The translations under genes and the position numbers were made by a program. The notes below the pieces were generated by a model, which saw only the letters and a list, made by a program, of their open reading frames with translations, did not search any database and was not told the DNA's origin. Positions 1 to 64,000 of a DNA stretch of 64,000 nt are shown in pieces (within the stretch, counting starts at the first letter, position 1; every line of letters begins with the position of its first letter). This stretch comes from Microcella sp. (GTDB lineage Bacteria > Actinomycetota > Actinomycetes > Actinomycetales > Microbacteriaceae), in the NCBI RefSeq assembly GCF_019739195.1, contig NZ_JAHHDS010000003.1, positions 2,108,001-2,172,000 of the forward strand, read 5' to 3'.

Positions 1-9
1 GCCCGGCTG

Positions 10-1011
10 GTGAAGGCCCGCCCCTCGTCACGAGCGCCTCTCGCCGTCTTCGTGGCGCTCAGCATCGTGCTCGCGACCGGAACCGCGGGCTACGCCGCCT
101 ACCTGACGGGGGTGGGGCGGGATGCTCTCGGCGGCGTCTTCGCGGGCGGCGGCATCGAGCAGCCGATCGACGGGCGCTACACGATCTTGCTGCTGGGAGG
201 CGATGCGGGCGAGGACCGCATCGGTCTGCGGCCCGACAGCATGACGCTGCTGAGCATCGATGCGTCGTCGGGCGCGGTGTCGATGGTCGGGATTCCGCGC
301 AATCTCTACGACGCGCCGTTCGTCGACGACTCGCCTCTCTGGCAGGCCTGGCCGAACGGCTTCGACTGCGGCGACGACTGCCTGCTCGCCTACCTCTACC
401 CGTGGGTCGAAGAGCACCCTGAGCTCTACCCCGATGCCGAGCGCGAGGGCAGCACGCCCGCGATCGAGGCGATGAAAGACGCGGTCGGCGGGGTGACCGG
501 GCTCACTGTGCAGTACGCGGTTCTCATCGACATGGCGGGTTTCGAAGACCTGATCGATGCGCTCGGCGGCGTCGTCGTCACGGTCGATGAGCCAGTGAAG
601 CTCGGCATCAACGGCGGACCGGTCGTGGGCGAGATCGCCGCGGGCGAGCAGCGCATGAGCGGGTACACCGCGCTCTGGTACGCACGCAGCCGCTACGACC
701 TCACCGATTTCGACCGCATGCAGCACCAGCGCGACATTCAGGAGGCGATGCTGCGGCAGCTTGACCCGGCGACGGTCGTCACGCGATTCGAGGCGATCGC
801 CGACGCATCGAGCGAGGTGGCGCGCACCGACATTCCGCAGGCGATGCTCGGGGTGCTCGGCGACCTCGCGGTGCAGTCGCGCGAACACGAGATCGTCCGG
901 CTCGAGCTCGCACCGCCGCTCGTCGACAACCAGTTTCCTGAGTTCGCGAGCATTCACGAGCTGGTGCTCGAGGCGGTCGCTCCGAGGCCGACCCCGACGC
1001 CCGAGCCCTAG
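10..1011 (+). CDS. LytR-CpsA-Psr (LCP) family cell-wall glycopolymer ligase
   Basis: LCP proteins transfer glycopolymers from a polyprenyl-diphosphate carrier to peptidoglycan or another wall acceptor, outside the membrane. The 333-residue product has one N-terminal membrane segment (about residues 10-32, LAVFVALSIVLATGTAGYAAY) and an external LCP domain. Visible signatures are ILLLGGD followed by RPDSMTLLSI, then GIPRNLY, and late in the domain YARSRYDLTDFDRMQHQR, where the two Arg and the Asp/Arg are the usual pyrophosphate/metal residues. The GTG start gives a clean short cytoplasmic tail, but the frame is open to the window edge, so a longer start cannot be excluded. It is convergent with the glycosyltransferase that follows. 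Its place beside rhamnose genes suggests it attaches the local polysaccharide to the wall (inference). Confidence 0.88.
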   Translation: MKARPSSRAPLAVFVALSIVLATGTAGYAAYLTGVGRDALGGVFAGGGIEQPIDGRYTILLLGGDAGEDRIGLRPDSMTLLSIDASSGAVSMVGIPRNLYDAPFVDDSPLWQAWPNGFDCGDDCLLAYLYPWVEEHPELYPDAEREGSTPAIEAMKDAVGGVTGLTVQYAVLIDMAGFEDLIDALGGVVVTVDEPVKLGINGGPVVGEIAAGEQRMSGYTALWYARSRYDLTDFDRMQHQRDIQEAMLRQLDPATVVTRFEAIADASSEVARTDIPQAMLGVLGDLAVQSREHEIVRLELAPPLVDNQFPEFASIHELVLEAVAPRPTPTPEP

Positions 1012-1015
1012 TCCG

Positions 1016-2148
1016 CTACAGGTCGGCGTGCAGCTGCCAGACCTTCTCGGCCGAGTCGCGCCAGCTGTAGACGCCGGCGCGATCGCGCCCGCGCACGCTG
1101 AGCTCGTCGGCAAGGGCGCTGTCGTCGAGCACGCGTTGCACGGCGGCGGCGAGGCGCTCGGGGTAGGTGGCGGGCGACTCACGCTCGACGACGAGCCCGG
1201 CATCGGCGCACACCTCGAGCAGCGCAGGCGCATCGGAGTGCACGACGGGGGTGCCGAGGCTCATGGCCTCGATCGCGGTGAGCCCGAACCCGGTCGCAAT
1301 GCTCGGCACGACGGCGACGCTCGCGCGCGAGTAGGCGACGGCGAGGTCGGTGTCGTCGAGGTCGCCGAGGGCGATGATGCGGCCCTCGTCGAGATGCGCG
1401 GTGTGGGCGAGCTCGGCGAGCTCGTCGGGCGTGACGCCCACGAGTACGAGCGGCACGTCGGGCGCGTGCGTCTCGGCCATGGCCCAGACGAGATCGACGA
1501 TGCCGCTGCGCCGGTCGAGCGGCCCGACGGCGATGATGAAGCGTTCAGGCAGGCCCATGGCCGCAGAACGCGAGTCGCTACTCGGGCCCGGGTTCAGCGT
1601 GGCGCTCGGTGCTCCACCGATGACGCGCACGCGCTCGCCGAGGTCGAGCACGCTCGCCAGCTCGTCAGCGACCGCGTGGGTGGGCACGACGACGGCGTCT
1701 GCGTACCGCTCGGCCCGGCGGGCCATGGCCTTGACCCAGCTGACGCGTCGGCCGGGAAGGGTCTCGGGATGGGTCCAGGCGACGGCGTCGTGCACGGTCA
1801 CGACGAACTGCTCGCCCGGATTGTTGACGGGGTCGTGACGGTAGAGCGGGGCGAGCAGGCTCGGCGCGTGCACCATGCCGCTGCCGGGCAGCCGCGAGAA
1901 GCCGTGCTGCCAGGCCGCCGCGAGCTGGCGGCGGTCGAGGGCGCTTTTCGCGAGGCCGTCGAGCCCCGGCAGGGCCGCTTCGATGCGGTCGTAGTCGGCT
2001 TCGGGCGACGAGGGCACGAAGCCGGTGACACGGCAGTCGCGGGGAGCGGTGGCGATGAGCTCGCGCGTGAGCTCGATCGTGTAGCGGCCGACGCCGTGCG
2101 GAATCTCGGCCCCGGCACCGTCGAGCACGACGCGCAACGTGGTGGCAC

Positions 2149-2152
<4 letters not shown>
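1016..2152 (-). CDS. GT4-like glycosyltransferase
   Basis: Predicted retaining GT-B glycosyltransferase of 378 residues. The N-terminal acceptor domain has the glycine-containing loop PHGVGRYTIEL. A typical linker follows (VTVHDAVAWTHPETLPGR, DAVVVPTHAVADEL), and the C-terminal donor domain shows AVGPLDRRSG and the GT4 signature GFGLTAIEAMSLGTPVV with its paired acidic residues. The GTG at 2152 is chosen because it overlaps the TGA of rfbD as GTGA; an upstream in-frame start would lie inside rfbD. It is the last gene of a minus-strand operon (half-glycosyltransferase, rfbB, rfbD, this gene), so a rhamnosyltransferase role is plausible. Donor and acceptor cannot be read from the sequence. Confidence 0.85.
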
Positions 2153-4025
<1,873 letters not shown>

Positions 4026-4028
<3 letters not shown>

Positions 4029-4706
4029 GTGAGCGGCCTCCGGCCCGCTGCCGTCGAGCAGCGGAGTCTCATCGACCAGCGGCAACGTGATCGGCCCCGT
4101 CTCGGCGGGTACGAGGGCGGCCGCTGAGCGGTAAGCGACGCGGTGGGCGGCCACGAAGGCGTCGTGGCGGTCGGTTGCGGGCAGCACGAGCGCTTCGCCG
4201 GCCGGAAACGCCGTGGCCCGCTCGAGAGCGACGGCGGTCTCGCGGCCGGGCACGATGATCTCGTCGCTGATGCGCACGGCCGCGCGCAGGGCGAGCCGGC
4301 GTAGCGGTGCGCGGCGGCGCACCGGCTGGCCCGCGTCGTAGAAGCTGAGGTCGTGCACCGTGACGACGCGCGGCCGCGTGAGCAGCAGCGGCACGGGCGG
4401 CCAGGGGGAGTGCACGGCGTCGACGTCGTGGCGGCGGGCGATGCGCGGCAGCGCGAACTGGCGCCACAGCATCCGCACCGCCCTGAAGCGCAAGCCCCGG
4501 GGGCCGCTCTCGACGATCGCGGCGGGGGCGAGGCGGCGATAGTGCTCGGCGTCGCTCCGCCGGCAGGTGATCACGAGGTCGCCGTCGAGGCCGGTCGCGA
4601 GGGCGTCGACGTAGTCGGCTGCAGCGTCGTCGTTCAGGCGCGCCGCGGTCGCATCGAGCAGCACGAGCACACGTGCACGGCGGGGGCCGTCGGTCGCCCT
4701 GGGCAT
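4026..4706 (-). CDS. Half-length GT4-like glycosyltransferase (N-terminal domain only)
   Basis: The 226-residue product resembles only the N-terminal half of a GT-B (GT4) glycosyltransferase. It has RARVLVLLDATAA at the first strand, VDAVHSPWPPVPLLL and VVTVHDLSFYDAG in the acceptor domain, and ISDEIIVPGRETAVAL at the domain boundary. The donor-binding C-terminal domain with its EX7E region is absent. About 45 residues of unrecognised tail follow GEALVLPATDRHDAF. Typical family members have 350-400 residues. The ATG at 4706 is the last start before the divergent rfbC promoter; GACAGT sits six bases upstream as a weak -10. It may be a truncated remnant, a regulator, or one half of a split enzyme. 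The intact frame and operon position argue against simple decay. Confidence 0.7.
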
Positions 4707-4754
4707 GCCCTCACTGTCGCACGCCGAGCCGCTGGGGCACCAGTACCCCGTTGC

Positions 4755-4760
4755 TAGGCT
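4755..4760 (+). promoter_or_regulatory. -10 box of rfbC-rfbA
   Basis: TAGGCT ends seven bases before the GTG of rfbC, and no ribosome-binding site lies between. This suggests a leaderless transcript for the plus-strand half of the divergent rhamnose genes. Confidence 0.55.
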
Positions 4761-4767
4761 GTCGACC

Positions 4768-5385
4768 GTGCTGATCCGTGAGCTGACGGTGCCGGGAGCC
4801 TTCGAGGTCACACCCCGGCAGTTCGATGACGACCGCGGCACCTTCTACGAGTGGTACCGCTTCGATGCACTGGCCGAGGCGGTCGGCCACCCTCTCGATC
4901 TGCGGCAGGGCAACGGCTCGGTGTCGCGCAAGGGCGTCGTGCGGGGCATCCATTTCGCGGATGTTCCGCCCAGCCAGGCCAAGTACGTCACGGTCGCGCA
5001 CGGTGCGGTTCTCGACTTCGTGGTCGACATCCGCGTCGGCTCGCCGACCTTCGGCCAGTGGGATTCGGTCGTGCTCGACACGGTCGACCGGCGTGCGCTC
5101 TATGTGGCCGAGGGTCTCGGTCACTGCTTCGTCGCCCTGACTGACGACGCCGCCGTGAGCTATCTGGTGAGCGAGGTGTTCGCGCCGCAGCGCGAGCACG
5201 GCATCACGCCGCTCGACGAGACCGTCGGTCTCGACCTGCCGTTCGCACGCGACGAGCTGCTGTTGTCAGAGAAAGACCTCGCGGCGCCGACGTTGCTCGA
5301 GGCCGAGCGCGACGGGCTGCTGCCGACCTGGCAGGCCACGACCACGTTCACGCGTTCGCTCGACGAGAGCTGGGCCGGCCGATGA
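4768..5385 (+). CDS. rfbC: dTDP-4-dehydrorhamnose 3,5-epimerase
   Basis: RmlC epimerises carbons 3 and 5 of dTDP-4-keto-6-deoxyglucose. The 205-residue cupin protein begins [19 protein letters not shown] and contains DDRGTFYEW, the catalytic His in [11 protein letters not shown], the Asp in [15 protein letters not shown], and [20 protein letters not shown] with the late active-site Tyr. GTG 4768 is preferred over the more upstream ATG because the latter reads through the -10 box. Its stop overlaps the ATG of rfbA (ATGA), so the two are translationally coupled. Confidence 0.95.
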
Positions 5386-6245
5386 AGGGCATCATTCTCG
5401 CGGGCGGCTCGGGCACACGACTGTGGCCGATCACCAAGGGCATCTCGAAGCAGCTCATGCCGATCTTCGACAAGCCGATGGTCTACTACCCGCTGTCGAC
5501 ACTCATGATGGCGGGCATCCGCGAGATTCTCGTCATCACGACGCCCGAATATCGCGCCCAGTTCGAGGCTCTGCTCGGCGACGGCGGCGACCTCGGCATC
5601 AGCCTCAGCTACGCTTCGCAGCCCTCGCCCGACGGGCTCGCGCAGGCGTTTCTCATCGGCGAGCAGTTCATCGGCGACGACAGCGTCGCCCTCGTGCTCG
5701 GCGACAATATCTTTCACGGCGCGGGTCTCGGCTCGGCGCTGCGGCAGTACCGCGAGATCGACGGCGGCCTCATCTTCGCGTACCAGGTGGCCAACCCTTC
5801 GGCGTACGGCGTGGTCGAGTTCGACGCAGAGGGTCGCGCTGTGTCGATCGACGAGAAGCCCGCGCACCCGAAGAGCGACTACGCCGTGCCGGGGCTCTAC
5901 TTCTATGACAACAGCGTCATCGAGATCGCGAAGTCGATTCGCCCGAGCGAACGAGGCGAGCTCGAGATCTCGAGCGTCAACGAGCACTATCTGCGCGCGG
6001 GTCGTTTGCAGGTGCACGCCCTCGATCGCGGCACCGCGTGGCTCGACACGGGCACGTTTGAATCGATGATGCAGGCCTCAGAGTATGTGCGGGTCATCGA
6101 AGACCGGCAGGGCTACAAGATCGGCTGCATCGAAGAGATCGCCTGGCGCGCGGGCTGGATCGACGACGACCAGTTGGCGGCTCTCGCCGCTCCGCTCGCG
6201 AAGAGCGGGTACGGCACCTACCTGCAGCGACTGCTCAGGCGGTAG
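5382..6245 (+). CDS. rfbA: Glucose-1-phosphate thymidylyltransferase
   Basis: RmlA makes dTDP-glucose from glucose-1-phosphate and dTTP, the first committed step to dTDP-rhamnose. The 287-residue protein has the nucleotidyltransferase signature [16 protein letters not shown], the Lys-containing segment [26 protein letters not shown] with the metal-binding Asp, [19 protein letters not shown], and [10 protein letters not shown]. Length and motifs match the short RmlA type. It overlaps rfbC by four bases and lies three bases before the exporter permease gene. Confidence 0.96.
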
Positions 6246-6248
6246 CGC

Positions 6249-7073
6249 GTGGCCATGACCTATGGTCGCGAGCTCATCGCCACTCGTGAGCTGCTGCTCA
6301 ACCTGACTATTCGCGAGGTCAAGGGCCAGTACCGCCGAACCGCGCTCGGCCAGCTCTGGTCGATCATCAACCCGCTCGCCACGATGCTCGTCTACACGCT
6401 CGTCTTCTCGTTCCTGCTGCGCGTGCCGCCGCCGCCGGGCGAGCCCAGCGGGCTCGACATCTATGCTCTGTGGCTCATGTGCGGCCTGCTGCCCTGGACC
6501 TACTTCACGCGCATCGTGAACGGCGGTGTCGCCTCGATCACGAACAATGCCGGGCTCATCACGAAGGTCTACTTTCCGCGCATGCACCTGCCGTTGTCGG
6601 TCACGCTCTCGACGGGCATCACCTTCGGCGTTGAGCTCGGCGTGCTCACGATCGCGCTCTGGATCTTCGGCGGCTTCCCGTTGCCGTGGTTGCCTCTCGT
6701 GGTGGTCGCCGTCGTGATTCTCGCGATGTTCGGCACAGGCCTCGCCATGATGCTGGCGATCGTCAACGTGCACTTTCGCGACACCCAGCACTTCGTGAAC
6801 GTTCTGCTGCCGATGTGGATGTTCTTGACGCCGATCATCTACCCGTTCTCGCTCGTCGAGTCGGCCGCAGAAGAGTCGGGGGCCTGGGTCGTCACGGTGT
6901 TTCAGCTCAACCCGATGCTGCACATCGTGGAGCTGTTCCGCGCCCTTCTCTATGACAACACCCTGCCCGGCCCGCTCGACTGGCTCGCAGCGATCGTGGC
7001 GGCCTCGGTCGTCTTCGCGCTCGGCTACCTGGTGTTCTCGCGGCACGAGCGGCGATTGGCAGAGCTGCTGTGA
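6249..7073 (+). CDS. ABC-2 type polysaccharide exporter permease (Wzm-like)
   Basis: Membrane component of an ABC-2 exporter for lipid-linked polysaccharides. The 274-residue protein has an N-terminal amphipathic stretch (LLLNLTIREVKGQYRRTALG) typical of Wzm/TagG, then about six hydrophobic segments, with the WSIINPLATMLVYTLVF and WMFLTPIIYPFSLV regions characteristic of polysaccharide ABC-2 permeases. GTG 6249 is used here; an ATG two codons later is an equally possible start. The TGA overlaps the GTG of the ATPase gene, as expected for a two-subunit transporter. Co-transcription with rfbCA links it to export of a rhamnose-containing glycan (inference). Confidence 0.9.
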   Translation: MAMTYGRELIATRELLLNLTIREVKGQYRRTALGQLWSIINPLATMLVYTLVFSFLLRVPPPPGEPSGLDIYALWLMCGLLPWTYFTRIVNGGVASITNNAGLITKVYFPRMHLPLSVTLSTGITFGVELGVLTIALWIFGGFPLPWLPLVVVAVVILAMFGTGLAMMLAIVNVHFRDTQHFVNVLLPMWMFLTPIIYPFSLVESAAEESGAWVVTVFQLNPMLHIVELFRALLYDNTLPGPLDWLAAIVAASVVFALGYLVFSRHERRLAELL

Positions 7074-7834
7074 GCGGGGAATCCGCGCGCGCCGACGAGG
7101 CCGCGGTCGTCGTCGACGGGGTGTCGAAGAAGTTCCGGTTGTTTCACGAGCGCAACCAGACGTTGAAGTCGGCCGTCATGCGTGGTCGGCGCATCGTCGC
7201 CGACGACTTCTGGGCCGTGCGCGACGTGTCGTTCACGGTGCCGCACGGCGAGACCTTCGGCCTTGTCGGCCGCAACGGCTCGGGCAAGTCGACGCTGCTC
7301 AAGATGCTCGCGCGCATCTACCAGCCCGACGAGGGGCGCGTCGTGCTCAACGGCCGGGTCTCGTCGATGCTCGAAGTCGGTTCTGGCTTTCACCCCGAAC
7401 TCAGCGGGCGCGAAAACATCTTTCTCAACGGTTCGATCTTGGGTCTCACGCGCAAACAGGTGGCGGCGCGATTCGACGAGATCGTCGACTTCTCGGGCGT
7501 CGAGACCTTCATCGACCAGCCGGTGAAGAACTACTCGTCGGGCATGTATGTGCGGCTCGGTTTCGCTGTTGCCGTGCACACCGAGCCCGACATTCTCATC
7601 GTCGACGAGATTCTCTCCGTCGGTGACGGGGCTTTTCGCGAGAAGTCGCGCAAGAAGTTTCTCGAGTTCACGGGCCAGGGTCGCACCGTGATTCTGGTCT
7701 CGCACTCGCTCTCCCAGATTCGCGAGATGTGCCAGCACGTCGCCTGGTTGCACGGCGGCCGGCTGCGGGCGCTCGGGGCGGCCGACGAGGTCGTCGAGGC
7801 CTATGAAGACTCGATCGAGTCAGAGGCGAGCTAG
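7070..7834 (+). CDS. Polysaccharide ABC exporter ATP-binding protein (Wzt/TagH-like)
   Basis: ATPase partner of the preceding permease, 254 residues. It has Walker A GRNGSGKST (about residue 66), a TagH/Wzt-type insertion NGRVSSMLEVGSGFHPELSG, the signature YSSGMYVRLGFAVA, Walker B ILIVDEILSVGD, and the switch His in VSHSLSQI. N-terminal KKFRLFHERNQTLKSAV is typical of the O-antigen exporter ATPases. It lacks the C-terminal carbohydrate-binding domain found in long Wzt proteins, so export is probably not tied to recognition of a terminal modification. It is convergent with the glycosyltransferase at 7867. Confidence 0.92.
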   Translation: MSGESARADEAAVVVDGVSKKFRLFHERNQTLKSAVMRGRRIVADDFWAVRDVSFTVPHGETFGLVGRNGSGKSTLLKMLARIYQPDEGRVVLNGRVSSMLEVGSGFHPELSGRENIFLNGSILGLTRKQVAARFDEIVDFSGVETFIDQPVKNYSSGMYVRLGFAVAVHTEPDILIVDEILSVGDGAFREKSRKKFLEFTGQGRTVILVSHSLSQIREMCQHVAWLHGGRLRALGAADEVVEAYEDSIESEAS

Positions 7835-7866
7835 CGGCCCGAGTGTGACGAGCGCGCCGGGTCGCG

Positions 7867-8763
7867 TCACCGCGAGCCGCGCGCGAGCACGGCTGATCGC
7901 ACGCTGAGCCCGACGCCGAGCGCCGCGCGCACGGGCCACAGGTGCCACCCGGCGTACTTGCGGCTGATGAATCGCCGAGCCGAATCGTGGTGGGCCCGAA
8001 TCATGACGCTCGAGTCGCTCGCTGTCGTGTGCGCGCCGACGTGCGTCACGGCTGCGCCGGGTTCGAAGCGATTGCGGTACCCGGCCTTGCCCAGGCGGTA
8101 GCCGAGGTCGACGTCTTCGAAGTACATGAAGTAGTGCTCGTCGAAGCCGCCGAGCTCGTCGAACGCCGTACGGCGCACGAGCAGGCAGGCGCCCGAGAGC
8201 CAGCCGGCATCGCGAGCGGCGACGGCCTCGTCGTCGGCCCGATAGCGCCGAGTCCACGGGTTGTCGTGCCAGAGATTCACGAACAGCGCGTGGCCCACGC
8301 CCGTGCGCAGCGACGGCACGCGGCGGGCAGAGGGGTAGACGGTGCCGTCGGGGTTGAGCACCGCGGGGCCGATCGCGCCGATGCGGTCATCGCTCTCTCC
8401 GACGGCGACGAGCGCGTCGATGACGCCCGGGTGCAGCACGACGTCGGGGTTGCTGACAAGCACCCAGTGCACCTCGTCGGGCAGGGTCGCGACGCCCGCA
8501 TTGATCGCGCCCCCGTAGCCGGGGTTGTTCGGCTGAGCTACGTAGGCGGCACCGATCTCGGCGGCGAGTTCTTCCGCCCGAGAGTCGGCGTCGGGCCGGT
8601 TGTCGACGACGACCGTGTGCACGAGCTCGCTGCTCGCCCCCGCGATCGAGGCGAGAAAGCCCGGCAGCACCTCATTCGAGCGGTAGGCGACCGTGACGAC
8701 GGCGACGCGGGCGGTGCCGGGTTCGCCGGCCTGCGCGTTCGACTGCACGTCACCCCCGGTCAT
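7867..8763 (-). CDS. GT2 rhamnosyltransferase, WbbL-like
   Basis: Inverting GT2 glycosyltransferase of 298 residues. In mycobacteria the related WbbL adds rhamnose to GlcNAc-PP-decaprenol. Seen here: VAVVTVAYRSNEVL at the first strand, VVVDNRPDAD, PNNPGYGGAINAG, LVSNPDVVLHPG as the DXD-type metal site, GWLSGACLLVRRTAFDELGG, and HYFMYFEDVDLGYRLG with the catalytic-base acidic residues. This set is typical of WbbL-type rhamnosyltransferases. The ATG at 8763 has a TAGGAT box ten bases upstream. Donor assignment rests on family and the neighbouring rhamnose genes. Confidence 0.85.
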   Translation of the reverse strand: MTGGDVQSNAQAGEPGTARVAVVTVAYRSNEVLPGFLASIAGASSELVHTVVVDNRPDADSRAEELAAEIGAAYVAQPNNPGYGGAINAGVATLPDEVHWVLVSNPDVVLHPGVIDALVAVGESDDRIGAIGPAVLNPDGTVYPSARRVPSLRTGVGHALFVNLWHDNPWTRRYRADDEAVAARDAGWLSGACLLVRRTAFDELGGFDEHYFMYFEDVDLGYRLGKAGYRNRFEPGAAVTHVGAHTTASDSSVMIRAHHDSARRFISRKYAGWHLWPVRAALGVGLSVRSAVLARGSR

Positions 8764-8773
8764 GATGCTTCGA

Positions 8774-8779
8774 ATCCTA
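8774..8779 (-). promoter_or_regulatory. -10 box of the WbbL-like gene
   Basis: TAGGAT on the minus strand, ten bases before the ATG at 8763, implies a leader of only a few bases. It lies 22 bases from the oppositely directed -10 of the GT2 gene at 8814. Confidence 0.45.
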
Positions 8780-8801
8780 GTAGCGCGCGTCGGGGCACCC
8801 G

Positions 8802-8807
8802 TAGGCT
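8802..8807 (+). promoter_or_regulatory. -10 box of the GT2-GT4 pair
   Basis: TAGGCT ends six bases before the GTG start at 8814, with no space for a Shine-Dalgarno sequence. Leaderless-type promoter. Confidence 0.5.
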
Positions 8808-8813
8808 GGCCGA

Positions 8814-9854
8814 GTGGCAGACGCGAGCATCTCGGTGGCGATGTGCACGCGCAACGGCGAGCGTTTCGTCGCGCGGCAGGTGCAGAGCATCCTGAACCAG
8901 CGCCCCGCCCCGCTCGAGCTCGTGGTGGGCGACGACGCCTCGACCGACGGCACGGTCGCCGTCATCGAGCGCGAGCATGCCGCCGCTCTCGCCGCAGACT
9001 CGAGTCTGCCGTCGAGCCTCACGATCATTCGCCGAGACCCTGCGCTCGGGGTGACGGCCAACTTTGCCGCGACGATCGCTGCGTGCAGCGGCGGCCTGAT
9101 TGCGCTCAGTGATCAGGACGACGAGTGGATGCCCGGCAAGCTCGCCGCCCTCGCCGCAGCGTTCACGGCCGACCCCGAGCTGCTGCTCGCCCACACGGAC
9201 GCGCGCCTCGTCGACGGCGACGGCGTGCCGCTCGGCAACACGCTGCTCGACGCTCTCGAGGCGACGCGAGCCGAGCGCGAGGGCCTTGCCGCGGGTGAGG
9301 CGCTGCCCGTGCTGCTGCGCCGCAATCTCGTCACGGGCGCCACGGTCATGCTGCGGCGCTCACTGCTCGAGAGCGCGGCACCGGTGCCTGCCGAGTGGGT
9401 GCACGACGAGTGGCTCGCGACGGTCGCCGCCGCGGTCGGTCGCGTGCGACTGCTGCCCGAGCCGCTCATCGACTATCGCCAGCACGGCGCCAACGAGATC
9501 GGGGCACGGCGACCCGGCCTCGCCGACAAGCTCGCCCGCCTGCGCGAGCCGCGTGCTGAGCGTGCCGCGCGACTGGCGCACCGCACGGCTCTGCTGGCCG
9601 AGCGCGGCCGCGCCCTCGGCCTGCCTGCGGCCGTGCAGGCGCAGCTCGATGCGAAGGCCGCGCACGAGGCGCGCCGGGCCCGCCTGCCCCGAGTGCGTGT
9701 CGCGCGCGTGCCCGCCGTGCTCGCCGGTGCGGTCGCGGGCCGCTACGGGCGCTACAGTCGGGGCGCCATGGATGTTCTGCGCGATCTCGTGACCCCCGCC
9801 GGCGAGCTGCCGGTCATGACGCTCGCCGACCCGCCGCGCGAGGGCACAGCATGA
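8814..9854 (+). CDS. GT2 family glycosyltransferase
   Basis: GT-A fold inverting glycosyltransferase, 346 residues. Motifs are ISVAMCTRNGERFVARQ, LVVGDDASTDGT, the metal site ALSDQDDEWMPGK, and WVHDEWLATVAAA with RLLPEPLIDYRQHG, which marks the rhamnosyltransferase-like subfamily related to RgpB/WbbL. The C-terminal about 90 residues are Arg/Ala-rich and helical (LAHRTALLAERGRALGLPA). The GTG start is set by the -10 box six bases upstream. The ATGA overlap with the next gene couples it to a GT4, so the two probably act in sequence on the same lipid-linked glycan. Confidence 0.88.
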   Translation: MADASISVAMCTRNGERFVARQVQSILNQRPAPLELVVGDDASTDGTVAVIEREHAAALAADSSLPSSLTIIRRDPALGVTANFAATIAACSGGLIALSDQDDEWMPGKLAALAAAFTADPELLLAHTDARLVDGDGVPLGNTLLDALEATRAEREGLAAGEALPVLLRRNLVTGATVMLRRSLLESAAPVPAEWVHDEWLATVAAAVGRVRLLPEPLIDYRQHGANEIGARRPGLADKLARLREPRAERAARLAHRTALLAERGRALGLPAAVQAQLDAKAAHEARRARLPRVRVARVPAVLAGAVAGRYGRYSRGAMDVLRDLVTPAGELPVMTLADPPREGTA

Positions 9855-11206
9855 CGCGCGTGCTGATCATCACGGGCGACCCGCTGGCTGCGGCCATGGC
9901 GGGCCCGGCCATTCGTGCCCTCAACATGGCGCTCACGCTGCAGAGCGCGGGGCACGAGGTGAGGTTGGTGTCGACGACGAGGGCCGAGCATCCGTCGCCG
10001 CCGGTCGAGATGTTCTTCGTGGCGCCCGGCGATGAGCGCGGCATCGCGGCGCACGAACGCTGGGCCGAGGTCGTGGTGTTCCAGGGCTACGCGAACACTC
10101 AGTTCCGCACGATCGCACGCACCGACCGCATGCTCATCGCCGACGCCTACGACCCCATGCACCTCGAGATGCTCGAGCAGGGGCGCGAGCTGCCGCCGGC
10201 CACCTGGGCCCTGCGTGTCTCGACGGCGCGCGACGCCCTCAACGACCAGCTGCGGCGCGCCGACCTGGTGCTGTGCGCGAGCGAGCGGCAGCGGCTGTTC
10301 TACCTCGGCCAGCTGGCGGGCCTCGGGCGTTTGAGCCCCACGACCTACGCCGACGACCCCGACTTGCGTGGGCTGCTCGCCGTGGTGCCCTTCGGGCTCG
10401 AGCCGAGCCCTCCCATCGCAGATGCGGGCAGCGGGATGCGCGGCGTCGTTCCCGGCATCGACGCCGACTCGCGGGTGCTGATCTGGGGCGGCGGGGTCTA
10501 CAGCTGGTTCGACCCGCTGACCCTGATTCGCGCGGTGGGGGTCGCGCGCGAGCGCGTGGCGGGCATCCGTCTCTTCTTTCTTGGCACTCGCCACCCGGGC
10601 GTCGATGAGATGGGCATCGTGCGCGAGGCCTTCGACCTGGCGACGTCGCTGGGGCTCGAGGGGCGCGAGGTCGTCTTCAACGACACCTGGGTGCCCTATG
10701 ACCGCCGCGGCGCGTATCTCGTTGAAGCCAACGCGGGTGTCAGCACCCACCACGTGCACGTCGAGACGACGTTCTCGTTCCGCACGCGCATTCTCGACTA
10801 CCTGTGGGCGGGGTTGCCGATGGTGGTCACCGAGGGCGACGGCTTCGCTGAACTCGTCGAGTCAGAGGGCCTCGGTCTCGTGGTGCCGGCGAACGACGTG
10901 GATGCTCTCGCCGACGCCCTGACCCGCGTACTCGCCGACTCGGCCGAGGTGCGGCAGTGGAGCGCGAACGTCGCCCGCGTGCGCGAGAGCTTCGTGTGGT
11001 CGGTCGTGCTGCAGCCCCTGCTCGAGGCGGTCGCCCACCCGCGCCGCGCCGCCGACGCGACGCCGGGCCGCGACGCCATGGGAGTGGGCGCGCGCACCGC
11101 TCGCACCGCCGGGCTCGGCCACACGGTGCGCATGACCCTGCACCACCTGCGGGCTGAGGGCATCTCGGGTGTGACGTCGCGCGTGCGCAAGCGCCTCGGT
11201 CGCTAA
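9851..11206 (+). CDS. GT4-like glycosyltransferase
   Basis: GT-B glycosyltransferase of 451 residues. The N-terminal domain starts VLIITGDPLAAAMAGPAIRA and contains MLIADAYDPMHLE. The donor domain has LIWGGGVYSWFDPLTLI, FLGTRHPGVDEM, and the late acidic region RILDYLWAGLPMVVTEGDGF. The variant GGGVYSWFDP is common in actinobacterial surface-glycan transferases. A charged tail of about 45 residues ends LRAEGISGVTSRVRKRLGR and could be membrane-peripheral. It is translationally coupled to the preceding GT2; the substrate is not known. Confidence 0.85.
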   Translation: MTRVLIITGDPLAAAMAGPAIRALNMALTLQSAGHEVRLVSTTRAEHPSPPVEMFFVAPGDERGIAAHERWAEVVVFQGYANTQFRTIARTDRMLIADAYDPMHLEMLEQGRELPPATWALRVSTARDALNDQLRRADLVLCASERQRLFYLGQLAGLGRLSPTTYADDPDLRGLLAVVPFGLEPSPPIADAGSGMRGVVPGIDADSRVLIWGGGVYSWFDPLTLIRAVGVARERVAGIRLFFLGTRHPGVDEMGIVREAFDLATSLGLEGREVVFNDTWVPYDRRGAYLVEANAGVSTHHVHVETTFSFRTRILDYLWAGLPMVVTEGDGFAELVESEGLGLVVPANDVDALADALTRVLADSAEVRQWSANVARVRESFVWSVVLQPLLEAVAHPRRAADATPGRDAMGVGARTARTAGLGHTVRMTLHHLRAEGISGVTSRVRKRLGR

Positions 11207-11245
11207 GCAGAGCCGCCCCGGCCCGCCTGCTGAGCCGAACCGCCC

Positions 11246-11333
11246 GCCCCTCGCCCGCCGAGCCGCCGCCCCTCGCCCGCCGAGCCGCCGGCCCTCGCCC
11301 GCCGAGCCGCCGGCCCCCGCCCGCCGAGCCGCC
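11246..11333. repeat. 22-bp GC-rich tandem repeat, about four copies
   Basis: The core GCCGAGCCGCC recurs at 11257, 11279, 11301 and 11323, an exact 22-base period, with one to three substitutions between units. It begins about 40 bases after the stop of the GT4 gene. It is purely C/G with one A per unit and has strong strand asymmetry (C on the plus strand). Confidence 0.85.
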
Positions 11334-11342
11334 CGCGCTCGC

Positions 11343-11373
11343 TACCGCGCGCGCCCTTGAGCGTCGCGCGGTA
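11343..11373 (+). terminator. Possible hairpin terminator (no T tract)
   Basis: A perfect 9-bp inverted repeat, TACCGCGCG at 11343-11351 and CGCGCGGTA at 11365-11373, with a 13-base loop. It lies 137 bases after the GT4 stop. No run of T follows, so factor-independent termination is uncertain. Confidence 0.35.
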
Positions 11374-11391
11374 ACGGCCTCGGTTCACCCA

Positions 11392-11453
11392 GACTCGTGA
11401 ATGCAAGGAAGCTCTCGAGCACAGTCGACTGATGTTCCTAGAATTCACGAGTC
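11392..11453. repeat. 62-base imperfect palindrome
   Basis: Outer arms GACTCGTGAAT (11392-11402) and ATTCACGAGTC (11443-11453) are perfect 11-bp inverted repeats. After a 3x3 mismatch, AGGAA (11406-11410) pairs with TTCCT (11435-11439). The centre contains CAGTCGACTG (11422-11431), itself a palindrome. It is less GC-rich than its surroundings. Function unknown: structured RNA, operator or mobile-element remnant are all possible. Confidence 0.75.
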
Positions 11454-11551
11454 CCTGTGAAGAGGAACGCCCCTCGCGGTCCCCGGCGACGAGAGCCGCG
11501 TCGCGCTGGAAGCGCTGCGCTGCAGACGCCTGACGCGCGCGTCTGCACCGG

Positions 11552-11557
11552 TACGCT
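11552..11557 (+). promoter_or_regulatory. -10 box of the ABC exporter operon
   Basis: TACGCT ends six bases before the GTG at 11564; leaderless-type spacing. It would drive the three overlapping genes from 11564 to 17012. Confidence 0.5.
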
Positions 11558-11563
11558 GAACCG

Positions 11564-13414
11564 GTGCTGTCTGCCGCCCGCTCTGCCCTCGCCCTGCTCA
11601 CGCCGAGCGAGCGCCTCAGCTACTGGGGGCTCGTCGTCGCCCGGGCGATCGTTGGCTTTCTCGACGTCTTTGGCATTCTGCTCGTGGGCGTCGTCGCAGC
11701 CCTCGGCGCGACGCAGTTCGCCGACGACGGCGCCGCGACCGTCGTGTTCGGCGTCGAGCTTCCGCAGCTCGACGGCCAGGGGCTGCTGCTGCTCGTGCTC
11801 TTCGTGCTCGGCGTCTTCGTTGTCAAGGCCGGCATCGCGATCGGGCTCTCGCGGGCCCTGACCGCGTTCATCGCGCGCATCGAAGCGCGCAACGCGGCCG
11901 AGCTCGCCACGCACCTGCTGACCGGGTCGCTCACGCACGTGCGCCGCTTCTCGCGCAACGAGCTGCAGTTCAGCCTGACCGAGTCGATCAAGTGGACCTT
12001 CACGGGTCTGCTCAACAACGTCGCCGGCATCGTCGTCGAAGGCTTTCTGCTCGTCATCGTCGCGGTGGCGTTCTTCGTCGTCGATCCGCTCGTCGCCGTG
12101 TTCGCTCTCGGGTATTTCGCGCTCATCGTCGTGGGCATGCAGGCCGGCATCGCGCGCGTGCTCAAGCGCGCGGGCGAAGACGCTGCTGAGGGCACGAAGC
12201 TCACCCTCGGGGCGCTCGGCGACACTCTCGATACCTACAGCGAGCTCACCGTGCTCGGTCGCAGCGAGCTCTACCTCGAACGCATCCGCGCGTCGCGCAC
12301 CCGCGCCGCACGCTCGGGGGCCACGCTCGCCTTCCTCGGCGGCATGCCCCGCTATGTCGTCGAGACGGCCCTCATTCTCGGTGTGGTCGTCTTTGTCGGC
12401 CAGCAGCTGCTGACCGGGCAGCTGGCGAGCGGCCTCGCCACCCTCGGTGTGTTTCTCGCTGGTGCCGTGCGCATCATGGGCGCCATCCTGCCGCTGCAGA
12501 CGGCCGTCGCGGCCCTCAAGGTCAACACCGAGCAGTCGGCCTCGGCCCGAGCCCTACTCGCCGAGCTGCGAGGCGCGCCTCTGCCGGCAGCACCCGCGGC
12601 TCCCGCCGACCTCGCGGTGCCCGATGGTTCGACTCCGCTCGCCGTCGACGTGCAGGGCGTCAGCTATCGCTACCCGGGCGCCGAGGTCACGGCCCTCGAC
12701 GACGTGAGCCTGCAGATTCCGGCCGGAAGCTTCGCCGCCATCATCGGCCCTTCGGGGGCAGGCAAGACTACGCTCGTCGAACTGCTCATCGGCCTCGGCT
12801 CTGCCGATTCGGGCAGCATCGCCATCGACGGTTTCGACCCGCGCGCGCTGCGGCTCGCCGCCCCCGGCCTCGTGTCGTACGTGCCGCAGAAGCCGGGCCT
12901 CGTCAGCGGCACCATCGCCGACAACGTCGCGCTCGGCATCGACCGCGCTGCCATCGATCGCGACCGGGTGCGCGTCGTGCTCGAGCAGGCGCAGCTGCTC
13001 GACTTCGTCGACTCGCTGCCCGAGGGCATCGACACCCCGGTGGGCAAGCAGTCTGATGCCTTCAGCGGAGGGCAGGTGCAGCGCATCGGTCTCGCGCGCG
13101 CCCTCTACGTCGCCCCACGGCTGCTCGTGCTCGACGAGGCCACGAGCGGTCTCGATGCTGCCACGGAAGCCGTCGTCAGCCAGGCCCTGCGTGCACTGAG
13201 CGGCGAACTCACGATCATCGTGATCGCCCACCGGCTCAGCACGGTGCAGCGAGCCGACACGGTCGTGGTGATCGAGGGCGGCCGGGTCGTGGCCGAAGGC
13301 GACTTCGCGACGGTGCGTCGCACGGTGCCGATGGTCGCCGAGTACGTGAAGCTCATGTCGTTCGACGACGAACCGGCCGACCCTGAGACGCCTGCCGGCG
13401 AGGCCGCGCTGTGA
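11564..13414 (+). CDS. One-piece ABC exporter, PglK/MsbA-like glycolipid flippase
   Basis: Half-size type IV ABC exporter (616 residues) with about six membrane helices followed by an ATPase. The ATPase has Walker A GPSGAGKTT (about residue 395), signature FSGGQVQRIGLARAL (about 500), Walker B LLVLDEATSGLD (about 520) and the switch His in IAHRLST. The membrane domain contains GGMPRYVVETALI, which resembles the PR-x-x-x-E segment of lipid-linked oligosaccharide flippases such as PglK. It is followed with four-base overlaps by DUF2142 and acyltransferase genes. The likely role is flipping a lipid-linked glycan across the membrane; drug or peptide export is the alternative. A paralogue is at 28918. 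Confidence 0.85.
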   Translation: MLSAARSALALLTPSERLSYWGLVVARAIVGFLDVFGILLVGVVAALGATQFADDGAATVVFGVELPQLDGQGLLLLVLFVLGVFVVKAGIAIGLSRALTAFIARIEARNAAELATHLLTGSLTHVRRFSRNELQFSLTESIKWTFTGLLNNVAGIVVEGFLLVIVAVAFFVVDPLVAVFALGYFALIVVGMQAGIARVLKRAGEDAAEGTKLTLGALGDTLDTYSELTVLGRSELYLERIRASRTRAARSGATLAFLGGMPRYVVETALILGVVVFVGQQLLTGQLASGLATLGVFLAGAVRIMGAILPLQTAVAALKVNTEQSASARALLAELRGAPLPAAPAAPADLAVPDGSTPLAVDVQGVSYRYPGAEVTALDDVSLQIPAGSFAAIIGPSGAGKTTLVELLIGLGSADSGSIAIDGFDPRALRLAAPGLVSYVPQKPGLVSGTIADNVALGIDRAAIDRDRVRVVLEQAQLLDFVDSLPEGIDTPVGKQSDAFSGGQVQRIGLARALYVAPRLLVLDEATSGLDAATEAVVSQALRALSGELTIIVIAHRLSTVQRADTVVVIEGGRVVAEGDFATVRRTVPMVAEYVKLMSFDDEPADPETPAGEAAL

Positions 13415-14934
13415 TCGCCCGACTGCGCCGCATCCCGCTGCTCGCGCTCGCGCCGGTGCTCGCTCTCTTGACGCTCACCGCGTGGGTGTTCGCCTCGCCG
13501 ATCGGAGCCGGCCCCGACGACGACTTCCACCTCGTGAGCTCGTGGTGCGCGGGGCCGACGGCCGCCGAGACCTGCGCGCCGGGCAGCGAGCCGCAGACTC
13601 GCATCGTGCCCGTGGCTCTCGACGACATCGAGTGCTTCGCCTACGACCCGACCCGCAGTGCGGCGTGTCAGGGCTCTGACTGGTCGTGGTCGGTCACCGA
13701 ATCGATCGAGTCTGATCGCGGCAACTTCGTGGGGGCTTACCCGCCCGTGTACTACGCGGTGACCGGGGTGCTGACGAGCGACGACATTCAACTCTCGGCT
13801 CTCGCCATGCGGCTGCTGACCGTGCTGCTCTTCGTCGCGATCACGGTGGCCCTGTGGATGCTGCTGCCGCTGCGTCTGCGCGCCCCGCTCGTGTGGGGCT
13901 GGCTCATCACGACGGTGCCACTCGGCATCTTCTTGCTCGGCACCAACAACCCCAGCGCCTGGGCGATGATCGGTGTCGGCTCGAGCTGGCTCGCGCTGCT
14001 GGGGTGGTTCGAGACCCCCTGGTCGACCGAACGCGGCCGCAAGCTCGCGCTCGGGGGGCTCTTCGTGCTGAGCGTGCTGATGGCGGCGGGTGCTCGCGGC
14101 GATTCGGCGCTCTACGCGGGCTTCGGCATCGCCCTCGTGCTCGTGCTCGTCGCGGTGCGGCGACGCGCCTTCATGGTCGACTCCGTGCTGGCAATCGTCA
14201 TGGGCCTCGTGGCGCTCGCGTTCTTTCTCTCGGCTCGCCAGTCGCAGAGCGGTCTCGGCGGCTTCGGCGGCGGCTCGAACATCTCGGGCGGCGAGGCGGT
14301 GGCAGGCTCGGGCGCGCCCGAGGCGGCGCTCACGGGCTTCGGCCTGCTCGCCTACAACCTGCTCAACGTGCCGTTCTTGTGGACGGGCGCCCTCGGCGAC
14401 TGGGCGCTCGGCTGGCTCGACACCTCGATGCCCGCGATCGTCTCGGCCGCGGCGGTCGCGGCCTTCGTCGCGGTCGGGTTCGCGGGCATCGGGCGCATGT
14501 GGGGCCGCAAGGCTCTCGCCCTCGCGGCGCTCGTGCTCGTGCTCGTGGCTCTGCCGGTCTATGTGCTGCAGGCGGGCGGCGACCTCATCGGCGAGCAGGT
14601 GCAGCCCCGCTATTTGCTGCCCCTCATCGTGATGCTGGGCGGCATGCTCGTGTTGACCCGCACCGCTGGGGAGATCACCTTCTCGACCCCGCAGCGGTTC
14701 ACGATCGTGGCTGCGCTCGCGGGCGCGCACTTCGTGGCACTGCACCTCAACATGCGTCGCTACATCACCGGCATCGACGGCTCGGGCGTGAACCTCGACG
14801 CGGGCGCCGAGTGGTGGTGGGCTGGCCCGGTCGGCCCGAACGCTGTGTGGCTGCTCGGTTCGCTCGCCTACGCCTTGCTCGTCTGGATTCTCGTGCGCAC
14901 GCTCGCCCGGCCCGCGGTGCTCGCGGCATCGTGA
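13411..14934 (+). CDS. DUF2142-type polytopic membrane protein
   Basis: The 507-residue protein has an N-terminal membrane helix (LLALAPVLALLTLTAWVF), a roughly 110-residue external loop with four Cys (SSWCAG, ETCAPG, IECFAY, AACQGS) and ending in YPPVYYAVTG, then about ten further membrane segments. The pattern SPIGAGPDDDFHL plus YPPVYYA is typical of DUF2142 proteins, which resemble polyprenyl-phosphate-sugar-dependent GT-C transferases: acidic residues in the first loop and many helices. It is coupled by GTGA to the ABC exporter before it and the acyltransferase after it. I infer a role in periplasmic-side modification of the exported glycan. Confidence 0.8.
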   Translation: MIARLRRIPLLALAPVLALLTLTAWVFASPIGAGPDDDFHLVSSWCAGPTAAETCAPGSEPQTRIVPVALDDIECFAYDPTRSAACQGSDWSWSVTESIESDRGNFVGAYPPVYYAVTGVLTSDDIQLSALAMRLLTVLLFVAITVALWMLLPLRLRAPLVWGWLITTVPLGIFLLGTNNPSAWAMIGVGSSWLALLGWFETPWSTERGRKLALGGLFVLSVLMAAGARGDSALYAGFGIALVLVLVAVRRRAFMVDSVLAIVMGLVALAFFLSARQSQSGLGGFGGGSNISGGEAVAGSGAPEAALTGFGLLAYNLLNVPFLWTGALGDWALGWLDTSMPAIVSAAAVAAFVAVGFAGIGRMWGRKALALAALVLVLVALPVYVLQAGGDLIGEQVQPRYLLPLIVMLGGMLVLTRTAGEITFSTPQRFTIVAALAGAHFVALHLNMRRYITGIDGSGVNLDAGAEWWWAGPVGPNAVWLLGSLAYALLVWILVRTLARPAVLAAS

Positions 14935-17012
14935 GCGCTCTGCCGGGCATCCCCGAGGTGCCGGCGCCCAACCGGCCCTCGGGCGCGGCAAAGCGCCTCG
15001 ACGTGCAGGGCCTGCGGGCGATAGCGGTCGTGCTCGTCGTGGTCTACCATGCGGGCATTCCGCTCAGCGGAGGCTTCGCGGGCGTCGATGTCTTCTTCGT
15101 CATCTCGGGCTTCGTCATCACCCTCATGTTGCAGCGCGAGTGGTTCGCTAACGGTCGCATCAGCCTGCGGCGGTTCTATGCCCGGCGCTTTCTGCGGCTG
15201 ACGCCCGCGCTCGCCGTCGTCGTGGTTGCGACGGTGCTCGCCGCGGCGCTGCTGTCGGTCGGCATGGCGACCACGGCCGCGCAGACCGGGCTCGGCGCCC
15301 TGCTGCTCTCGGCCAACCTCGTGATCGCGCGAACGACGGGCGGTTACTTCGATGCGCCCGCCGAGTCGAATCCTCTGCTCAACATGTGGTCGCTCTCGGT
15401 CGAAGAGCAGTTCTACCTGCTCTTCCCGCTGCTGCTCGTGCTCGGCTGGGTGCTCGCGCGTCGCGGTGGCCCGGCAGCGCGCCGTGCTCCCCTCATCATC
15501 ACGAGCACGGTGCTCGCCGTCTCGTTCGGCGTGGCGATGCTCGTGACCCTGCGCATCATCGTGCACCCCTGGCTCGACCTCGCCTTCGGCTTCTACGGGC
15601 CGGCGGGCCGAGCCTGGGAGTTCGCCGTCGGCGCGGTCATCGCCCTCGTGCTGCCGGTGTTCACCCGCCTGAGCGCATCCCTCGCCACCGCGGCGGGCGT
15701 GCTCGGACTCGCGCTCGTCGGCGTCTCGGCCGTGGTGCTGTCGGCGGCGACGCCGACGCCTGGCCCGACGACACTGCTACCGGTGCTGGGCACGGCGCTT
15801 CTCATCATCGCGGGCTCAGCAGCAGACAACCCCGTCTCGAGGCTGCTCGGCACCCGCCCGATGGTGGCCATCGGCGACCTCTCGTACTCGTGGTACCTCT
15901 GGCACTGGCCGGTGATCGTGTTCGCGGGTCTGCTCGTGCCGAACTCGCCACTCGTCATCCTGGTCGCCGCAGTGCTCTCGCTGCTGCCCGCCCTCGCGTC
16001 GTACCGCTGGGTCGAGCAGCCGTTGCGCGGTTTGCGGCCGGGCACTGCGCGTCGCTGGGCGGCGACGGTCGGCGGGGTTCTCGTGGCACCCCTGCTCGTC
16101 GTCGTGCTCGTGCTCGTCGCTGTCGGGCAGGGCTTCTGGCTGCCGAGCGTGCAGCAGTACCGCGCGCAGATCATCGACCGCCCCGGACACCTGACCCAGG
16201 TGGCCGGCTGCAGCGCGTTCGCCGTGCCGGGTCAGCCGGGCACCGAGCAGTGCACGTGGAACGCCGACGCATCGGGGCCGCCCGCCTACCTGCTCGGCGA
16301 TTCGTTCGCCGACCACCTGAGCGAGGGTCTTGCGATCGCCGCCGCCGAGGCGAATGCGGCGATCACCATGACGACGCAGCGCGGATGCCCGTGGACGGGT
16401 GTCGACGCCACCTTCGAGTCGCTCGGCACGTGGGAGCAGGGCGCCAGATGCCGCGAGGTCATCGAGGCGGCGCTCGCTGCGGTCGCCGATCAGCCGGCGG
16501 GTGTTGTGCTGCTCGCGTTCTCAGACCATTACTTCACGGGTGACGACTTCGCGACGGCCGACGGGTCAGGCGGGTTCACGACCGAGTCGGATGCTCGGCT
16601 CGCGGCCCACGCCCAGTGGTTGCGCGGCGCGGTGTTCGACCTCGAGGCTGCCGGGCACGCGGTCGTGCTCGTGCGGCCCACGCCCAACTTCGATCTCGAC
16701 GCCGAGAGCGGGCCCTACCCGTTCGAGCCAGCGCGGTGCTCGCTGCCCGCGGTCGTCGCGGGCGACTGCGGCCAGAGCATCCCCGAGTCGGTGGCCGCTG
16801 ATCGTCAGGCCGGAATGCTGCGCGTGTTCGAGTCGATCGCTCGCGAGGGCTCGGCGACGTCGGTGCTCGATCTCTGGCCGGCCCTGTGCCCCGACGGACT
16901 GTGCACGACCACCGCGCTCACGCCGTACACGTTCGAAGATGCCCTGCACCTCTCGACGTCGGGCAGCGCGGCAGTCGCCCCACAGCTCGCCGCCGCTCTG
17001 GTCGCAGGCTAG
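14931..17012 (+). CDS. OafA/YrhL-type acyltransferase with SGNH hydrolase domain
   Basis: The 693-residue protein adds acyl (usually acetyl) groups to extracellular glycans. The N-terminal acyltransferase-3 domain has LDVQGLRAIAVVLVVVYHAG with the catalytic His, GVDVFFVISGFVITL, RRFYARRFLRLTPAL, NMWSLSVEEQFYLLFPLLL and SYSWYLWHWPVIVF over about ten membrane helices. After a linker comes an external SGNH domain with YLLGDSFADHL (nucleophile Ser) and late EDALHLSTSGS (Asp/His dyad). GTG 14931 is chosen for its four-base overlap with the preceding TGA; a longer open frame upstream is out of frame with the real DUF2142 gene. It converges with, and overlaps by four bases, the dehydrogenase on the minus strand. 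Confidence 0.93.
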   Translation: MSALPGIPEVPAPNRPSGAAKRLDVQGLRAIAVVLVVVYHAGIPLSGGFAGVDVFFVISGFVITLMLQREWFANGRISLRRFYARRFLRLTPALAVVVVATVLAAALLSVGMATTAAQTGLGALLLSANLVIARTTGGYFDAPAESNPLLNMWSLSVEEQFYLLFPLLLVLGWVLARRGGPAARRAPLIITSTVLAVSFGVAMLVTLRIIVHPWLDLAFGFYGPAGRAWEFAVGAVIALVLPVFTRLSASLATAAGVLGLALVGVSAVVLSAATPTPGPTTLLPVLGTALLIIAGSAADNPVSRLLGTRPMVAIGDLSYSWYLWHWPVIVFAGLLVPNSPLVILVAAVLSLLPALASYRWVEQPLRGLRPGTARRWAATVGGVLVAPLLVVVLVLVAVGQGFWLPSVQQYRAQIIDRPGHLTQVAGCSAFAVPGQPGTEQCTWNADASGPPAYLLGDSFADHLSEGLAIAAAEANAAITMTTQRGCPWTGVDATFESLGTWEQGARCREVIEAALAAVADQPAGVVLLAFSDHYFTGDDFATADGSGGFTTESDARLAAHAQWLRGAVFDLEAAGHAVVLVRPTPNFDLDAESGPYPFEPARCSLPAVVAGDCGQSIPESVAADRQAGMLRVFESIAREGSATSVLDLWPALCPDGLCTTTALTPYTFEDALHLSTSGSAAVAPQLAAALVAG

Positions 17013-18304
17013 GTGCCGGGAATACCGATCACGCGGTAGGTGACGCCCGGCCATGCCTCTGCCGTCGAGACGCGTCGGCCGTCGACGAAGGTGCGGATGC
17101 CCGGCAGCGATGCCGGCGTCAGGTCGCGGTACTCGGCGTGGTCGGCTTGCACGACGGCCGCGTCGACCGGCTCGCCGAGGTGGTAGGGCTGCCAGCCGTA
17201 GCGGGCCAGCTCGTCGTCGGTGTAGAGCGGGTCGTGCACGAACACTTCGGCGCCGCGCTCCCGCAGGGCCGCGACCGCGCCGAAGACGCCGCTGAACGCC
17301 GTTTCTTTGACTCCGCCGCGGTAGGCAGCCCCGAGCACGACGACACGCTGCCCCTGCAGCGAGCCGTGCACGCCTTCGAGCAGGCCGATCGTGTAGTCGG
17401 GCATGCCCGCATTCGCCTCGCGGGCCGCGCGCACGACCGTGGCGGCCGGGTCGTTCCAGAGGTAGAGCCGCGGGTAGACGGGGATGCAGTGGCCGCCGAC
17501 CGCGATGCCCGGCTGGTGGATGTGGCTGTAGGGCTGCGAGTTCGAGGCCTCGATCACCTGGTAGATGTCGATGCCGGCCGTCGCGGCGTACTGCGCGAAC
17601 TGGTTGGCGAGGCCGATGTTGACGTCGCGGTAGGTGGTCTCGGCGAGCTTGGCCATTTCGGCGGCCTCGGCACTGCCGAGATTCCACACGCCGTTGCCGC
17701 GCGGCAGGTCGGGGCGGTCGTCGAAGTCGAGCACCTCTTCGTAGAAGGCGACGGCGCGCGCGGCCCCGGCCTCTGAGAGACCCCCGACGAGCTTCGGGTA
17801 CTTGCGCAGGTCGGCGAAGACACGCCCCGTGAGCACGCGCTCGGGCGAGAACACGAGGTGAAAATCGGTGCCTTCGACGAGCCCTGAGCCCTCTTCGAGC
17901 ATGGGCTTCCAGCGCGTGCGCGTCGTGCCCACCGGCAGGGTCGTCTCATAGGCGACCAGGGTGTCGGCAGTCAGATGCGCTGCGAGGGTGCTCGTGGCGT
18001 CATCCATCCAGCCGAAGTCGGGTCGCGCCTCGTCGTCGACGAAGAGCGGCACGACCAGAACGACCGCGTCGGCCTCCGGTACAGCATCCGCATAGTTCGT
18101 CGTCGCCCGCAGTTTGCCGGCCGGTACGAGTTCGGCGAGCATCTCGGCCAGGTGCGCCTCGCCCGGAAACGGCTCGACCCCCGAGTTGATGAGGTCGACC
18201 GTGGCCTGGTTCACGTCGACGCCGACGACCTCGTGGCCCTTCGAGGCGAACTGCACGGCGAGAGGCAGGCCGATCTTTCCCAGGGCGATGACGGCGATCT
18301 TCAC
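17009..18304 (-). CDS. Nucleotide-sugar 6-dehydrogenase (WbpA/WecC type)
   Basis: UDP-GlcNAc or UDP-ManNAc 6-dehydrogenase-like enzyme making the uronic acid with two NAD. The 431-residue product begins VKIAVIALGKIGLPLAVQF (NAD site), has VVLVVPLFVDDEARPDF, YETTLPVGTT, the UDP-binding SPERVLTGRVFADLRKYPK, AETTYRDVNIGLANQFA with the catalytic Lys/Asn region, and the active-site Cys in GGHCIPVYPRLY. GTG 18304 is preferred because GAGG lies about ten bases upstream. With genes 19556-22265 and 27841 it completes a diacetamido-uronic-acid pathway. It is the last gene of an operon with DUF2304 and GT2 genes. Confidence 0.9.
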   Translation of the reverse strand: MKIAVIALGKIGLPLAVQFASKGHEVVGVDVNQATVDLINSGVEPFPGEAHLAEMLAELVPAGKLRATTNYADAVPEADAVVLVVPLFVDDEARPDFGWMDDATSTLAAHLTADTLVAYETTLPVGTTRTRWKPMLEEGSGLVEGTDFHLVFSPERVLTGRVFADLRKYPKLVGGLSEAGAARAVAFYEEVLDFDDRPDLPRGNGVWNLGSAEAAEMAKLAETTYRDVNIGLANQFAQYAATAGIDIYQVIEASNSQPYSHIHQPGIAVGGHCIPVYPRLYLWNDPAATVVRAAREANAGMPDYTIGLLEGVHGSLQGQRVVVLGAAYRGGVKETAFSGVFGAVAALRERGAEVFVHDPLYTDDELARYGWQPYHLGEPVDAAVVQADHAEYRDLTPASLPGIRTFVDGRRVSTAEAWPGVTYRVIGIPGT

Positions 18305-18367
18305 AAGCGGGTGGTCCTCACGGTTCAGGGGTGGCAGGGGGCGACGGATGCCCGCGAGCACTCGATT

Positions 18368-18745
18368 CTAGGTGCTGGGCTTCTCGGCCAGCCGCGCCTC
18401 GAGCTCGGCGATGCGATCGACAAGGCGTGCTTCGGTCAGAGCGATCTCGCGCGCGAGCTGCGTGTTGGCGCGAGTCAGCTGCACCGAGCGCTTGTACTCA
18501 TTGACCACGTAGATGAGCCCGGCGACGATGGCCAGGTAGAACAGCAGGTCGGCGCCGCGCCCGATGCCGACGAGCGAGGCGAGCCAGCTGAGCAGGCCGG
18601 GCCACAGCACGACGACGACTCCCGAGGCGAGAGCAAGCAGCACGAGCAGTCGGCGAATGGCGAGGTGGCGGGGGCTCGGCGTCGAGCGCACCAGGTAGAC
18701 CGCGATGCCGGCCAAGGCGATGATGAGAATGATCTGAAACCACAT
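18368..18745 (-). CDS. DUF2304 small membrane protein
   Basis: The 125-residue product starts MWFQIILIIALAGIAVYLV, has two further hydrophobic segments (LLVLLALASGVVVVLWP, LLFYLAIVAGLIYVV), and ends in a roughly 45-residue helix with heptad-like hydrophobics (LARANTQ-type to RIAELEARLAE), probably a coiled coil. DUF2304 proteins are commonly encoded next to dolichol-phosphate-mannose-synthase-like GT2 enzymes, as here (24-base gap). The start is set by AAAGGGGG about eight bases upstream of ATG 18745. A partner or anchor for the GT2 is likely (inference). Confidence 0.82.
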   Translation of the reverse strand: MWFQIILIIALAGIAVYLVRSTPSPRHLAIRRLLVLLALASGVVVVLWPGLLSWLASLVGIGRGADLLFYLAIVAGLIYVVNEYKRSVQLTRANTQLAREIALTEARLVDRIAELEARLAEKPST

Positions 18746-18768
18746 AGCGGGTGCCCCCTTTCTTGTGA

Positions 18769-19488
18769 CTAGTTGATGACGAGGTCGACGAGAATGTTGA
18801 TCGAGTTGAGCAGCGACTGCCCCTTGGCCTTCGAGTAGTCGGTGTAGAGCACCTCGACCGGAAACTCGCGCCACGGAAGGCCCGATTTGCCGAGCTGCAC
18901 CACGATCTCGCTCGCGTGAGCCATGCGGTCTTGCTTGAGGTTCACGGCGTGCGCCGCGTCGATGCGCAGCACGCGCAGCCCGTTGTGGGCATCCGTCAGG
19001 GTGAGACCGGTCGTGAGGTTCGTGACCGCGACGGCCGTCTTGAGCACGATCTTCTTGGCGAGACCGGGTTTCGTGCGGTCGTCGAGAAAGCGCGAGCCGA
19101 AGACGATGGCCGCCTGCTCGCGCTCGGCGAGGTCGAGCATGGCGAGCGCGTCGACCACGCGGTGCTGCCCGTCGGCGTCGAACGTGACCAGATAGCGCAC
19201 GCCGGGCAGTGACCGCGCGTAGGCGATGCCGGTCTGCAGCGCGGCACCCTGGCCGAGGTTGTGCGGGTGGCGGATCACGCGCGCGCCTGCCGACCCGGCG
19301 ACCGCGGCCGAGTCGTCGGTCGAGCCGTCGTCGACGCAGATGACCCGCTCGAACTGCTGCAGCAGCTCGCTGATGACGCCGCCGATGACGGTCGCCTCGT
19401 TGTAGAGGGGGATGACGATGGCAGCCTCGGGGCGCCGGTCAGAGCGGGCCGCGGGCGCGGCAGGGGTGGCGTCGGCCATAGGGGCCAT
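18769..19488 (-). CDS. GT2 glycosyltransferase, polyprenyl-phosphate sugar synthase-like
   Basis: The GT-A enzyme of about 239 residues resembles DPM1-type synthases, which load a sugar onto polyprenyl phosphate at the cytoplasmic face. Motifs are AAIVIPLYNEATVIGG, VICVDDGSTDDSA, the metal site TFDADGQHR, FGSRFLDDRTKPG, and TLTDAHNGLRVLR with the catalytic Asp. It lacks C-terminal membrane helices; the neighbouring DUF2304 protein may supply the membrane contact. Two starts are possible, ATG 19488 and ATG 19479. The latter has CACAAT seven bases upstream, as in leaderless genes, so the protein may be three residues shorter. Confidence 0.88.
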   Translation of the reverse strand: MAPMADATPAAPAARSDRRPEAAIVIPLYNEATVIGGVISELLQQFERVICVDDGSTDDSAAVAGSAGARVIRHPHNLGQGAALQTGIAYARSLPGVRYLVTFDADGQHRVVDALAMLDLAEREQAAIVFGSRFLDDRTKPGLAKKIVLKTAVAVTNLTTGLTLTDAHNGLRVLRIDAAHAVNLKQDRMAHASEIVVQLGKSGLPWREFPVEVLYTDYSKAKGQSLLNSINILVDLVIN

Positions 19489-19503
19489 TGTGTCAGAACG
19501 CGA

Positions 19504-19509
19504 TACCCT
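19504..19509 (+). promoter_or_regulatory. -10 box of the N-acetyltransferase operon
   Basis: TACCCT lies 46 bases upstream of the GTG at 19556, giving a leader of about 40 bases. AGAGAGA just before the GTG may serve as ribosome-binding site. This operon therefore seems to have a leader, unlike most of its neighbours. Confidence 0.4.
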
Positions 19510-19555
19510 GGGTCGGCGCGTGCCCGCGCATGACCCCTCAAGAGAGATTGCCCTC

Positions 19556-20176
19556 GTGACCCCATCAGCCGACTCCCGGCACGGCGTTCGCATCGTCGAT
19601 TCGGCCGACGTCGCCGAGAGCGCGCGCATCGGCGCCGGCAGCTCGATCTGGCACCTGGCGCAGGTGCGCGAAGAGGCCGAGCTGGGCGAGAACTGCGTGG
19701 TCGGCCGCGGTGCCTACATCGGCACGGGCGTGCATCTCGGCGACAACTGCAAGGTGCAGAACTACGCGCTCGTCTACGAGCCCGCGCACCTCGAGGCGGG
19801 GGTTTTCATCGGCCCCGCCGTGGTGCTGACGAACGACACCTACCCCCGTGCCGTCAACCCCGACGGCAGCGCCAAGTCGGCCCACGACTGGCAGCCGGTC
19901 GGCGTGACGATTCGTGAGGGCGCCGCGATCGGCGCGCGCGCGGTGTGCGTCGCCCCCGTCGAGATCGGCCGGTGGGCCACGATCGCCGCGGGCAGCGTCG
20001 TGACGAAAGACGTGCCGGCCTTCGCCCTCATGGCGGGGGTGCCCGCACGGCGTCTCGGCTGGGTCGGCAAGGCGGGCGTGCGCCTGATCGAGCAGGATGC
20101 CCGCTGGGTGTGCCCGCAGACGAACGAGATCTACATCGAGCGCGATGGCGTTCTGACCGAGGAGAGCACTCAGTGA
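19556..20176 (+). CDS. UDP-sugar 3-N-acetyltransferase (WbpD/WlbB-like)
   Basis: The 206-residue left-handed beta-helix acetyltransferase has hexapeptide repeats from about residue 16 (SARIGAGSSIWHLAQVREEAE, NCVVGRGAYIGTGVHLGDN, FIGPAVVLTNDTYPRAVN) to about 165. The His in SSIWHLAQV and the NDTYPRA segment are typical of WbpD/WlbB, which acetylate the 3-amino group of UDP-2-acetamido-3-amino-2,3-dideoxy-glucuronate. GTG 19556 follows an AGAGAGA ribosome-binding site. Its stop overlaps the start of the aminotransferase, the enzyme that makes its substrate. Specificity is inferred from this neighbourhood. Confidence 0.88.
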   Translation: MTPSADSRHGVRIVDSADVAESARIGAGSSIWHLAQVREEAELGENCVVGRGAYIGTGVHLGDNCKVQNYALVYEPAHLEAGVFIGPAVVLTNDTYPRAVNPDGSAKSAHDWQPVGVTIREGAAIGARAVCVAPVEIGRWATIAAGSVVTKDVPAFALMAGVPARRLGWVGKAGVRLIEQDARWVCPQTNEIYIERDGVLTEESTQ

Positions 20177-21282
20177 CCGCACCCTTGATTCCCGCAGCCA
20201 AGCCGTTGATCGGCCGCGCCGAGCGCCGTGCCGTCGACCGCGTGCTGCGCTCGGGCATGATCGCGCAGGGCCCCGAGGTGGCCGCGTTCGAGAAAGAGTT
20301 CGGCGCCCACTTCGTGCAGGGCCGCGAGTGCGTCGCCGTCAACAGTGGCACCGCCGGCCAGCACCTGGGCCAGCTCGCCGCGGGTGTCGGCCCGGGCGAC
20401 GAAGTCATCGTGCCGTCGTTCACGTTTGCCGCGACGGGCAACTCGGTCGCGCTCACGGGTGCCACCCCCGTCTTCGTCGACATCGAGCCCGAGACGTTCG
20501 GCCTCGACCCGGCCGCGGTCGAGAAGGCCATCACTCCGCAGACCAAGGGCATCATGCCCGTGCACCTCTACGGCCACCCGGCCCGCATGGTCGAGCTCGA
20601 GGCCCTCGCAAAGAAGCACGACCTCGAGATCTTCGAAGACGCGGCGCAAGCGCACGGTGCTTCTCTCGACGGTCGCCCCGTCGGCACCTGGGGCCGCTTC
20701 GCGATGTTCAGCCTCTACCCGACCAAGAACATGACCTCGGGCGAGGGTGGCATGGTTGCGTGCGACAGCCCTGAGCTGGTGCGCGCCGTGAAGCTGCTGC
20801 GCAACCAGGGCCAAGAGATTCAGTACCACAATGAGGTCATCGGCTTCAATGCGCGCATGACCGACATTCACGCCGCGATCGGGCGCGTGCAGCTGACCAA
20901 GATCGACCGCTGGACGGCGACGCGCCAGCAGAACGCCGCCACCCTCAGCGCCGGGCTGAGCGGCTTGGCGGGCATCACCCCGCCGGTGACCGCGCCGGGT
21001 GCCGTGCACGTCTTCCACCAGTACACGATCCGCGTCGCCGACGACCGCGATGGCTTCGCGAAAGCGTTGCGCGACGAGCACGGCGTGGGCTCGGGCGTCT
21101 ATTACCCGGTGCCGAACCACCGTCTGCCGTCGCTCGCGCCCTACGCGCCCGGGCTCGACCTGCCCGAGACTGAGCGGGCTGCGCGCGAAGTCGTGTCTCT
21201 GCCCGTGCATCCGTCGCTGACGAAGCGCGACCTCGACCGCATCATCGCCGCCGTGCAGTCGCTCGCGAAGGCGGGCGCCTGA
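20173..21282 (+). CDS. DegT/DnrJ/EryC1/StrS aminotransferase (WbpE/WlbC-like)
   Basis: PLP-dependent sugar aminotransferase, 369 residues. It shows AAKPLIGRAERRAVDRVLRS, CVAVNSGTAGQHLGQLAAG at the phosphate-binding loop, PSFTFAATGNSV, FEDAAQAHGA with the PLP-binding Asp, and the catalytic Lys in FSLYPTKNMTSGEGGM. The family subtype with GFNARMTDIHAAIGRVQL is that of sugar 3-aminotransferases. It sits between the acetyltransferase (GTGA overlap) and the Gfo/Idh/MocA dehydrogenase (TGATG overlap), the order expected for oxidation, amination and acetylation at C3 of UDP-GlcNAcA. Confidence 0.92.
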   Translation: MTAPLIPAAKPLIGRAERRAVDRVLRSGMIAQGPEVAAFEKEFGAHFVQGRECVAVNSGTAGQHLGQLAAGVGPGDEVIVPSFTFAATGNSVALTGATPVFVDIEPETFGLDPAAVEKAITPQTKGIMPVHLYGHPARMVELEALAKKHDLEIFEDAAQAHGASLDGRPVGTWGRFAMFSLYPTKNMTSGEGGMVACDSPELVRAVKLLRNQGQEIQYHNEVIGFNARMTDIHAAIGRVQLTKIDRWTATRQQNAATLSAGLSGLAGITPPVTAPGAVHVFHQYTIRVADDRDGFAKALRDEHGVGSGVYYPVPNHRLPSLAPYAPGLDLPETERAAREVVSLPVHPSLTKRDLDRIIAAVQSLAKAGA

Positions 21283-22265
21283 TGACCTTGCGCGCCGGTC
21301 TCGTCGGCGTCGGCATGATGGGCCGGCACCACGCGCGCGTGCTGCGCGAGCTTGACGGTGTCGACCTCGTCGCGATCGCTGACCCGGGGGGCGACCCGCA
21401 CGGTGTTGCCGGTTCGCTGCCGATTCTGCCCGACATCGACGCGGTCATCGCTGAAGGCGTCGACATCGCGGTGGTCGCCGTGCCCACGCGCTTTCATGAG
21501 GATGCTGCGCTCGCGCTCGCCGCCGCCGGCGTGCACACGCTCGTCGAGAAGCCCATCGCCGACACCGTCGAGGCGGGGCAGCGCATGGTCGACGCCTTCG
21601 AGAACGCGGGCCTCGTCGGCGCGGTCGGGCACATCGAGCGCTTCAACCCCGCCCTGCAAGAGATGCGCCGCCGTATTGCTGCGGGCGAGCTCGGCGAGGT
21701 CTACCAGGTCGTTACGCGCCGCCAGGGCCCGTTTCCGTCGCGCATCGCCGACGTCGGGGTCGGCAAAGACCTGGCGAGCCACGACGTCGACCTCACCGCG
21801 TGGGTCGCGCAGAGCGACTACGCGAGCGTCTACGGCCAGACCGCCCACAAGTCGGGCCGCGAATATGAAGACATGATCATCGCCTCGGGTCGACTGGCGA
21901 ATGGGGTTGTCGTCAACCACCTCGTCAACTGGTTGAGCCCGATGAAAGAGCGCGTCACGATCGCCACGGGCGAGGCGGGCGCGCTCGTCGCCGACACCGC
22001 GACGGGCGACCTCACCTTCTACGCCAATGGCACGTTTCCGCTCGAGTGGGAGTCGGTCACGGCTTTCCGCGGGGTCAGCGAAGGCGACATGATCAGGTAC
22101 GCGTTCCCCAAGCGCGAGCCGCTGCGTGTCGAGCACGAGGCGTTCCGCGACGCGGTGTTGGGCCACGAGACCGACCTTGTGACCATGCGCCAGGGGCTGC
22201 GCACGCTCGCGGTTGTCGAGGGCGTTCTGCAGTCGGCGCGAACGGGCCAGTCGGTCACCTTCTGA
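21282..22265 (+). CDS. Gfo/Idh/MocA oxidoreductase (WbpB/WlbA-like UDP-sugar 3-dehydrogenase)
   Basis: NAD-dependent dehydrogenase of 327 residues. The Rossmann motif is GLVGVGMMGRHHARVL; the catalytic Lys is in THTLVEKPIADTVEAG-like sequence (VEKPIAD). VGHIERFNPALQEM and KDLASHDVDLTAWVAQS follow, the latter holding the family's catalytic His/Asp region. GHIERFNPA is seen in UDP-GlcNAc/GlcNAcA 3-dehydrogenases. It is co-transcribed with acetyltransferase and aminotransferase genes, overlapping the latter by one base, and only two bases precede the next glycosyltransferase. Confidence 0.9.
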   Translation: MTLRAGLVGVGMMGRHHARVLRELDGVDLVAIADPGGDPHGVAGSLPILPDIDAVIAEGVDIAVVAVPTRFHEDAALALAAAGVHTLVEKPIADTVEAGQRMVDAFENAGLVGAVGHIERFNPALQEMRRRIAAGELGEVYQVVTRRQGPFPSRIADVGVGKDLASHDVDLTAWVAQSDYASVYGQTAHKSGREYEDMIIASGRLANGVVVNHLVNWLSPMKERVTIATGEAGALVADTATGDLTFYANGTFPLEWESVTAFRGVSEGDMIRYAFPKREPLRVEHEAFRDAVLGHETDLVTMRQGLRTLAVVEGVLQSARTGQSVTF

Positions 22266-22267
22266 CC

Positions 22268-23413
22268 ATGCGGGTCATTCTCGCGAGCCGCATCTTCGCG
22301 CCCGAGCCGGCGGCAGCCTCGTTCCGGCTCGCCGCACTCGCGCACGAGCTCGCGGCTCGCGGGCACGAGGTCGAGGTGCTCACGAGTCGGCTGCCCGCCG
22401 GTGTGTCGGGCGAGACGCCCGCGGGCGTGCGCGTGCGCCGTGCGCGCGTGCTGCGTGACCGCACGGGAGCGGTGCGTGGTTATGTGCCCTACCTGAGCTT
22501 CGATATTCCGCTGTTCTTCCGCCTGCTCGCGGTGCGCCGAGCCGACGCCTATGTGGTCGAGCCGCCGCCGACGACGGGCCTGGCGGTACTCGTGGCGACG
22601 GCGCTGCTGAGGCGCCCCTTCGCTTACTACGCGGCCGACATTCTCGCCGACGCGGCCGCGAGCGCGGGCAGCCCGGCCGTCGTCGTGCGCGTCGTCAGGT
22701 GGATGGAGCGCACCGTCTGGCGCCGCGCCGCTCGGGTGCTCTCGGTCTCGGCCACGGTGACGACGCGGCTCGTCGAGCTCGGCGTGCCAGCGGCGCGTAT
22801 CGACGAGATCGGCAATGGCATCGACACGGCGGTGTTCACTCCCGATGGCCCGGCCCGCCCCTCGACGCCGCCCTACGCGCTCTATGCGGGCACGGCGTCT
22901 GAGGTGCACGGTGCGGGCGTGTTCGTCGAGGCGATCGCTCAGGTCGAGGGGCTGCGGCTCATGTTCGTGGGCGCAGGATCAGAGGTTGCGCAGTTACGTC
23001 GTCGCGCCGACGAGATCGCCCCAGGGCGCGTCGAGTTTCACGCGACGGTCGCCCCCGACGAGGTCGCGCAGCTGCTGCGCGGCTCGACACTCGCCCTCGC
23101 GAGCGTCAAGCCCGTCGGTGGCTACCAGTTCGCCTTTCCGACCAAGATGTACGCGGCGGCGGCGAGCGGCGCACCCCTGCTGTTCGCGGGGGAGGGGCCG
23201 GGTGCGACGTTCGCCGAGCACGCCCCGCTCGGCACCGCGGTGCCCCACGAGGCGGGTGCTGTCGCTCGAGCGCTCGACGCGGCGGTGCGCTCGCCGGCCG
23301 GGTCAGCCGCGAGGCGCGAGCAGGCCCGCTGGGCGGTCGAGACCGTTTCGCTCTCGGTGGTTGCCCAACGTGCGGCCGACGCAGTCGAGGGCCTCAGCCA
23401 GCCGAGACCGTAA
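22268..23413 (+). CDS. GT4 glycosyltransferase (WcaI/colanic-type)
   Basis: GT-B transferase of 381 residues, starting MRVILASRIFAPEPAAASFR, a variant of the GT4 acceptor-loop motif. It continues AYVVEPPPTTGLAVL, FAYYAADILADAA, and in the donor domain RIDEIGNGIDTAVFTP, ALYAGTASEVHGAG, MFVGAGSEVAQL, and the late FPTKMYAAAASGAPLLFAGEG with the donor-binding acidic site. It resembles WbuB-type N-acetylfucosamine or uronate transferases. Two bases separate it from the diacetamido-sugar pathway genes, so it may transfer that uronic acid (inference). Confidence 0.86.
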   Translation: MRVILASRIFAPEPAAASFRLAALAHELAARGHEVEVLTSRLPAGVSGETPAGVRVRRARVLRDRTGAVRGYVPYLSFDIPLFFRLLAVRRADAYVVEPPPTTGLAVLVATALLRRPFAYYAADILADAAASAGSPAVVVRVVRWMERTVWRRAARVLSVSATVTTRLVELGVPAARIDEIGNGIDTAVFTPDGPARPSTPPYALYAGTASEVHGAGVFVEAIAQVEGLRLMFVGAGSEVAQLRRRADEIAPGRVEFHATVAPDEVAQLLRGSTLALASVKPVGGYQFAFPTKMYAAAASGAPLLFAGEGPGATFAEHAPLGTAVPHEAGAVARALDAAVRSPAGSAARREQARWAVETVSLSVVAQRAADAVEGLSQPRP

Positions 23414-23469
23414 TGGCGGTGCGTTGCTGGCGGGCATGCCACCAGCAGTGCGGCGTCTCAGCGGCCCGA

Positions 23470-23475
23470 TACCCT
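23470..23475 (+). promoter_or_regulatory. -10 box of the first paralogous GT gene
   Basis: TACCCT ends six bases before ATG 23482; no ribosome-binding site between. This spacing is why the internal ATG was chosen as start. Confidence 0.5.
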
Positions 23476-23481
23476 CGAGGC

Positions 23482-24705
23482 ATGGGTGTGCGCGAGGGGC
23501 TGAGCGCGGCCGCACAACGTGTGCTGCCGGCCTCGGTGCTGAGCGTCGTCGAGCCGCGATTGAGCGCTCTGCCCGATCGCATCGGCGCTCGACTCAACCC
23601 CGCGAAGTACGCGGCCATGCCAGAGGGCCCCGCCCAGCCGCTCGTGCTCGGCGAGGGCGACGCCCGCCTCGTCATCGGGGTGCTCAACGTGGCCGGTCAG
23701 GCCTACCACTGGGCCCGTGCGGTGGAATCTCGCCCCGACCGCTCTGCGCTGAGCCTCGTCGTCGACAGTCCTGATGGTTTTCGCTTCGCCGCGCATCGGT
23801 CGGTGCCGCGGTTGCGTGCCTTCGGGTCGAGCGACTGGCGGCGCGCCGAGTTCGCGGCCATCGTCGATCAGGCGACCCACGTGATCATCGAGTCGGCGCA
23901 TCCGCTGTTCGGTCCGCTGTTCCGTCGTGACATCGTGCGCGAGGTTCGGGCGCTGCGGCGCCACGGCATCAGAGTGGCGATCGTCGCCCACGGTTCTGAT
24001 GTGCGTGACGTGCGCGCGCACCTCGCGCGCGAACCGCACTCGCCCTTTGGCAGTGCGGCGCTGGTGCCGAACGCGCGCGAGCTCGACCGCGCGGCGGCGC
24101 GGGCACGACGGGCCATCGAGGTGCTTCAGGTGCCGGTGTTCGGGTCGACTCCGGGCGTTCAGCTCGATCTGCCGCAGGCGACCTGGCTGCCCGTGGCGAT
24201 CGACCCCGATGCCTGGGCGACCGAGCGCGAGCCGATGGGTGCGGCCGTGCCCGTGGTGGTGCATGCTCCGAGCCGGGCGGGGTTCAAGGGTTCTGAGGTG
24301 GCCGACGAGGTGCTCGGTCGACTGCATCGCGAGGGAGTGATCGATTACCGGCGTGTCGACGGCGTCACCCACGGCGACATGGCCGCCGTCTACGAGTCGG
24401 CCGACATCGTGATCGACTCTTTGCGCATGGGCGGCTACGGTGTCGCCGCCTGCGAGGCGATGGCGGCAGGCCGGCTGGTGCTGTCGTATGTCAATGAGAG
24501 GTCGCGTGAAGTGGTCGCGGCTTCGGCGGGCGAGCAGCCGCCGATCTGGCCGGCCGATGCGGCGAGCCTCGAGAGCGCCGTGCGCGCCGTGCTCGACGAC
24601 CGCGATGCGGCTCGCGACTTCGCGGCGCGCGGCCCCGCTTTCGTGCGGCGGTGGCATGACGGCCGGGCGAGTGCTGACGCTCTCGAGTCGTTCCTCGCCT
24701 CGTGA
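23482..24705 (+). CDS. Unclassified GT-B-like glycosyltransferase, paralogue 1 of 3
   Basis: 407 residues. The general build is GT-B: LVIGVLNVAGQAYHWARAV at the N-terminal strand, VAIVAHGSDVRDVRAHLA, then QATWLPVAIDPDAW, VVVHAPSRAGFKGSEV, MAAVYESADIVIDSLRMG, and YGVAACEAMAAGRLVLSYV, equivalent to the donor-binding acidic motif of GT4. It ends RWHDGRASADALESFLAS. Genes 24728 and 32002 share HGSD/YGSE, ATWLP, KG, ADIV and YGVAA-EAMAAGR with it. No classical GT4 lysine/EX7E set is obvious to me. It lies downstream of the diacetamido-uronate genes; the substrate is unknown. Confidence 0.75.
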   Translation: MGVREGLSAAAQRVLPASVLSVVEPRLSALPDRIGARLNPAKYAAMPEGPAQPLVLGEGDARLVIGVLNVAGQAYHWARAVESRPDRSALSLVVDSPDGFRFAAHRSVPRLRAFGSSDWRRAEFAAIVDQATHVIIESAHPLFGPLFRRDIVREVRALRRHGIRVAIVAHGSDVRDVRAHLAREPHSPFGSAALVPNARELDRAAARARRAIEVLQVPVFGSTPGVQLDLPQATWLPVAIDPDAWATEREPMGAAVPVVVHAPSRAGFKGSEVADEVLGRLHREGVIDYRRVDGVTHGDMAAVYESADIVIDSLRMGGYGVAACEAMAAGRLVLSYVNERSREVVAASAGEQPPIWPADAASLESAVRAVLDDRDAARDFAARGPAFVRRWHDGRASADALESFLAS

Positions 24706-24714
24706 CCGCACTCC

Positions 24715-24720
24715 TAGACT
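24715..24720 (+). promoter_or_regulatory. -10 box of the second paralogous GT gene
   Basis: TAGACT ends seven bases before ATG 24728. The 22-base gap after the previous stop thus holds an independent leaderless-type promoter. Confidence 0.5.
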
Positions 24721-24727
24721 CGAGGTC

Positions 24728-25912
24728 ATGACGGCGGCGCTGAAGTGGATGGCGGGCCGCCTGTTGCGGCTGCTTCCCGAGGCGCTGCGCGGCCGGGTGC
24801 TGCCGGGCCGGTACGACTATCGAGTCGCCGACATTCCGCCGCCGATCGAGCCGCCGTCGACCCCCGTGCGGCTGTTCATCGCCCCGGTCAACTACGCGGG
24901 CCAAGCGCACGAGTGGGGTCGTGCCGCCGCGCAGAACCTGCCGGGGGTGGGCGCCGTCAACCTGGCGTTCCGCACGCCCGACGACTTCACGCACGCGAGC
25001 GATGCTGTGGTGCCGGTGGGGGTCTGGGCGGCGTCGAGCCGCTGGCAACGAGAGTTGCGTCGCACGGTGCTGGGGGGCTTCACGCACGCGATCGTCGAGG
25101 CTCAGCGCTGGCCGTTCGGCGCGCCGCTCGATGAGTCGGTGCACGGCCAGGTGCAGTCGATGCTGCGCGCCGGCCTGAGGGTGGCGATGCTCTGCCACGG
25201 CAGCGACATCAGGCTGCCCAGCCGTCACGCCGCGCTGAACCCCGACTCGCCGTTCGCGGGGGCGCTCGCGACGACCCCCGACCTCGAGCGCACGGCACGC
25301 GAGTCACGGCGCCTGCTCGACCGCCTCGGCCTGCCGGTCTTCGTCTCGACCGCCGACCTGCTCATCGACGCACCCGAGGCCACCTGGCTGCCGGTCGTGA
25401 TCGACGTCGAGGCATGGCGGGTCGAGGCTCGGGTGATGCAGGCAGAACGGCCCGTCGTCGTGCACGCGCCCAGCAAGGGCGCCATCAAGGGCAGCGACCT
25501 CGTCGACCCGGTCGCGCAGCGATTGCACGACGAAGGCCTCATCGAGTACCGCCGCATCGAGGGCGTGCCGCACGCGCAGATGCGCGAGGTGTATCGCGGG
25601 GCCGACATCGTGCTCGATCAGTTTCGCATCGGCGACTACGGCGTTGCGGCGTGCGAAGGCATGGCCGCGGGGCGGCTCGTCGTCGGGCACGTCAACCCGG
25701 GTGTGCGCCGCGCTGCGCTCGAGGCGTCGGGCATCGAGCTGCCGATCGTCGACGCGACGGGCGCGACTCTCGAGGCGGTGCTGCGCGGCATCGTCGCCGA
25801 CCGAGACCGCGCGGCCGCTGTGGCGGCGACGGGTGCCGAGTTCGTGCGCGTACTGCACGATGGTCGCCGCTCGGCCGACGTGCTGCGGCCGTTCTTGCTC
25901 GGCGCGTCTTAG
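24728..25912 (+). CDS. Unclassified GT-B-like glycosyltransferase, paralogue 2 of 3
   Basis: 394 residues. It opens with a basic amphipathic helix (MAGRLLRLLPEALRGRVLPG) that could sit on the membrane, then VRLFIAPVNYAGQAHEWGRA, VAMLCHGSDIRLPSRHAAL, VFVSTADLLIDAPEATWLP, VVHAPSKGAIKGSDLV, EYRRIEGVPHAQMREVYRG, ADIVLDQFRIGDYGVAACEG and HDGRRSADVLRPFL. It is closer to paralogue 3 (32002) than to paralogue 1, as judged by LPSRH, D-PEATWLP, KG-D and DQFRIG. It converges, with a 15-base gap, on the minus-strand half-transferase gene. Confidence 0.75.
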   Translation: MTAALKWMAGRLLRLLPEALRGRVLPGRYDYRVADIPPPIEPPSTPVRLFIAPVNYAGQAHEWGRAAAQNLPGVGAVNLAFRTPDDFTHASDAVVPVGVWAASSRWQRELRRTVLGGFTHAIVEAQRWPFGAPLDESVHGQVQSMLRAGLRVAMLCHGSDIRLPSRHAALNPDSPFAGALATTPDLERTARESRRLLDRLGLPVFVSTADLLIDAPEATWLPVVIDVEAWRVEARVMQAERPVVVHAPSKGAIKGSDLVDPVAQRLHDEGLIEYRRIEGVPHAQMREVYRGADIVLDQFRIGDYGVAACEGMAAGRLVVGHVNPGVRRAALEASGIELPIVDATGATLEAVLRGIVADRDRAAAVAATGAEFVRVLHDGRRSADVLRPFLLGAS

Positions 25913-25927
25913 CTTGCTCGCAGTGCC

Positions 25928-26431
25928 TTAGGCCTCGAGCGACTCACGCAGGCCGACGACCGCCGACCGGGTGTCGTAGTAGGCCTCGCGCACGTGCCGT
26001 CGGCGCAGAGCAGTCGCAGCGACAATCACTCCGGCGCTGTCGACGGCGATGGCGATGTCGGCGCGGCGCAACGCTGCCCGTGCCTCGGTCGACCGGCGCA
26101 CCCGGCGGGCGAAGACCCGGCCGGCGTCGAGGGGACCCATCGAGTTGAGCAGGCGACCGAGTGGGCTGCCCGAGAGCCGTCGGCGCAGGCGCTCGCCGCC
26201 GAAGCGCCGCAGCAGCGCGTCGGCGCGACCGGGGTCGACGGCGCTGAGGTCGAGGTGCTCGCCGCGGCGCAGCGGGCGAGCGGGCATCCCGACCGAAATG
26301 ATGTCGACTGCCTCTGCGCCCTCGGGGCGGGCGAGAACCTCGCCGAGCCGCGAGCTCTCGGTGGCGAGCGATGAGCCGTGGCCCGACTCGTGCCCGCTGC
26401 CGTAGAGCACGACGACGCGCAGCCCGGTCAT
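25928..26431 (-). CDS. Hypothetical protein, possible glycosyltransferase N-terminal half
   Basis: 167 residues with no family I can name. The N-terminus LRVVVLYGSGHESGHGSSLA is strand-loop like. Residues 130-160 (ALRRADIAIAVDSAGVIVAA, then EAYYDTRSAVVGL) look like the end of a GT4 acceptor domain, in which a buried strand is followed by Tyr-Asp. No donor domain follows. The middle is Arg/Leu-rich (RRRLSGSPLGRLLNSMGP). The ATG at 26431 overlaps the TGA of the upstream glycosyltransferase (ATGA), so it is translated with it. It may be an accessory subunit or a split enzyme. Confidence 0.6.
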   Translation of the reverse strand: MTGLRVVVLYGSGHESGHGSSLATESSRLGEVLARPEGAEAVDIISVGMPARPLRRGEHLDLSAVDPGRADALLRRFGGERLRRRLSGSPLGRLLNSMGPLDAGRVFARRVRRSTEARAALRRADIAIAVDSAGVIVAATALRRRHVREAYYDTRSAVVGLRESLEA

Positions 26432-27774
26432 CGTGCGGCCTCCGACTCGGTGACGGCCCGCAGGGCCTGGATGCGCGGCCGCAGCTGCTCGTCGCGGGCG
26501 AACTGCCGCGCCCACTGCTGTGTGGCCGCGATGCTCTCGGGTGTTTGGGCGGCGGCACTCTCGCCGGTGGCGATGAGCGCGTGCGCGAACTGCTCGACTC
26601 CGACTGCCTCGACGCCGAAGCGGGCGGGGTGGTCGGCGAGCACGCTCGTCGCCGCGGTGACGGGGTCGTGCAGGGCGGCGATCGGCAGGCCGCTGGCCGC
26701 GTATTCGAAGACCTTGCCGCTCGTGACGAAGGGGCTGCGGCTGATGATGAGCAGCAGGGCATCGAACGAGCGGTAGACCTCTGACACCGCCGTCTTGCTC
26801 ACGGGCCCCTCGTAGCTGACCCCGTCGGCACGGTAGGCGTCGAGCAGTTCGGCCACGGCCGGGTCGGGTTCGGAGAAGTGCCCGAGCCTGCCGCGCACGA
26901 CGAGGCGCGACCGCGCGAGCAAGGGCGAGCGGGTGCGCGCGAGCCGCCACGCATCGAGGGTCTCGCGCAGCGGAATGGGCCCGTAGATCGTGCCGAGGTA
27001 GCCGAACACGAGGCCCGCCTCGGCGTCGGGTGCGCGGTCGCGGTCGGTCTGCAAGAACTCGGGGTCGAAGCCGTTGGCGACGACGTGGAAGTCGTCGGCC
27101 TTCGACGGATGCTCGCCAGCATGCCAGTCGCGAATCGGTGCATTGACGAACCAGGCTTCGGCGCTGCGCGCAAACATGCGGCTCTCGAGCCGGCTCGATC
27201 GGCTGAGGCGCGGGGCGGTGCGGGCGCCCGTGTAGACGTCGAGGTGCCAGGCGTCGCGGTGGTCCATGACGTAGGGCACTCCGTGGCGCCGGTGCAGGTG
27301 CCACCCGACGGCGAAGTCGACGTTGGGGTTGGCCGACCCGACGACGAGGTCGACGGGGTGCTCGCGGTGAATGGCGTCGGCGGCGGTGATGAGCGGCTTC
27401 TTCCAGCCGCCGTAGCTGCGCTCCGGAAACGAGAACCAGGCCGGAATCCAGCGCAGGGCCGTCCACAGCAGAGCCGAGTAGACCCTCAAGCGCGACCAGT
27501 TCGCCAGGTTGTCGTCGCTGCGTTCGGCGTCGAACGGTATGCGCACGACGCTCACGCGCGGGTCGATCGACGCCTCTGACTGCGGGTCGCTGCCGGTGAG
27601 CCGCTCGAAGGTTTCGCGCGTAGTCGTGAGCACGGTGACGCGCCAACCGTCGCGCGCGAAGGCATTGGCGGTAGCGAGAGCGCGGTACATGCCGGCGCTG
27701 CGCGAGGGCGGATAGCCCCACGCGACGTAGAGCACGTGCGGTGCGGCGGCGGGGTCGGTGCGGGGGGCAGACAT
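26428..27774 (-). CDS. GT4-like glycosyltransferase
   Basis: 448 residues. The N-terminal motif HVLYVAWGYPPSRSAGMYRA resembles the P-P-x-x-G acceptor loop of WbuB-like GT4 enzymes. VDLVVGSANPNVDF and YVMDHRDAWHLD follow; the donor domain has VANGFDPEFLQ, LVFGYLGTIYGPIPL, and FVTSGKVFEYAASGLPIAAL with the acidic donor-binding Glu. The ATG at 27774 is eight bases after TAGGAT on the minus strand; the longer frame is only shadow of the divergent 2-epimerase gene. It is first in a two-gene unit with the half-transferase-like gene. Confidence 0.85.
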   Translation of the reverse strand: MSAPRTDPAAAPHVLYVAWGYPPSRSAGMYRALATANAFARDGWRVTVLTTTRETFERLTGSDPQSEASIDPRVSVVRIPFDAERSDDNLANWSRLRVYSALLWTALRWIPAWFSFPERSYGGWKKPLITAADAIHREHPVDLVVGSANPNVDFAVGWHLHRRHGVPYVMDHRDAWHLDVYTGARTAPRLSRSSRLESRMFARSAEAWFVNAPIRDWHAGEHPSKADDFHVVANGFDPEFLQTDRDRAPDAEAGLVFGYLGTIYGPIPLRETLDAWRLARTRSPLLARSRLVVRGRLGHFSEPDPAVAELLDAYRADGVSYEGPVSKTAVSEVYRSFDALLLIISRSPFVTSGKVFEYAASGLPIAALHDPVTAATSVLADHPARFGVEAVGVEQFAHALIATGESAAAQTPESIAATQQWARQFARDEQLRPRIQALRAVTESEAAR

Positions 27775-27782
27775 CGCCCCCC

Positions 27783-27788
27783 ATCCTA
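27783..27788 (-). promoter_or_regulatory. -10 box of the minus-strand GT4 gene
   Basis: TAGGAT, eight bases before ATG 27774. It faces the divergent epimerase promoter 40 bases away. Confidence 0.45.
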
Positions 27789-27827
27789 GGCTTCGGGCCC
27801 CGCCCGGGGCGTGCGCCGACGCCTCGA

Positions 27828-27833
27828 TAGACT
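27828..27833 (+). promoter_or_regulatory. -10 box of the 2-epimerase gene
   Basis: TAGACT ends seven bases before ATG 27841, a leaderless-type arrangement that also fixes the start codon. Confidence 0.55.
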
Positions 27834-27840
27834 CGACCGC

Positions 27841-28899
27841 ATGCGGGTTCTGAGTGTCGTGGGCGCGCGCCCGCAGTTCGTCAAGCTGGCGCCGATCTCT
27901 CACGCGATGGATGCGGCGGGCGGCATCGAGCACATCGTCGTGCACACCGGCCAGCATTACGACCCGCTCATGAGCGACGTGTTCTTTCGCGACCTGTCGA
28001 TTCGCCCGCCCGACGAGAACCTCGGGGTGGGATCGGGGGCGCACGGCGCGCAGACGGGCGCGATGCTCGCCGGTCTCGAGCCGCTGATTCAGCAGCACGC
28101 CCCCGACTGGGTGCTCGTCTACGGCGACACCAACTCGACCCTCGCGGCCGCCGTGGCTGCGGTCAAGCTGCATGTGCCGGTCGCGCATCTCGAAGCGGGG
28201 CTGCGCTCGTTCAACCGTCGCATGCCCGAAGAGCACAATCGCGTGCTCACCGACCATGCCTCTGACCTGCTGCTCGCGCCGACCGAGGTGGCCATGCAGC
28301 ACCTCGCGCATGAGGGGTTGGCAGAGCGCAGCGTTCTGGTCGGCGATGTCATGACCGACGTGCTCTACGCCACGCGCGATCGCGTGCTCGCCGAGGGTCT
28401 GCCGCTGCCCGAGGGCGTCGAGGCGGGGAAATACCACGTCGCCACGCTGCACCGACCCGACAACACCGACGACCCCGAGCGCCTCGCCGCGATTCTCGAC
28501 CAGCTCGCCGCGTTGGCGCATCCTGTGCTGCTGCTCGTGCACCCGCGCCTGCGCGCCCTCGCTGCCCAGCACGGCATCACGCTCGATCAGGGCGCGATTC
28601 GTGCGATCGAGCCCTTGCCCTACCCCGAACTCGTCGCCGCGGTGAGCCGCAGCGCCGGCGTCATCACCGACTCGGGGGGCCTGCAGAAAGAGGCTTTTCT
28701 GCTGCGCGTGCCGTGCACGACCGTGCGCCCCGAGACCGAGTGGGTCGAAACGGTCGAGCTGGGCTGGAACGTGCTCGTGAGCGACGAGCTCGGGGCGCTG
28801 CGGGCCGCGGTCGAGCGCCCGGCGCCCGCACCCACCGATGCGACCCCCTACGGCACCGGCCAAGCCGCTGCCGCGGTCGTGCGCGCACTGCGCGGCTGA
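27841..28899 (+). CDS. wecB: Non-hydrolysing UDP-HexNAc 2-epimerase (WecB/WbpI family)
   Basis: The 352-residue enzyme inverts C2 of UDP-GlcNAc or related sugars. Motifs: VLSVVGARPQFVKLAPI, HTGQHYDPLMSD, VYGDTNSTLAAA, HLEAGLRSFNRRMPEEHNRV, TLHRPDNTDDPE, and SGGLQKEAFLLRVPC. The FNRRMPEE-NR and TVRPETEWVETVELGWN segments are more like the WbpI group, which acts on UDP-GlcNAc(3NAc)A, than like classical WecB. With the dehydrogenase, aminotransferase and acetyltransferase in this window it would yield UDP-ManNAc(3NAc)A. The subfamily call is from memory of motifs and needs a tree. Confidence 0.9.
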   Translation: MRVLSVVGARPQFVKLAPISHAMDAAGGIEHIVVHTGQHYDPLMSDVFFRDLSIRPPDENLGVGSGAHGAQTGAMLAGLEPLIQQHAPDWVLVYGDTNSTLAAAVAAVKLHVPVAHLEAGLRSFNRRMPEEHNRVLTDHASDLLLAPTEVAMQHLAHEGLAERSVLVGDVMTDVLYATRDRVLAEGLPLPEGVEAGKYHVATLHRPDNTDDPERLAAILDQLAALAHPVLLLVHPRLRALAAQHGITLDQGAIRAIEPLPYPELVAAVSRSAGVITDSGGLQKEAFLLRVPCTTVRPETEWVETVELGWNVLVSDELGALRAAVERPAPAPTDATPYGTGQAAAAVVRALRG

Positions 28900-28917
28900 G
28901 CGTCCGCCGCGCGAGCG

Positions 28918-30714
28918 CTAGGCGGGCAGCGTGCCGTCGCCGAGGCCCGCGAGCTTCACCTGGTGCGCGAATTCGGGCACCTCGGCCTGCAGGCTCTCGA
29001 AGTCGCCGCTCGCGACGACGCGCCCGCCGCTCATGAAGAAGATGCGGTCGGCATGCATGATGGTCGACAGCCGGTGCGCGACCGACACGATCGTCATCGA
29101 GCCGCTCAGGTCGCGAATGGCATCGGCGACGGCGGCTTCGGTCGCGGTGTCGAGCGAGCTCGTCGCTTCGTCCATGACGAGCACGAGCGGGTCGGCGTAG
29201 AGCGCGCGGGCGATGCCGAGCCGCTGCCGCTGCCCGCCCGAGAGTGCGAGGCCGCGCTCGCCGATGGGGGCGTCGATGCCCCCCGGTCGCGATTCGATGG
29301 TCTCGAGCAGTTGCGCGCGCTCGAGAGCAGAGCGCACGCGCTCGCGATCAACGTCGGCGCTCCAGGTGAGCGCGACGTTCTGCGCGACGGAGGCGTCGAA
29401 CAGCGAGACCTCTTGCGGCACGTACCCGACGCGCGAGCGCCACGAGCGGGTCAGCGCGCTGACAGCGGTTCCGTCGATGGCGATCGTGCCCTCGGTCGGG
29501 TTGATGAGCCCGAGCAGCAGGTCGATCATGGTCGACTTGCCGGCGCCGGAGGAGCCGACGAAGGCGGCCGTCGTGCCGAACGGAATCTCGAGGTCGACCT
29601 CGCGCACGGCGGGCTCAGAGTCGGGGCCGTAGCGAAAGGTCACGGCTTCGAAGGTGATGCGCTGCGGGTTGTCGGGCAGCTCTTCGGTGGGCGCGTCGTC
29701 GGCGATGCCGCGGGTCTCGTCTGATCGGCGAATCTCGCCGAGCACCGCCTGCACGTGCGGCAGGGCCACGTTGAGTTGCGAGCTCATCGACTGAAAGCGC
29801 ACGATCGAGGGGGCCAGGCGAAAACCAGCCAGGCCGAAGAGCGCGACGGCCGAGACCGCGCCGGTCGTGCCCCCCGTGAACCAGCCGGTGATGCCGACGA
29901 CGACGAAGCCGCCGATGAGCCCCGCTTCGAGCACGTAGCGCGGCATCTGGCCGAGAAACAGCGCGTTTGCCCGCGCCCGCGTGGTGCGCACGCGGTTGGC
30001 CCGCACGACGGCGGCGATCTCTGGCGCTTTATTGCGCAGCGTGATCTCTTTGAGGGCACCAACCATCTCGGTGATGAGGCGCGAGGTCAGAATCGAGTGC
30101 CGCACGTTGACCCGCCCGGCTTCGCGCGCGCGCCGCGTGACCCAGACGTACATGATGACCGCGAGCACGCCCAGGTAGACGAGTGAGACGGCGGCGACGG
30201 CGGGCTGCGTGATGGTGAGCACCGCGATCACGGCGATGAAGGTCAGCAGCTCGCCCAGCAGCCCGGCGATCGGCAGCAAGAAGCTCGAGATGGTGACGGC
30301 GACGCTGCCGTCGGTCATGCGCACGAGGTCGGCCGAGTTGCGCTTGAGGCGCTCGGTCCACGACGAGGCGATGAAGCTGTCGAACAGGCGCGAGCCGAGC
30401 TCAAGCTCATACCTGGCGAAACGGCGCGTGGCGAACCAGAGCAGCACGGCGGCCGCGATCGACTTGCCCACGATGAGGGCGCACACCACCCCGAGCAGGC
30501 CGATAACGCCCACTTGGTCGACTTCGCCGATGATCGGCAGCACGAGCTCGGCACCCGTGACGATGGGCGAGATGATGACGGCGAGCAGCGCGAGGGCGAG
30601 GGCGTCGAGCAGGGCCAAGATGCCGAGCGCGATCGAGTAGAGCACCATGAAGCGGCGCGCGCCGGCCGGAAGAATCGCGATGACCTCGCCGAGGGCGGTG
30701 CGAATGGTCTTCAC
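28918..30714 (-). CDS. One-piece ABC exporter, PglK-like flippase (second copy)
   Basis: 598 residues. About six membrane helices (ALGILALLDALALALLAVII, LLGVVCALIVG and others) are followed by an ATPase with Walker A GSSGAGKST (about residue 386), signature LSGGQRQRLGIARALYA, Walker B VLVMDEATSSLD and switch VAHRLST. The membrane domain includes LGQMPRYVLEAGLI, close to the PR-x-x-E segment of the 11564 exporter and of PglK-type lipid-linked oligosaccharide flippases. GTG 30714 follows GGGAG and its own -10 at 30751-30756. It is tail-to-tail with the 2-epimerase gene. Having two such exporters plus Wzm/Wzt suggests more than one glycan or repeat-unit flipping. Confidence 0.86.
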   Translation of the reverse strand: MKTIRTALGEVIAILPAGARRFMVLYSIALGILALLDALALALLAVIISPIVTGAELVLPIIGEVDQVGVIGLLGVVCALIVGKSIAAAVLLWFATRRFARYELELGSRLFDSFIASSWTERLKRNSADLVRMTDGSVAVTISSFLLPIAGLLGELLTFIAVIAVLTITQPAVAAVSLVYLGVLAVIMYVWVTRRAREAGRVNVRHSILTSRLITEMVGALKEITLRNKAPEIAAVVRANRVRTTRARANALFLGQMPRYVLEAGLIGGFVVVGITGWFTGGTTGAVSAVALFGLAGFRLAPSIVRFQSMSSQLNVALPHVQAVLGEIRRSDETRGIADDAPTEELPDNPQRITFEAVTFRYGPDSEPAVREVDLEIPFGTTAAFVGSSGAGKSTMIDLLLGLINPTEGTIAIDGTAVSALTRSWRSRVGYVPQEVSLFDASVAQNVALTWSADVDRERVRSALERAQLLETIESRPGGIDAPIGERGLALSGGQRQRLGIARALYADPLVLVMDEATSSLDTATEAAVADAIRDLSGSMTIVSVAHRLSTIMHADRIFFMSGGRVVASGDFESLQAEVPEFAHQVKLAGLGDGTLPA

Positions 30715-30750
30715 GCGGTCAACTCCCGGGGTTCTCTGCCACGAGCGCCC

Positions 30751-30756
30751 AGTCTA
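30751..30756 (-). promoter_or_regulatory. -10 box of the second ABC exporter
   Basis: TAGACT on the minus strand, 36 bases before GTG 30714, in the 52-base gap after the upstream transferase. Predicts a leader of about 30 bases containing a GGGAG ribosome-binding site. Confidence 0.45.
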
Positions 30757-30766
30757 GGGCGGGCCG

Positions 30767-31951
30767 TCATGAGGTGCTGCCCTCGGCCGCTGCCCCGGTG
30801 GTGGCGAGAAAGACGGCTCGCTCAGTGTCGGCGTTCAGCTCGGCGGCGGCGGCGTGCGACGCCGCTTTGAGCGCGCTCACGTCGTCGGCGCTCAGCGCAT
30901 TGAGCGCTGTGGCGAGAGCCTGAGGCCCCCACTCGGGCACGACGATGCCGTTGCCGTAGCGCTCGACGATCTCGACCATCATGGGGCTGCGGCCGATGAC
31001 GAGCCCGAGCCGACCCTGCGTGGCTTCGAAGAGTTTGTTCGGCAGAGCGTAGACGAGGTTGGCCGAGGCGGGCCGGTAGACCATGACTTCGAGATCGAAG
31101 CCGTTGATCGCCGTGGCGATGTCGGTCATCGCGACAGGAGGCACGAAGCGCACGCGGTCACCGAGCGATTGCGCGTCGGCACGAATCGCCGCGATGTTCG
31201 CGTCGAACCCGGTGAGCATGAAGGTCATCGTGTAGCGCTCATCGAGCAGGGGCACGGCGGCGAGAATGTCGCCGATGCCCCTGCTGTAGTCGGCGAGGCC
31301 GTGGTACAGCAGGCGAATGTTGTGGGGGTCGACAGGGCGCGGCGACTGATCGACGAGCTCGGGGCTATTGCGAATCACGGCCATGCCCTCGAGCCCGAGC
31401 TTGTCGCGGTAGAGCTCGGCGATGCCGCCCGCCACGGTCGAGCGGGTCGTGAAGACGGGGTCGGCGAGCTGCCGGCGCACCCAGTGCCGGTATCCCGCGG
31501 TGAGCACCCGCCACAGCAGGCCCGGCTTGTGGTACTCGGTGAAGACTTCGTGCAGGTCGAGGTGGATGCGCGGAGCGCCCGCCGCGCCGAAGGTCGCGCG
31601 CTCGGTGAGCCAGGGCACGAATTCGAGGTCGTTGGCGATGATCAGGTCGTATGCGCCGTCGCGCAGGGCCGCGCTCGCCGCGGCCGGAATGCGGTCGGCC
31701 ATGAGGCGCCGGTAGGCGGCGCGTCGCGGGGTCAGCAGGTAGGCGCTGATCGAGCCCCACCGGCTGGCCGTGCGGGCATCAAGGTCGGCGATCGGCCAGT
31801 GCTCATCGACGGCGGGGGTGGGGTGCTCGCCGAGGCCGACGGTGTCGACCTGCCAGCCTTCGGCGGTGAGCCAGTCAATCTGACGTCGCACGCGCGGGTC
31901 GCTGACGATGCGCGAGTAGACGACGATCAGGGCACGGCGGGGCGAGGTCAT
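30767..31951 (-). CDS. GT4-like glycosyltransferase
   Basis: 394 residues. It starts MTSPRRALIVVYSRIVSDPR, followed by RVRRQIDWLTAEGWQVDTVG, the typical opening of a GT4 group that begins with a SDPR motif, then YDLIIANDLEFVPWL, HLDLHEVFTEYHKPG, IRLLYHGLADYSRGIGDIL, and a donor region YALPNKLFEATQGRLGLVIG where the Glu of FEA is the donor-binding residue. GAGAAT lies six bases before the ATG as a weak leaderless -10. It is divergent from paralogue 3 of the unclassified family. Confidence 0.84.
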   Translation of the reverse strand: MTSPRRALIVVYSRIVSDPRVRRQIDWLTAEGWQVDTVGLGEHPTPAVDEHWPIADLDARTASRWGSISAYLLTPRRAAYRRLMADRIPAAASAALRDGAYDLIIANDLEFVPWLTERATFGAAGAPRIHLDLHEVFTEYHKPGLLWRVLTAGYRHWVRRQLADPVFTTRSTVAGGIAELYRDKLGLEGMAVIRNSPELVDQSPRPVDPHNIRLLYHGLADYSRGIGDILAAVPLLDERYTMTFMLTGFDANIAAIRADAQSLGDRVRFVPPVAMTDIATAINGFDLEVMVYRPASANLVYALPNKLFEATQGRLGLVIGRSPMMVEIVERYGNGIVVPEWGPQALATALNALSADDVSALKAASHAAAAELNADTERAVFLATTGAAAEGSTS

Positions 31952-32001
31952 GGGTCGATTCTCTCGCGTGGTGCGATGCTAGTGTCGCCCGCAGGCGCCG
32001 G

Positions 32002-33261
32002 ATGCCGGCCGAGACGTATCTGAAAGGGTGGGGGTTCGCCGACGTGGGCTTCGTCACCGACTCTGTGCGCTCGGTCGCACGTGCGGCCGCAGGCCTCGCC
32101 CCCGCCGCTCTCGTGAACCGCGTGCTGCCGCCGGGGCAGCGTTTCGATTGGGCGCATCCGACCCCCGCGATCAGCCCGCCGGATGCTGACATCCGCGTGC
32201 TCGTCGCCCCCACGAACACGGCTTGGCAGGGGTGGGCCGCGGCGCGCGCGGCCGAGCACCTCGAGGGTGTCGGCGCGCGCACGAGCGGCATCGTGCCCGC
32301 GGGCGGCGGGTTCGGCTTCTTGAGCGATCAGGAGGTGCCGCCGGCCGAGTACCGCTGGTCGTCGCGGTGGCAGCGCGCGCAGCGTCGCGCCGTGCTCGGC
32401 GGGTTCACGCACGTGCTGCTCGAGTCGGGTCGCCCGCTCTTCGGCGACGCGTTCGCCCGCCCGGTCGAGGCCGACATCGCCGCCCTGCGGCGAGCGGGCG
32501 TCTCGCTGGCGCTCATGCTCTACGGCAGCGAGGTGCGCTTGCCGTCGCGCCACCTCGCCCGCATGCCCGATTCGCCGTTCGCACCCGGCCTCTGGTCGGC
32601 GACGCCCGCGCTCGAGGCGCAAGCGTTGCGCACGGCGGCGCTCGCCGCGGCGTTCGACGGCCCCGTGTTCGTCGCAACCCCTGACCTGCTGCTCGATGTG
32701 CCCGAGGCCACCTGGCTGCCGATCACGATCGACCCGACGCAGTGGGAGTCTGCGCGCGCTGCGTTCACGCACCTCGATGGTCCGCCGATCGTGAGTCACG
32801 TGCCGAGCAGCGCCGTCGTGAAGGGCACCGACCTCATCGAGCCTGTGCTGACGCGCCTGCACGACGAGGGGCTCATCCGCTATTCACCGATTCGGGGCCT
32901 CAAGGCCAGCGACATGCCGGCCGCCTACACGGGTGCCGACATCGTGCTCGACCAGTTTCGCATCGGCACCTACGGCGTCGCGGCCGTCGAGGCGATGGCG
33001 GCGGGCCGTTTCGTGATCTCGAATGTCGGCGAGCAGGTGCGGGGTGAGGTCGAGCGGCAGCTCGGTGAGACCGTGCCGATCATCGAGGCGACGGCGTCGA
33101 CGTTCGAGCAGGTGCTGCGCGCTGTCGTGGCCGACCCCGAGGTCTTCCGGGCCGAGGTCGATCGCGGGCCGGGTTTCGCCCGCCGCCACCACGACGGCCG
33201 CCGGGCCGCAGAGGTGCTCAGCGCCTGGTTGACCGGCTCAGCGCAGAAGCTCGTCGACTGA
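32002..33261 (+). CDS. Unclassified GT-B-like glycosyltransferase, paralogue 3 of 3
   Basis: 419 residues from ATG 32002; an in-frame GTG at 32044 preceded by AAAGGGTGGGGG would give 405 residues and align better with the other two paralogues, so the start is uncertain. Shared motifs: IRVLVAPTNTAWQGWAAAR, LALMLYGSEVRLPSRHLAR, VFVATPDLLLDVPEATWLP, AVVKGTDLIEPVLTRLHDEG, GADIVLDQFRIGTYGVAAVE, HHDGRRAAEVLSAWL. The HGSD of the other copies is YGSE here. Its 3' end overlaps the convergent epimerase by 24 bases. Confidence 0.75.
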   Translation: MPAETYLKGWGFADVGFVTDSVRSVARAAAGLAPAALVNRVLPPGQRFDWAHPTPAISPPDADIRVLVAPTNTAWQGWAAARAAEHLEGVGARTSGIVPAGGGFGFLSDQEVPPAEYRWSSRWQRAQRRAVLGGFTHVLLESGRPLFGDAFARPVEADIAALRRAGVSLALMLYGSEVRLPSRHLARMPDSPFAPGLWSATPALEAQALRTAALAAAFDGPVFVATPDLLLDVPEATWLPITIDPTQWESARAAFTHLDGPPIVSHVPSSAVVKGTDLIEPVLTRLHDEGLIRYSPIRGLKASDMPAAYTGADIVLDQFRIGTYGVAAVEAMAAGRFVISNVGEQVRGEVERQLGETVPIIEATASTFEQVLRAVVADPEVFRAEVDRGPGFARRHHDGRRAAEVLSAWLTGSAQKLVD

Positions 33262-34119
33262 GCGCGCGCGCACGCCGAGCACGGCGTGCAGCAGGGTCGG
33301 GTCGACGACCGACCAGGTGGGCGCACCCTCTCCGACCTCGACGTGCACGGGCCCGTGCCGCTCGAGCAGCGCGATGAGATGTTCGGTGGTGGTCGCGACG
33401 CCCGTGCCGACGTTGACCACGAGATGCGGTTGCGGCAGCCTCGCCGTCGCAGCCGCGAGCACGGCGGCGACGACGTCGTCAACGTGCACGTAGTCGCGCA
33501 CGAACACGGCGGGGCCGCGCACGGTGGCTGGTTCGCCCGCGGTCGCCGACTGCAGGCGCGCGACGAGCGAGTCGTCGAAGCCGGGGCCCCACAGGTTGGC
33601 GATGCGCAGGGCGACGCTCTCGACCGCGCCTGCCTCGAGCACCTCTTCTGCCCCGCGCTTCGTGCGGGCGTAGGCGCTCTGCCCCACGAGCGGAGCCGCT
33701 TCGGCAAAGGGCGCGTCGCCCGCGTCGCCATAGACCGCCACGGTCGAGGCGAGCACGATGCGGGCCGCGGAGTGCTCGGCGAGAGCATCCGCGATCGCGC
33801 GCGTTGACCCCACGTTGACGGCGATCGCGGTGAGCGGGTCGGCCTGGCACGCAGCGCCGACCATCGCGCCCAGGTGCAGCACGGTGTCGGGTCTGTGGTC
33901 GGCCACGAGGGCGGCGAGGGCGTCGTGGTCGGCGAGGTCGAGCGCGATCGCCGACGGATGCTGCGCCGCAGCCCGCTCGCTGACCACGGCCACGATCTGG
34001 GCGTCGTCGCGCTGCTCGAGCGCGGCATGCACGGCACGACCGAGTCGCCCCGACGCGCCCGTGAGCAGCACGGTGCCGAGCGCCCGTGACGCCTCAGTGC
34101 TGGGGTCGGTGAGAGTCAC
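33238..34119 (-). CDS. NAD-dependent epimerase/dehydratase (extended SDR)
   Basis: 293 residues. The Rossmann motif is VLLTGASGRLGRAVHAAL; HLGAMVGAACQADP, LASTVAVYGDAG, SAYARTKRGAEEVL (catalytic Tyr and Lys) and RDYVHVDDVVAAVLAA follow. Together they mark a sugar-nucleotide epimerase or reductase of the WbpV/RmlD-like extended SDRs. It follows the 4,6-dehydratase gene with a GTGA overlap, so it probably reduces or epimerises the 4-keto sugar made by that enzyme, for example to a UDP-6-deoxy-HexNAc (inference). Confidence 0.82.
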   Translation of the reverse strand: MTLTDPSTEASRALGTVLLTGASGRLGRAVHAALEQRDDAQIVAVVSERAAAQHPSAIALDLADHDALAALVADHRPDTVLHLGAMVGAACQADPLTAIAVNVGSTRAIADALAEHSAARIVLASTVAVYGDAGDAPFAEAAPLVGQSAYARTKRGAEEVLEAGAVESVALRIANLWGPGFDDSLVARLQSATAGEPATVRGPAVFVRDYVHVDDVVAAVLAAATARLPQPHLVVNVGTGVATTTEHLIALLERHGPVHVEVGEGAPTWSVVDPTLLHAVLGVRARSVDELLR

Positions 34120-35492
34120 TGCACCGGCAGGCCGAAGCCCCTCAGTCGCTCGACGAGGGCGTCGGGCGCGAGCGTGTAATCGCGCGACTGCTCGACGAGC
34201 GCCCGCAGGTCGGCCAGGGTCGCCTCCGGGTCGGCGAGCGGAGTGTCGCGGGTGACAAAGATCGAGTCGTGCGCGGTGCTCGCCACACTGTCGGCGTCGT
34301 AGCTGAGCTCTTCGAACATCTTCTCGCCAGGCCGCAAGCCGATGATCTCGATGCCGAGGTCGGGCTTGGTGGCCCGCACGAGGCTCGTGGCGAGTTCGAG
34401 AATGCGCACGGGCTCGCCCATGTCGAGCACGAAGAGCTCGCCGTCTTGACCGAGCAGCGTCGTTTGAATGATGAGCTGCGAGGCCTCATCGATCGTCATG
34501 AAGAACCGCGTCACGTCGGGGTGCGTCACCGTGAGGGGCACGCCTTGAGCGATCTGGCGTCTGAAGATCTGCATGACCGAGCCGTTCGACTCGATGACGT
34601 TGCCGAACCGCACGGCGTTGAAGTGTGTCGAGGTGCCACGGCGCGTCAGGGCCTCGAGCGCGAGCTCACCCAGGCGCTTCGTGGCACCCATGACGTTGAC
34701 GGGGTTGACGGCCTTGTCGGTCGAGACATACACGACGTGCTGCACGCCGTGGGCGACGGCAGCGTCGAGCACGGCGAGGGTGCCGCCGAGGTTGTTGCGA
34801 ATCGCCTCGTGCGGGTTGCCCTGCATGAGCGGAACATGCTTGTAGGCGGCCGCGTGGTAGACGATGTCGGGCTGGGTCTCAGCCATGATGCGGTCGAGCA
34901 GCGGCTCGTTCGTGATGTCGGCAATGCGGTACTGCACGTTCTCGCGGCCGGCGAGCTGCAGCTGCAGTGCGAAGACGCCGTTCTCCCAGCGGTCGAGGCA
35001 CACGACGGCGGCGGGCTCGAGAAGAGTGAGCTGGGCGACCAACCTCGAGCCGATCGACCCGGCGGCACCCGTGACCAGCACGGTCTTGCCGCGCACGAAC
35101 TCGCGCGCAGCATCCAGTTCGTGCTTCACGGGCTTGCGGCCGACGAGGTCGAGCACGTCGACATCGGTGACGTCATCGATGTGCACGGTGTCGCGTCGAA
35201 TGATGTCGTAGGTGCGCGGCACGATCGCGAGCTCGACGTCGGGCGACTCGATCGAGGCGATGAACTCGCGCACGGTGCGCGCCTCGGCCGACGGCATGGC
35301 GATCGAGACCAGGGTGACGCCGTGGCCGGCGATGACCGCATTGACGTCGGCGAGCGTGCCGAGCACGTCGGGGCCCGTGACGGCGTCGTCGAGAAACCCG
35401 ACGACGACGTCGCCGCTGGCGCGCGCACGAATGTCGCGAGCGAGGGTTTGACCCGCGTTGCCGTGGCCGATGATGAGAATGCGCTTGTTCAC
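34116..35492 (-). CDS. UDP-GlcNAc 4,6-dehydratase-like protein, soluble WbpM/CapD type
   Basis: 458 residues. An N-terminal Rossmann-like domain (RILIIGHGNAGQTLARDI) is followed from about residue 130 by the dehydratase domain: KTVLVTGAAGSIGSRLVAQL, YHAAAYKHVPLMQGNPHEAI, STDKAVNPVNVMGATKR, where Met stands in the usual Tyr position as in WbpM, VRFGNVIESNGSVMQIF, and GLRPGEKMFEEL. Long family members have four N-terminal membrane helices; this one has none from its GTG start. That start is supported by TAGGGT seven bases upstream. It is coupled to the reductase/epimerase gene. UDP-4-keto-6-deoxy-GlcNAc is the expected product. Confidence 0.9.
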   Translation of the reverse strand: MNKRILIIGHGNAGQTLARDIRARASGDVVVGFLDDAVTGPDVLGTLADVNAVIAGHGVTLVSIAMPSAEARTVREFIASIESPDVELAIVPRTYDIIRRDTVHIDDVTDVDVLDLVGRKPVKHELDAAREFVRGKTVLVTGAAGSIGSRLVAQLTLLEPAAVVCLDRWENGVFALQLQLAGRENVQYRIADITNEPLLDRIMAETQPDIVYHAAAYKHVPLMQGNPHEAIRNNLGGTLAVLDAAVAHGVQHVVYVSTDKAVNPVNVMGATKRLGELALEALTRRGTSTHFNAVRFGNVIESNGSVMQIFRRQIAQGVPLTVTHPDVTRFFMTIDEASQLIIQTTLLGQDGELFVLDMGEPVRILELATSLVRATKPDLGIEIIGLRPGEKMFEELSYDADSVASTAHDSIFVTRDTPLADPEATLADLRALVEQSRDYTLAPDALVERLRGFGLPVQ

Positions 35493-35499
35493 TGGGGCA

Positions 35500-35505
35500 A
35501 CCCTA
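35500..35505 (-). promoter_or_regulatory. -10 box of the WbpM-like operon
   Basis: TAGGGT, seven bases before GTG 35492 on the minus strand; no ribosome-binding site between. Confidence 0.5.
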
Positions 35506-35584
35506 CAAGTGAGCGCCCGGCGCTCGATGCTCGCGCAGCGAACGCCGCGACACTCCCCACCAGCCTCAACTACGGGTCGAGGGT

Positions 35585-35590
35585 TACCAT
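35585..35590 (+). promoter_or_regulatory. Possible -10 box of the CWB2 gene at 35638
   Basis: TACCAT lies 47 bases before ATG 35638, giving a leader of about 40 bases with AACGGGGG as ribosome-binding site. Confidence 0.35.
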
Positions 35591-35637
35591 AGAGAGTGGG
35601 GGGTGCGCGCCTGCGCACAGGTAACGGGGGTTCCATC

Positions 35638-37500
35638 ATGCTTTTCGCCACGACTCGCCGTAGTCGCCGTGCGCTGCTCGCGACGCTCGCCGCGGCGGCC
35701 ACGCTCGTCGCGGGCCTCGTCGTCGCGCCGGCGTCGGCCATGCCCGTTGCTGAGCCCACCCCGGCCCCGATCGACCAGCGCCAGGCAGGCGACGTCACCC
35801 TCGATCCGGCCCGCGTCGATACCGGGCTCGGTGTCGAGCCGGTTGCCGACGCAGCCTTGTTCAGCGCGGGCTACCTCATCAACGATCACATCTTTTTCAA
35901 CCGCTCGGCGATGAGCGAGGCCCAGATTCAGGCCTTCCTCGACTCGATGCTGTCGGGCCCGTGCACGACGGCGTACTGCCTCGCCAACTATCGAATGAAC
36001 ACGATCGACAAGACGCCGAGCCCGCGCTGCGAAGACGGCTACACCGGCGCCGCGAACGAGTCGGCGGCGCGCATCATCTTCAAGGTGCAGCAGTCGTGCG
36101 GCATCAGCGCGAAAGTCATTCTCGTCACTCTGCAGAAAGAGCAGAGCCTGGTCACCCGCACGGGGCCCACCGAGCGCACCCTTGAGCGGGCGATGGGCTT
36201 CTTCTGCCCCGATGACCCGGCCCGACCCGGCTGGTGCGACCCGCGCTATGCGGGGCTGCAGAACCAGCTCTACAACGCTGCGGCGCAATTCCAGTGGTAC
36301 CGGCTCTACCCGAACAATTACAACTTTCAGGTCGGCGTCGAAAACATCCAGTACCACCCCAGCACCGCGTGCGGCACGAAGCGCGTGACGATCGCTAACC
36401 AGGCCACTGCGGGCCTGTACAACTACACGCCCTACACGCCCAACAACGCTGCCCTCGCGAACCTCTACGGCACGGGCGACAGCTGCTCGTCGTACGGCAA
36501 CCGCAACTTCTGGCGTCTGTTCACCGACTGGTTCGGCAGCCCGACCGTGGTGAGCATCCCGACGGCGGCAACCCCCGCGCGTCTCGCTGGCGCTGACCGC
36601 TTCACCACCGCGACCCTGCTGTCGCAGGCTACCTACCCGTCGGCGACGGGCGGCACCGTCTATGTCTCGGTGGGCACGCAGTTTGCTGACGGTCTCGCCG
36701 CGGCTCCTGCAGCGGCCCAGGTGGATGCTCCGCTGCTGCTGGTCGAGACCGACAGGGTTCCGGCCGTGGTGCGCACCGAGTTGCAGAGGCTCAACCCCGC
36801 ACGCATCATCGTGGTCGGCGGCGAGGGCGTCGTGAGCGCGACCGCCTACGCCGCACTGCAGGCCGCGGTGCCCGGTGCCGAGCTGCGTCGCGACTCTGGC
36901 ATCGACCGCTATGCCACGGCTCGGGCGATCGCTCGGGCGGCCTTCCTTGGTGACGGCACTCCCGGTGGCGCGCCCGTGGTGTTTCTCGCGAACGGCGACG
37001 ACTTTCCTGACGCACTCGCAGCGAGCGCGGCCGCGGGCCACCTCGGCGGGCCCGTGCTGCTCGTGCCAGGCGGCGCGACGACTCTTGATGCAGAGACTCG
37101 CGCGCTCATTACCGAGCTGGGGGCATCCCGCATCGTCATCGCCGGCGGCACGGGCGTCGTGACGGCCGGTATCGCGGTCGACGCCGCGACCGTGCCGGGC
37201 GTCACCGAGGTCGTGCGCAAGGGCGGTGCCTCGCGCTTCGAGACCGCCGCCCTGCTCAACGACTATGCCTTCGACTCGCCGACCGCGGGCTTCATCGCCT
37301 ACGGCTTCGGTTTTCCTGACGCGCTGAGCGCCGCTGCCGTGGCGGGCGCGCAAGGGGCGCCGCTGGCACTCTCGAACGGCATCTGCACCTGGGTCGACTC
37401 GCTCAACCAGTTCGCCGACGCGGGCGTTTCACAGGTGACTCTCATGGGCGGCACCGGAGTACTCGGTAGCAGCGTCGCCCGCTACGAAGCCTGCGGCTGA
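35638..37500 (+). CDS. Secreted protein: actinobacterial surface domain plus three CWB2 repeats
   Basis: 620 residues. The Arg-rich signal peptide ends about residue 36 (LVVAPASA). Residues 55-305 form a domain I know only as a recurrent actinobacterial extracellular domain: GYLINDHIFFNRSAMSEAQI, several paired Cys (CTTAYC, RCEDGY, SCGISA, FFCPDD, GWCDPR), ILVTLQKEQSLVT with a Glu reminiscent of lysozyme-like enzymes, and NFWRLFTDWFGSP. Residues 311-620 are three CWB2 repeats (LAGADRFTTA; FADGLAAAPAA; VVGGEGVVS and so on), ending with Cys. The start is chosen for AACGGGGG upstream. It probably binds the wall glycan non-covalently; any enzymatic activity is unproven. Confidence 0.87.
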   Translation: MLFATTRRSRRALLATLAAAATLVAGLVVAPASAMPVAEPTPAPIDQRQAGDVTLDPARVDTGLGVEPVADAALFSAGYLINDHIFFNRSAMSEAQIQAFLDSMLSGPCTTAYCLANYRMNTIDKTPSPRCEDGYTGAANESAARIIFKVQQSCGISAKVILVTLQKEQSLVTRTGPTERTLERAMGFFCPDDPARPGWCDPRYAGLQNQLYNAAAQFQWYRLYPNNYNFQVGVENIQYHPSTACGTKRVTIANQATAGLYNYTPYTPNNAALANLYGTGDSCSSYGNRNFWRLFTDWFGSPTVVSIPTAATPARLAGADRFTTATLLSQATYPSATGGTVYVSVGTQFADGLAAAPAAAQVDAPLLLVETDRVPAVVRTELQRLNPARIIVVGGEGVVSATAYAALQAAVPGAELRRDSGIDRYATARAIARAAFLGDGTPGGAPVVFLANGDDFPDALAASAAAGHLGGPVLLVPGGATTLDAETRALITELGASRIVIAGGTGVVTAGIAVDAATVPGVTEVVRKGGASRFETAALLNDYAFDSPTAGFIAYGFGFPDALSAAAVAGAQGAPLALSNGICTWVDSLNQFADAGVSQVTLMGGTGVLGSSVARYEACG

Positions 37501-37542
37501 CGCGGCGACGGCCATCAGCAATTCGACGGGGGAGAGTGCGCC

Positions 37543-40002
37543 ATGAGGCGGTTCGCACGACTCGGCGCAGTGGCGTCGTTCATGGTTTTGGGCTCTCTGC
37601 TGACTGCACCGATCACGGCGGCCTCGGCCGCTGACGCATCGACCGTGCCGCAGTCGATCGTGCGGGCGACCGCGCGCCCCGTCGTGCCGATCACTGACGA
37701 GCCGACGCGCATGATCGACGTCGACCCGGGCGACTTCGTCGAGGCCGGGGCCGAGCTGCCCGCGGGCCTGCAGCAGGCCCTCGCCCGCGATGTGGGGCTG
37801 AGCGGTGCGGAATGGCTGGCACAGAGCGAAGCCGGCAACGCCGCCGCCGACGTGGTCGCCGACCTGACCGAGGTGATCGAGGTCGTCGACGCACGTCTCG
37901 AGGGCTACGACCTCGTCGTCACGGTGGAGACGGCGACGGATGCTCGCATCGCCGAATCGGTCGGAGCCCGCGTCGAGTTCGGCTCGGCCCTCGCCTCGCG
38001 CGTCTCCGAGCCCATCGAGGGCCTCGAGGCCGCCGCCGACCTGCGGGGAGGCATGCCTTACCTGTTTCCCAAAGGCTCAGGTACTTTCCGGTGCAGCGTC
38101 GGCTTCGTCGGCACCGACACCGTCACCGATGAGCTGCAGATCATGTCGGCGGGGCACTGCGAGGGGAATACTGGCTCGAACCGCAACTCCCGCACGATTA
38201 CTCGGCCAACACTCTCGGGCGGCACCCTCGGTAGCACGGACACGCTGATCGGGGCCGCGGGCCTCCACGTCACTGACGACTACGTCAATCCCGGATTCCT
38301 CGACGAAGAAGAGAATCCAGTCGAGACGTTCTACGACCTCGGCATGACCCCGGTGACAAACGGCAGCTGGGTCGGCAAGCCCGAGGTCGTCACCTGGGGC
38401 AACTCCACCAGCGGCGCGCCGCTCGCCTCGGCCCCCCTCATCATCCGCGACGCTGGGCCCGCGATCACCGGCAGCACGCTCTGCAAGTCGGGTTCGACGA
38501 CGGGCTGGACCTGCGGCGCGATCATCGACGTGGATGAGATTCTGTACGTCGGAAACGGCCCGGCGTCGTGCCCCTCGCCGGGCGACGACTACTGCGTCGG
38601 CAGCATCGTTTCGACCGTGTGCGTGCGCGGAGGCGACAGCGGAGGCGCCGCCGTGGTCGGCTCGCGCGCGGTGGGCATCACCTCGGCCGCCACGAACTCG
38701 ACGGTCACCTCGTGCTCGGTGAGCGGCAACCTCGGGGTCTTCTCAACGCTCTACTCGATCAACCCCGCCTACGAGCAGGTCACCAAGATCTTCCCCGACT
38801 GGGAGCCACTCATCGGCTTCGATTCGCAGCTGACCAACGTCTTTCCGCGCATCGACGAGTCGGTGACCTCGTTGCCCGCGCAGGTCATCGGCGGCAGCAC
38901 GCGGCACTCGGTCTCGGCTTCGATCGACGGTGGAGCGCCGCAAGCAGCGACCGTCGCGGCCAACGGCGCGTGGGGCGTGCCGATCGGCTCACTGTTCGGT
39001 ACGCACACCTGGCAGGCCGCGGCTTCGTGGGGTTCTCAAATGCAGCAGGCGCCCAGTTCAGGTCGGTTCTTGCGCGCCACCGATACCCGACTCTCGGGCC
39101 CGAGTCGCTACGAGACGGCGATCGCGATCTCCCAGTACGCCTTCCCCGGCACACCGAACGTGCCCGTCGTCTACATTGCCGGCGGGGCCGGGTTCCCCGA
39201 CGCTCTCAGCGCCGGGCCTGCAGCGCGCGCCGAAGGCGGACCACTCCTGCTCACCGAGGCGACGACCTTGCCTCTGGCCGTGCGCAATGAGCTCACGCGA
39301 CTCAATCCCGACGAGATCGTCGTGGTCGGCGGCACAGGTGTCGTGTCAGCGGGCGTGTTCTCGGCACTCGGCGCATATGCCCCCGAGGTGACGCGCGTGA
39401 GCGGAGCATCCCGCTATCAAACATCGCAGGCAATCGCGCAGCGCGTGCTGACCCAGGGAGGCTTCACGACGGGGCAGCCGCTTTGGGTCGCCACCGGAAC
39501 GGGATACGCCGACGCGCTCTCGGCAGGTGCGGCGGCGGCTGTCGCTGGTGTGCCGATCTTGCTCGTCGATGGTGGGCTCTCGAGCATTCCGACGTCGACG
39601 CGCACCTTCATCGACGACACGCTGCAGTCTTCAGAGGTCTACATCGCCGGCGGCACGGGAGTCGTCTCGGCGGGCATCGCGTCAGCGATCGACGCCATTC
39701 CGGGTGTCACCGTGCAACGCTTCGGCGGTGCGGGGCGGTTCGACACCTCGCGGCTCATCAACGAGTTCGCGCACCCGACCAGTGCTCCCGAGGTGTTCTT
39801 GACCTACGGCTTCAACTTTCCTGACGCGCTCGCGGGCGGTGTGCTCTCTGGCCTCGTGGGCGGCCCGCTCTACATCACCGACACCCCCTGTGTGCAGTCG
39901 GCGATCGTCGACGACATTCTCGACCTCGGCCCCGCCAAGGTCACCGTTCTCGGCGGCACGGCGCTGCTCAGCAACAACGCGCGCGACCTCAAGCGCTGCT
40001 AG
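37543..40002 (+). CDS. Secreted trypsin-like serine protease with three C-terminal CWB2 repeats
   Basis: 819 residues. The signal peptide ends about residue 29 (ITAASA). A region to about residue 175 looks like a pro-domain (EWLAQSEAGNAAADVVADL). The protease domain has ELQIMSAGHCEG (His205), FYDLGMTPV (Asp265 as likely triad member) and VRGGDSGGAAVVG (Ser366), with Cys pairs CSVGF/GHCEG and STVC/TSCS, the pattern of streptogrisin/alpha-lytic-type S1 proteases. Residues 514-819 are three CWB2 repeats ending KRC. The protease is therefore predicted to be held on the wall. It follows the previous CWB2 gene by 42 bases with GGGGGAG as ribosome-binding site. Confidence 0.88.
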   Translation: MRRFARLGAVASFMVLGSLLTAPITAASAADASTVPQSIVRATARPVVPITDEPTRMIDVDPGDFVEAGAELPAGLQQALARDVGLSGAEWLAQSEAGNAAADVVADLTEVIEVVDARLEGYDLVVTVETATDARIAESVGARVEFGSALASRVSEPIEGLEAAADLRGGMPYLFPKGSGTFRCSVGFVGTDTVTDELQIMSAGHCEGNTGSNRNSRTITRPTLSGGTLGSTDTLIGAAGLHVTDDYVNPGFLDEEENPVETFYDLGMTPVTNGSWVGKPEVVTWGNSTSGAPLASAPLIIRDAGPAITGSTLCKSGSTTGWTCGAIIDVDEILYVGNGPASCPSPGDDYCVGSIVSTVCVRGGDSGGAAVVGSRAVGITSAATNSTVTSCSVSGNLGVFSTLYSINPAYEQVTKIFPDWEPLIGFDSQLTNVFPRIDESVTSLPAQVIGGSTRHSVSASIDGGAPQAATVAANGAWGVPIGSLFGTHTWQAAASWGSQMQQAPSSGRFLRATDTRLSGPSRYETAIAISQYAFPGTPNVPVVYIAGGAGFPDALSAGPAARAEGGPLLLTEATTLPLAVRNELTRLNPDEIVVVGGTGVVSAGVFSALGAYAPEVTRVSGASRYQTSQAIAQRVLTQGGFTTGQPLWVATGTGYADALSAGAAAAVAGVPILLVDGGLSSIPTSTRTFIDDTLQSSEVYIAGGTGVVSAGIASAIDAIPGVTVQRFGGAGRFDTSRLINEFAHPTSAPEVFLTYGFNFPDALAGGVLSGLVGGPLYITDTPCVQSAIVDDILDLGPAKVTVLGGTALLSNNARDLKRC

Positions 40003-40106
40003 CTGCTCCGAGCGCCGGTCCTCCCCAGCAGCTCGCGCGCTGGCGTCAGTGACCGGGAACGGCCTGTCGCGCCCACCTACACCGCGCGCACACGACCCTT
40101 GCGCCC

Positions 40107-40316
40107 GTGAAGGCGCGCGTGATTGAGAAGAAAATACGTGCCGCTGGTGGCGTTCTCGTCCGCCAGCGCGGTTCGCATCGACTCTTTGTCGTGCACGCCG
40201 ACGGCAAAACGGCTCGCACGACGCTGCCGTACCATGGCGGCGATGTACCGAAAGGTACCGTGCGTGCCATCGAGCGAGATCTCGAACCGGTACTCGGAAA
40301 GGGGTGGTTGCGGTGA
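40107..40316 (+). CDS. hicA: HicA-type mRNA interferase toxin
   Basis: 69 residues, normal for HicA, with a dsRNA-binding-like fold. It reads VKARVIEKKIRAAGG, then VLVRQRGSHRLFVVH, where His24 is the catalytic residue, and TLPYHGGDVPKGTVRAI near the end. It cleaves mRNA in known systems. The GTG start gives the canonical N-terminus; GACCCT lies seven bases upstream. The gene is less GC-rich than its neighbours and overlaps the antitoxin gene (GTGA), in the typical toxin-first order. Confidence 0.9.
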   Translation: MKARVIEKKIRAAGGVLVRQRGSHRLFVVHADGKTARTTLPYHGGDVPKGTVRAIERDLEPVLGKGWLR

Positions 40317-40516
40317 CGACCTACATCGTCGATGTGGAGCGCGAAGGCGATCACTTGCTGGCGACTGTGCGCGACCTGCCGGGCGCTCACACATTCGCTG
40401 ATGATTTCCCTGGTCTCGATCGTGCCGTTCGTGAGGTGATCGCGTTGGTGCTCGATCTGCCAAACGGCGCCCAGACGAAACTCGACATCGCGTACGCGTT
40501 CGCGGTGCCCGCCTAG
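40313..40516 (+). CDS. hicB: HicB-type antitoxin
   Basis: 67 residues. TYIVDVEREGDHLLATVRDL followed by GAHTFADDFPGLDRAVREVI is the degenerate RNase-H-like fold of short HicB proteins, which bind and neutralise HicA. There is no room for a C-terminal DNA-binding domain after about residue 60, so autoregulation, if any, must work differently from long HicB. Its TAG stop forms the first half of the -10 box of galE. Confidence 0.85.
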   Translation: MTTYIVDVEREGDHLLATVRDLPGAHTFADDFPGLDRAVREVIALVLDLPNGAQTKLDIAYAFAVPA

Positions 40517-40519
40517 ACT
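40514..40519 (+). promoter_or_regulatory. -10 box of galE overlapping the hicB stop
   Basis: TAGACT ends six bases before GTG 40526. Its TAG is the stop codon of hicB, so the toxin-antitoxin operon abuts the galE promoter with no spacer. Confidence 0.55.
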
Positions 40520-40525
40520 GGCGGG

Positions 40526-41482
40526 GTGCGCGTACTCGTCACCGGAGGCTCCGGCTACATCGGCTCGCACATCTGCCGACTGCTCGTCGAGCGCGGTGAC
40601 ATGGCCGTCATCGTCGACGACTTCGTCAACGGCGTGAGGGCTCGGGTTGCCGGCATGCCCGCGCACGAGCTCGACCTCGCCGAGCACGGCGCGACACTTG
40701 CGCTCGCGCGGGTCATGCGTGACGAAGGGGTCGACGCGGTCATCCATCTGGCGGCGCGCAAGCAGGTCGGCGAATCGGTCGCCCGCCCCCTCTGGTACCA
40801 CCAGCAGAACGGCGGCTCGCTGACCGCGGTGCTCGAAGCCATGCTCGCCACGGGCGTGCGCGACCTCGTGTTCTCGAGCTCGGCGGCGGTTTACGGCGAC
40901 GCCGACGGGGTGGTGACCGAAGACTCGCCGACCGTGCCCGTGAACCCTTACGGCGAGACCAAGCTCGCGGGCGAGTGGCTCGCCGCCGACGTCGCTCGTG
41001 CCGAGGGCCTGCGCGTCACGAGCCTGCGCTACTTCAACGTGGCCGGTGCCGGCTGGCCCGACCTGGCCGACACGGCCGTGCTCAACCTCGTGCCCATGGC
41101 CCTCGCGCAGCTCGACGCCGGGCGCGGGCCGCAGATCTTCGGCGACGACTACGCGACCCCCGATGGCACGGGCGTGCGCGACTTCGTGCACGTGCGCGAC
41201 CTCGCCGAGGCGCACCTGGCCGTGCTCGACGCGCTGCCGCGCCAGCTCGAGCCGCACCGGGTCTACAACGTCGGCACGGGAGTCGGGTCGAGCGTTCGTG
41301 AGGTCGTCGAGGGCATCCGTTCTCGGTTGACGGATGCTCCCGCCGCCGTGCCCCGCCCCCGCAGGCCCGGCGACCCTGCCGCCGTCGTGGCCGACGTCAG
41401 TCGCATCGCCGACGAGCTCGGGTGGCGGGCGCAGCACGACCTCGACGACATCATCGACTCGGTGATCGCCGCTCGCGCCTAG
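40526..41482 (+). CDS. galE: UDP-glucose 4-epimerase (first copy)
   Basis: 318 residues. VRVLVTGGSGYIGSHICRLL is the NAD site; HLAARKQVGESVARPLWY, FSSSAAVYGDADG, NPYGETKLAGEWL (catalytic Tyr/Lys), SLRYFNVAGAGWPDLAD, and RDFVHVRDLAEAHLAVLDAL follow. It interconverts UDP-Glc/UDP-Gal or the GlcNAc forms and so supplies hexose donors to the glycan genes. A paralogue is at 59338. It ends five bases before the convergent hipA stop. Confidence 0.92.
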   Translation: MRVLVTGGSGYIGSHICRLLVERGDMAVIVDDFVNGVRARVAGMPAHELDLAEHGATLALARVMRDEGVDAVIHLAARKQVGESVARPLWYHQQNGGSLTAVLEAMLATGVRDLVFSSSAAVYGDADGVVTEDSPTVPVNPYGETKLAGEWLAADVARAEGLRVTSLRYFNVAGAGWPDLADTAVLNLVPMALAQLDAGRGPQIFGDDYATPDGTGVRDFVHVRDLAEAHLAVLDALPRQLEPHRVYNVGTGVGSSVREVVEGIRSRLTDAPAAVPRPRRPGDPAAVVADVSRIADELGWRAQHDLDDIIDSVIAARA

Positions 41483-41487
41483 GCCGG

Positions 41488-42738
41488 TCAGTCGTCGTAC
41501 TCGACCGAGGGGTTGAGAATCTGACGACCCCAGAGCAGGGCACGGTCAGCAGCCGAGAGGCGACTGTGGTCGGCGGCGTCGGCCCATTCGTCGTGGATGA
41601 CCGCCCGCACCTCCTCGATGATCGCGTCGGCCTCGCGCGGGGTCAGCAGGTACTCGACGGCACCCGCGCGGCATACTGAGAACCGTGACCGCCGGTCGCC
41701 GTCGCGTGTGATGGCCATGGCCTGCGTGACCTCGGTGCCCGAGCGCAACTGCGGGCACAGGTCGTAGGCGGGTGTCAGCGACAGCGTCGAGCCATTCCAG
41801 AACGCCGCGTGGTTGCGGGCGTGGTCGTCGATGTTGCCGATCGCCACGTTGACCACGATGCGCCGGAACAGTTCATGCAAGGTCTGGGTCGGGTTGTCGA
41901 AGCGCCGCCGCACGATGTCGGCGAGGTCGGGATACGTGGCGTATCGCGCGGTCATCTCGGTGAGCCCAAGCATCGTCAGAGCTGACACCACGATGCGCCG
42001 CGCCCCTGCCGGCGTGCGGTCGAAGCGATCGACGAGCAGCACGTCGCGTCCGGCGACCTCGACGACGTCGGTCGCCGGGGTGGTGACGCCCGCGCGTCGG
42101 GCGAGTTCCATGGCCACGCCCTCGGCCTTCACGACCGGGTACGGGTCGGTCGTCGACGAGAACTTCGCGATGCGGCCGGTCGCGCCGTCATCGAGCAGGG
42201 CTTTCGGGCGCGCGCCGCCGATGCTCGTGCCGCGCAGCAGGGCCGCAGCCAGGGCATCCGACAGCGCAGCTCCTTCTTGCAGTCGATCGGCGGCCAGCAG
42301 CAGTTCGTCGATCGTGGTGTCGATCGCGCCCGTGCGCGCCACGTACTCAGCGGGGGAGAGCTGAAAGTCCAGGGCGCCGATGCGGTTTGACCCCGACTCG
42401 AGCAGGTAGGTGATGCGGTCGAGATCGCCCGTGTCGCTCGAACGGTCGAGGCGGCGGAGCCGACGGGCGAGAATGACGCGCTGGCCCCACGAGTCGGGGG
42501 CCGCATCGGCGAGGCACCCGGCGATGTCGAGCGGGGGCGTGGGGGCTTGCGGGCCGCGCCGCAACGGCAGCTCGGGTTCGTAGAGAGCGATCGCGTCGGG
42601 GCGATCGAGGTACGAGCGACCATAGGTGAAGTCGTAGCGCTCGCCGACGCGATCGACGCGCCCGGCCACGACGGGGTCGAGTGCGCCAGGCAGCCAGACC
42701 CACACGTACGCGGTCGAAGGGGTACTAGAAGTCGTCAT
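41488..42738 (-). CDS. hipA: HipA-family serine/threonine kinase toxin
   Basis: 416 residues. The N-terminal HipA domain (VWVWLPGALDPVVAGRVDRV to PDSWGQRVI) precedes GTSIGGARPKALLDD, the nucleotide/phosphate loop, IAKFSSTTDPYPVVKAEG with the ATP-site Lys, LLVDRFDR, the catalytic GNIDDHARNHAAFW (Asp304 as likely base), and LTPAYDLCPQ. In characterised systems HipA phosphorylates glutamyl-tRNA synthetase and causes growth arrest. ATG 42738 overlaps the end of hipB by 14 bases; the antitoxin-first order is canonical. Confidence 0.92.
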   Translation of the reverse strand: MTTSSTPSTAYVWVWLPGALDPVVAGRVDRVGERYDFTYGRSYLDRPDAIALYEPELPLRRGPQAPTPPLDIAGCLADAAPDSWGQRVILARRLRRLDRSSDTGDLDRITYLLESGSNRIGALDFQLSPAEYVARTGAIDTTIDELLLAADRLQEGAALSDALAAALLRGTSIGGARPKALLDDGATGRIAKFSSTTDPYPVVKAEGVAMELARRAGVTTPATDVVEVAGRDVLLVDRFDRTPAGARRIVVSALTMLGLTEMTARYATYPDLADIVRRRFDNPTQTLHELFRRIVVNVAIGNIDDHARNHAAFWNGSTLSLTPAYDLCPQLRSGTEVTQAMAITRDGDRRSRFSVCRAGAVEYLLTPREADAIIEEVRAVIHDEWADAADHSRLSAADRALLWGRQILNPSVEYDD

Positions 42739-43051
42739 CGACCGACCTCGCCGTGTCGCGCGACCGTTGCGGCACGAGCGCGAGTCGAGCGGTGGTGCTT
42801 GCACGCACCTCGTCGAGTGAACGATCGGCGCTCAAGAGAGGAATGCCGACGAGGTAGGCGGCTTCGAAGACCGACCCGATCGCGACGCCCGGCTCGCCGC
42901 GCTCGATCTTCGAGAGAGTGGGTGCCGAGATGCCCGCACGCTCAGCCAGATCGGCAGCCTTCCAGCGCCGGGCGCGCCGTTCGGCAGCGATGTTCTGCCC
43001 GAGCACGCGCAGCGTCTCGGCCGTCGCCTCGGAGATCGTTCGCTCTGCCAT
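42725..43051 (-). CDS. hipB: HipB-like XRE-family antitoxin/repressor
   Basis: 108 residues. A helix-turn-helix domain occupies about residues 10-70 (LRVLGQNIAAERRARRW, AADLAERAGISAPTLSKIER, EPGVAIGSVFEAAYLVGI). The acidic tail after it ends RSVDDDF. In known modules HipB binds HipA and represses the operon. ATG 43051 is preferred because GGAGG lies five bases before it; TATTCT at 43068-43073 is the probable -10. Palindromes further upstream are candidate operators. Confidence 0.9.
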   Translation of the reverse strand: MAERTISEATAETLRVLGQNIAAERRARRWKAADLAERAGISAPTLSKIERGEPGVAIGSVFEAAYLVGIPLLSADRSLDEVRASTTARLALVPQRSRDTARSVDDDF

Positions 43052-43067
43052 GGGGGCCTCCACAGAA

Positions 43068-43107
43068 AGAATACTGCGAGTAAGAGCCTTAAGGCAAAGA
43101 ATTCTTT
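43068..43107 (-). promoter_or_regulatory. hipBA promoter and candidate operator palindromes
   Basis: Minus-strand TATTCT (43073-43068) is the likely -10, with a transcript starting about ten bases before hipB. The palindromes GCCTTAAGGC (43086-43095) and AAAGAATTCTTT (43096-43107) cover the expected -35 region. This AT-rich patch stands out in a very GC-rich sequence. Binding by HipB is inference. Confidence 0.6.
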
Positions 43108-43109
43108 AT

Positions 43110-44360
43110 CTAGTCGAACCGCCCGCGCCACGAGCGGTTGCGCGCCGCGGCGAACGCCGAGGTGACGAAGAGCAGCAGGCCGCCCTCGTAGAGCAGGTAG
43201 CTCTCGGTCATGCTCACGGTCGCGAGCAGCACCAGGGTGAGCGCCGGCCAGACATAGACCGTGCTGCGGCGGTCGGCCGCGACGAGCCAGGCGCGCACGA
43301 ACGCGAGGCCGAGCGCGATGAGCAGCACGATGATGCCCGCGAGACCCAGTTGCAGCCAGATGTCGGCGTAGGCGTTGAGCGCCGATTCGGGCTGTACTCC
43401 GCTGCTCGAGCGCACGCTCGAAAACGGGTAGACGTCGACGGGCCAGACTCCGACCCAGCCCCAGCCGAGCACAGGCTGCTGCGCCACGAGGTCACCGACG
43501 GCCGACCAGACGCTCGTGCGTTCTTCGACATCGGCAGCGGCATCCACGAACCCGACGAGCGGGCCGCGAAAGACCCAGGCGAGCACGCCGAAGACGGTCG
43601 CTGAGATGAGCAGCACTGACTGCGTCGCCCGCCGGGCGACGGCCTCCTGCCGGCGAATGATGACGAGCGCGAGCCCGACCACGAGTACTGCCGCGAGAAC
43701 GAGGTAGGCGACGGGGGAGCGCGCGAAGACGATCGTCGCCCCCGCGAGGGCAAGCGAGTAGGCGGTGAGGCCGCGCGAGACCGAGCGCGTGCGGTATTCG
43801 ATCCAGAAGCTCAGCACGGCGAGGGCGCCGAGGAAGGCGAAGGCGTTGCGCGTGCCCGCGAGACCCTGCACGGGGCCACCCGCGGCGAGGTCGCCGGTGA
43901 TGCCGATCCAGGTGAAGGGCGCGTCGAGCAGCACTCCGCTGAGAACCTCGAGGGCGAACGACGCCGTCAGAATGACGCGCAACGCGTTGCCGACCGCCCG
44001 CACGAGCTGAATGAGGTCGCGCACGAGCGCGATGTAGACGCCGAGGAAGGCGAAGGCGGCAGCGTAGGCGATGCCGCCCACCGTCGCCCAGGTGTACTGG
44101 CTCCAGATGATGCTCACCGTGATGAGAGAGAACAGGGCGATGAGCGAGAGCGGCAGCACACCGCGCCACTCGATGCGCTCGGGCTGGCCAGCCAGGCTCA
44201 GTGCCGCGAGAAGCACAAGGCTCGACAGCACGGCGATGCTGCCCGGCCAGCCGAGCAGTGCTCGCACGGCGAAGGTCGCGAGGGCAACACCCACGATCGC
44301 CTCGGTGAGTGCCTGGGTGAAGCGCGGCGAGGCGAGAAAGGCCCGAATGCTCTGCATCAT
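43110..44360 (-). CDS. O-antigen ligase/polymerase-like membrane protein (second of pair)
   Basis: 416 residues with about 11 hydrophobic segments. The signature of the Wzy/WaaL fold is the external loop GDLVAQQPVLGWGWVGVWPV and, after a gap, ALNAYADIWLQLGLAGIIVLL, where H/N-x-x-x-D and QLG-GI are typical. An earlier GLAGTRNAFAFLGAL matches the G-x-x-x-N segment. The ATG at 44360 overlaps the TGA of the upstream paralogue (ATGA); the longer frame is antisense shadow. A polymerase or ligase for lipid-linked glycan units outside the membrane is the likely role. Confidence 0.82.
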   Translation of the reverse strand: MMQSIRAFLASPRFTQALTEAIVGVALATFAVRALLGWPGSIAVLSSLVLLAALSLAGQPERIEWRGVLPLSLIALFSLITVSIIWSQYTWATVGGIAYAAAFAFLGVYIALVRDLIQLVRAVGNALRVILTASFALEVLSGVLLDAPFTWIGITGDLAAGGPVQGLAGTRNAFAFLGALAVLSFWIEYRTRSVSRGLTAYSLALAGATIVFARSPVAYLVLAAVLVVGLALVIIRRQEAVARRATQSVLLISATVFGVLAWVFRGPLVGFVDAAADVEERTSVWSAVGDLVAQQPVLGWGWVGVWPVDVYPFSSVRSSSGVQPESALNAYADIWLQLGLAGIIVLLIALGLAFVRAWLVAADRRSTVYVWPALTLVLLATVSMTESYLLYEGGLLLFVTSAFAAARNRSWRGRFD

Positions 44361-45667
44361 GGGGTCACCGGCGCGGAGGTCGGCAGTACGCGAGAGGCCG
44401 CGATGGTGAGTCCGCGCACGCGGCTCGCGACCGCGAGGTAGACGAGCAGCGCGAGCCCGGCCTCGATCAGCAGACGCGACTCGGCGAGGCTGTGCACGAG
44501 CAGCACGGTGAGCAGCAGGGCGGGCAGCAGGCGCAGGGCGGCGGTGGGGGCGGCGTCGCCGAGGGGGGCATCCACCGACCACGAGAGCACGCGCGCGCCC
44601 GTCGTGACGATGAGAATCGTGAACACGATGAGCCCGACCCAGCCGAGCTGCATCAGCACGTCGAGCCACGCGTTGTGGGCCTGCAGATAGGTGACGCCAT
44701 TGATGACGACGAGGTCGTCGAATGGTTCGACCCAGGGTGCCCAGTAGCTGACCCAGCCCCAGCCCAGCACGGGGCGCTGCTCGGCGAGGCCGATGACCGC
44801 CGCCCAGATGTCGAGGCGACCGGTGAGGTCGTCGCTGCGCCCCACGAGCGCGAGCAGCGGTTCACGGAAGGTCAGAGCGAGGGCGACGACGCCGGCCGCG
44901 GCCACTGCTGTGACGCCCGAGAGCACGAGCTTGCCCCGGGCGCTGAGTCGCCGCGCCAGCACGATCACCCCGAAGGCGACGAGCGCGGCCGCGCCCGCGA
45001 CGAGCACGGTCGACGACCGCGTGAGGGCGAGCGTCGCGAGCGAGGCGGCAAGCCAGCCCCACCCCGCTGCGGCCCCGACCCGGCGCTCAGCCAGCTGGAT
45101 GCTGAACACGATGACCCCGAGCAAGGCGGCAAACGCCAGCAGGTTGGCATTGCCGGGGATTCCCTGGATGCGTCCGCCCTCGAACAACAGTGCGCGCGAC
45201 CAGTAGAAGGCCTTCGGAAAAGGTTCTTCCCACGACACCCAGAAGGGCAGCACGGGCCGCTGCAGCACGGCCGCAACGAAGAGTTCGAAGGCGAGTGAGA
45301 GCCCGATGATGAACCGCAGCGCCACGCCAAGACTGCGCAGCAGCTGCGCGAGCGAGACCGTGTGAGCCATGACGATGGCGATGTAGGCGGTCGCGCCGGT
45401 GGTGAGCAGGCCGACCGCCGTCGCACCCGGGTAGTACGACCAGACGATGGAAGCCGCCATCAGGCCCAGCAGGGCGCCCAGCGCGATCGGGATGCGCCGC
45501 AGATCGACGCCGAGCCGAAAAGCGACGATCCCCCACAGTACGATGATGACGAGAGCGATCAGGCCCCAGCCGTACCAACTGATCGTGTTGCGCCACGCGT
45601 CTCCGGCGAGCAGGGTGAAGAACGTGAATGCGGCCAGGGCCACGCGTCGTTCGCGAAGCCACGTCAT
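44357..45667 (-). CDS. O-antigen ligase/polymerase-like membrane protein (first of pair)
   Basis: 436 residues and about 11 membrane segments. IQGIPGNANLLAFAALLG, RLDIWAAVIGLAEQRPVLGW and YLQAHNAWLDVLMQLGWVG give the Wzy/WaaL pattern, including the conserved HN-x-x-L-D of O-antigen ligases. TAGGCT six bases before the ATG is a leaderless-type -10. It shares architecture with the gene that follows it, suggesting an old tandem duplication, possibly one polymerase and one ligase. Confidence 0.85.
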   Translation of the reverse strand: MTWLRERRVALAAFTFFTLLAGDAWRNTISWYGWGLIALVIIVLWGIVAFRLGVDLRRIPIALGALLGLMAASIVWSYYPGATAVGLLTTGATAYIAIVMAHTVSLAQLLRSLGVALRFIIGLSLAFELFVAAVLQRPVLPFWVSWEEPFPKAFYWSRALLFEGGRIQGIPGNANLLAFAALLGVIVFSIQLAERRVGAAAGWGWLAASLATLALTRSSTVLVAGAAALVAFGVIVLARRLSARGKLVLSGVTAVAAAGVVALALTFREPLLALVGRSDDLTGRLDIWAAVIGLAEQRPVLGWGWVSYWAPWVEPFDDLVVINGVTYLQAHNAWLDVLMQLGWVGLIVFTILIVTTGARVLSWSVDAPLGDAAPTAALRLLPALLLTVLLVHSLAESRLLIEAGLALLVYLAVASRVRGLTIAASRVLPTSAPVTP

Positions 45668-45673
45668 GCGATG

Positions 45674-45679
45674 AGCCTA
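45674..45679 (-). promoter_or_regulatory. -10 box of the ligase/polymerase pair
   Basis: TAGGCT on the minus strand, six bases before ATG 45667. Confidence 0.55.
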
Positions 45680-45784
45680 CCGGCGCGATCCCCGCGCCGA
45701 CCGGCCGGGGCCTGGCCGCTCGACACCTGCACGCTTCACCCCTCGCACGCCCCGCACGCCCCGCACTGAGACGAGAGACGGCCG

Positions 45785-48535
45785 ATGAGTCTGACCTGGA
45801 TAAGCGGCCGACGCCGCGCCCGGTGCATCCCTTGCGATGCCGAGCGCAACGTCGAGACGCTGTTCACCGCCGAGACCTCGGTGAAGACGCCCATGCTCGG
45901 CACGCTGTGCGACTCGTGCGCGTCGATCACTGTGCACGGCGGCGAATTGCAGAGCGAGCCGAACGACCGATTCGTCGACCACTACTTGCAGTCAGAAGCG
46001 GGCATCGACACGATTCTGCAGAACCTCTACCGGGTCGACCGCGGGCCCGGCACGAGCTTTCTCGACGTCGGCGCCAACTACGGCTTCGCCACCCGGTACG
46101 CGCGCGACGTGCTCGGCTGGAATGCTCTCGGGGTCGAACCCTCGTACTCGGGCCGCCGGGGTGCGCGCGAGCTCGGCGTCGACATTCTCGAGCAGTATGT
46201 GACGGCAGAGACCACGCTCGGGCGAACCTTCGACGTCATCCTCGCCTCTGAAGTCGTCGAGCACGTGCCCGACCCGCGCGAGTTCTTGCACGCCATGCGC
46301 GTGCACCTCGCGCCGGGCGGCGTGCTGCTGCTGACGACGCCTGCGGCCGAGATCGTGCGGCCCGCGACCGAGCAGGCGGCCATTCAGGCGGTCGGCCCGG
46401 GCGGCCACCTCTTTCTGGCATCGCAGGATGCCCTCCGCACGATGCTCGTCGACAGCGGCTTCGGCAGCGCAACGGTCGAGCGAGACGGGCCGACGCTCTA
46501 CGCCGCTGCCGCCGTCGAGCCGGGTCTCGAGCTCAGCGTGACGTCGACCGGGCCGAGCCACGCGCACGTCGCCGAGTTTCTCGGCGCGCTCGCCGGCGAC
46601 CCCGCGAGCCCTGGGTTGCTGCGCGCCGCGATGGCCGTGCGCCGCTATCGCACGCTCGTCAACTCCGGTATCGATGCGGTCGAGGCCGAGCGCGACATGG
46701 TGGCGATCGTCGCGGAGGTGCACGGCGTCGACCTCGCCGACCCGCGCGCTGTCGCGCAGCGCATCGCGGCGGGGGAGCCCCTGCCCATCGTGATCTCGCC
46801 CGCGGCGTTCGCGTGCGGCATGCGTCGCGTCGTGCACCGCATCGAGTGGCCCGAGGCCGTTGAGTACTTCGCGCTCGCCGAGGCCGCGGTCGCCGATAAG
46901 CGCCACCGATTCCACGTCTTCGACGGCGACTCGCGCATCATCGAAGCCGAATCGCGCGCTCATCGCACCCTCGCCCTGCTGCACACCGACCCGACCGCCG
47001 CCCGTGCCCTCTGGTCGCGCCTGACCGACGCCGGCGAGCTCATCGATGCCGCCCGGTGGACGGTTCGGCTCTACGTCGAAGCCTCAGCGCTCGGGCATCG
47101 CACTCTCTTCGACGACGCCCTCGCGCCCGTCGCGACCGCGATCGTTGAACTCGGCGAAGGCGGCGACGAGTCGAGCACGATCGCCGCCATCGACGGCTCA
47201 TACCTTCTCAGCCGCGCGGCGGTGTCCCACGGCGACCGCTGGTGCGCCACCCAGTGGGCCTCCGTCGCCGAACAGGTGCTCGAGGCGCGTCGCGAGGGCC
47301 TGCCGGGCGCCTGGACCACTGCCGCCGACGATCGTCTGCTCGGTCTGCGCGGCGAGATCGGTGCGCTGCAGGCCGAAGCGATCCCCTCCGTCGTTCCGAT
47401 GCCCGGGCCCGCGCACGAGGCCATGCTGTGGGCGAGCAGCCCGGTCGAGACGGTGCCGGGCGCCATCTCGGTCATCATGGCCCTCTATCGTGGCGAGCGG
47501 TACGTGCGCGAAGCACTCGAATCCATCGCCGCCCAGACCCACCAGCCCCTCGAGGTCGTCGTCGTCGACGACGGATCACCCGACAACTCGGTGGCGCTCA
47601 TCGAGAAGCTCACGCTGCCCTTCGCGCTGCGCATCGTTCGGCAGGGCAACGCGGGGCAGAGCGCAGCGCGCAACACGGGTATCCGTGCCGCCCGTGGCGA
47701 GTTCATCGCCTTCCTCGATCAAGACGACGTTTGGCGCGCGAACCATCTTGAAGTGCTCGCCCAGACGATCGAGACCGACCCCTCTCTCGCGTGGGTCTTC
47801 GGCGATTTCGACCTCATTGACGATCAGGGTCACACGATCGTCAGCTCGTACCTCACCGAGACCGCCGTCGTGCTCGACCGCCGCACGGTGGCCGACATCG
47901 TGCGCACCGACATCATGGCTCTGCCCTCGGCGAGCCTCATGCGCCGCAGCGCGCTCGAGCAGGTGCGCGGCTTCGACCGTCGGCTGTCTGGCTACGAAGA
48001 CGACGAGTTGTACCTGCGGCTCTACCGCCGCGGCTTCACGGTGGCCGCGCAGCCGCGCACCCGCATCCGCTACCGCACGCACTCCGCGAACGCGTCATCG
48101 TCGGTCGCCTTTCTGCGCAGCCGACTGGTCTACCTGCAGGTGCTCACAGAGCAGTACCCGGCCGCGTCGGGGCGCGCCGGTGCTGCTGAGGTCGCCGCCG
48201 AGCGCCTGCTGCGCTCGACCACTTCGGAGTACTTCACGGCTCTCGTCGCGCACGACGATGCGCTCGCGCGCACCATCTCATGGGCAACCGAGCGCATCAT
48301 CCCGCTCGCGCACGGCGTCTCGTCGTACCACCAGCTGGGGCTGCGCATCATGCGGCGCCCGGGGCTCATGCGGCTCGGCATGCGGCTCGCCGGCGCGCTG
48401 CCGACGCGGATGCGCCGCCGTCTGCTGCCACCGCTCGCCGCCCAGGCCCACGACCGACTGCACCCGCATCGACGCGGACCGGCCTCGACGATCGACCTGG
48501 GCGACCGCCCGGTGTGGATGCGCGCACGCAGCTGA
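45785..48535 (+). CDS. Fusion protein: zinc-ribbon methyltransferase and GT2 glycosyltransferase
   Basis: 916 residues. Cys14/Cys17 and Cys42/Cys45 form a CxxC-x24-CxxC zinc-ribbon pattern. Next is a class I SAM methyltransferase (FLDVGANYGFATRYARDVLG about residue 92, ILASEVVEHVPDPREFL, LAPGGVLLLTTPA). A helical region of about 280 residues has no assignment. From about residue 558 there is a GT2 domain: GAISVIMALYRGERYVREAL, VVVVDDGSPDNS, RNTGIRAARGEFIAFLDQDD and YEDDELYLRLYRRG. It probably adds and methylates a sugar in the glycan, perhaps as a chain-capping enzyme (inference). The ATG start has only a weak ribosome-binding site (GAGACGAGAG). It is divergent from the ligase pair. Confidence 0.85.
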   Translation: MSLTWISGRRRARCIPCDAERNVETLFTAETSVKTPMLGTLCDSCASITVHGGELQSEPNDRFVDHYLQSEAGIDTILQNLYRVDRGPGTSFLDVGANYGFATRYARDVLGWNALGVEPSYSGRRGARELGVDILEQYVTAETTLGRTFDVILASEVVEHVPDPREFLHAMRVHLAPGGVLLLTTPAAEIVRPATEQAAIQAVGPGGHLFLASQDALRTMLVDSGFGSATVERDGPTLYAAAAVEPGLELSVTSTGPSHAHVAEFLGALAGDPASPGLLRAAMAVRRYRTLVNSGIDAVEAERDMVAIVAEVHGVDLADPRAVAQRIAAGEPLPIVISPAAFACGMRRVVHRIEWPEAVEYFALAEAAVADKRHRFHVFDGDSRIIEAESRAHRTLALLHTDPTAARALWSRLTDAGELIDAARWTVRLYVEASALGHRTLFDDALAPVATAIVELGEGGDESSTIAAIDGSYLLSRAAVSHGDRWCATQWASVAEQVLEARREGLPGAWTTAADDRLLGLRGEIGALQAEAIPSVVPMPGPAHEAMLWASSPVETVPGAISVIMALYRGERYVREALESIAAQTHQPLEVVVVDDGSPDNSVALIEKLTLPFALRIVRQGNAGQSAARNTGIRAARGEFIAFLDQDDVWRANHLEVLAQTIETDPSLAWVFGDFDLIDDQGHTIVSSYLTETAVVLDRRTVADIVRTDIMALPSASLMRRSALEQVRGFDRRLSGYEDDELYLRLYRRGFTVAAQPRTRIRYRTHSANASSSVAFLRSRLVYLQVLTEQYPAASGRAGAAEVAAERLLRSTTSEYFTALVAHDDALARTISWATERIIPLAHGVSSYHQLGLRIMRRPGLMRLGMRLAGALPTRMRRRLLPPLAAQAHDRLHPHRRGPASTIDLGDRPVWMRARS

Positions 48536-48590
48536 GCCGCACTCGAGCATCCCGACCCGACGTTCTGGGTCGCCCGACCGCGGTTGCCGA

Positions 48591-49769
48591 TCAGACGAAG
48601 GCGCCGACCCCCGTGATGGCGCGGCCCACGATGAGGCTGTTCATCTCGCGCGTGCCCTCATAGCTGTAGAGCGCTTCGGCGTCGGCGTGGAACCGAGCGA
48701 CGTCGTAGTCGAGCACGATGCCGTTGCCGCCGAGCAGTTCGCGGCAGAGGCCCACGGTCTCGCGCATCGACGTGGTCGCGAAAGCTTTGGCGAGCGAGGC
48801 GTGCTCGTCGCGCTGCACTCCGTCGTCGAGCATCTGCGAGACACGCGTGCACAACGCGATGCTCGCCGTGATGTTGCCGAGGCTGCGGCTGAGTAGGTCT
48901 TGCACGAGCTGGTGGCTCGCGATGGGCTTGCCGAACTGCTCGCGGCTCTTCGCGTACTCGACGGCGGCCTCGTAGGCGCCGATCGAGGTGCCGACCGCGG
49001 CCCAGGCCACTTCGGCGCGCGTGAGGCGCAACACAGCGGCGGTGTCGCGGAACGAGTGGGCGTTCTGCAGTCGAAGCGACTCGGGCACGCGTACGTTCTC
49101 GAGCGTGATGTCGGCGTTCTGCACAATACGCAGCGCCTGCTTGCGCTCGATCTTGGTCGCGGTGTACCCGGGCGTGCTCGTCGGCACGATGAATCCCTTG
49201 ACCTGGCCGTCTTCGGTGCTCTTGGCCCAGATGATGGTGATGTCGCTGAAGGTCGCATTGCCGATCCAGCGCTTGCTGCCATTGAGAACCCACTCGTCGC
49301 CCTCACGGGTCGCGGTCGTGCGCAGGCCCTGGGCTGAGTCGCTGCCCGAGAGCGGCTCGGTCAACCCGAAGGCGCCGATGATCTCGCCGGTCTTGAGCTT
49401 CGGCAGCCATTCGGCGCGCTGCTCGGGCGAGCCGGCGACACCGATCGAGCCCATGGCCAGGCCGTTCTGCACCCCGACATAGGTGGCGATGCTCGCGTCG
49501 ACGCGCGCCATTTCCAGAGCGGTCCAGCCTCCGTAGACGGCGCTGTAGTCGCCCGCCTTGGTTTCAGCCCACAAGTTGCCGAAGACCTGCTGGTCGTGCA
49601 GCCCGGGCAAGATCTGGCGGGGGAACTCGGCGCGATCCCAGTAGTCGTTGACGACCGGCTTCACCTCGCTCTCGAGAAAAGTGCGCAGCCGAACGAGCTG
49701 CTCTTTCTCGTGGTCGCGCAGAAGTGCTTCGAAGCCGTAAAAATCGCTGGCGAGCGTGGGGAAGGTCAT
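48591..49769 (-). CDS. Acyl-CoA dehydrogenase, glutaryl-CoA dehydrogenase-like
   Basis: 392 residues, FAD enzyme. Motifs: GAFGLTEPLSGSDSAQGLRT (flavin contacts), DEWVLNGSKRWIGNATFSD, YAKSREQFGKPIASHQLVQ, ELLGGNGIVLDYDVARFHAD, and EALYSYEGTREMNSLIVGRA, where the Glu of SYEGT is the catalytic base in the glutaryl-CoA/short-chain group. Full length. TAGCCT lies six bases before ATG 49769. It has no obvious link to glycan assembly and marks the start of a more general metabolic stretch. Confidence 0.92.
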   Translation of the reverse strand: MTFPTLASDFYGFEALLRDHEKEQLVRLRTFLESEVKPVVNDYWDRAEFPRQILPGLHDQQVFGNLWAETKAGDYSAVYGGWTALEMARVDASIATYVGVQNGLAMGSIGVAGSPEQRAEWLPKLKTGEIIGAFGLTEPLSGSDSAQGLRTTATREGDEWVLNGSKRWIGNATFSDITIIWAKSTEDGQVKGFIVPTSTPGYTATKIERKQALRIVQNADITLENVRVPESLRLQNAHSFRDTAAVLRLTRAEVAWAAVGTSIGAYEAAVEYAKSREQFGKPIASHQLVQDLLSRSLGNITASIALCTRVSQMLDDGVQRDEHASLAKAFATTSMRETVGLCRELLGGNGIVLDYDVARFHADAEALYSYEGTREMNSLIVGRAITGVGAFV

Positions 49770-49775
49770 GGCGCG

Positions 49776-49781
49776 AGGCTA
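49776..49781 (-). promoter_or_regulatory. -10 box of the acyl-CoA dehydrogenase gene
   Basis: TAGCCT, six bases before ATG 49769 on the minus strand. Confidence 0.55.
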
Positions 49782-49845
49782 CGCCCGCCGACAGCACGGG
49801 GGCCAGGGGTTTGTCGTGCCCGGTGATGCGTGCGCCAGGCGAGGC

Positions 49846-50583
49846 CTACGGCGTTGTGGAGTGCGCACCAAGGGGTGACCGAGCCGTCGACCAGGCGTGG
49901 TCGAGCAGTGCCGAGATGGCGAGGGTGACCCCTAGAAGTTCGAGGCTCTCTTCACACAGCTGCAGCACTCCCACCACGGGCGACAGCGCGGCAGCGGGGT
50001 CGTGCGCGATGAGCAGCACGTAGGCCCATGACAGCAGCTCGAAGCCCAGGGCGCCGAGCACGAAGACGGCGCCCGCGACGATGAGACCGCGGCGAGTGCG
50101 ACGCAGAAGCCGCGCGGCGAAAGGCATTACGACACAGCCCACGATGACGAGCACCACGGGCGCCACCAGAAACCATGGGCTCACCCCGCCGACCGCGAGC
50201 CCCATGCTGGCGGCGACTCGCCCGAGCTGCTCGTGGGCGAGAATCTGCTCATCGAGAGACATCGCGGCGAGAACTGCCGCGACGAACGCCCAGCCGCGCC
50301 ACGTGCGGCCCTCTGACCGCTCGCGCGCGGCGATGAGTGCGGCGATCGTGGCGGCCAAGGCCAGCTGCAGCACGGCGAACCACGTGCCGAGCCCCGCTTC
50401 GCTGTCGAGGTGGAACCACGCGCCGACAGTGGAGCGCAGGGTCGGCGTCGCGGTGCGCCAGAACGATGCCGTGACGACCGCAACCACGTGCAGAGCACCG
50501 AGGGCGACGATCACGACGATTAGGCCGCGCCCGAGCGGCTCGCGCACGCCGACCACACTCTCGAGCAGAGTCGGGTGAGCCAT
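49846..50583 (-). CDS. Hypothetical polytopic membrane protein
   Basis: 245 residues with about six hydrophobic segments (LIVVIVALGALHVVAVVTAS, WFAVLQLALAATIAALIAA, WGWAF-type VAAVLAAMSLDE, FLVAPVVLVIVGCVVMPF, IVAGAVFVLGALGFELLS, LLGVTLAISALL). Acidic/His residues inside helices (MSLDEQILAHEQLG, QLCEESLELLG) are notable and could bind a metal or cofactor. I recognise no family with confidence. ATG 50583 is chosen because TAGGCT ends six bases before it; the GTG two codons earlier would lie against the -10 box. Confidence 0.75.
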   Translation of the reverse strand: MAHPTLLESVVGVREPLGRGLIVVIVALGALHVVAVVTASFWRTATPTLRSTVGAWFHLDSEAGLGTWFAVLQLALAATIAALIAARERSEGRTWRGWAFVAAVLAAMSLDEQILAHEQLGRVAASMGLAVGGVSPWFLVAPVVLVIVGCVVMPFAARLLRRTRRGLIVAGAVFVLGALGFELLSWAYVLLIAHDPAAALSPVVGVLQLCEESLELLGVTLAISALLDHAWSTARSPLGAHSTTP

Positions 50584-50589
50584 GGCCAC

Positions 50590-50595
50590 AGCCTA
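50590..50595 (-). promoter_or_regulatory. -10 box of the hypothetical membrane protein
   Basis: TAGGCT, six bases before ATG 50583 on the minus strand. Confidence 0.55.
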
Positions 50596-50661
50596 GGTGA
50601 GTCACTTTCGGCCGTAGTCGAATCGTGACCGGCGGATGCGCCCGAGGTCTTCTCGGCTTCG

Positions 50662-50667
50662 TATGCT
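50662..50667 (+). promoter_or_regulatory. -10 box of the lipoprotein gene
   Basis: TATGCT ends six bases before ATG 50674; leaderless-type arrangement facing the divergent promoter at 50590. Confidence 0.55.
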
Positions 50668-50673
50668 GGCGGC

Positions 50674-51780
50674 ATGAGCTCATTGCAGCGCGTTGTCACT
50701 GCTCTACCCACGGTGGCACTGGTCGTGCTGGCTCTTGCGGCGTGCGCCCCCGAACCCGAACCCGAGGCTCAACCGACGCAGACGATCGCCCCGACGCCGA
50801 CCGAGACCATCGCGGCACCCTCCGCACCAGGCTCACGCGTGCCGATGACGTGCGAGCAACTCTTCGCGGGTGTTGACGGCTTCACCGGGGGCCCGGCGGT
50901 CGACGTCGCCCTCGATTCACTGCTGCTCAAGGCGACCGTGGACCAGGCCGGGTTTGAGTACTGCACCATCTCTGGCGCGATAGGGGCGACACCGGTAGAG
51001 ATCAGGACGGTGGTGGGGGTCGAGATCGATGAGGCCGTGATTCAGAGATCTATCGAGTTCGCCGAGGAGTACGGCCTGGGGACGAATGTCGGAGGCGAGC
51101 TGTCGTACAGCGAGTGCATCCCCGTCGATACCTATTCGTATTGCGTGACTGAGATCTTCGCGGGCGGCTACGTGCTGCAGTTCTCGACGAGCCCCGACGG
51201 TCCCGTTGCGGCCGACTTCGAGCAGTCGTTTCGGTCGTTCGCGGCCGACCTGGGTGACCGTGCACTCGCCTGGCCGGCCCCTGCTCCGGCCTGGGCGGCT
51301 CCAGAGGGAGCCCTGACCTGGGCGCACACCTGCGAAACGGAGGTGGCTGCGTCAGATGCCGCGATTCGCGCAGCCATGCCGTTCGAGGTCATGCCGCCCA
51401 CGATCATCGGCAGCGGCGACGGATTCTCGATGTTCTACGAGGCCGAACGCCGCCAGCAGGCAACGAGTTGCTCGTGGTACGGCAGCGGCGAGCAATATGG
51501 GAGTGTCTCTGTCGAGATCGCGCCCGGGGCAGCGTGGATCGTTGAGCAAGGAACGCCCTTGCCGGGCACCGCGATCGACTACCCCGGTGCGCTCGCGGCT
51601 TCGGTGGTGGACTGGCCGAGTGAGGCCGAGCCCACTCAGGCCTGGCTGTGGGTCGCGATCGACGGCAGCATCGTCGTCGTGGAAGTGAGCACGGGCGGTG
51701 TGAGTTTCGATCGGCAGGCAGCGATCGAAGCATCGACCAGAGTGGTCGATGCGGTCGTCGCCGAATTCGGCACCCCCTAG
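50674..51780 (+). CDS. Putative secreted lipoprotein
   Basis: 368 residues. The signal sequence ends with a lipobox LALAAC (Cys about residue 24), followed by a Pro/Glu/Thr-rich linker (PEPEPEAQPTQTIAPTPTET). The mature part appears to be two similar domains of about 150 residues, each with a Cys pair (MTCEQLFAGVDG, YCTISG, SECIPVD, YCVTEI; then HTCETEV, TSCSWYG). Each domain has a motif resembling E-Q-S/F near an aromatic pair. I do not recognise the family. It would be anchored on the outer face of the cytoplasmic membrane. Confidence 0.8.
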   Translation: MSSLQRVVTALPTVALVVLALAACAPEPEPEAQPTQTIAPTPTETIAAPSAPGSRVPMTCEQLFAGVDGFTGGPAVDVALDSLLLKATVDQAGFEYCTISGAIGATPVEIRTVVGVEIDEAVIQRSIEFAEEYGLGTNVGGELSYSECIPVDTYSYCVTEIFAGGYVLQFSTSPDGPVAADFEQSFRSFAADLGDRALAWPAPAPAWAAPEGALTWAHTCETEVAASDAAIRAAMPFEVMPPTIIGSGDGFSMFYEAERRQQATSCSWYGSGEQYGSVSVEIAPGAAWIVEQGTPLPGTAIDYPGALAASVVDWPSEAEPTQAWLWVAIDGSIVVVEVSTGGVSFDRQAAIEASTRVVDAVVAEFGTP

Positions 51781-51825
51781 GCGCGTGCCAGCCGCAGCAA
51801 CGGCCGTCACCGAGTCGATCTCGGC

Positions 51826-51831
51826 TAGCGT
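51826..51831 (+). promoter_or_regulatory. -10 box of manA
   Basis: TAGCGT, 25 bases before GTG 51857, implies a leader of about 20 bases. A strong GAGGAGGA ribosome-binding site follows, unlike the leaderless genes nearby. Confidence 0.45.
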
Positions 51832-51856
51832 GAGAGCTTCGCGCTGAGGAGGACCC

Positions 51857-53032
51857 GTGCTGCTGCGCATCGAAAACATCCCGCGCCCCTACGACTGGGG
51901 CTCGACCACGGCGATCGCCGAACTACTCGGCACGGCACCGTCAGGCCGCCCCGAGGCCGAGCTGTGGCTCGGCGACCACCCCGGCTCGCCCGCGCGCATC
52001 GTGGGCGGGTCTGACGAACCCGACCTCGCCGCCTACCTCTCGGCTCGGGGCGAGAAGCTGCCGTTCTTGCTCAAGGTGCTCGCCGCCGCCGAGCCGCTCT
52101 CGCTGCAGGCGCACCCGACGATCGCGCAGGCGCGCGAGGGCTTTGCGCGCGAGAACGCGGCCGGCATCGCGCTCGACGACCCGACGCGCAACTACAAAGA
52201 CGAGCTGCATAAGCCCGAGCTCATCTACGCGCTGAGCGACCCGTTCATCGCGCTGGCCGGCTTCCGGCCCATCGACGAAGCGCGAGCCGAACTGCAGCAG
52301 GCTGCAAACCCGGTTGAGGCCGAGCACCCTGGGGCCGGAGCGCGGCTGGCACCTCTGCTCGACCGCCTCACGGGTGACGACGCGCTGCCCGAGGTCGTGC
52401 GCTGGCTCATCGGGCGGGGCGAGGGCGTCGCCGAACTGGTGGATGCTGTCACCGACCATGCCCGCCGCCTCGAGCATCGCCCGCTCGACACAGAGAGTTG
52501 GGCGACCGTGCGCCGCCTGGCCCACCACTACCCGGGCGACCCGGGCATCGTGCTCTCGATGCTCATGCACACGGTCGTGCTGCGTCCGGGCGAGGCGCTC
52601 TACCTGCCGACCGGCAACATCCACTCGTACCAGCAGGGTCTCGCGATCGAGGTGATGGCCGCGAGCGACAACGTGCTGCGGGGCGGGCTCAGCCCCAAGC
52701 ACGTCGACGTGCCCGAGCTCATGACCGTGCTCGACACCCGACCCGTGCCTGAGCCGCGCATCGCGCCCAGAACGATCTCGGCCGGCGTGCAGCGCTTCGA
52801 GCCCGACGTCGTCGACTTCGCCCTGACCGTCATCGATACCGATGCCGCTCATCGCGGTGTGACGGTGGACTCTCGCGGGCACGCCATCGCGCTGTGCCTC
52901 GAGGGGCGCGTCAGGCTGCAGGGCTCGCTCGCGCTCGAGCGCGGGCAGGCTGCGTTCTGCGACGATGCTGAGCTCAGCATCCGCGGAGAAGGTCGGGTGG
53001 TGGTGGCGACGGGCGAGCATCCCGCGGCCTAG
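51857..53032 (+). CDS. manA: Mannose-6-phosphate isomerase, class I
   Basis: The 391-residue zinc enzyme interconverts fructose-6-P and mannose-6-P, the entry to GDP-mannose and mannosylated glycans. IPRPYDWGSTTAIAELLG, EAELWLGDHPGSPA, FLLKVLAAAEPLSLQAHP (Zn ligands), DELHKPELIYAL (Glu ligand), LYLPTGNIHSYQQGLAIEVM (His ligand) and ASDNVLRGGLSPKHVDV are the type I PMI signature. The GTG start has an unusually strong GAGGAGGA ribosome-binding site. Confidence 0.95.
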   Translation: MLLRIENIPRPYDWGSTTAIAELLGTAPSGRPEAELWLGDHPGSPARIVGGSDEPDLAAYLSARGEKLPFLLKVLAAAEPLSLQAHPTIAQAREGFARENAAGIALDDPTRNYKDELHKPELIYALSDPFIALAGFRPIDEARAELQQAANPVEAEHPGAGARLAPLLDRLTGDDALPEVVRWLIGRGEGVAELVDAVTDHARRLEHRPLDTESWATVRRLAHHYPGDPGIVLSMLMHTVVLRPGEALYLPTGNIHSYQQGLAIEVMAASDNVLRGGLSPKHVDVPELMTVLDTRPVPEPRIAPRTISAGVQRFEPDVVDFALTVIDTDAAHRGVTVDSRGHAIALCLEGRVRLQGSLALERGQAAFCDDAELSIRGEGRVVVATGEHPAA

Positions 53033-53064
53033 CGCGCCGACCGCGCCACGCACAGACCGGTCGG

Positions 53065-53080
53065 GTAGCCTGAAGGCTAC
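53065..53080. promoter_or_regulatory. Small palindrome upstream of the CWB2-hydrolase gene
   Basis: GTAGCC-TGAA-GGCTAC is a perfect 6-bp inverted repeat with a 4-base centre, and it contains TAGCCT on both strands. It lies 21 bases before ATG 53101. It could be a -10/operator or the end hairpin of manA. Confidence 0.4.
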
Positions 53081-53100
53081 GCACCGGGGGGTGAGCGTTC

Positions 53101-55185
53101 ATGGGGGTTCTGCGGTCAGCAGTTGTCGTCGTGCTCGCAGCGCTGCTCTCGGGCGGAGCCCTCGTCGACCCGGCGCCCGACGGCGAGGTGCCCGCGGTGG
53201 AGGCGCCTGAGGTCGAGGTGCCTGCGGTCGAGGTGCCCGCGGTCGACGAACCTGTCGCGGAGACCCCCGACGAGAATGCGCGCACCGTCGAGAACGACCC
53301 CCTGGCTGCGAGCGCCGCGACCGCTGCCGACCGCATCAGCGGCGGCGATCGCTATGCGACGGCCGTGGCCGTCTCGACCCAGGCATTCTCGAGCGGTGCC
53401 GACATCGTGTTTCTGGCCAGCGGCACCGACTACCCCGACGCCCTGTCTTCTGCTCCTGTTGCTGCAGCGCTCAACGGGCCCCTGCTGCTCACGAGCACCA
53501 ACACGCTGCCCGCGGTCGTGGCAGCGGAGCTCGATCGGCTCAACCCCGCCCAGATCATCATCGTCGGCGGCACGGGCGTCGTCGGCTCCGCCGTCGAACA
53601 GGCCGCCCGCGCGTTCGCGCCCGAGGTGCGCCGCGTGTTCGGCGCCGACCGTTACGAGACCTCGCGAGCGCTCATCACCGAATTCGCACCCCCCAGCGAC
53701 ACTCTCTATCTGGCGACCGGCCGCAACTATCCCGACGCGCTCGCGGCGGCCGCCGCTGCCGGTTCGCAGGGTGCGCCCGTGCTGCTCGTCGACGGGCTCA
53801 CCTCGACTCCGACGTCGCAGACTCTGGCACTCATCGCGGCGCGCTCGGTGCAGACCGTGCTGGTCGCGGGCGGCACCGGCGTCATCTCGAGCGAACTCGC
53901 GATGGCGCTCGACGCCCAGGTCGATCAGGTGCAGCGGCTCGCGGGGCTCGACCGCTACAGCACCGCCGTGGCGATCAACGCCTATGCCTTCGAGACGGCT
54001 GAGCGCGCCTTCGTCGCCACCGGCGCGGGGTACGCCGATGCCCTGTCAGGCGCCGTGCTCGCGGCCGTCGAGGGCGCCCCGCTTTACCTGTCGAGCCCGA
54101 CGTGCCTGCCTCGCACAGCGCGCGAGGCCATGATCGACACACTGCAGGTTGATCGCGTCACACTGCTGGGCGGCGAAGGGGTTCTCAGCGCCCGTGTCGC
54201 GGCGCTCGACGAGTGCAGCACGATCGCCGATGACCGCGCGACGAGCATCGCCGAACTCGTGGCCGCACTGAATCTGCGCCTGCGCTCTCTCGCGGGCAGC
54301 TACTCGGTGAGCGTGCGAGAGCTCGGCAACCTCGAGACCGTGGTGAGCATCAACGGCGCCGTCATGCAAGAGCCCGCGAGCGTCATGAAGCTCTTCGTGG
54401 CCTATGCGATTCTCGACCGCGTCGACCGCGGGCTGCTGTCACTGACGACCCCGACCCGATCGGGCGTGAGCGTGCAAGAGTGCCTGCGGGTCATCCTGCA
54501 CGTCTCTGACAATTACTGCCATTGGGATCTGGTCGCTCTCATCGGCAATCAAGCCCTCAACGACCAGTTCTGGGCCGAGGGCTACACGCGCACGGTCTAT
54601 CAGGGCACGAGCGGCAACGGCGCCTACTACTCGTCGAAGCACACCAGCACGAACGATGTGACGCTGCTGCTCACGCGGCTGCATCGGGGCGAGCTGCTGA
54701 GCCCCGAGCTCACCGACTACTTCATCGAGCTGCTCGAGACGCAGGTCTGGCGGCACCGGCTGCCCGCGGGTATGCCGCCCGGTATTCCGATCGCCAACAA
54801 GACCGGCTACTTGTGGGTCGGCAGTGGCTACATTCACGCCGACGTGGCGATCGTGTCGGCTCCGACCGGCCCCTTCGTCGTCTCGGTGATCGGCAGCCGC
54901 AACGCGACGGCTGCGGGCGTGCGGGCCATCGGCACGGTGGTCTACGAGCACTTCGCCGGGCCCGTAACCTCGACGGCCGCATACAGCTCGCTCAACCTGG
55001 TCACGACGCGCTCGGTCGCGTACTACCAGTACGCCGGCAACACGCAGCTCGGCGTGATTCCTGCAGGCACCCGCGTCGAGGCCTACGCGAGCGCCCGCGA
55101 CTGGTATCAGGTCGGCTATGGCGGCCGATACGTCTACATTCACTCCTCTTCGCTACGCAACTACTTCGACTACCCGCAGCGCTGA
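53101..55185 (+). CDS. Secreted CWB2 protein with class-A beta-lactamase-like hydrolase and SH3 domains
   Basis: 694 residues. After a signal peptide (AVVVVLAALLSGGALV) comes an acidic Pro-rich linker of repeated VPAVE units. Three CWB2 repeats occupy about residues 76-373, here N-terminal rather than C-terminal. The hydrolase domain (about 380-620) has all three serine-hydrolase motifs: S427-V-M-K430 in EPASVMKLF, S469-D-N in HVSDNYCH, and K567-T-G in ANKTGYLWVG. The last 65 residues look like an SH3b wall-binding domain (SVAYYQYAG to RYVYIHSSSLRNYF). It may be a beta-lactamase, a D,D-peptidase or another wall hydrolase. GGGGGGTGAG is the ribosome-binding site. Confidence 0.88.
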   Translation: MGVLRSAVVVVLAALLSGGALVDPAPDGEVPAVEAPEVEVPAVEVPAVDEPVAETPDENARTVENDPLAASAATAADRISGGDRYATAVAVSTQAFSSGADIVFLASGTDYPDALSSAPVAAALNGPLLLTSTNTLPAVVAAELDRLNPAQIIIVGGTGVVGSAVEQAARAFAPEVRRVFGADRYETSRALITEFAPPSDTLYLATGRNYPDALAAAAAAGSQGAPVLLVDGLTSTPTSQTLALIAARSVQTVLVAGGTGVISSELAMALDAQVDQVQRLAGLDRYSTAVAINAYAFETAERAFVATGAGYADALSGAVLAAVEGAPLYLSSPTCLPRTAREAMIDTLQVDRVTLLGGEGVLSARVAALDECSTIADDRATSIAELVAALNLRLRSLAGSYSVSVRELGNLETVVSINGAVMQEPASVMKLFVAYAILDRVDRGLLSLTTPTRSGVSVQECLRVILHVSDNYCHWDLVALIGNQALNDQFWAEGYTRTVYQGTSGNGAYYSSKHTSTNDVTLLLTRLHRGELLSPELTDYFIELLETQVWRHRLPAGMPPGIPIANKTGYLWVGSGYIHADVAIVSAPTGPFVVSVIGSRNATAAGVRAIGTVVYEHFAGPVTSTAAYSSLNLVTTRSVAYYQYAGNTQLGVIPAGTRVEAYASARDWYQVGYGGRYVYIHSSSLRNYFDYPQR

Positions 55186-55195
55186 GTTTCCATCG

Positions 55196-55201
55196 TAGAA
55201 T
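55196..55201 (+). promoter_or_regulatory. -10 box of the 810-residue CWB2 protein gene
   Basis: TAGAAT, 53 bases before GTG 55255; the leader carries GAAGGA six bases before the start. Confidence 0.45.
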
Positions 55202-55254
55202 CGTGCCGATGCACGGCAGTGGCCGATGCCGCCTCATCGTCCCGAAGGATTCAC

Positions 55255-57687
55255 GTGCTCATCTCTTCGCACCCCGCGCGATCTCTGACGGCTCTCACCA
55301 TCGCCGGCGCACTCATCGCGGCAACGCTCATGACGCCCGCGCCTGCTGCCCGTGCAGACGCCCAGACGGCGACCGTTACCGGCACGGTCGTGATGCCCTT
55401 CGGCCTCTCCGTGCCCGTCGGCAATCCGCAGTTGCGGGCTTTGACGGTCGAGCGTCCGAACTTGAGCATTACAACCATCACGAGCGCGGCCGTCGCGGCC
55501 GATGGGTCCTTCACGCTCACGGGTCTTGAGGCAGGAGTCGAGCACCGCATTCTCTTTTCGGCCGGGTCGAATTACGGGTCGCTCCTGCGTACGTACTATG
55601 ACGGCGCCTTCACGTATGACACGACCGTTCCGATCGTTCTCGACCCCGGTGAGACGCGATCGCTCGGTGAGATTCAGCTTTATCGTCCCGGTTCGATCAC
55701 GGGGGCTATGTCGGGCAGCGACGGACCCATCCTGAGCGGTGAGGTGACGATCATGAGCGGCCCTGTCGGATACACCGAGGCCCGCCCATCGGGCGTGGGG
55801 GCCTCGTCGCTGTTCAACATCGCGACTCAGAGCTACGGTATCGGCGGGTTGCCCCCGGGCGATTACGTGGTGCGCTTCCGTGAGGTCAATTCTGGCGTGT
55901 CGTGGAAGACGGTCTACAACGACGGATCGCTAACGCTCGAAGACGCGGTCCCGATCTCTGTCGGCCTCAGCGAGCAGGTGTCGTTCGACGTTGCGTTGCC
56001 ACCCACGCCCCGCATCGTCGGCGAGCTGTCAGTGCAGAGAGACCCCTCGGTCACCCTTCCCATCTTCTCGCTCATTCGGGCTCGACCTTTTCCGGGTACG
56101 ACCGCGGGAACGATGCGCGATGTGTACGTGTACGCGCTCGGAGAGTATCGACTCCCTGGTCTCGCACCGGGCTCGTATCAAGTCTGCATTTCTGATCAAG
56201 CGGGTACGGGTCAGCAGGGCATCTTCGACTATTGCTACGGCGAAGATGAACTGAACCCTCAGGGCATTCCGGTGGTCGTCGGCGACGGCACCACCCCTGA
56301 TATCGACTTGGCGGTGCAGGGCGCATCACGGCTCGCGGTGCCCTCGATTGAGCTGCTCAACCCGCCCGCTTCTGACCCTTTTTTCACGCCCGGTTTCGGC
56401 ATCGCCGTCTTCTGGCGCTTCGACGAAGACCTGGGTTACTGGGTGAATGAAGGCCAAGACATGTCGATCGGCGGTGGCATCAGCTTCATGAGTGGACCGT
56501 TGCCAGCCGGCGACTACCGGGTGCAGCTGCAGTATGCGGTCGACGACAAGAACTACCGCGAGTACTGGCCAGGCGGCATCACCCGCTTTGCCGACGCGCC
56601 GATCGTCCCGGTGCGAGAGGGTGAGGCACTCCCGCTGAATGGCGCCGTCGTCAATCCGGTTCCACCGACGACAGATCGCGTCTCCGGCGCCGATCGGTTC
56701 GCGACCGGAGTGGCGATCTCGACAGAGATGTTCAGCTCAGAGTTTCTCGCCGACTTTTCACCCGTGGTCTACATCGCCAACGGGCTCGTGTACCCCGACG
56801 CCTTGGCCGCCGGCCCCGTTGTGGCGGCATCGGGCGGAGCGCTCTTGCTGGTGGAGCAGAACCGTATTCCGCCGAGCGTCGTCGCCGAGCTCGAGCGGCT
56901 GCGCCCCGACCGCATTGTGATCGTAGGAGGCACCGGCAGCGTGAGCAGCGCTGTTCAGACGCAATTGGCGACCTTTGTTGACGCGCCACATCGGGTCGAG
57001 CGCCACGCCGGGCCCGACCGGTATGCGACTTCGCGAGCCGTCATCAGTTCGGGCCTCGAGGGCGCTACCGCTGTACCGGTGGTGATCGCCACGGGAGCCA
57101 ACTACCCCGACGCCTTGGCTGCAGGGCCGATCGCCGCGGCTCTCGGCGGCGTGGTGTTGCTCGTCGACGGCACCCGCTCATCTCTCGATGCGGCAACCCG
57201 CTCTCTCGTGAACCAGCTGGATCCGCCTCTGTTCATCATTGCCGGTGGGCCGGGCAGCGTCAGCGTCGGCATCGAGAATGAGTTGTTTCAGCGGGGAGCG
57301 GATCTGGCGCGGGCCGGCGGCAACGATCGCTACCAGACAGCTGAGATTCTCAACAGCATCTTCTTGCCTGACGGAGAGCCGTTCGTCTGGGATACCCCGG
57401 GCGGCGTCGACATGCTGTACGTCGCCACCGGCACCGGATTCGCCGACGCGCTCGCCGGTGGGCCCCTCGCGGCGCGTAATGGCGCTCCGCTCTACCTGAC
57501 TCCTCAGAATTGCTTGCTGCCGGCCGTTGTCGACGCGGTGGAAGACCTGGGTGCCCGTGAGATCGTCGTGCTGGGTGGCATCGGTTCTGTGTCAGAAGCC
57601 GCGAAAAACGGGCGAACATGCGGCGTGAGTGCCACGCGCGGCCAGATCACCGCGGTGCAACGCGTCGTCGATCAGTATCTCGATTGA
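55255..57687 (+). CDS. Large secreted protein with carboxypeptidase-regulatory-like repeats and three CWB2 repeats
   Basis: 810 residues. Signal peptide to about residue 35 (LMTPAPAARA). Four or more beta-sandwich units follow, each ending in a G-L-x-x-G-x-Y/H turn: FTLTGLEAGVEHRI, YGIGGLPPGDYVVRF, YRLPGLAPGSYQVCI, FMSGPLPAGDYRVQL. This resembles carboxypeptidase-regulatory/SpaA-type domains. Three CWB2 repeats fill about 474-795, with Cys in PQNCLLP and RTCGVS. The GTG at 55255 has GAAGGA six bases upstream. Compared with neighbouring genes, more codons end in T or A. Confidence 0.85.
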   Translation: MLISSHPARSLTALTIAGALIAATLMTPAPAARADAQTATVTGTVVMPFGLSVPVGNPQLRALTVERPNLSITTITSAAVAADGSFTLTGLEAGVEHRILFSAGSNYGSLLRTYYDGAFTYDTTVPIVLDPGETRSLGEIQLYRPGSITGAMSGSDGPILSGEVTIMSGPVGYTEARPSGVGASSLFNIATQSYGIGGLPPGDYVVRFREVNSGVSWKTVYNDGSLTLEDAVPISVGLSEQVSFDVALPPTPRIVGELSVQRDPSVTLPIFSLIRARPFPGTTAGTMRDVYVYALGEYRLPGLAPGSYQVCISDQAGTGQQGIFDYCYGEDELNPQGIPVVVGDGTTPDIDLAVQGASRLAVPSIELLNPPASDPFFTPGFGIAVFWRFDEDLGYWVNEGQDMSIGGGISFMSGPLPAGDYRVQLQYAVDDKNYREYWPGGITRFADAPIVPVREGEALPLNGAVVNPVPPTTDRVSGADRFATGVAISTEMFSSEFLADFSPVVYIANGLVYPDALAAGPVVAASGGALLLVEQNRIPPSVVAELERLRPDRIVIVGGTGSVSSAVQTQLATFVDAPHRVERHAGPDRYATSRAVISSGLEGATAVPVVIATGANYPDALAAGPIAAALGGVVLLVDGTRSSLDAATRSLVNQLDPPLFIIAGGPGSVSVGIENELFQRGADLARAGGNDRYQTAEILNSIFLPDGEPFVWDTPGGVDMLYVATGTGFADALAGGPLAARNGAPLYLTPQNCLLPAVVDAVEDLGAREIVVLGGIGSVSEAAKNGRTCGVSATRGQITAVQRVVDQYLD

Positions 57688-57711
57688 CGTCGACTGCCCA
57701 CGCCTCTGTTC

Positions 57712-58251
57712 CTAGAACTTGGGCAGGTACGACCGCACGTCGACAGGAATCTCGTCAGAATCCCACGGCAGAAGAATGCGGTCGGGCTGGCCGTACACAT
57801 AGGGCTGCGTCGGCATATTGATGAAGTGGGTCTCGGCTTCGCTGAGATTGATGAGCAGGTGCCAGACCCCGACCGGAATACGCATCTGCATCGTGCCCCG
57901 CGCCGTCAGGTGCACGCGCTGCAGAACCCCCTCGGTCGAAGACCCGGGGCGGCCGTCGAAGAGCAGCGCGAGCATCTCGCCGACCGCGATGGTGTAGCGG
58001 TCGACCTTGTGCTCGTGGCGCGCCCACCCCTTGATCTGGCCCCGGCGCAGCGAGGTCTGATACACGTGCACGATCGGTTCAGGGCCGAGATCGGGCTGCC
58101 CGTTCCACAACTCGTGCAGCGAGCCTCGATGGTCGACGTGCACCGCCGGTCGACGCGTGATGACGCCGTCGATCACCGTCGCGGTCGACTGCCCATCGGG
58201 GGTCACGGTCTGCACATCGGGGGTGCCCGGCAAGGGGCGTTCGGTCGACAT
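57712..58251 (-). CDS. RmlC-like cupin, dTDP-4-dehydrorhamnose 3,5-epimerase-related protein
   Basis: 179 residues. VHVDHRGSLHELWN, QTSLRRGQIKGWARHEHKVD with the position of the catalytic His, YTIAVGEMLALLFDGRPGSS and MRIPVGVWHLLINLSEAE form a cupin related to RmlC. It ends LLPWDSDEIPVDVRSYLPKF. It differs clearly from the rfbC product in this window and may act on another 4-keto sugar or be a WxcM-type isomerase. ATG 58251 has CATACT six bases upstream as a weak leaderless -10. It is downstream of the minus-strand GT2. Confidence 0.8.
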   Translation of the reverse strand: MSTERPLPGTPDVQTVTPDGQSTATVIDGVITRRPAVHVDHRGSLHELWNGQPDLGPEPIVHVYQTSLRRGQIKGWARHEHKVDRYTIAVGEMLALLFDGRPGSSTEGVLQRVHLTARGTMQMRIPVGVWHLLINLSEAETHFINMPTQPYVYGQPDRILLPWDSDEIPVDVRSYLPKF

Positions 58252-58282
58252 GCCCTCAGTATGCCCTGGGCGTCGAGCGTGG

Positions 58283-59317
58283 TCAGCGACGAGTTCGTCG
58301 GGCCAGCGCCCGCACGCTTCGCAAGGGCGCCGTGAGGCGCCACGAGACGGTGCTGCGGGTCGCAGCGAGCTCATCGCGGGCGGCATCGAGCTCGGCGGCC
58401 TGCTCGCGTCGTCGACGTTCAGCCCAGCGCCCGAACTGCACGACGATGTCGGCGGCCTCGCGCGCGCACCACTGCTCGACCTCGGCCGCGCGCTCGCGGG
58501 TGCAGTCGTGCGGCACGGCGCGCGCGGCACCCTCGGGCAGCTGGGCCACGACCGTGCTCCACCGCTCGTGAACGCGCGGGGTGAGGCGGTCGTTGAGGTA
58601 GAGGCGCAGCATCCCCGGGGCCGATTGATCACCGCCATGCAGGGTGGTCGCCGCACCCACGAGCGCGACCCCCCAGCCGTGTGCGCGCAGGTGCGAGCAC
58701 GTGTCGAGGTCGACGTAGGTGAGCGGGTAAAGCGAGGGGTCGGCGCCGCCGACGTGATCCCAAGCGCGCGTGCGCACGAGCAGGCCTTTGCTCGTCACCC
58801 AGTCACGGCGCGCGACACCCTCGGGGCGGTCGACGTGCGAGCTGTCGGTACTGCTCCAGGTGAGCAGATCATCAGGCACGCACCAGCCACCGTTGAAGCG
58901 CTGCACGGCGCCGACCTCGTCAACGCGCACCGAGCCGAATGCGCCCACCTCGGGGTGCTCGTCGGCCGCGTCGACGAGCGCGTCGAGCCAACCGGGCAAC
59001 ACCACCATGTCGTCTTGCACCCACACGAAGAGTTCGGTGCTCACGTGCTGACGCCCGACGTGCAGGCCGCCCGCCCAGCCCAGGTTCAGCTCGGGCTCGA
59101 CCGTGCGCACCTCGAACGCGTCGACCTGAGCGGCGATCGACGCATCGACCGGCACGCCGAGCGGGTTGATCACGCACACGATCGAGAAGGGCGTGCTCGC
59201 CTCGTGCTCGACGAGCGAGGTCAGGCAGTCGATGAGCCGCTGCGTGCGCCCGAGCGCGACGACGACGAGCGTCACGCGAGCGCTCGCGGTGTGGGGGTGG
59301 TGGTCGGGCAGATACAC
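58283..59317 (-). CDS. GT2 glycosyltransferase with C-terminal coiled coil
   Basis: 344 residues. VTLVVVALGRTQRLIDCL at the first strand, VCVINPLGVPVD, ELNLGWAGGLHVGRQHV, FVWVQDDMVVLPGW as metal site, and DWVTSKGLLVRTRAWDHVGG belong to the rhamnosyltransferase-like GT2s. The C-terminal about 60 residues form a charged helix (RRRREQAAELDAARDELAA) ending STVSWRLTAPLRSVRAL, a tail I associate with polymer-length or membrane-anchored glycan enzymes. The GTG start is 20 bases from the divergent galE, with -10 boxes that overlap. Confidence 0.85.
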   Translation of the reverse strand: MYLPDHHPHTASARVTLVVVALGRTQRLIDCLTSLVEHEASTPFSIVCVINPLGVPVDASIAAQVDAFEVRTVEPELNLGWAGGLHVGRQHVSTELFVWVQDDMVVLPGWLDALVDAADEHPEVGAFGSVRVDEVGAVQRFNGGWCVPDDLLTWSSTDSSHVDRPEGVARRDWVTSKGLLVRTRAWDHVGGADPSLYPLTYVDLDTCSHLRAHGWGVALVGAATTLHGGDQSAPGMLRLYLNDRLTPRVHERWSTVVAQLPEGAARAVPHDCTRERAAEVEQWCAREAADIVVQFGRWAERRRREQAAELDAARDELAATRSTVSWRLTAPLRSVRALARRTRR

Positions 59318-59325
59318 GGTGGGCC

Positions 59326-59332
59326 TAGCCTA
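59326..59332. promoter_or_regulatory. Overlapping divergent -10 boxes (galE2 and GT2)
   Basis: TAGCCTA reads TAGCCT on the plus strand (six bases before ATG 59338) and TAGGCT on the minus strand (nine bases before GTG 59317). The intergenic distance is only 20 bases, so the two promoters cannot be used by two polymerases at once. Confidence 0.5.
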
Positions 59333-59337
59333 AGAGC

Positions 59338-60300
59338 ATGTCTTGGCTTGTCACCGGCGGCGCCGGCTACATCGGAGCCCACGTCGTGCGTGCCCTCACC
59401 GAGGCCGGGCTCAGCCCCGTCGTTCTCGATGACCTCTCGAGCGGGCACGCCGACTTCGTTCCTGAGACCGTGCCCTTCGTGCGCGCATCGCTTCTCGATC
59501 GAGCCGCGGTGGATGCTGCGCTCACCGACCACGCCGTCACCGGGGTCATTCACGTCGCAGGTTTCAAGTACGCCGGGGTGAGCGTGCAGCGCCCCCTGCA
59601 CACCTATGAGCAGAATGTGACGGCCATGATCACCCTGCTCGAGTCGATGCAGCAGCACGGCGTCGACCAGTGCGTGTTCTCGTCGTCGGCAGCGGTCTAC
59701 GGGGCCGTCGACGTCGACCTCGTGATCGAAGACACCCCCAAGAACCCGACGTCGCCCTACGGCGAGTCGAAGCTCATCGGCGAGTGGCTGCTGCGCGATC
59801 AGCAGGTGGCCGCAGGCCTGCGGCACACGAGTCTGCGCTACTTCAACGTGGTCGGCTCGGGTGACCCCGCCGTGCGCGACACGAGCCCGCACAACCTCTT
59901 TCCGCTCGTGTTCGACGCCCTCGTCGAGGGGCGGCAGCCGCGCATCAACGGCACCGACTACCCGACGCCCGACGGCACGTGCGTGCGTGACTACATTCAC
60001 GTGGCCGACCTGGCGCTCGCGCACGTTGAGGCGGCGCGCCGTCTTGAGGCGGTCGACCGTCTGGAGCCCGCCTACAACCTGGGTTCGGGCGACGGCGTCT
60101 CGGTGCGTCAGATCATGGATGCTGTCGCCGAGGTCACCGGCCTGCAGGTCGAGCCCGAGCTCGCCGAGCGGCGGCCCGGCGATCCGCCGCGCATCGTGGC
60201 GAGCGGCGAGCTCGCCGCCCGCGACCTCGGCTGGGCCATGCGCCACACGCTCGCCGAGATGGTCGAGTCGGCGTGGCAGGCCCGGAGCGCATCCGTCTAG
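59338..60300 (+). CDS. galE: UDP-glucose 4-epimerase (second copy)
   Basis: 320 residues. MSWLVTGGAGYIGAHVVRAL, LDDLSSGHADFVPE, HVAGFKYAGVSVQRPLHTYE, FSSSAAVYGAVDVD, SPYGESKLIGEWLLRDQQ (catalytic Tyr/Lys), TSLRYFNVVGSGDPAVRD and RDYIHVADLALAHVEAARRL are typical GalE motifs. It is similar in length to the copy at 40526 but clearly diverged; it may prefer a different UDP-hexose. Its neighbours are a GT2, an RmlC-like cupin and CWB2 genes. Confidence 0.93.
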   Translation: MSWLVTGGAGYIGAHVVRALTEAGLSPVVLDDLSSGHADFVPETVPFVRASLLDRAAVDAALTDHAVTGVIHVAGFKYAGVSVQRPLHTYEQNVTAMITLLESMQQHGVDQCVFSSSAAVYGAVDVDLVIEDTPKNPTSPYGESKLIGEWLLRDQQVAAGLRHTSLRYFNVVGSGDPAVRDTSPHNLFPLVFDALVEGRQPRINGTDYPTPDGTCVRDYIHVADLALAHVEAARRLEAVDRLEPAYNLGSGDGVSVRQIMDAVAEVTGLQVEPELAERRPGDPPRIVASGELAARDLGWAMRHTLAEMVESAWQARSASV

Positions 60301-60367
60301 GTCGCCACGGTGTTCGGTGCTGAAATACGGCGATCGTCGCACCCTTGCCAAGCGCTGGGCACGACCA

Positions 60368-60373
60368 TAGTCT
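60368..60373 (+). promoter_or_regulatory. Possible -10 box upstream of the 483-residue CWB2 gene
   Basis: TAGTCT in the 165-base gap between galE and the CWB2 gene, about 90 bases before ATG 60466. The rest of the gap shows no gene or strong repeat. Confidence 0.3.
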
Positions 60374-60465
60374 CGTCGTGAGGGCGACTCGATATCGCCC
60401 GATCGTGGACCGCGCTGTGCACATCGCAGTCGTTCGCCCCCGTTCTGCTCGACGAAAGCGTGCTC

Positions 60466-61917
60466 ATGACCCGACTCTCGATGACTCTTCGCCCGCTGGC
60501 ACTGCTGGCCGCTCTCGCCCTCGGCGGAGGCCTCGCGGCGGCGCCTGCTGCGGCGACCACGGAGCCTGACAGCACGTTCGACGTCGATTACCGCAGCGGC
60601 ACGAGCGATCGTGCCGACAACCTCGAGTCGACCCCGGGTGAGCTCGCCCCTGTGGCAGACGGCGATGCCTCAGCTCAGGGCACCCTGCTCATCACGCAGC
60701 CCGGCGGATCGCCCGTGCCGGTGACGGACGGCGGCGCTCAGTTCTACTCGGCAGACCCGCCCTACGAGCTGGTCAGCACGGCATTTACCGACCCGAACGG
60801 CGACTTCTCTATCAGCGACCTGCCGCCGGGCGACTACAACATTGCCTTCTTCTCGCGAACTGATGTCGCCCTGCCGGTACGTGAGTGGTTCAACAACAAC
60901 GGGTCAGACAACCAGCCGCTGCGCATCAATGCACAGACGCTGGCGCTCGACGCCAACGTCACGACCGACTTCGAGACGACTGTTCTGGGATCGCGCACCA
61001 TCAACGACGACCGATTCTCGGGCCCCGATCGGTTCGCGACGGCAGTCTCGCTGTCAGAGTCGCGCTTCACCAACAGCTCCGGACCCACCGTGATCATCGT
61101 CAACGGCTTCACCTTTCCTGACGCCCTCTCAGGGGGAGCCCTTGCGGCCTCGAGCGGCGTGCTGCTGATGGTCGAGCAGAATGCCATCCCTTCCGCCACA
61201 CAGGCCGAGCTCACGCGTCTCGATCCTTCGCGCATCGTCATCATCGGGGGCACGGGAGTGGTCTCGAACGCCGTGCAGGCGGCATTGGTCGCCTTCGTCG
61301 ACGACGATGCGTCGCGCGTCGACCGCATCGCGGGTGCCGATCGCTATGACACGTCTCGTCAGGTGCTCACGTCAGACGACGGCTTCGCGTCCAGCGTCGA
61401 TGCACTCTTCATCGCCACCGGCCGTGGTTTTCCCGACGCGTTGAGCGCCGTGCCCGCGACGGCGATGGCCGATGGGGCCCTGCTGCTCGTCGATGGTTCG
61501 GTGGGGTCGCTCGACCCGGCGACTCGCGACCTCATCGATGCGCTCAATGTGCCCGTCTACATCATCGGGGGCACGGGGTCGGTGTCGGCGGCCATCGGTT
61601 CTCAACTCGTCACGATCGCGCCCGAGGTCACGCGCGTCGCCGGAGCCGATCGATTCTTGACCTCTGTCGAGGTCGCCCTGCAGTTCTTCCCGGCGGCGGA
61701 CTACGCCTACCTCGCGAACGCCTTCTCGTTCCCCGACGCTCTGGCGGCAGGGCCCATCGCAGGCCAGTTCGATTCGCCGATTTACCTCTCGCAGTTCGAC
61801 TGCGTGCCCGAGGCGGTGGTCGAAGACATTTTCGATGTGCTCGCGAACGAGGTGCGCGTGGTCGGCGGCACGGGCGTCTTGAGCGCCAACGTGCAAAGCG
61901 GCGAGGTCTGCCCGTAG
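60466..61917 (+). CDS. Secreted CWB2-repeat protein with one beta-sandwich domain
   Basis: 483 residues. Signal peptide to about residue 30 (LGGGLAAAPAAA). A region of about 50 polar residues is followed by one carboxypeptidase-regulatory-like unit (LLITQPGGSPVPVTDGG to FSISDLPPGDYNIAFF). Three CWB2 repeats occupy about 180-483 (FSGPDRFATAVSLSE, FPDALSGGALAAS, IIGGTGVVSNAVQ), with Cys in FDCVPE and GEVCP at the end. ATG 60466 has GAAAG about seven bases upstream; a GTG two codons earlier is also possible. Probably a wall-associated structural or adhesive protein. Confidence 0.85.
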   Translation: MTRLSMTLRPLALLAALALGGGLAAAPAAATTEPDSTFDVDYRSGTSDRADNLESTPGELAPVADGDASAQGTLLITQPGGSPVPVTDGGAQFYSADPPYELVSTAFTDPNGDFSISDLPPGDYNIAFFSRTDVALPVREWFNNNGSDNQPLRINAQTLALDANVTTDFETTVLGSRTINDDRFSGPDRFATAVSLSESRFTNSSGPTVIIVNGFTFPDALSGGALAASSGVLLMVEQNAIPSATQAELTRLDPSRIVIIGGTGVVSNAVQAALVAFVDDDASRVDRIAGADRYDTSRQVLTSDDGFASSVDALFIATGRGFPDALSAVPATAMADGALLLVDGSVGSLDPATRDLIDALNVPVYIIGGTGSVSAAIGSQLVTIAPEVTRVAGADRFLTSVEVALQFFPAADYAYLANAFSFPDALAAGPIAGQFDSPIYLSQFDCVPEAVVEDIFDVLANEVRVVGGTGVLSANVQSGEVCP

Positions 61918-61993
61918 TCGAGCAGTCGCATGCGCCGGCGGGTCGATACGTGACCCCCGAACAGGGCGGTTGCAGTCGAGAGATGCTCGCGTC

Positions 61994-61999
61994 TAGCGT
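61994..61999 (+). promoter_or_regulatory. -10 box of the 498-residue CWB2 gene
   Basis: TAGCGT, 54 bases before ATG 62054; AGGAG precedes the start by four bases. Confidence 0.4.
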
Positions 62000-62053
62000 C
62001 GAGAGCGGTGCGCACGGGGAGTGCTCACGAACCACCCCACCACTAGGAGCACG

Positions 62054-63550
62054 ATGCCTCGTTCGACCCGATATGCCGTTCGCCCGTTCGCTGCGATCGC
62101 CGCGCTCACCCTCGCGCTCTCGAGCTTCGCGCTCGCGCCTGCCTCAGCCGAGCCGACGGACGCGCCCGAGCGCGAGGTCAGTGACGGCACGTGGGGCTCG
62201 TCGACGCCGACAGCGATGCGGTTGACCGAGTTTCCGGCCGACACCGCCGACCTCGAGCGTGACGAGCCGCAGCTGAGCCCCGCGGCGGCGCCGACCGTCT
62301 CGGGAGTTCTCGAGTATCGCCTGCCCAACAATTCGACTGCGCCGGTAGTCGACGGGGTCATCCGCTTCTGGCGCGAGGTCAGCACTGACGTGTATGCGAA
62401 CCTCGCCTCGGTCGGGTCGTTCGGTCCGAACGGCGAATTCTCGACGAGCCTCACGGCGGGCACCTACCGCATCGAGTTCATCACGTTTGATGTCGGGGCC
62501 GGGGCGCGCACCTATTGGAACAACGAGCCGGTGTTCTTCGGTGCCGACAAGATTGTGCTCAACGAAGACTTCAATCAGAACCTGGGCACCGTGGTCATCG
62601 AGCCGCTCAGCGTCAGCTTCGACCGCGTCGCGGGCCTCGACCGCTTCGAGACCGCCGCCGCGCTGTCGGCGGGGGTGCTCGACGGCACCAGCCCCGCTCC
62701 GGTCGTCTACATCGTCAACGCCTTCGGCTTCGCCGACGCTCTGTCGGCGGGGCCCGCAGCAGCCGCGCAGGGCGGAGTGCTCTTGCCCGTGTACGACACG
62801 AGCATTCCCGACGTCATCCGAGACGAGCTGACGCGACTGAACCCCGAACGCATCGTGATCGCGGGCGGCACCGGGGTGGTCTCGGCCGGCGTCGAGACCG
62901 AGTTGCAGGCGTTCGTCGATTCGCCCGCCGATGTCGACCGCGTCGCCGGGCCTGATCGCTATGCGACGTCGAGAGCGATCGTGCTCGATGCGTTCGGAGA
63001 CACCGAGTTGATCACCCTGTTCTTCGCCACGGGTCGCGATTTTCCCGACGCACTCGCGGCAGGCCCCGCCGCCGCGTTCTTCGACACCGCCGTGCTGCTC
63101 GTCGACGGCTCAGCGAGCAGCCTGCCCCCCGCGACGCGCGCACTGATCGAAGGCTTCGACGACCCGTACGCCTTTCTGGCGGGCGGCACGGGCGTCATCT
63201 CTTCGGCGGTCGCGGCGGCGATCGCTGCCGAGGTGGGCGGCCCCGGGTTCACGCAACGGTTGGCGGGGGCAGACCGCTTCGAGACGTCGAGGGTGATCAA
63301 CGAGTACGTCTTCCGCAACTCTGCGGCGTACTCCGACTTCGCCTTCATCGCCAACGCTTACGACTTTCCCGACGCTCTGTCTGCCGGGCCGGTGGCCGCG
63401 GCGTTCCAGGCTCCGCTCTACCTTTCCGCCCAGCAATGCCTCGACGCGCGCACGGCCTCGGGCATCGCCGACCTGCTGGTGAGCCAGGCGTTCCTGGTGG
63501 GCGGAACCGGCGTGCTCAGCGATCGCGTACTCGCCGCCGACGTCTGCTGA
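62054..63550 (+). CDS. Secreted CWB2-repeat protein with one beta-sandwich domain (close paralogue)
   Basis: 498 residues. Signal peptide to about residue 30 (SSFALAPASA). After a polar stretch there is one beta domain (PTVSGVLEYRLPNNSTAPVV to FSTSLTAGTYRIEFI) and, from about residue 190, three CWB2 repeats (VAGLDRFETAAALSA, FADALSAGPAAAAQ, VIAGGTGVVSAGV), with the Cys pair in QQCLDA and ADVC at the end. Same architecture as the preceding gene, so the two are likely tandem duplicates. ATG 62054 has AGGAG four bases upstream. Confidence 0.87.
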   Translation: MPRSTRYAVRPFAAIAALTLALSSFALAPASAEPTDAPEREVSDGTWGSSTPTAMRLTEFPADTADLERDEPQLSPAAAPTVSGVLEYRLPNNSTAPVVDGVIRFWREVSTDVYANLASVGSFGPNGEFSTSLTAGTYRIEFITFDVGAGARTYWNNEPVFFGADKIVLNEDFNQNLGTVVIEPLSVSFDRVAGLDRFETAAALSAGVLDGTSPAPVVYIVNAFGFADALSAGPAAAAQGGVLLPVYDTSIPDVIRDELTRLNPERIVIAGGTGVVSAGVETELQAFVDSPADVDRVAGPDRYATSRAIVLDAFGDTELITLFFATGRDFPDALAAGPAAAFFDTAVLLVDGSASSLPPATRALIEGFDDPYAFLAGGTGVISSAVAAAIAAEVGGPGFTQRLAGADRFETSRVINEYVFRNSAAYSDFAFIANAYDFPDALSAGPVAAAFQAPLYLSAQQCLDARTASGIADLLVSQAFLVGGTGVLSDRVLAADVC

Positions 63551-63581
63551 GCATTCGTTTGATCTGAGATGGTGCGCGAGG

Positions 63582-63587
63582 TATTGT
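63582..63587 (+). promoter_or_regulatory. -10 box of the right-edge gene
   Basis: TATTGT, 57 bases before ATG 63645, in the gap after the previous stop. Confidence 0.35.
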
Positions 63588-63644
63588 CACCGTGAGGCGC
63601 TCACGACCTGTGAATTCTTCTTCCTCCACGCTCTAGGAACCGGA

Positions 63645-64000
63645 ATGCACACAGCGCGCCACGCCTCCGTCGCTCTACTCACCGCAGTGGCGCTCGTACT
63701 CGGTTCCGCTACTACGGCAGGCACAACTGTCGCCCATGCGACTGGCATCGAAACGGGTAGCGTCAGTGGTCGGCTCGTCGGGCTTGCAGGGACCCCATTC
63801 ACCGGTTCGCCGACTAACTCTCTCTTCCTCGATGGAAGGTATCTCGCCCTGAGAGCTTTGCCCGTTTCCGGGGCGCCCACCGTCTCGACGAGTGTTCGAG
63901 GCGACGGCAGTTTCTTGTTCGAGGACCTGCCGGTCGGGGACTACCGACTGCTTTTCGAGTACGGCTCGCAAGGTCCATGGGTAAGTACATACGTCGGTGG
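63645..64000 (+). CDS. Secreted beta-domain protein, N-terminal part only (runs off window)
   Basis: The frame opens at ATG 63645 (AGGAA five bases before) and is still open at the edge after 118 codons. It starts MHTARHASVALLTAVALV with a signal peptide to about residue 33. Then comes a beta domain with SVSGRLVGLAGTPFTG, LALRALPVSGAP and the turn FLFEDLPVGDYRLLFEYG, matching the first domain of the 810-residue protein at 55255 (LRALTVERP; FTLTGLEAG). CWB2 repeats are expected further on but not seen. It uses more A/T-ending codons (CTA, GTA, ACA, TAT) than most of the window. Confidence 0.75.
   Translation, partial: MHTARHASVALLTAVALVLGSATTAGTTVAHATGIETGSVSGRLVGLAGTPFTGSPTNSLFLDGRYLALRALPVSGAPTVSTSVRGDGSFLFEDLPVGDYRLLFEYGSQGPWVSTYVG

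Follow-up and report, generated by a model that had tools for sequence, protein, structure and literature searches.

The window, a 64,000-nucleotide stretch of a Microcella sp. genome, encodes within 11.9 kb all five enzyme classes of a predicted route to a diacetamido-uronic sugar. All of the frames are open, and profile searches returned family matches far above chance. Three of the genes form a plus-strand triad: an N-acetyltransferase resembling the left-handed beta-helix enzymes WlbB and WbpD (NAT, 19556..20176), a DegT-family PLP-dependent aminotransferase (AT, 20173..21282; PF01041, 398 bits; Lys in the motif YPTKNM), and a Gfo/Idh-type UDP-sugar 3-dehydrogenase (3DH, 21282..22265; PF01408 and GFO_IDH_MocA_C). 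The reading frame of AT shares 4 bases with that of NAT and 1 base with that of 3DH. The open frames and profile matches confirm the original prediction of five enzyme families at these positions, and the overlaps bear out its claim of three genes in one overlapping operon. That prediction also placed a UDP-sugar 6-dehydrogenase at 17009; the gene is present on the minus strand, where 17009 is its stop end, and lies apart from the triad (6DH, 17009..18304, GTG start at 18304; TIGR03026, 300 bits against a cut-off of 190; motif GGHCIPVYP).

Two further minus-strand genes separate 6DH from the triad, encoding a DUF2304 protein (18368..18745; PF10066, 81 bits), with no demonstrated part in the sugar route, and a GT2 protein resembling the polyprenyl-phosphate sugar synthase PpgS (18769..19479, start at 19479 or 19488; NF058614, 260 bits, under the cut-off of 370). 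The genome has two nucleotide-sugar 6-dehydrogenases in total (PF03721 above cut-off), the second lying 6.4 kb away from the window, at C3:2101126. Beyond the triad, on the plus strand, are a GT4 glycosyltransferase assigned with Pfam (22268..23413), a group 1-like glycosyltransferase (23482..24705, start at 23413 or 23482), and a weakly matching glycosyltransferase-like gene of uncertain start (24674..25912; PF13524, 21 bits, under the cut-off of 25). The 2-epimerase gene (EPI, 27841..28899, plus strand; PF02350, 310 bits) follows these three genes and a minus-strand stretch, 5.6 kb beyond the triad and outside the overlapping operon. The wider setting includes an NDP-glucose 4,6-dehydratase-like gene (3021-4016, minus strand), a dTDP-sugar 3,5-epimerase (4705-5385), a nucleotidyltransferase (5382-6245), and a two-part ABC exporter (6249-7834).

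Acetyltransferase, aminotransferase, and 3-dehydrogenase

Among solved hexapeptide acyltransferases, NAT is closest to WlbB (3mqg, its best PDB match) at 140 bits, with the next at 75. The best PDB match of AT is 2oga (280 bits), with WbpE in the sixth row at 234 bits; in a tree of few rows, AT adjoins the WbpE-type rows (91).

The best curated model for 3DH is NF040723, an equivalog for archaeal UDP-GlcNAc 3-dehydrogenase, at 201 bits, which is under the cut-off of 450, as is the 246 bits of an archaeal protein (L105) on the same model. A UDP-sugar 3-dehydrogenase as best curated model speaks against one refuting outcome named in the original prediction, an oxidoreductase grouping outside that class. 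An assignment as inositol dehydrogenase was rejected, that model scoring 97 bits against the 201 of NF040723 and the neighbors of 3DH being sugar-nucleotide enzymes. An HMM built from three WbpB-type proteins gave 4 bits for the window 3DH and 29 for WlbA stretches. Conversely, an HMM of the window clade gave −1 to 8 bits for the WbpB type, 58–80 for WlbA stretches, 67 for inositol dehydrogenase, 90 for GnnA, and 135 for the archaeal type. A tree likewise placed 3DH apart from the WbpB and WlbA rows, though from a quick search with partial WlbA rows and some long branches. GnnA, the UDP-GlcNAc 3-dehydrogenase of Acidithiobacillus (7bvj), is the best PDB sequence match (78 bits) and shares the fold, but identity is only 33%, over 168 residues. 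GnnA and GnnB have a role in lipid A. The predicted structure of 3DH (pLDDT 87) matched the GnnA and WlbA folds in a tie that does not discriminate between them (Z 32.6 and 32.4). Our literature search found no paper on the archaeal 3-dehydrogenase.

The 2-epimerase

EPI is the only protein in the genome to match Epimerase_2 (PF02350) at E 0.001. Its best PDB match is the Thermus thermophilus UDP-GlcNAc3NAcA 2-epimerase (8sxv) at 350 bits, followed by 4neq at 251, with Escherichia coli WecB (1f6d) at 128. Of the three signature residues of UDP-GlcNAc3NAcA 2-epimerases, EPI carries two. Trp307 and Tyr96 (T. thermophilus numbering), which excerpts of a published study tie to the UDP-GlcNAc3NAcA substrate (PMC10622841), are present in 38/38 locus copies of at least 60% identity, where WecB has Arg and His. 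The third signature residue, Ala18, is replaced by Leu in all 38, including the copy in a Streptomyces-like locus (G252).

Could EPI instead be a plain UDP-GlcNAc 2-epimerase that supplies ManNAc or ManNAcA and has no tie to the triad? The NCBIfam label is WecB (TIGR00236, 267 bits against a cut-off of 210), and Leu at position 18 is, in the same excerpts, a tendency of UDP-GlcNAc epimerases (PMC10622841). We nonetheless consider this very improbable, as EPI has Trp307 in place of the Arg and Tyr96 in place of the His or Gln of UDP-GlcNAc epimerases. WecB itself was rejected as an identity on the 350 versus 128 bits, the retained Trp307 and Tyr96, and a tree in which WecB falls far outside the EPI group. 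A grouping with classical WecB, named in the original prediction as a refuting outcome, was thus not seen, and the WbpI-type assignment made there is probable.

The 6-dehydrogenase and its active site

NCBIfam models separate the 6-dehydrogenase types poorly (a WbpA, after its subfamily model, also scored best on the archaeal UDP-ManNAc model), and the type of 6DH was therefore assigned from a tree. In this tree of hand-chosen sequences (39/67 rows), 6DH belongs to an archaeal-actinobacterial clade that is sister to WbpA/TviB (98/97). Throughout that clade the catalytic Asp is replaced by Tyr and the neighboring Asn by Thr or Gly (52/52 rows, which are related genomes and not independent events), with Thr at the Asn site in the window enzyme; both Asp and Asn are kept in 15/15 other rows. 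The tree needs only one change to account for the altered active site. In UDP-glucose dehydrogenase this Asp holds the catalytic water, according to excerpts of a published account (PMC3184952). The window 6DH lacks it, so that even the activity of the enzyme is putative. The change presents a testable puzzle within a textbook enzyme family.

The types of 6DH and 3DH vary together, in 48/48 and 4/4 loci, although these counts are not independent, the 48 again being related genomes. The 6DH profile hit 65 frames in 120 loci, and four frames that lacked the GG[HS]C motif were dropped (in L046, L051, L117, and L173). One genome (G041) has an Asp-type 6DH 6.5 kb from 3DH in addition to a Tyr-type enzyme, and the nearer one was counted. 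By the same test, twelve further plasmid regions included two with neither gene (L171 and L172) and one with no 6DH (L162). Three regions that pair WlbA-type 3DHs with Asp-type 6DHs (L167, L169, and L170) fall outside the 4/4 count. L173 has an Asp-type 6DH, an adjoining Gfo/Idh-NAT fusion that scores under the cut-offs of both types, and a WlbA-type Gfo/Idh further away.

Co-occurrence of the five genes

Across 60 genomes of the family, that of the window included, 3DH is present at at least 56% identity in 11. Those 11 also have 6DH (11/11), NAT (9/11 at 1e-60), and EPI (6/11 at 1e-60); among the 49 without 3DH, 6DH occurs in 2 and EPI (1e-60) in none. Among 296 genomes of the phylum, 18 have 3DH, 14 have 6DH (1e-90), and 13 have both. 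Of the five with 3DH and no 6DH, two (G099 and G182) have a piece of 6DH beside 3DH that is cut by the contig end, and three lack it: G221 and G317 (3DH at 60–61%) and G089 (3DH at 40%), where the best 6DH match is only 27–37% identical. Conversely, G005 has a Y-type 6DH and no 3DH match. AT, 3DH, 6DH, and EPI are present in G014 and G051, with no NAT match at 1e-20. Three distant genomes have 3DH (47–50%), 6DH, and EPI as neighbors; the stretches read held no AT match and a NAT-like match of only 37–40%. Neither 6DH nor EPI was within reach in 27 of the 67 named loci that had both 10-kb flanks.

Predicted product and order of reactions

Taken together, gene content, orthology with a locus of the Streptomyces utr layout, co-occurrence, and signature residues indicate that the five enzymes very probably convert UDP-GlcNAc to UDP-2,3-diacetamido-2,3-dideoxy-glucuronic acid (UDP-GlcNAc3NAcA) and then, by C-2 epimerization, to UDP-ManNAc3NAcA. 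The latter would supply an acidic residue to a glycan of the surface or wall that the neighboring glycosyltransferases assemble. The polymer may be of a teichuronic nature, and the setting of an LCP protein, rhamnose-type genes, ABC exporters, and glycosyltransferases agrees with this. For wall polymers of Microbacteriaceae, nothing on a diacetamido-uronic sugar was found among the literature matches listed.

Alternatively, the route might end at a neutral or gluco sugar, with the triad yielding UDP-GlcNAc3NAc or the set yielding UDP-GlcNAc3NAcA only, and EPI, 6DH, or both serving another branch. Consistent with this are the 5 of 11 family genomes that have 3DH and no EPI match, the two genomes with 3DH and no close 6DH (G221 and G317), a Streptomyces plasmid lacking 6DH within 9 kb of its AT, 3DH, and NAT-like genes, and, according to excerpts of the utr study (PMC13274773), the presence of GlcNAc3NAcA alone in the polymer of S. 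antibioticus. However, the sole Epimerase_2 protein of the genome is the one in the window and bears the signature Trp, and EPI is absent at 1e-60 from the 49 family genomes without 3DH; we regard an endpoint short of the manno sugar as improbable.

For the route to UDP-ManNAc3NAcA, we suspect, with an even chance of being right and short of proof, that 3DH would oxidize UDP-GlcNAc at C-3, AT would aminate and NAT acetylate the product, 6DH would then oxidize UDP-GlcNAc3NAc at C-6, and EPI would act last. The same product would arise in the Gram-negative order, with 6DH first forming UDP-GlcNAcA, 3DH acting on UDP-GlcNAcA, and AT, NAT, and EPI following; in that case 3DH and 6DH would have diverged from the Gram-negative enzymes by lineage drift, with the substrate unchanged. 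That order, which we place a little short of an even chance, is favored by the position of the 6DH clade as sister to the UDP-GlcNAc 6-dehydrogenases WbpA/TviB and not to UDP-ManNAc dehydrogenases, by the Y-type 6DH of G005, which suggests that a 3-aminated substrate may not be needed, and by the fold of 3DH, which fits GnnA and WlbA alike. Against it, the top-scoring model for 3DH is one of UDP-GlcNAc 3-dehydrogenases and WbpB is distant, the two dehydrogenase types vary together, though not independently, and G221 and G317 keep 3DH without a close 6DH. The 6DH gap in such genomes bears on both orders, and our weighing of them is left unchanged. A third order, with EPI acting before 6DH and UDP-ManNAc3NAc oxidized last, was rejected, since genomes with no EPI match retain the same 6DH, which must take a gluco substrate there. 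Our literature search found no paper on the order of these reactions. With the changed active site of 6DH, pathway order outside Gram-negative bacteria becomes a question that can be assayed.

The gene set may serve as a marker for a diacetamido-uronic sugar in many Microbacteriaceae and their neighbors, as judged from the best 80 of 171 relatives; the manno form would be predicted where EPI is present and the gluco form where it is absent. In Streptomyces, diacetamido-uronic acids are part of the wall polymer that is the receptor for umbrella toxins, and variation in the polymer is proposed to decide which species these toxins hit, according to excerpts of the utr study (PMC13274773).

Comparison with known systems

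A diacetamido-uronic route is not new to the Actinomycetota, having already been proposed for Streptomyces. Excerpts of that account (PMC13274773, Cell 2025) describe, for the utr locus of S. griseus, a polymer shown by NMR to contain ManNAc3NAcA and GlcNAc3NAcA; the utr polymer is teichuronic-acid-like and found on wall teichoic acid. The five enzyme classes are common to utr and the window, orthology having been judged through G252. G252 has the published S. griseus layout (utrE, F, G, and I were not identified in it), in which one strand carries AT, 3DH, a glycosyltransferase that includes a TarS linker domain, and 6DH, the opposite strand carries EPI and NAT, and ribosomal L27 lies about 4.5 kb past the stretch read. 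The window enzymes are 58% (AT), 63% (3DH), 66% (NAT and EPI), and 70% (6DH) identical to those of G252. The order differs, being AT-3DH-GT-6DH with NAT apart in the utr layout and NAT-AT-3DH in the window, and the rhamnose-type genes and ABC exporters are features of the window. The window proteins scanned with Pfam, encoded by part of the genes, showed no TarS linker domain.

With the Wbp set of Pseudomonas aeruginosa and the Wlb set of Bordetella, the window shares the predicted product and the families of NAT and EPI. The 3DH, however, is not of the WbpB/WlbA kind, 6DH belongs to the sister clade of WbpA with Asp changed to Tyr and Asn to Thr, and Gram-negative plasmid loci run 6DH-3DH-NAT-AT against the NAT-AT-3DH of the window. 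Of the original prediction of a complete WbpA-B-E-D-I-type route, the part that survives is a full set of five enzymes for UDP-2,3-diacetamido-mannuronic acid; the description as WbpA-B-E-D-I-type is not supported. The five enzymes would instead be actinobacterial members of an archaeal and actinobacterial set that makes the same sugar with another 3-dehydrogenase and with a 6-dehydrogenase whose active site is changed.

Haloarchaeal plasmid clusters in Salinibaculum and Natronorubrum have the order NAT-AT-3DH-6DH, matching the NAT-AT-3DH of the window, and the haloarchaeal 6DHs (four rows) fall in the same clade as the window 6DH. In Salinibaculum, EPI lies near the cluster, and the NCBIfam model that fits 3DH best is also the best for the window enzyme; identity to the window is 32% for 3DH, 44% for AT, and 36% for NAT, the last being less alike than the Gram-negative NAT. 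Of five haloarchaeal regions that carry such a 3DH, the one in Salinibaculum alone has EPI beside it; in two more haloarchaeal regions EPI is present but the other four genes are not annotated. Tentatively, and leaning somewhat against it, we raise the idea that actinobacteria and haloarchaea share a second route, in which the 3-acetamido group would be built first on UDP-GlcNAc and C-6 oxidized later by a 6DH adapted to the 3-acetamido substrate through Tyr in place of the water-holding Asp and loss of the neighboring Asn. If so, 3DH and 6DH would have traveled together between the two domains.

Locus organization

The window covers bases 2108001–2172000 of contig 3 in a 2.88-Mb genome of 100% completeness, and the neighbourhood of the sugar genes is a large surface-glycan locus. 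It encodes a UDP-sugar 6-dehydrogenase (6DH; 17009–18304), a triad of N-acetyltransferase (NAT), DegT-family aminotransferase (AT), and Gfo/Idh UDP-sugar 3-dehydrogenase (3DH; 19556–22265), and a 2-epimerase (EPI; 27841–28899, plus strand). The original prediction placed all five genes correctly but erred on strand, 6DH being on the minus strand, and on operon extent, EPI lying outside the overlapping operon. Among the matches listed, the nearest named relatives by 3DH were an actinobacterial MAG (95% identity), Microbacterium-labelled MAGs (91%), Microbacteriaceae MAGs (89%), and Microcella (86%).

Surrounding genes encode a LytR-CpsA-Psr protein, dTDP-sugar enzymes, several glycosyltransferases, a two-part ABC exporter and two more ABC-ATPase proteins, a DUF2142 membrane protein, an acyltransferase-SGNH protein, and O-antigen-ligase-like frames. 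A DUF2304 gene adjoins a PpgS-like GT2 gene (18368–19488, minus strand); in the best 80 of 171 relatives, GT2 (at least 60% identity) lay near the triad in 48 loci and DUF2304 (at least 35%) in 46. Two tandem proteins with CWB2 cell-wall-binding repeats, whose ligands elsewhere in bacteria are wall polymers, occupy 35596–40002. A HipA-like protein (41488–42804; PF07804, 161 bits) that may be a toxin-antitoxin kinase also lies in the surface-glycan region. Three matches to PF04464, the teichoic-acid-polymerase family, were found outside the window, ~170 kb beyond it.

Predicted product of the pathway

The set had been read as making UDP-ManNAc(3NAc)A, and sequence comparison supports this product well, on the basis of EPI, NAT, and orthology to a locus of the Streptomyces utr type. 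The closest relative of NAT is WlbB. AT scored highest in the PDB against 2oga (280 bits), which we take to be a DesV-type enzyme, with WbpE sixth (234 bits). EPI scored 350 bits against the Thermus thermophilus UDP-GlcNAc3NAcA 2-epimerase versus 128 bits against Escherichia coli WecB. The T. thermophilus enzyme is described as having Trp307, Ala18, and Tyr96 where UDP-GlcNAc enzymes have Arg, Leu/Met, and His/Gln (PMC10622841). The window EPI has Trp, Leu, and Tyr at these sites, as do all 38 locus copies of at least 60% identity; of the 11 copies below 60%, nine were Ala-Tyr-Trp and two Arg-type, including E. coli WecB. Twelve active-site and effector-site residues listed in PMC10622841 are retained in the window EPI.

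An altered 6-dehydrogenase active site

Across 67 distinct aligned 6DH rows, the active-site Cys, Lys, Thr, and Glu were present in every one. The Asp at Cys+4 and Asn at Lys+4 were retained in all 15 ordinary enzymes (WbpA, TviB, WecC, Cap5O, UGDH, and others); in the 52 related rows of the window kind, Asp was Tyr in 52/52, and Asn was Thr in 48 and Gly in four haloarchaeal proteins. Work on human UGDH describes a catalytic water coordinated by the equivalent Asp280, where Asn is detrimental, and a Cys that turns toward Asn224 (PMC3184952). In a tree of 39 of the 67 rows, Tyr-kind enzymes formed a single clade (100/97) that was recovered in every one of 200 bootstrap trees and had WbpA/TviB as its sister group (98/97).

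We paired typed 3DHs with a 6DH bearing the GG[HS]C motif within 12 kb, across 120 loci. Tyr-kind 6DHs accompanied window-type 3DHs in 48/48 cases and Asp-kind 6DHs accompanied WbpB-type 3DHs in 4/4, though the genomes are related and these are not independent events. Judged from sequence, the changed site may reflect a substrate that already bears a 3-acetamido group. Alternatively, the change may be drift, and one genome (G005) with a Tyr-kind 6DH but no 3DH match counts against a strict 6DH-3DH tie. The points of most interest are the order of pathway steps and the odd 6DH.

Co-occurrence of the five genes

Across 60 family genomes, including this one, 3DH was found in 11 at 56–100% identity, the next match down being 35%. 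At E ≤ 1e-60, 6DH occurred in 13 (all 11 3DH genomes plus G005 and G044), EPI in six, every one among the 11, and NAT in 18, nine of them among the 11. The other nine (G002, G006, G022, G037, G045, G052, G054, G055, and G057) carry NAT at 59–69% without the window 3DH. Since G045, G055, and G057 have a different Gfo/Idh (29–33%) and DegT enzymes near NAT, it may there serve a second 3-amino-sugar route.

At the phylum level (296 genomes), 18 genomes had 3DH (1e-45), 14 had 6DH (1e-90), and 13 had both; EPI (1e-70) was found in 68, 11 of them among the 18. Five 3DH genomes had no 6DH at 1e-90. In G099 and G182, a 42–55% 6DH piece adjoining 3DH is interrupted by a contig end; in G221 and G317 (3DH 60–61%) and G089 (3DH 40%), the best 6DH matches were just 27–37%. 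The 3DHs of G221 (C13:7163) and G317 (C26:52457) have no close 6DH genome-wide. The 14th 6DH genome, G353, has within 10 kb a 34% 3DH-like protein, a 44% AT, and a 37% NAT. Three distant genomes have 3DH, 6DH, and EPI adjoining one another, with no AT match in the stretches examined.

In the best 80 of 171 relatives, AT and NAT (each at least 60%) were present in 79 and 76 loci, NAT-AT-3DH ran on the same strand in 73, and 6DH-NAT-AT-3DH in eight. Within 10 kb in the 67 of these loci with both flanks, 6DH (at least 65%) and EPI (at least 60%) were each found in 28, both in 16, and neither in 27. G014 and G051 (L120–L122) have AT, 3DH, 6DH, and EPI, but NAT of the window family was not found at 1e-20; their route would require a different N-acyltransferase or leave the amine free. 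In the 1.4-Mb genome G027 (L008), in-frame stops interrupt both 3DH (one) and NAT (two), and the 6DH gene is split; this cluster seems to be decaying, or else contains assembly errors.

Comparison with known systems

The route had been labelled WbpA-B-E-D-I-type, wrongly, as gene order, 3DH models and profiles, and the 6DH active site all differ from the Wbp kind. Gram-negative plasmid loci (Pseudomonas, Sulfitobacter, Limimaricola, Massilia, Diaphorobacter, and Sphingomonas) run 6DH-3DH-NAT-AT, and Deinococcus has 3DH-NAT-AT without 6DH. Five haloarchaeal regions carried window-type 3DH. The order NAT-AT-3DH-6DH was seen in Natronorubrum and, from open frames, in Salinibaculum; 6DH adjoins 3DH in two others, and the Haloferax stretch lacks 6DH. 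Among these regions, EPI was present in Salinibaculum alone. Profile scores distinguished the 3DH groups. NF040723 (archaeal UDP-GlcNAc 3-dehydrogenase) was the best NCBIfam model for the window, Salinibaculum, and two actinobacterial plasmid 3DHs, at 183–246 bits, each under the cut-off of 450; three WbpB-type proteins had no NCBIfam match at 1e-10. According to the name of NF040723 and, reportedly, to experiment, the founder protein of this model acts on UDP-GlcNAc.

A plasmid of Streptomyces sp. NBC_00984 (L106, 6369–10008) has a window-type 3DH (53%) and AT (55%) adjoining a fusion of a hexapeptide acyltransferase and a phosphopantetheine-binding domain. NUDIX, FAD, and TauD-type genes lie nearby, and no 6DH was found within 9 kb; the region looks like a small natural-product cluster with the same 3-amino-sugar triad. 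A plasmid of Azospirillum ramasamyi (L173, 8957–10561) encodes a 534-aa Gfo/Idh-hexapeptide acetyltransferase fusion adjoining a WbpA-like 6DH.

The five-enzyme sugar route is already known in outline from Streptomyces (PMC13274773). By NMR, the S. griseus wall polymer contains ManNAc3NAcA and GlcNAc3NAcA and that of S. antibioticus GlcNAc3NAcA alone; the proposed genes are utrA (AT), utrB (oxidase), utrD (6DH), utrJ (NAT), and utrH (2-epimerase), in a pathway its authors term speculative, with ribosomal protein L27 as a locus anchor (PMC13274773). Similar sugars had earlier been hinted at in Cutibacterium (PMC11094747, PMC7913060). Four Streptomyces-sized genomes of one genus carry the window 3DH, 9–20 kb from L27 in three and far from it in G230. 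At 1e-70, EPI was found in neither G082 nor G166, consistent with the GlcNAc3NAcA-only pattern described for S. antibioticus. G252 resembles utr in layout: AT, 3DH, a GT2 bearing a TarS linker domain, and 6DH share one strand, and the opposite strand carries EPI and NAT. Counterparts of utrE, utrF, utrG, and utrI were not identified in G252. Its five enzymes are 58–70% identical to those of the window. Given this orthology to a locus type of known product, the sugar assignment is based on more than family names.
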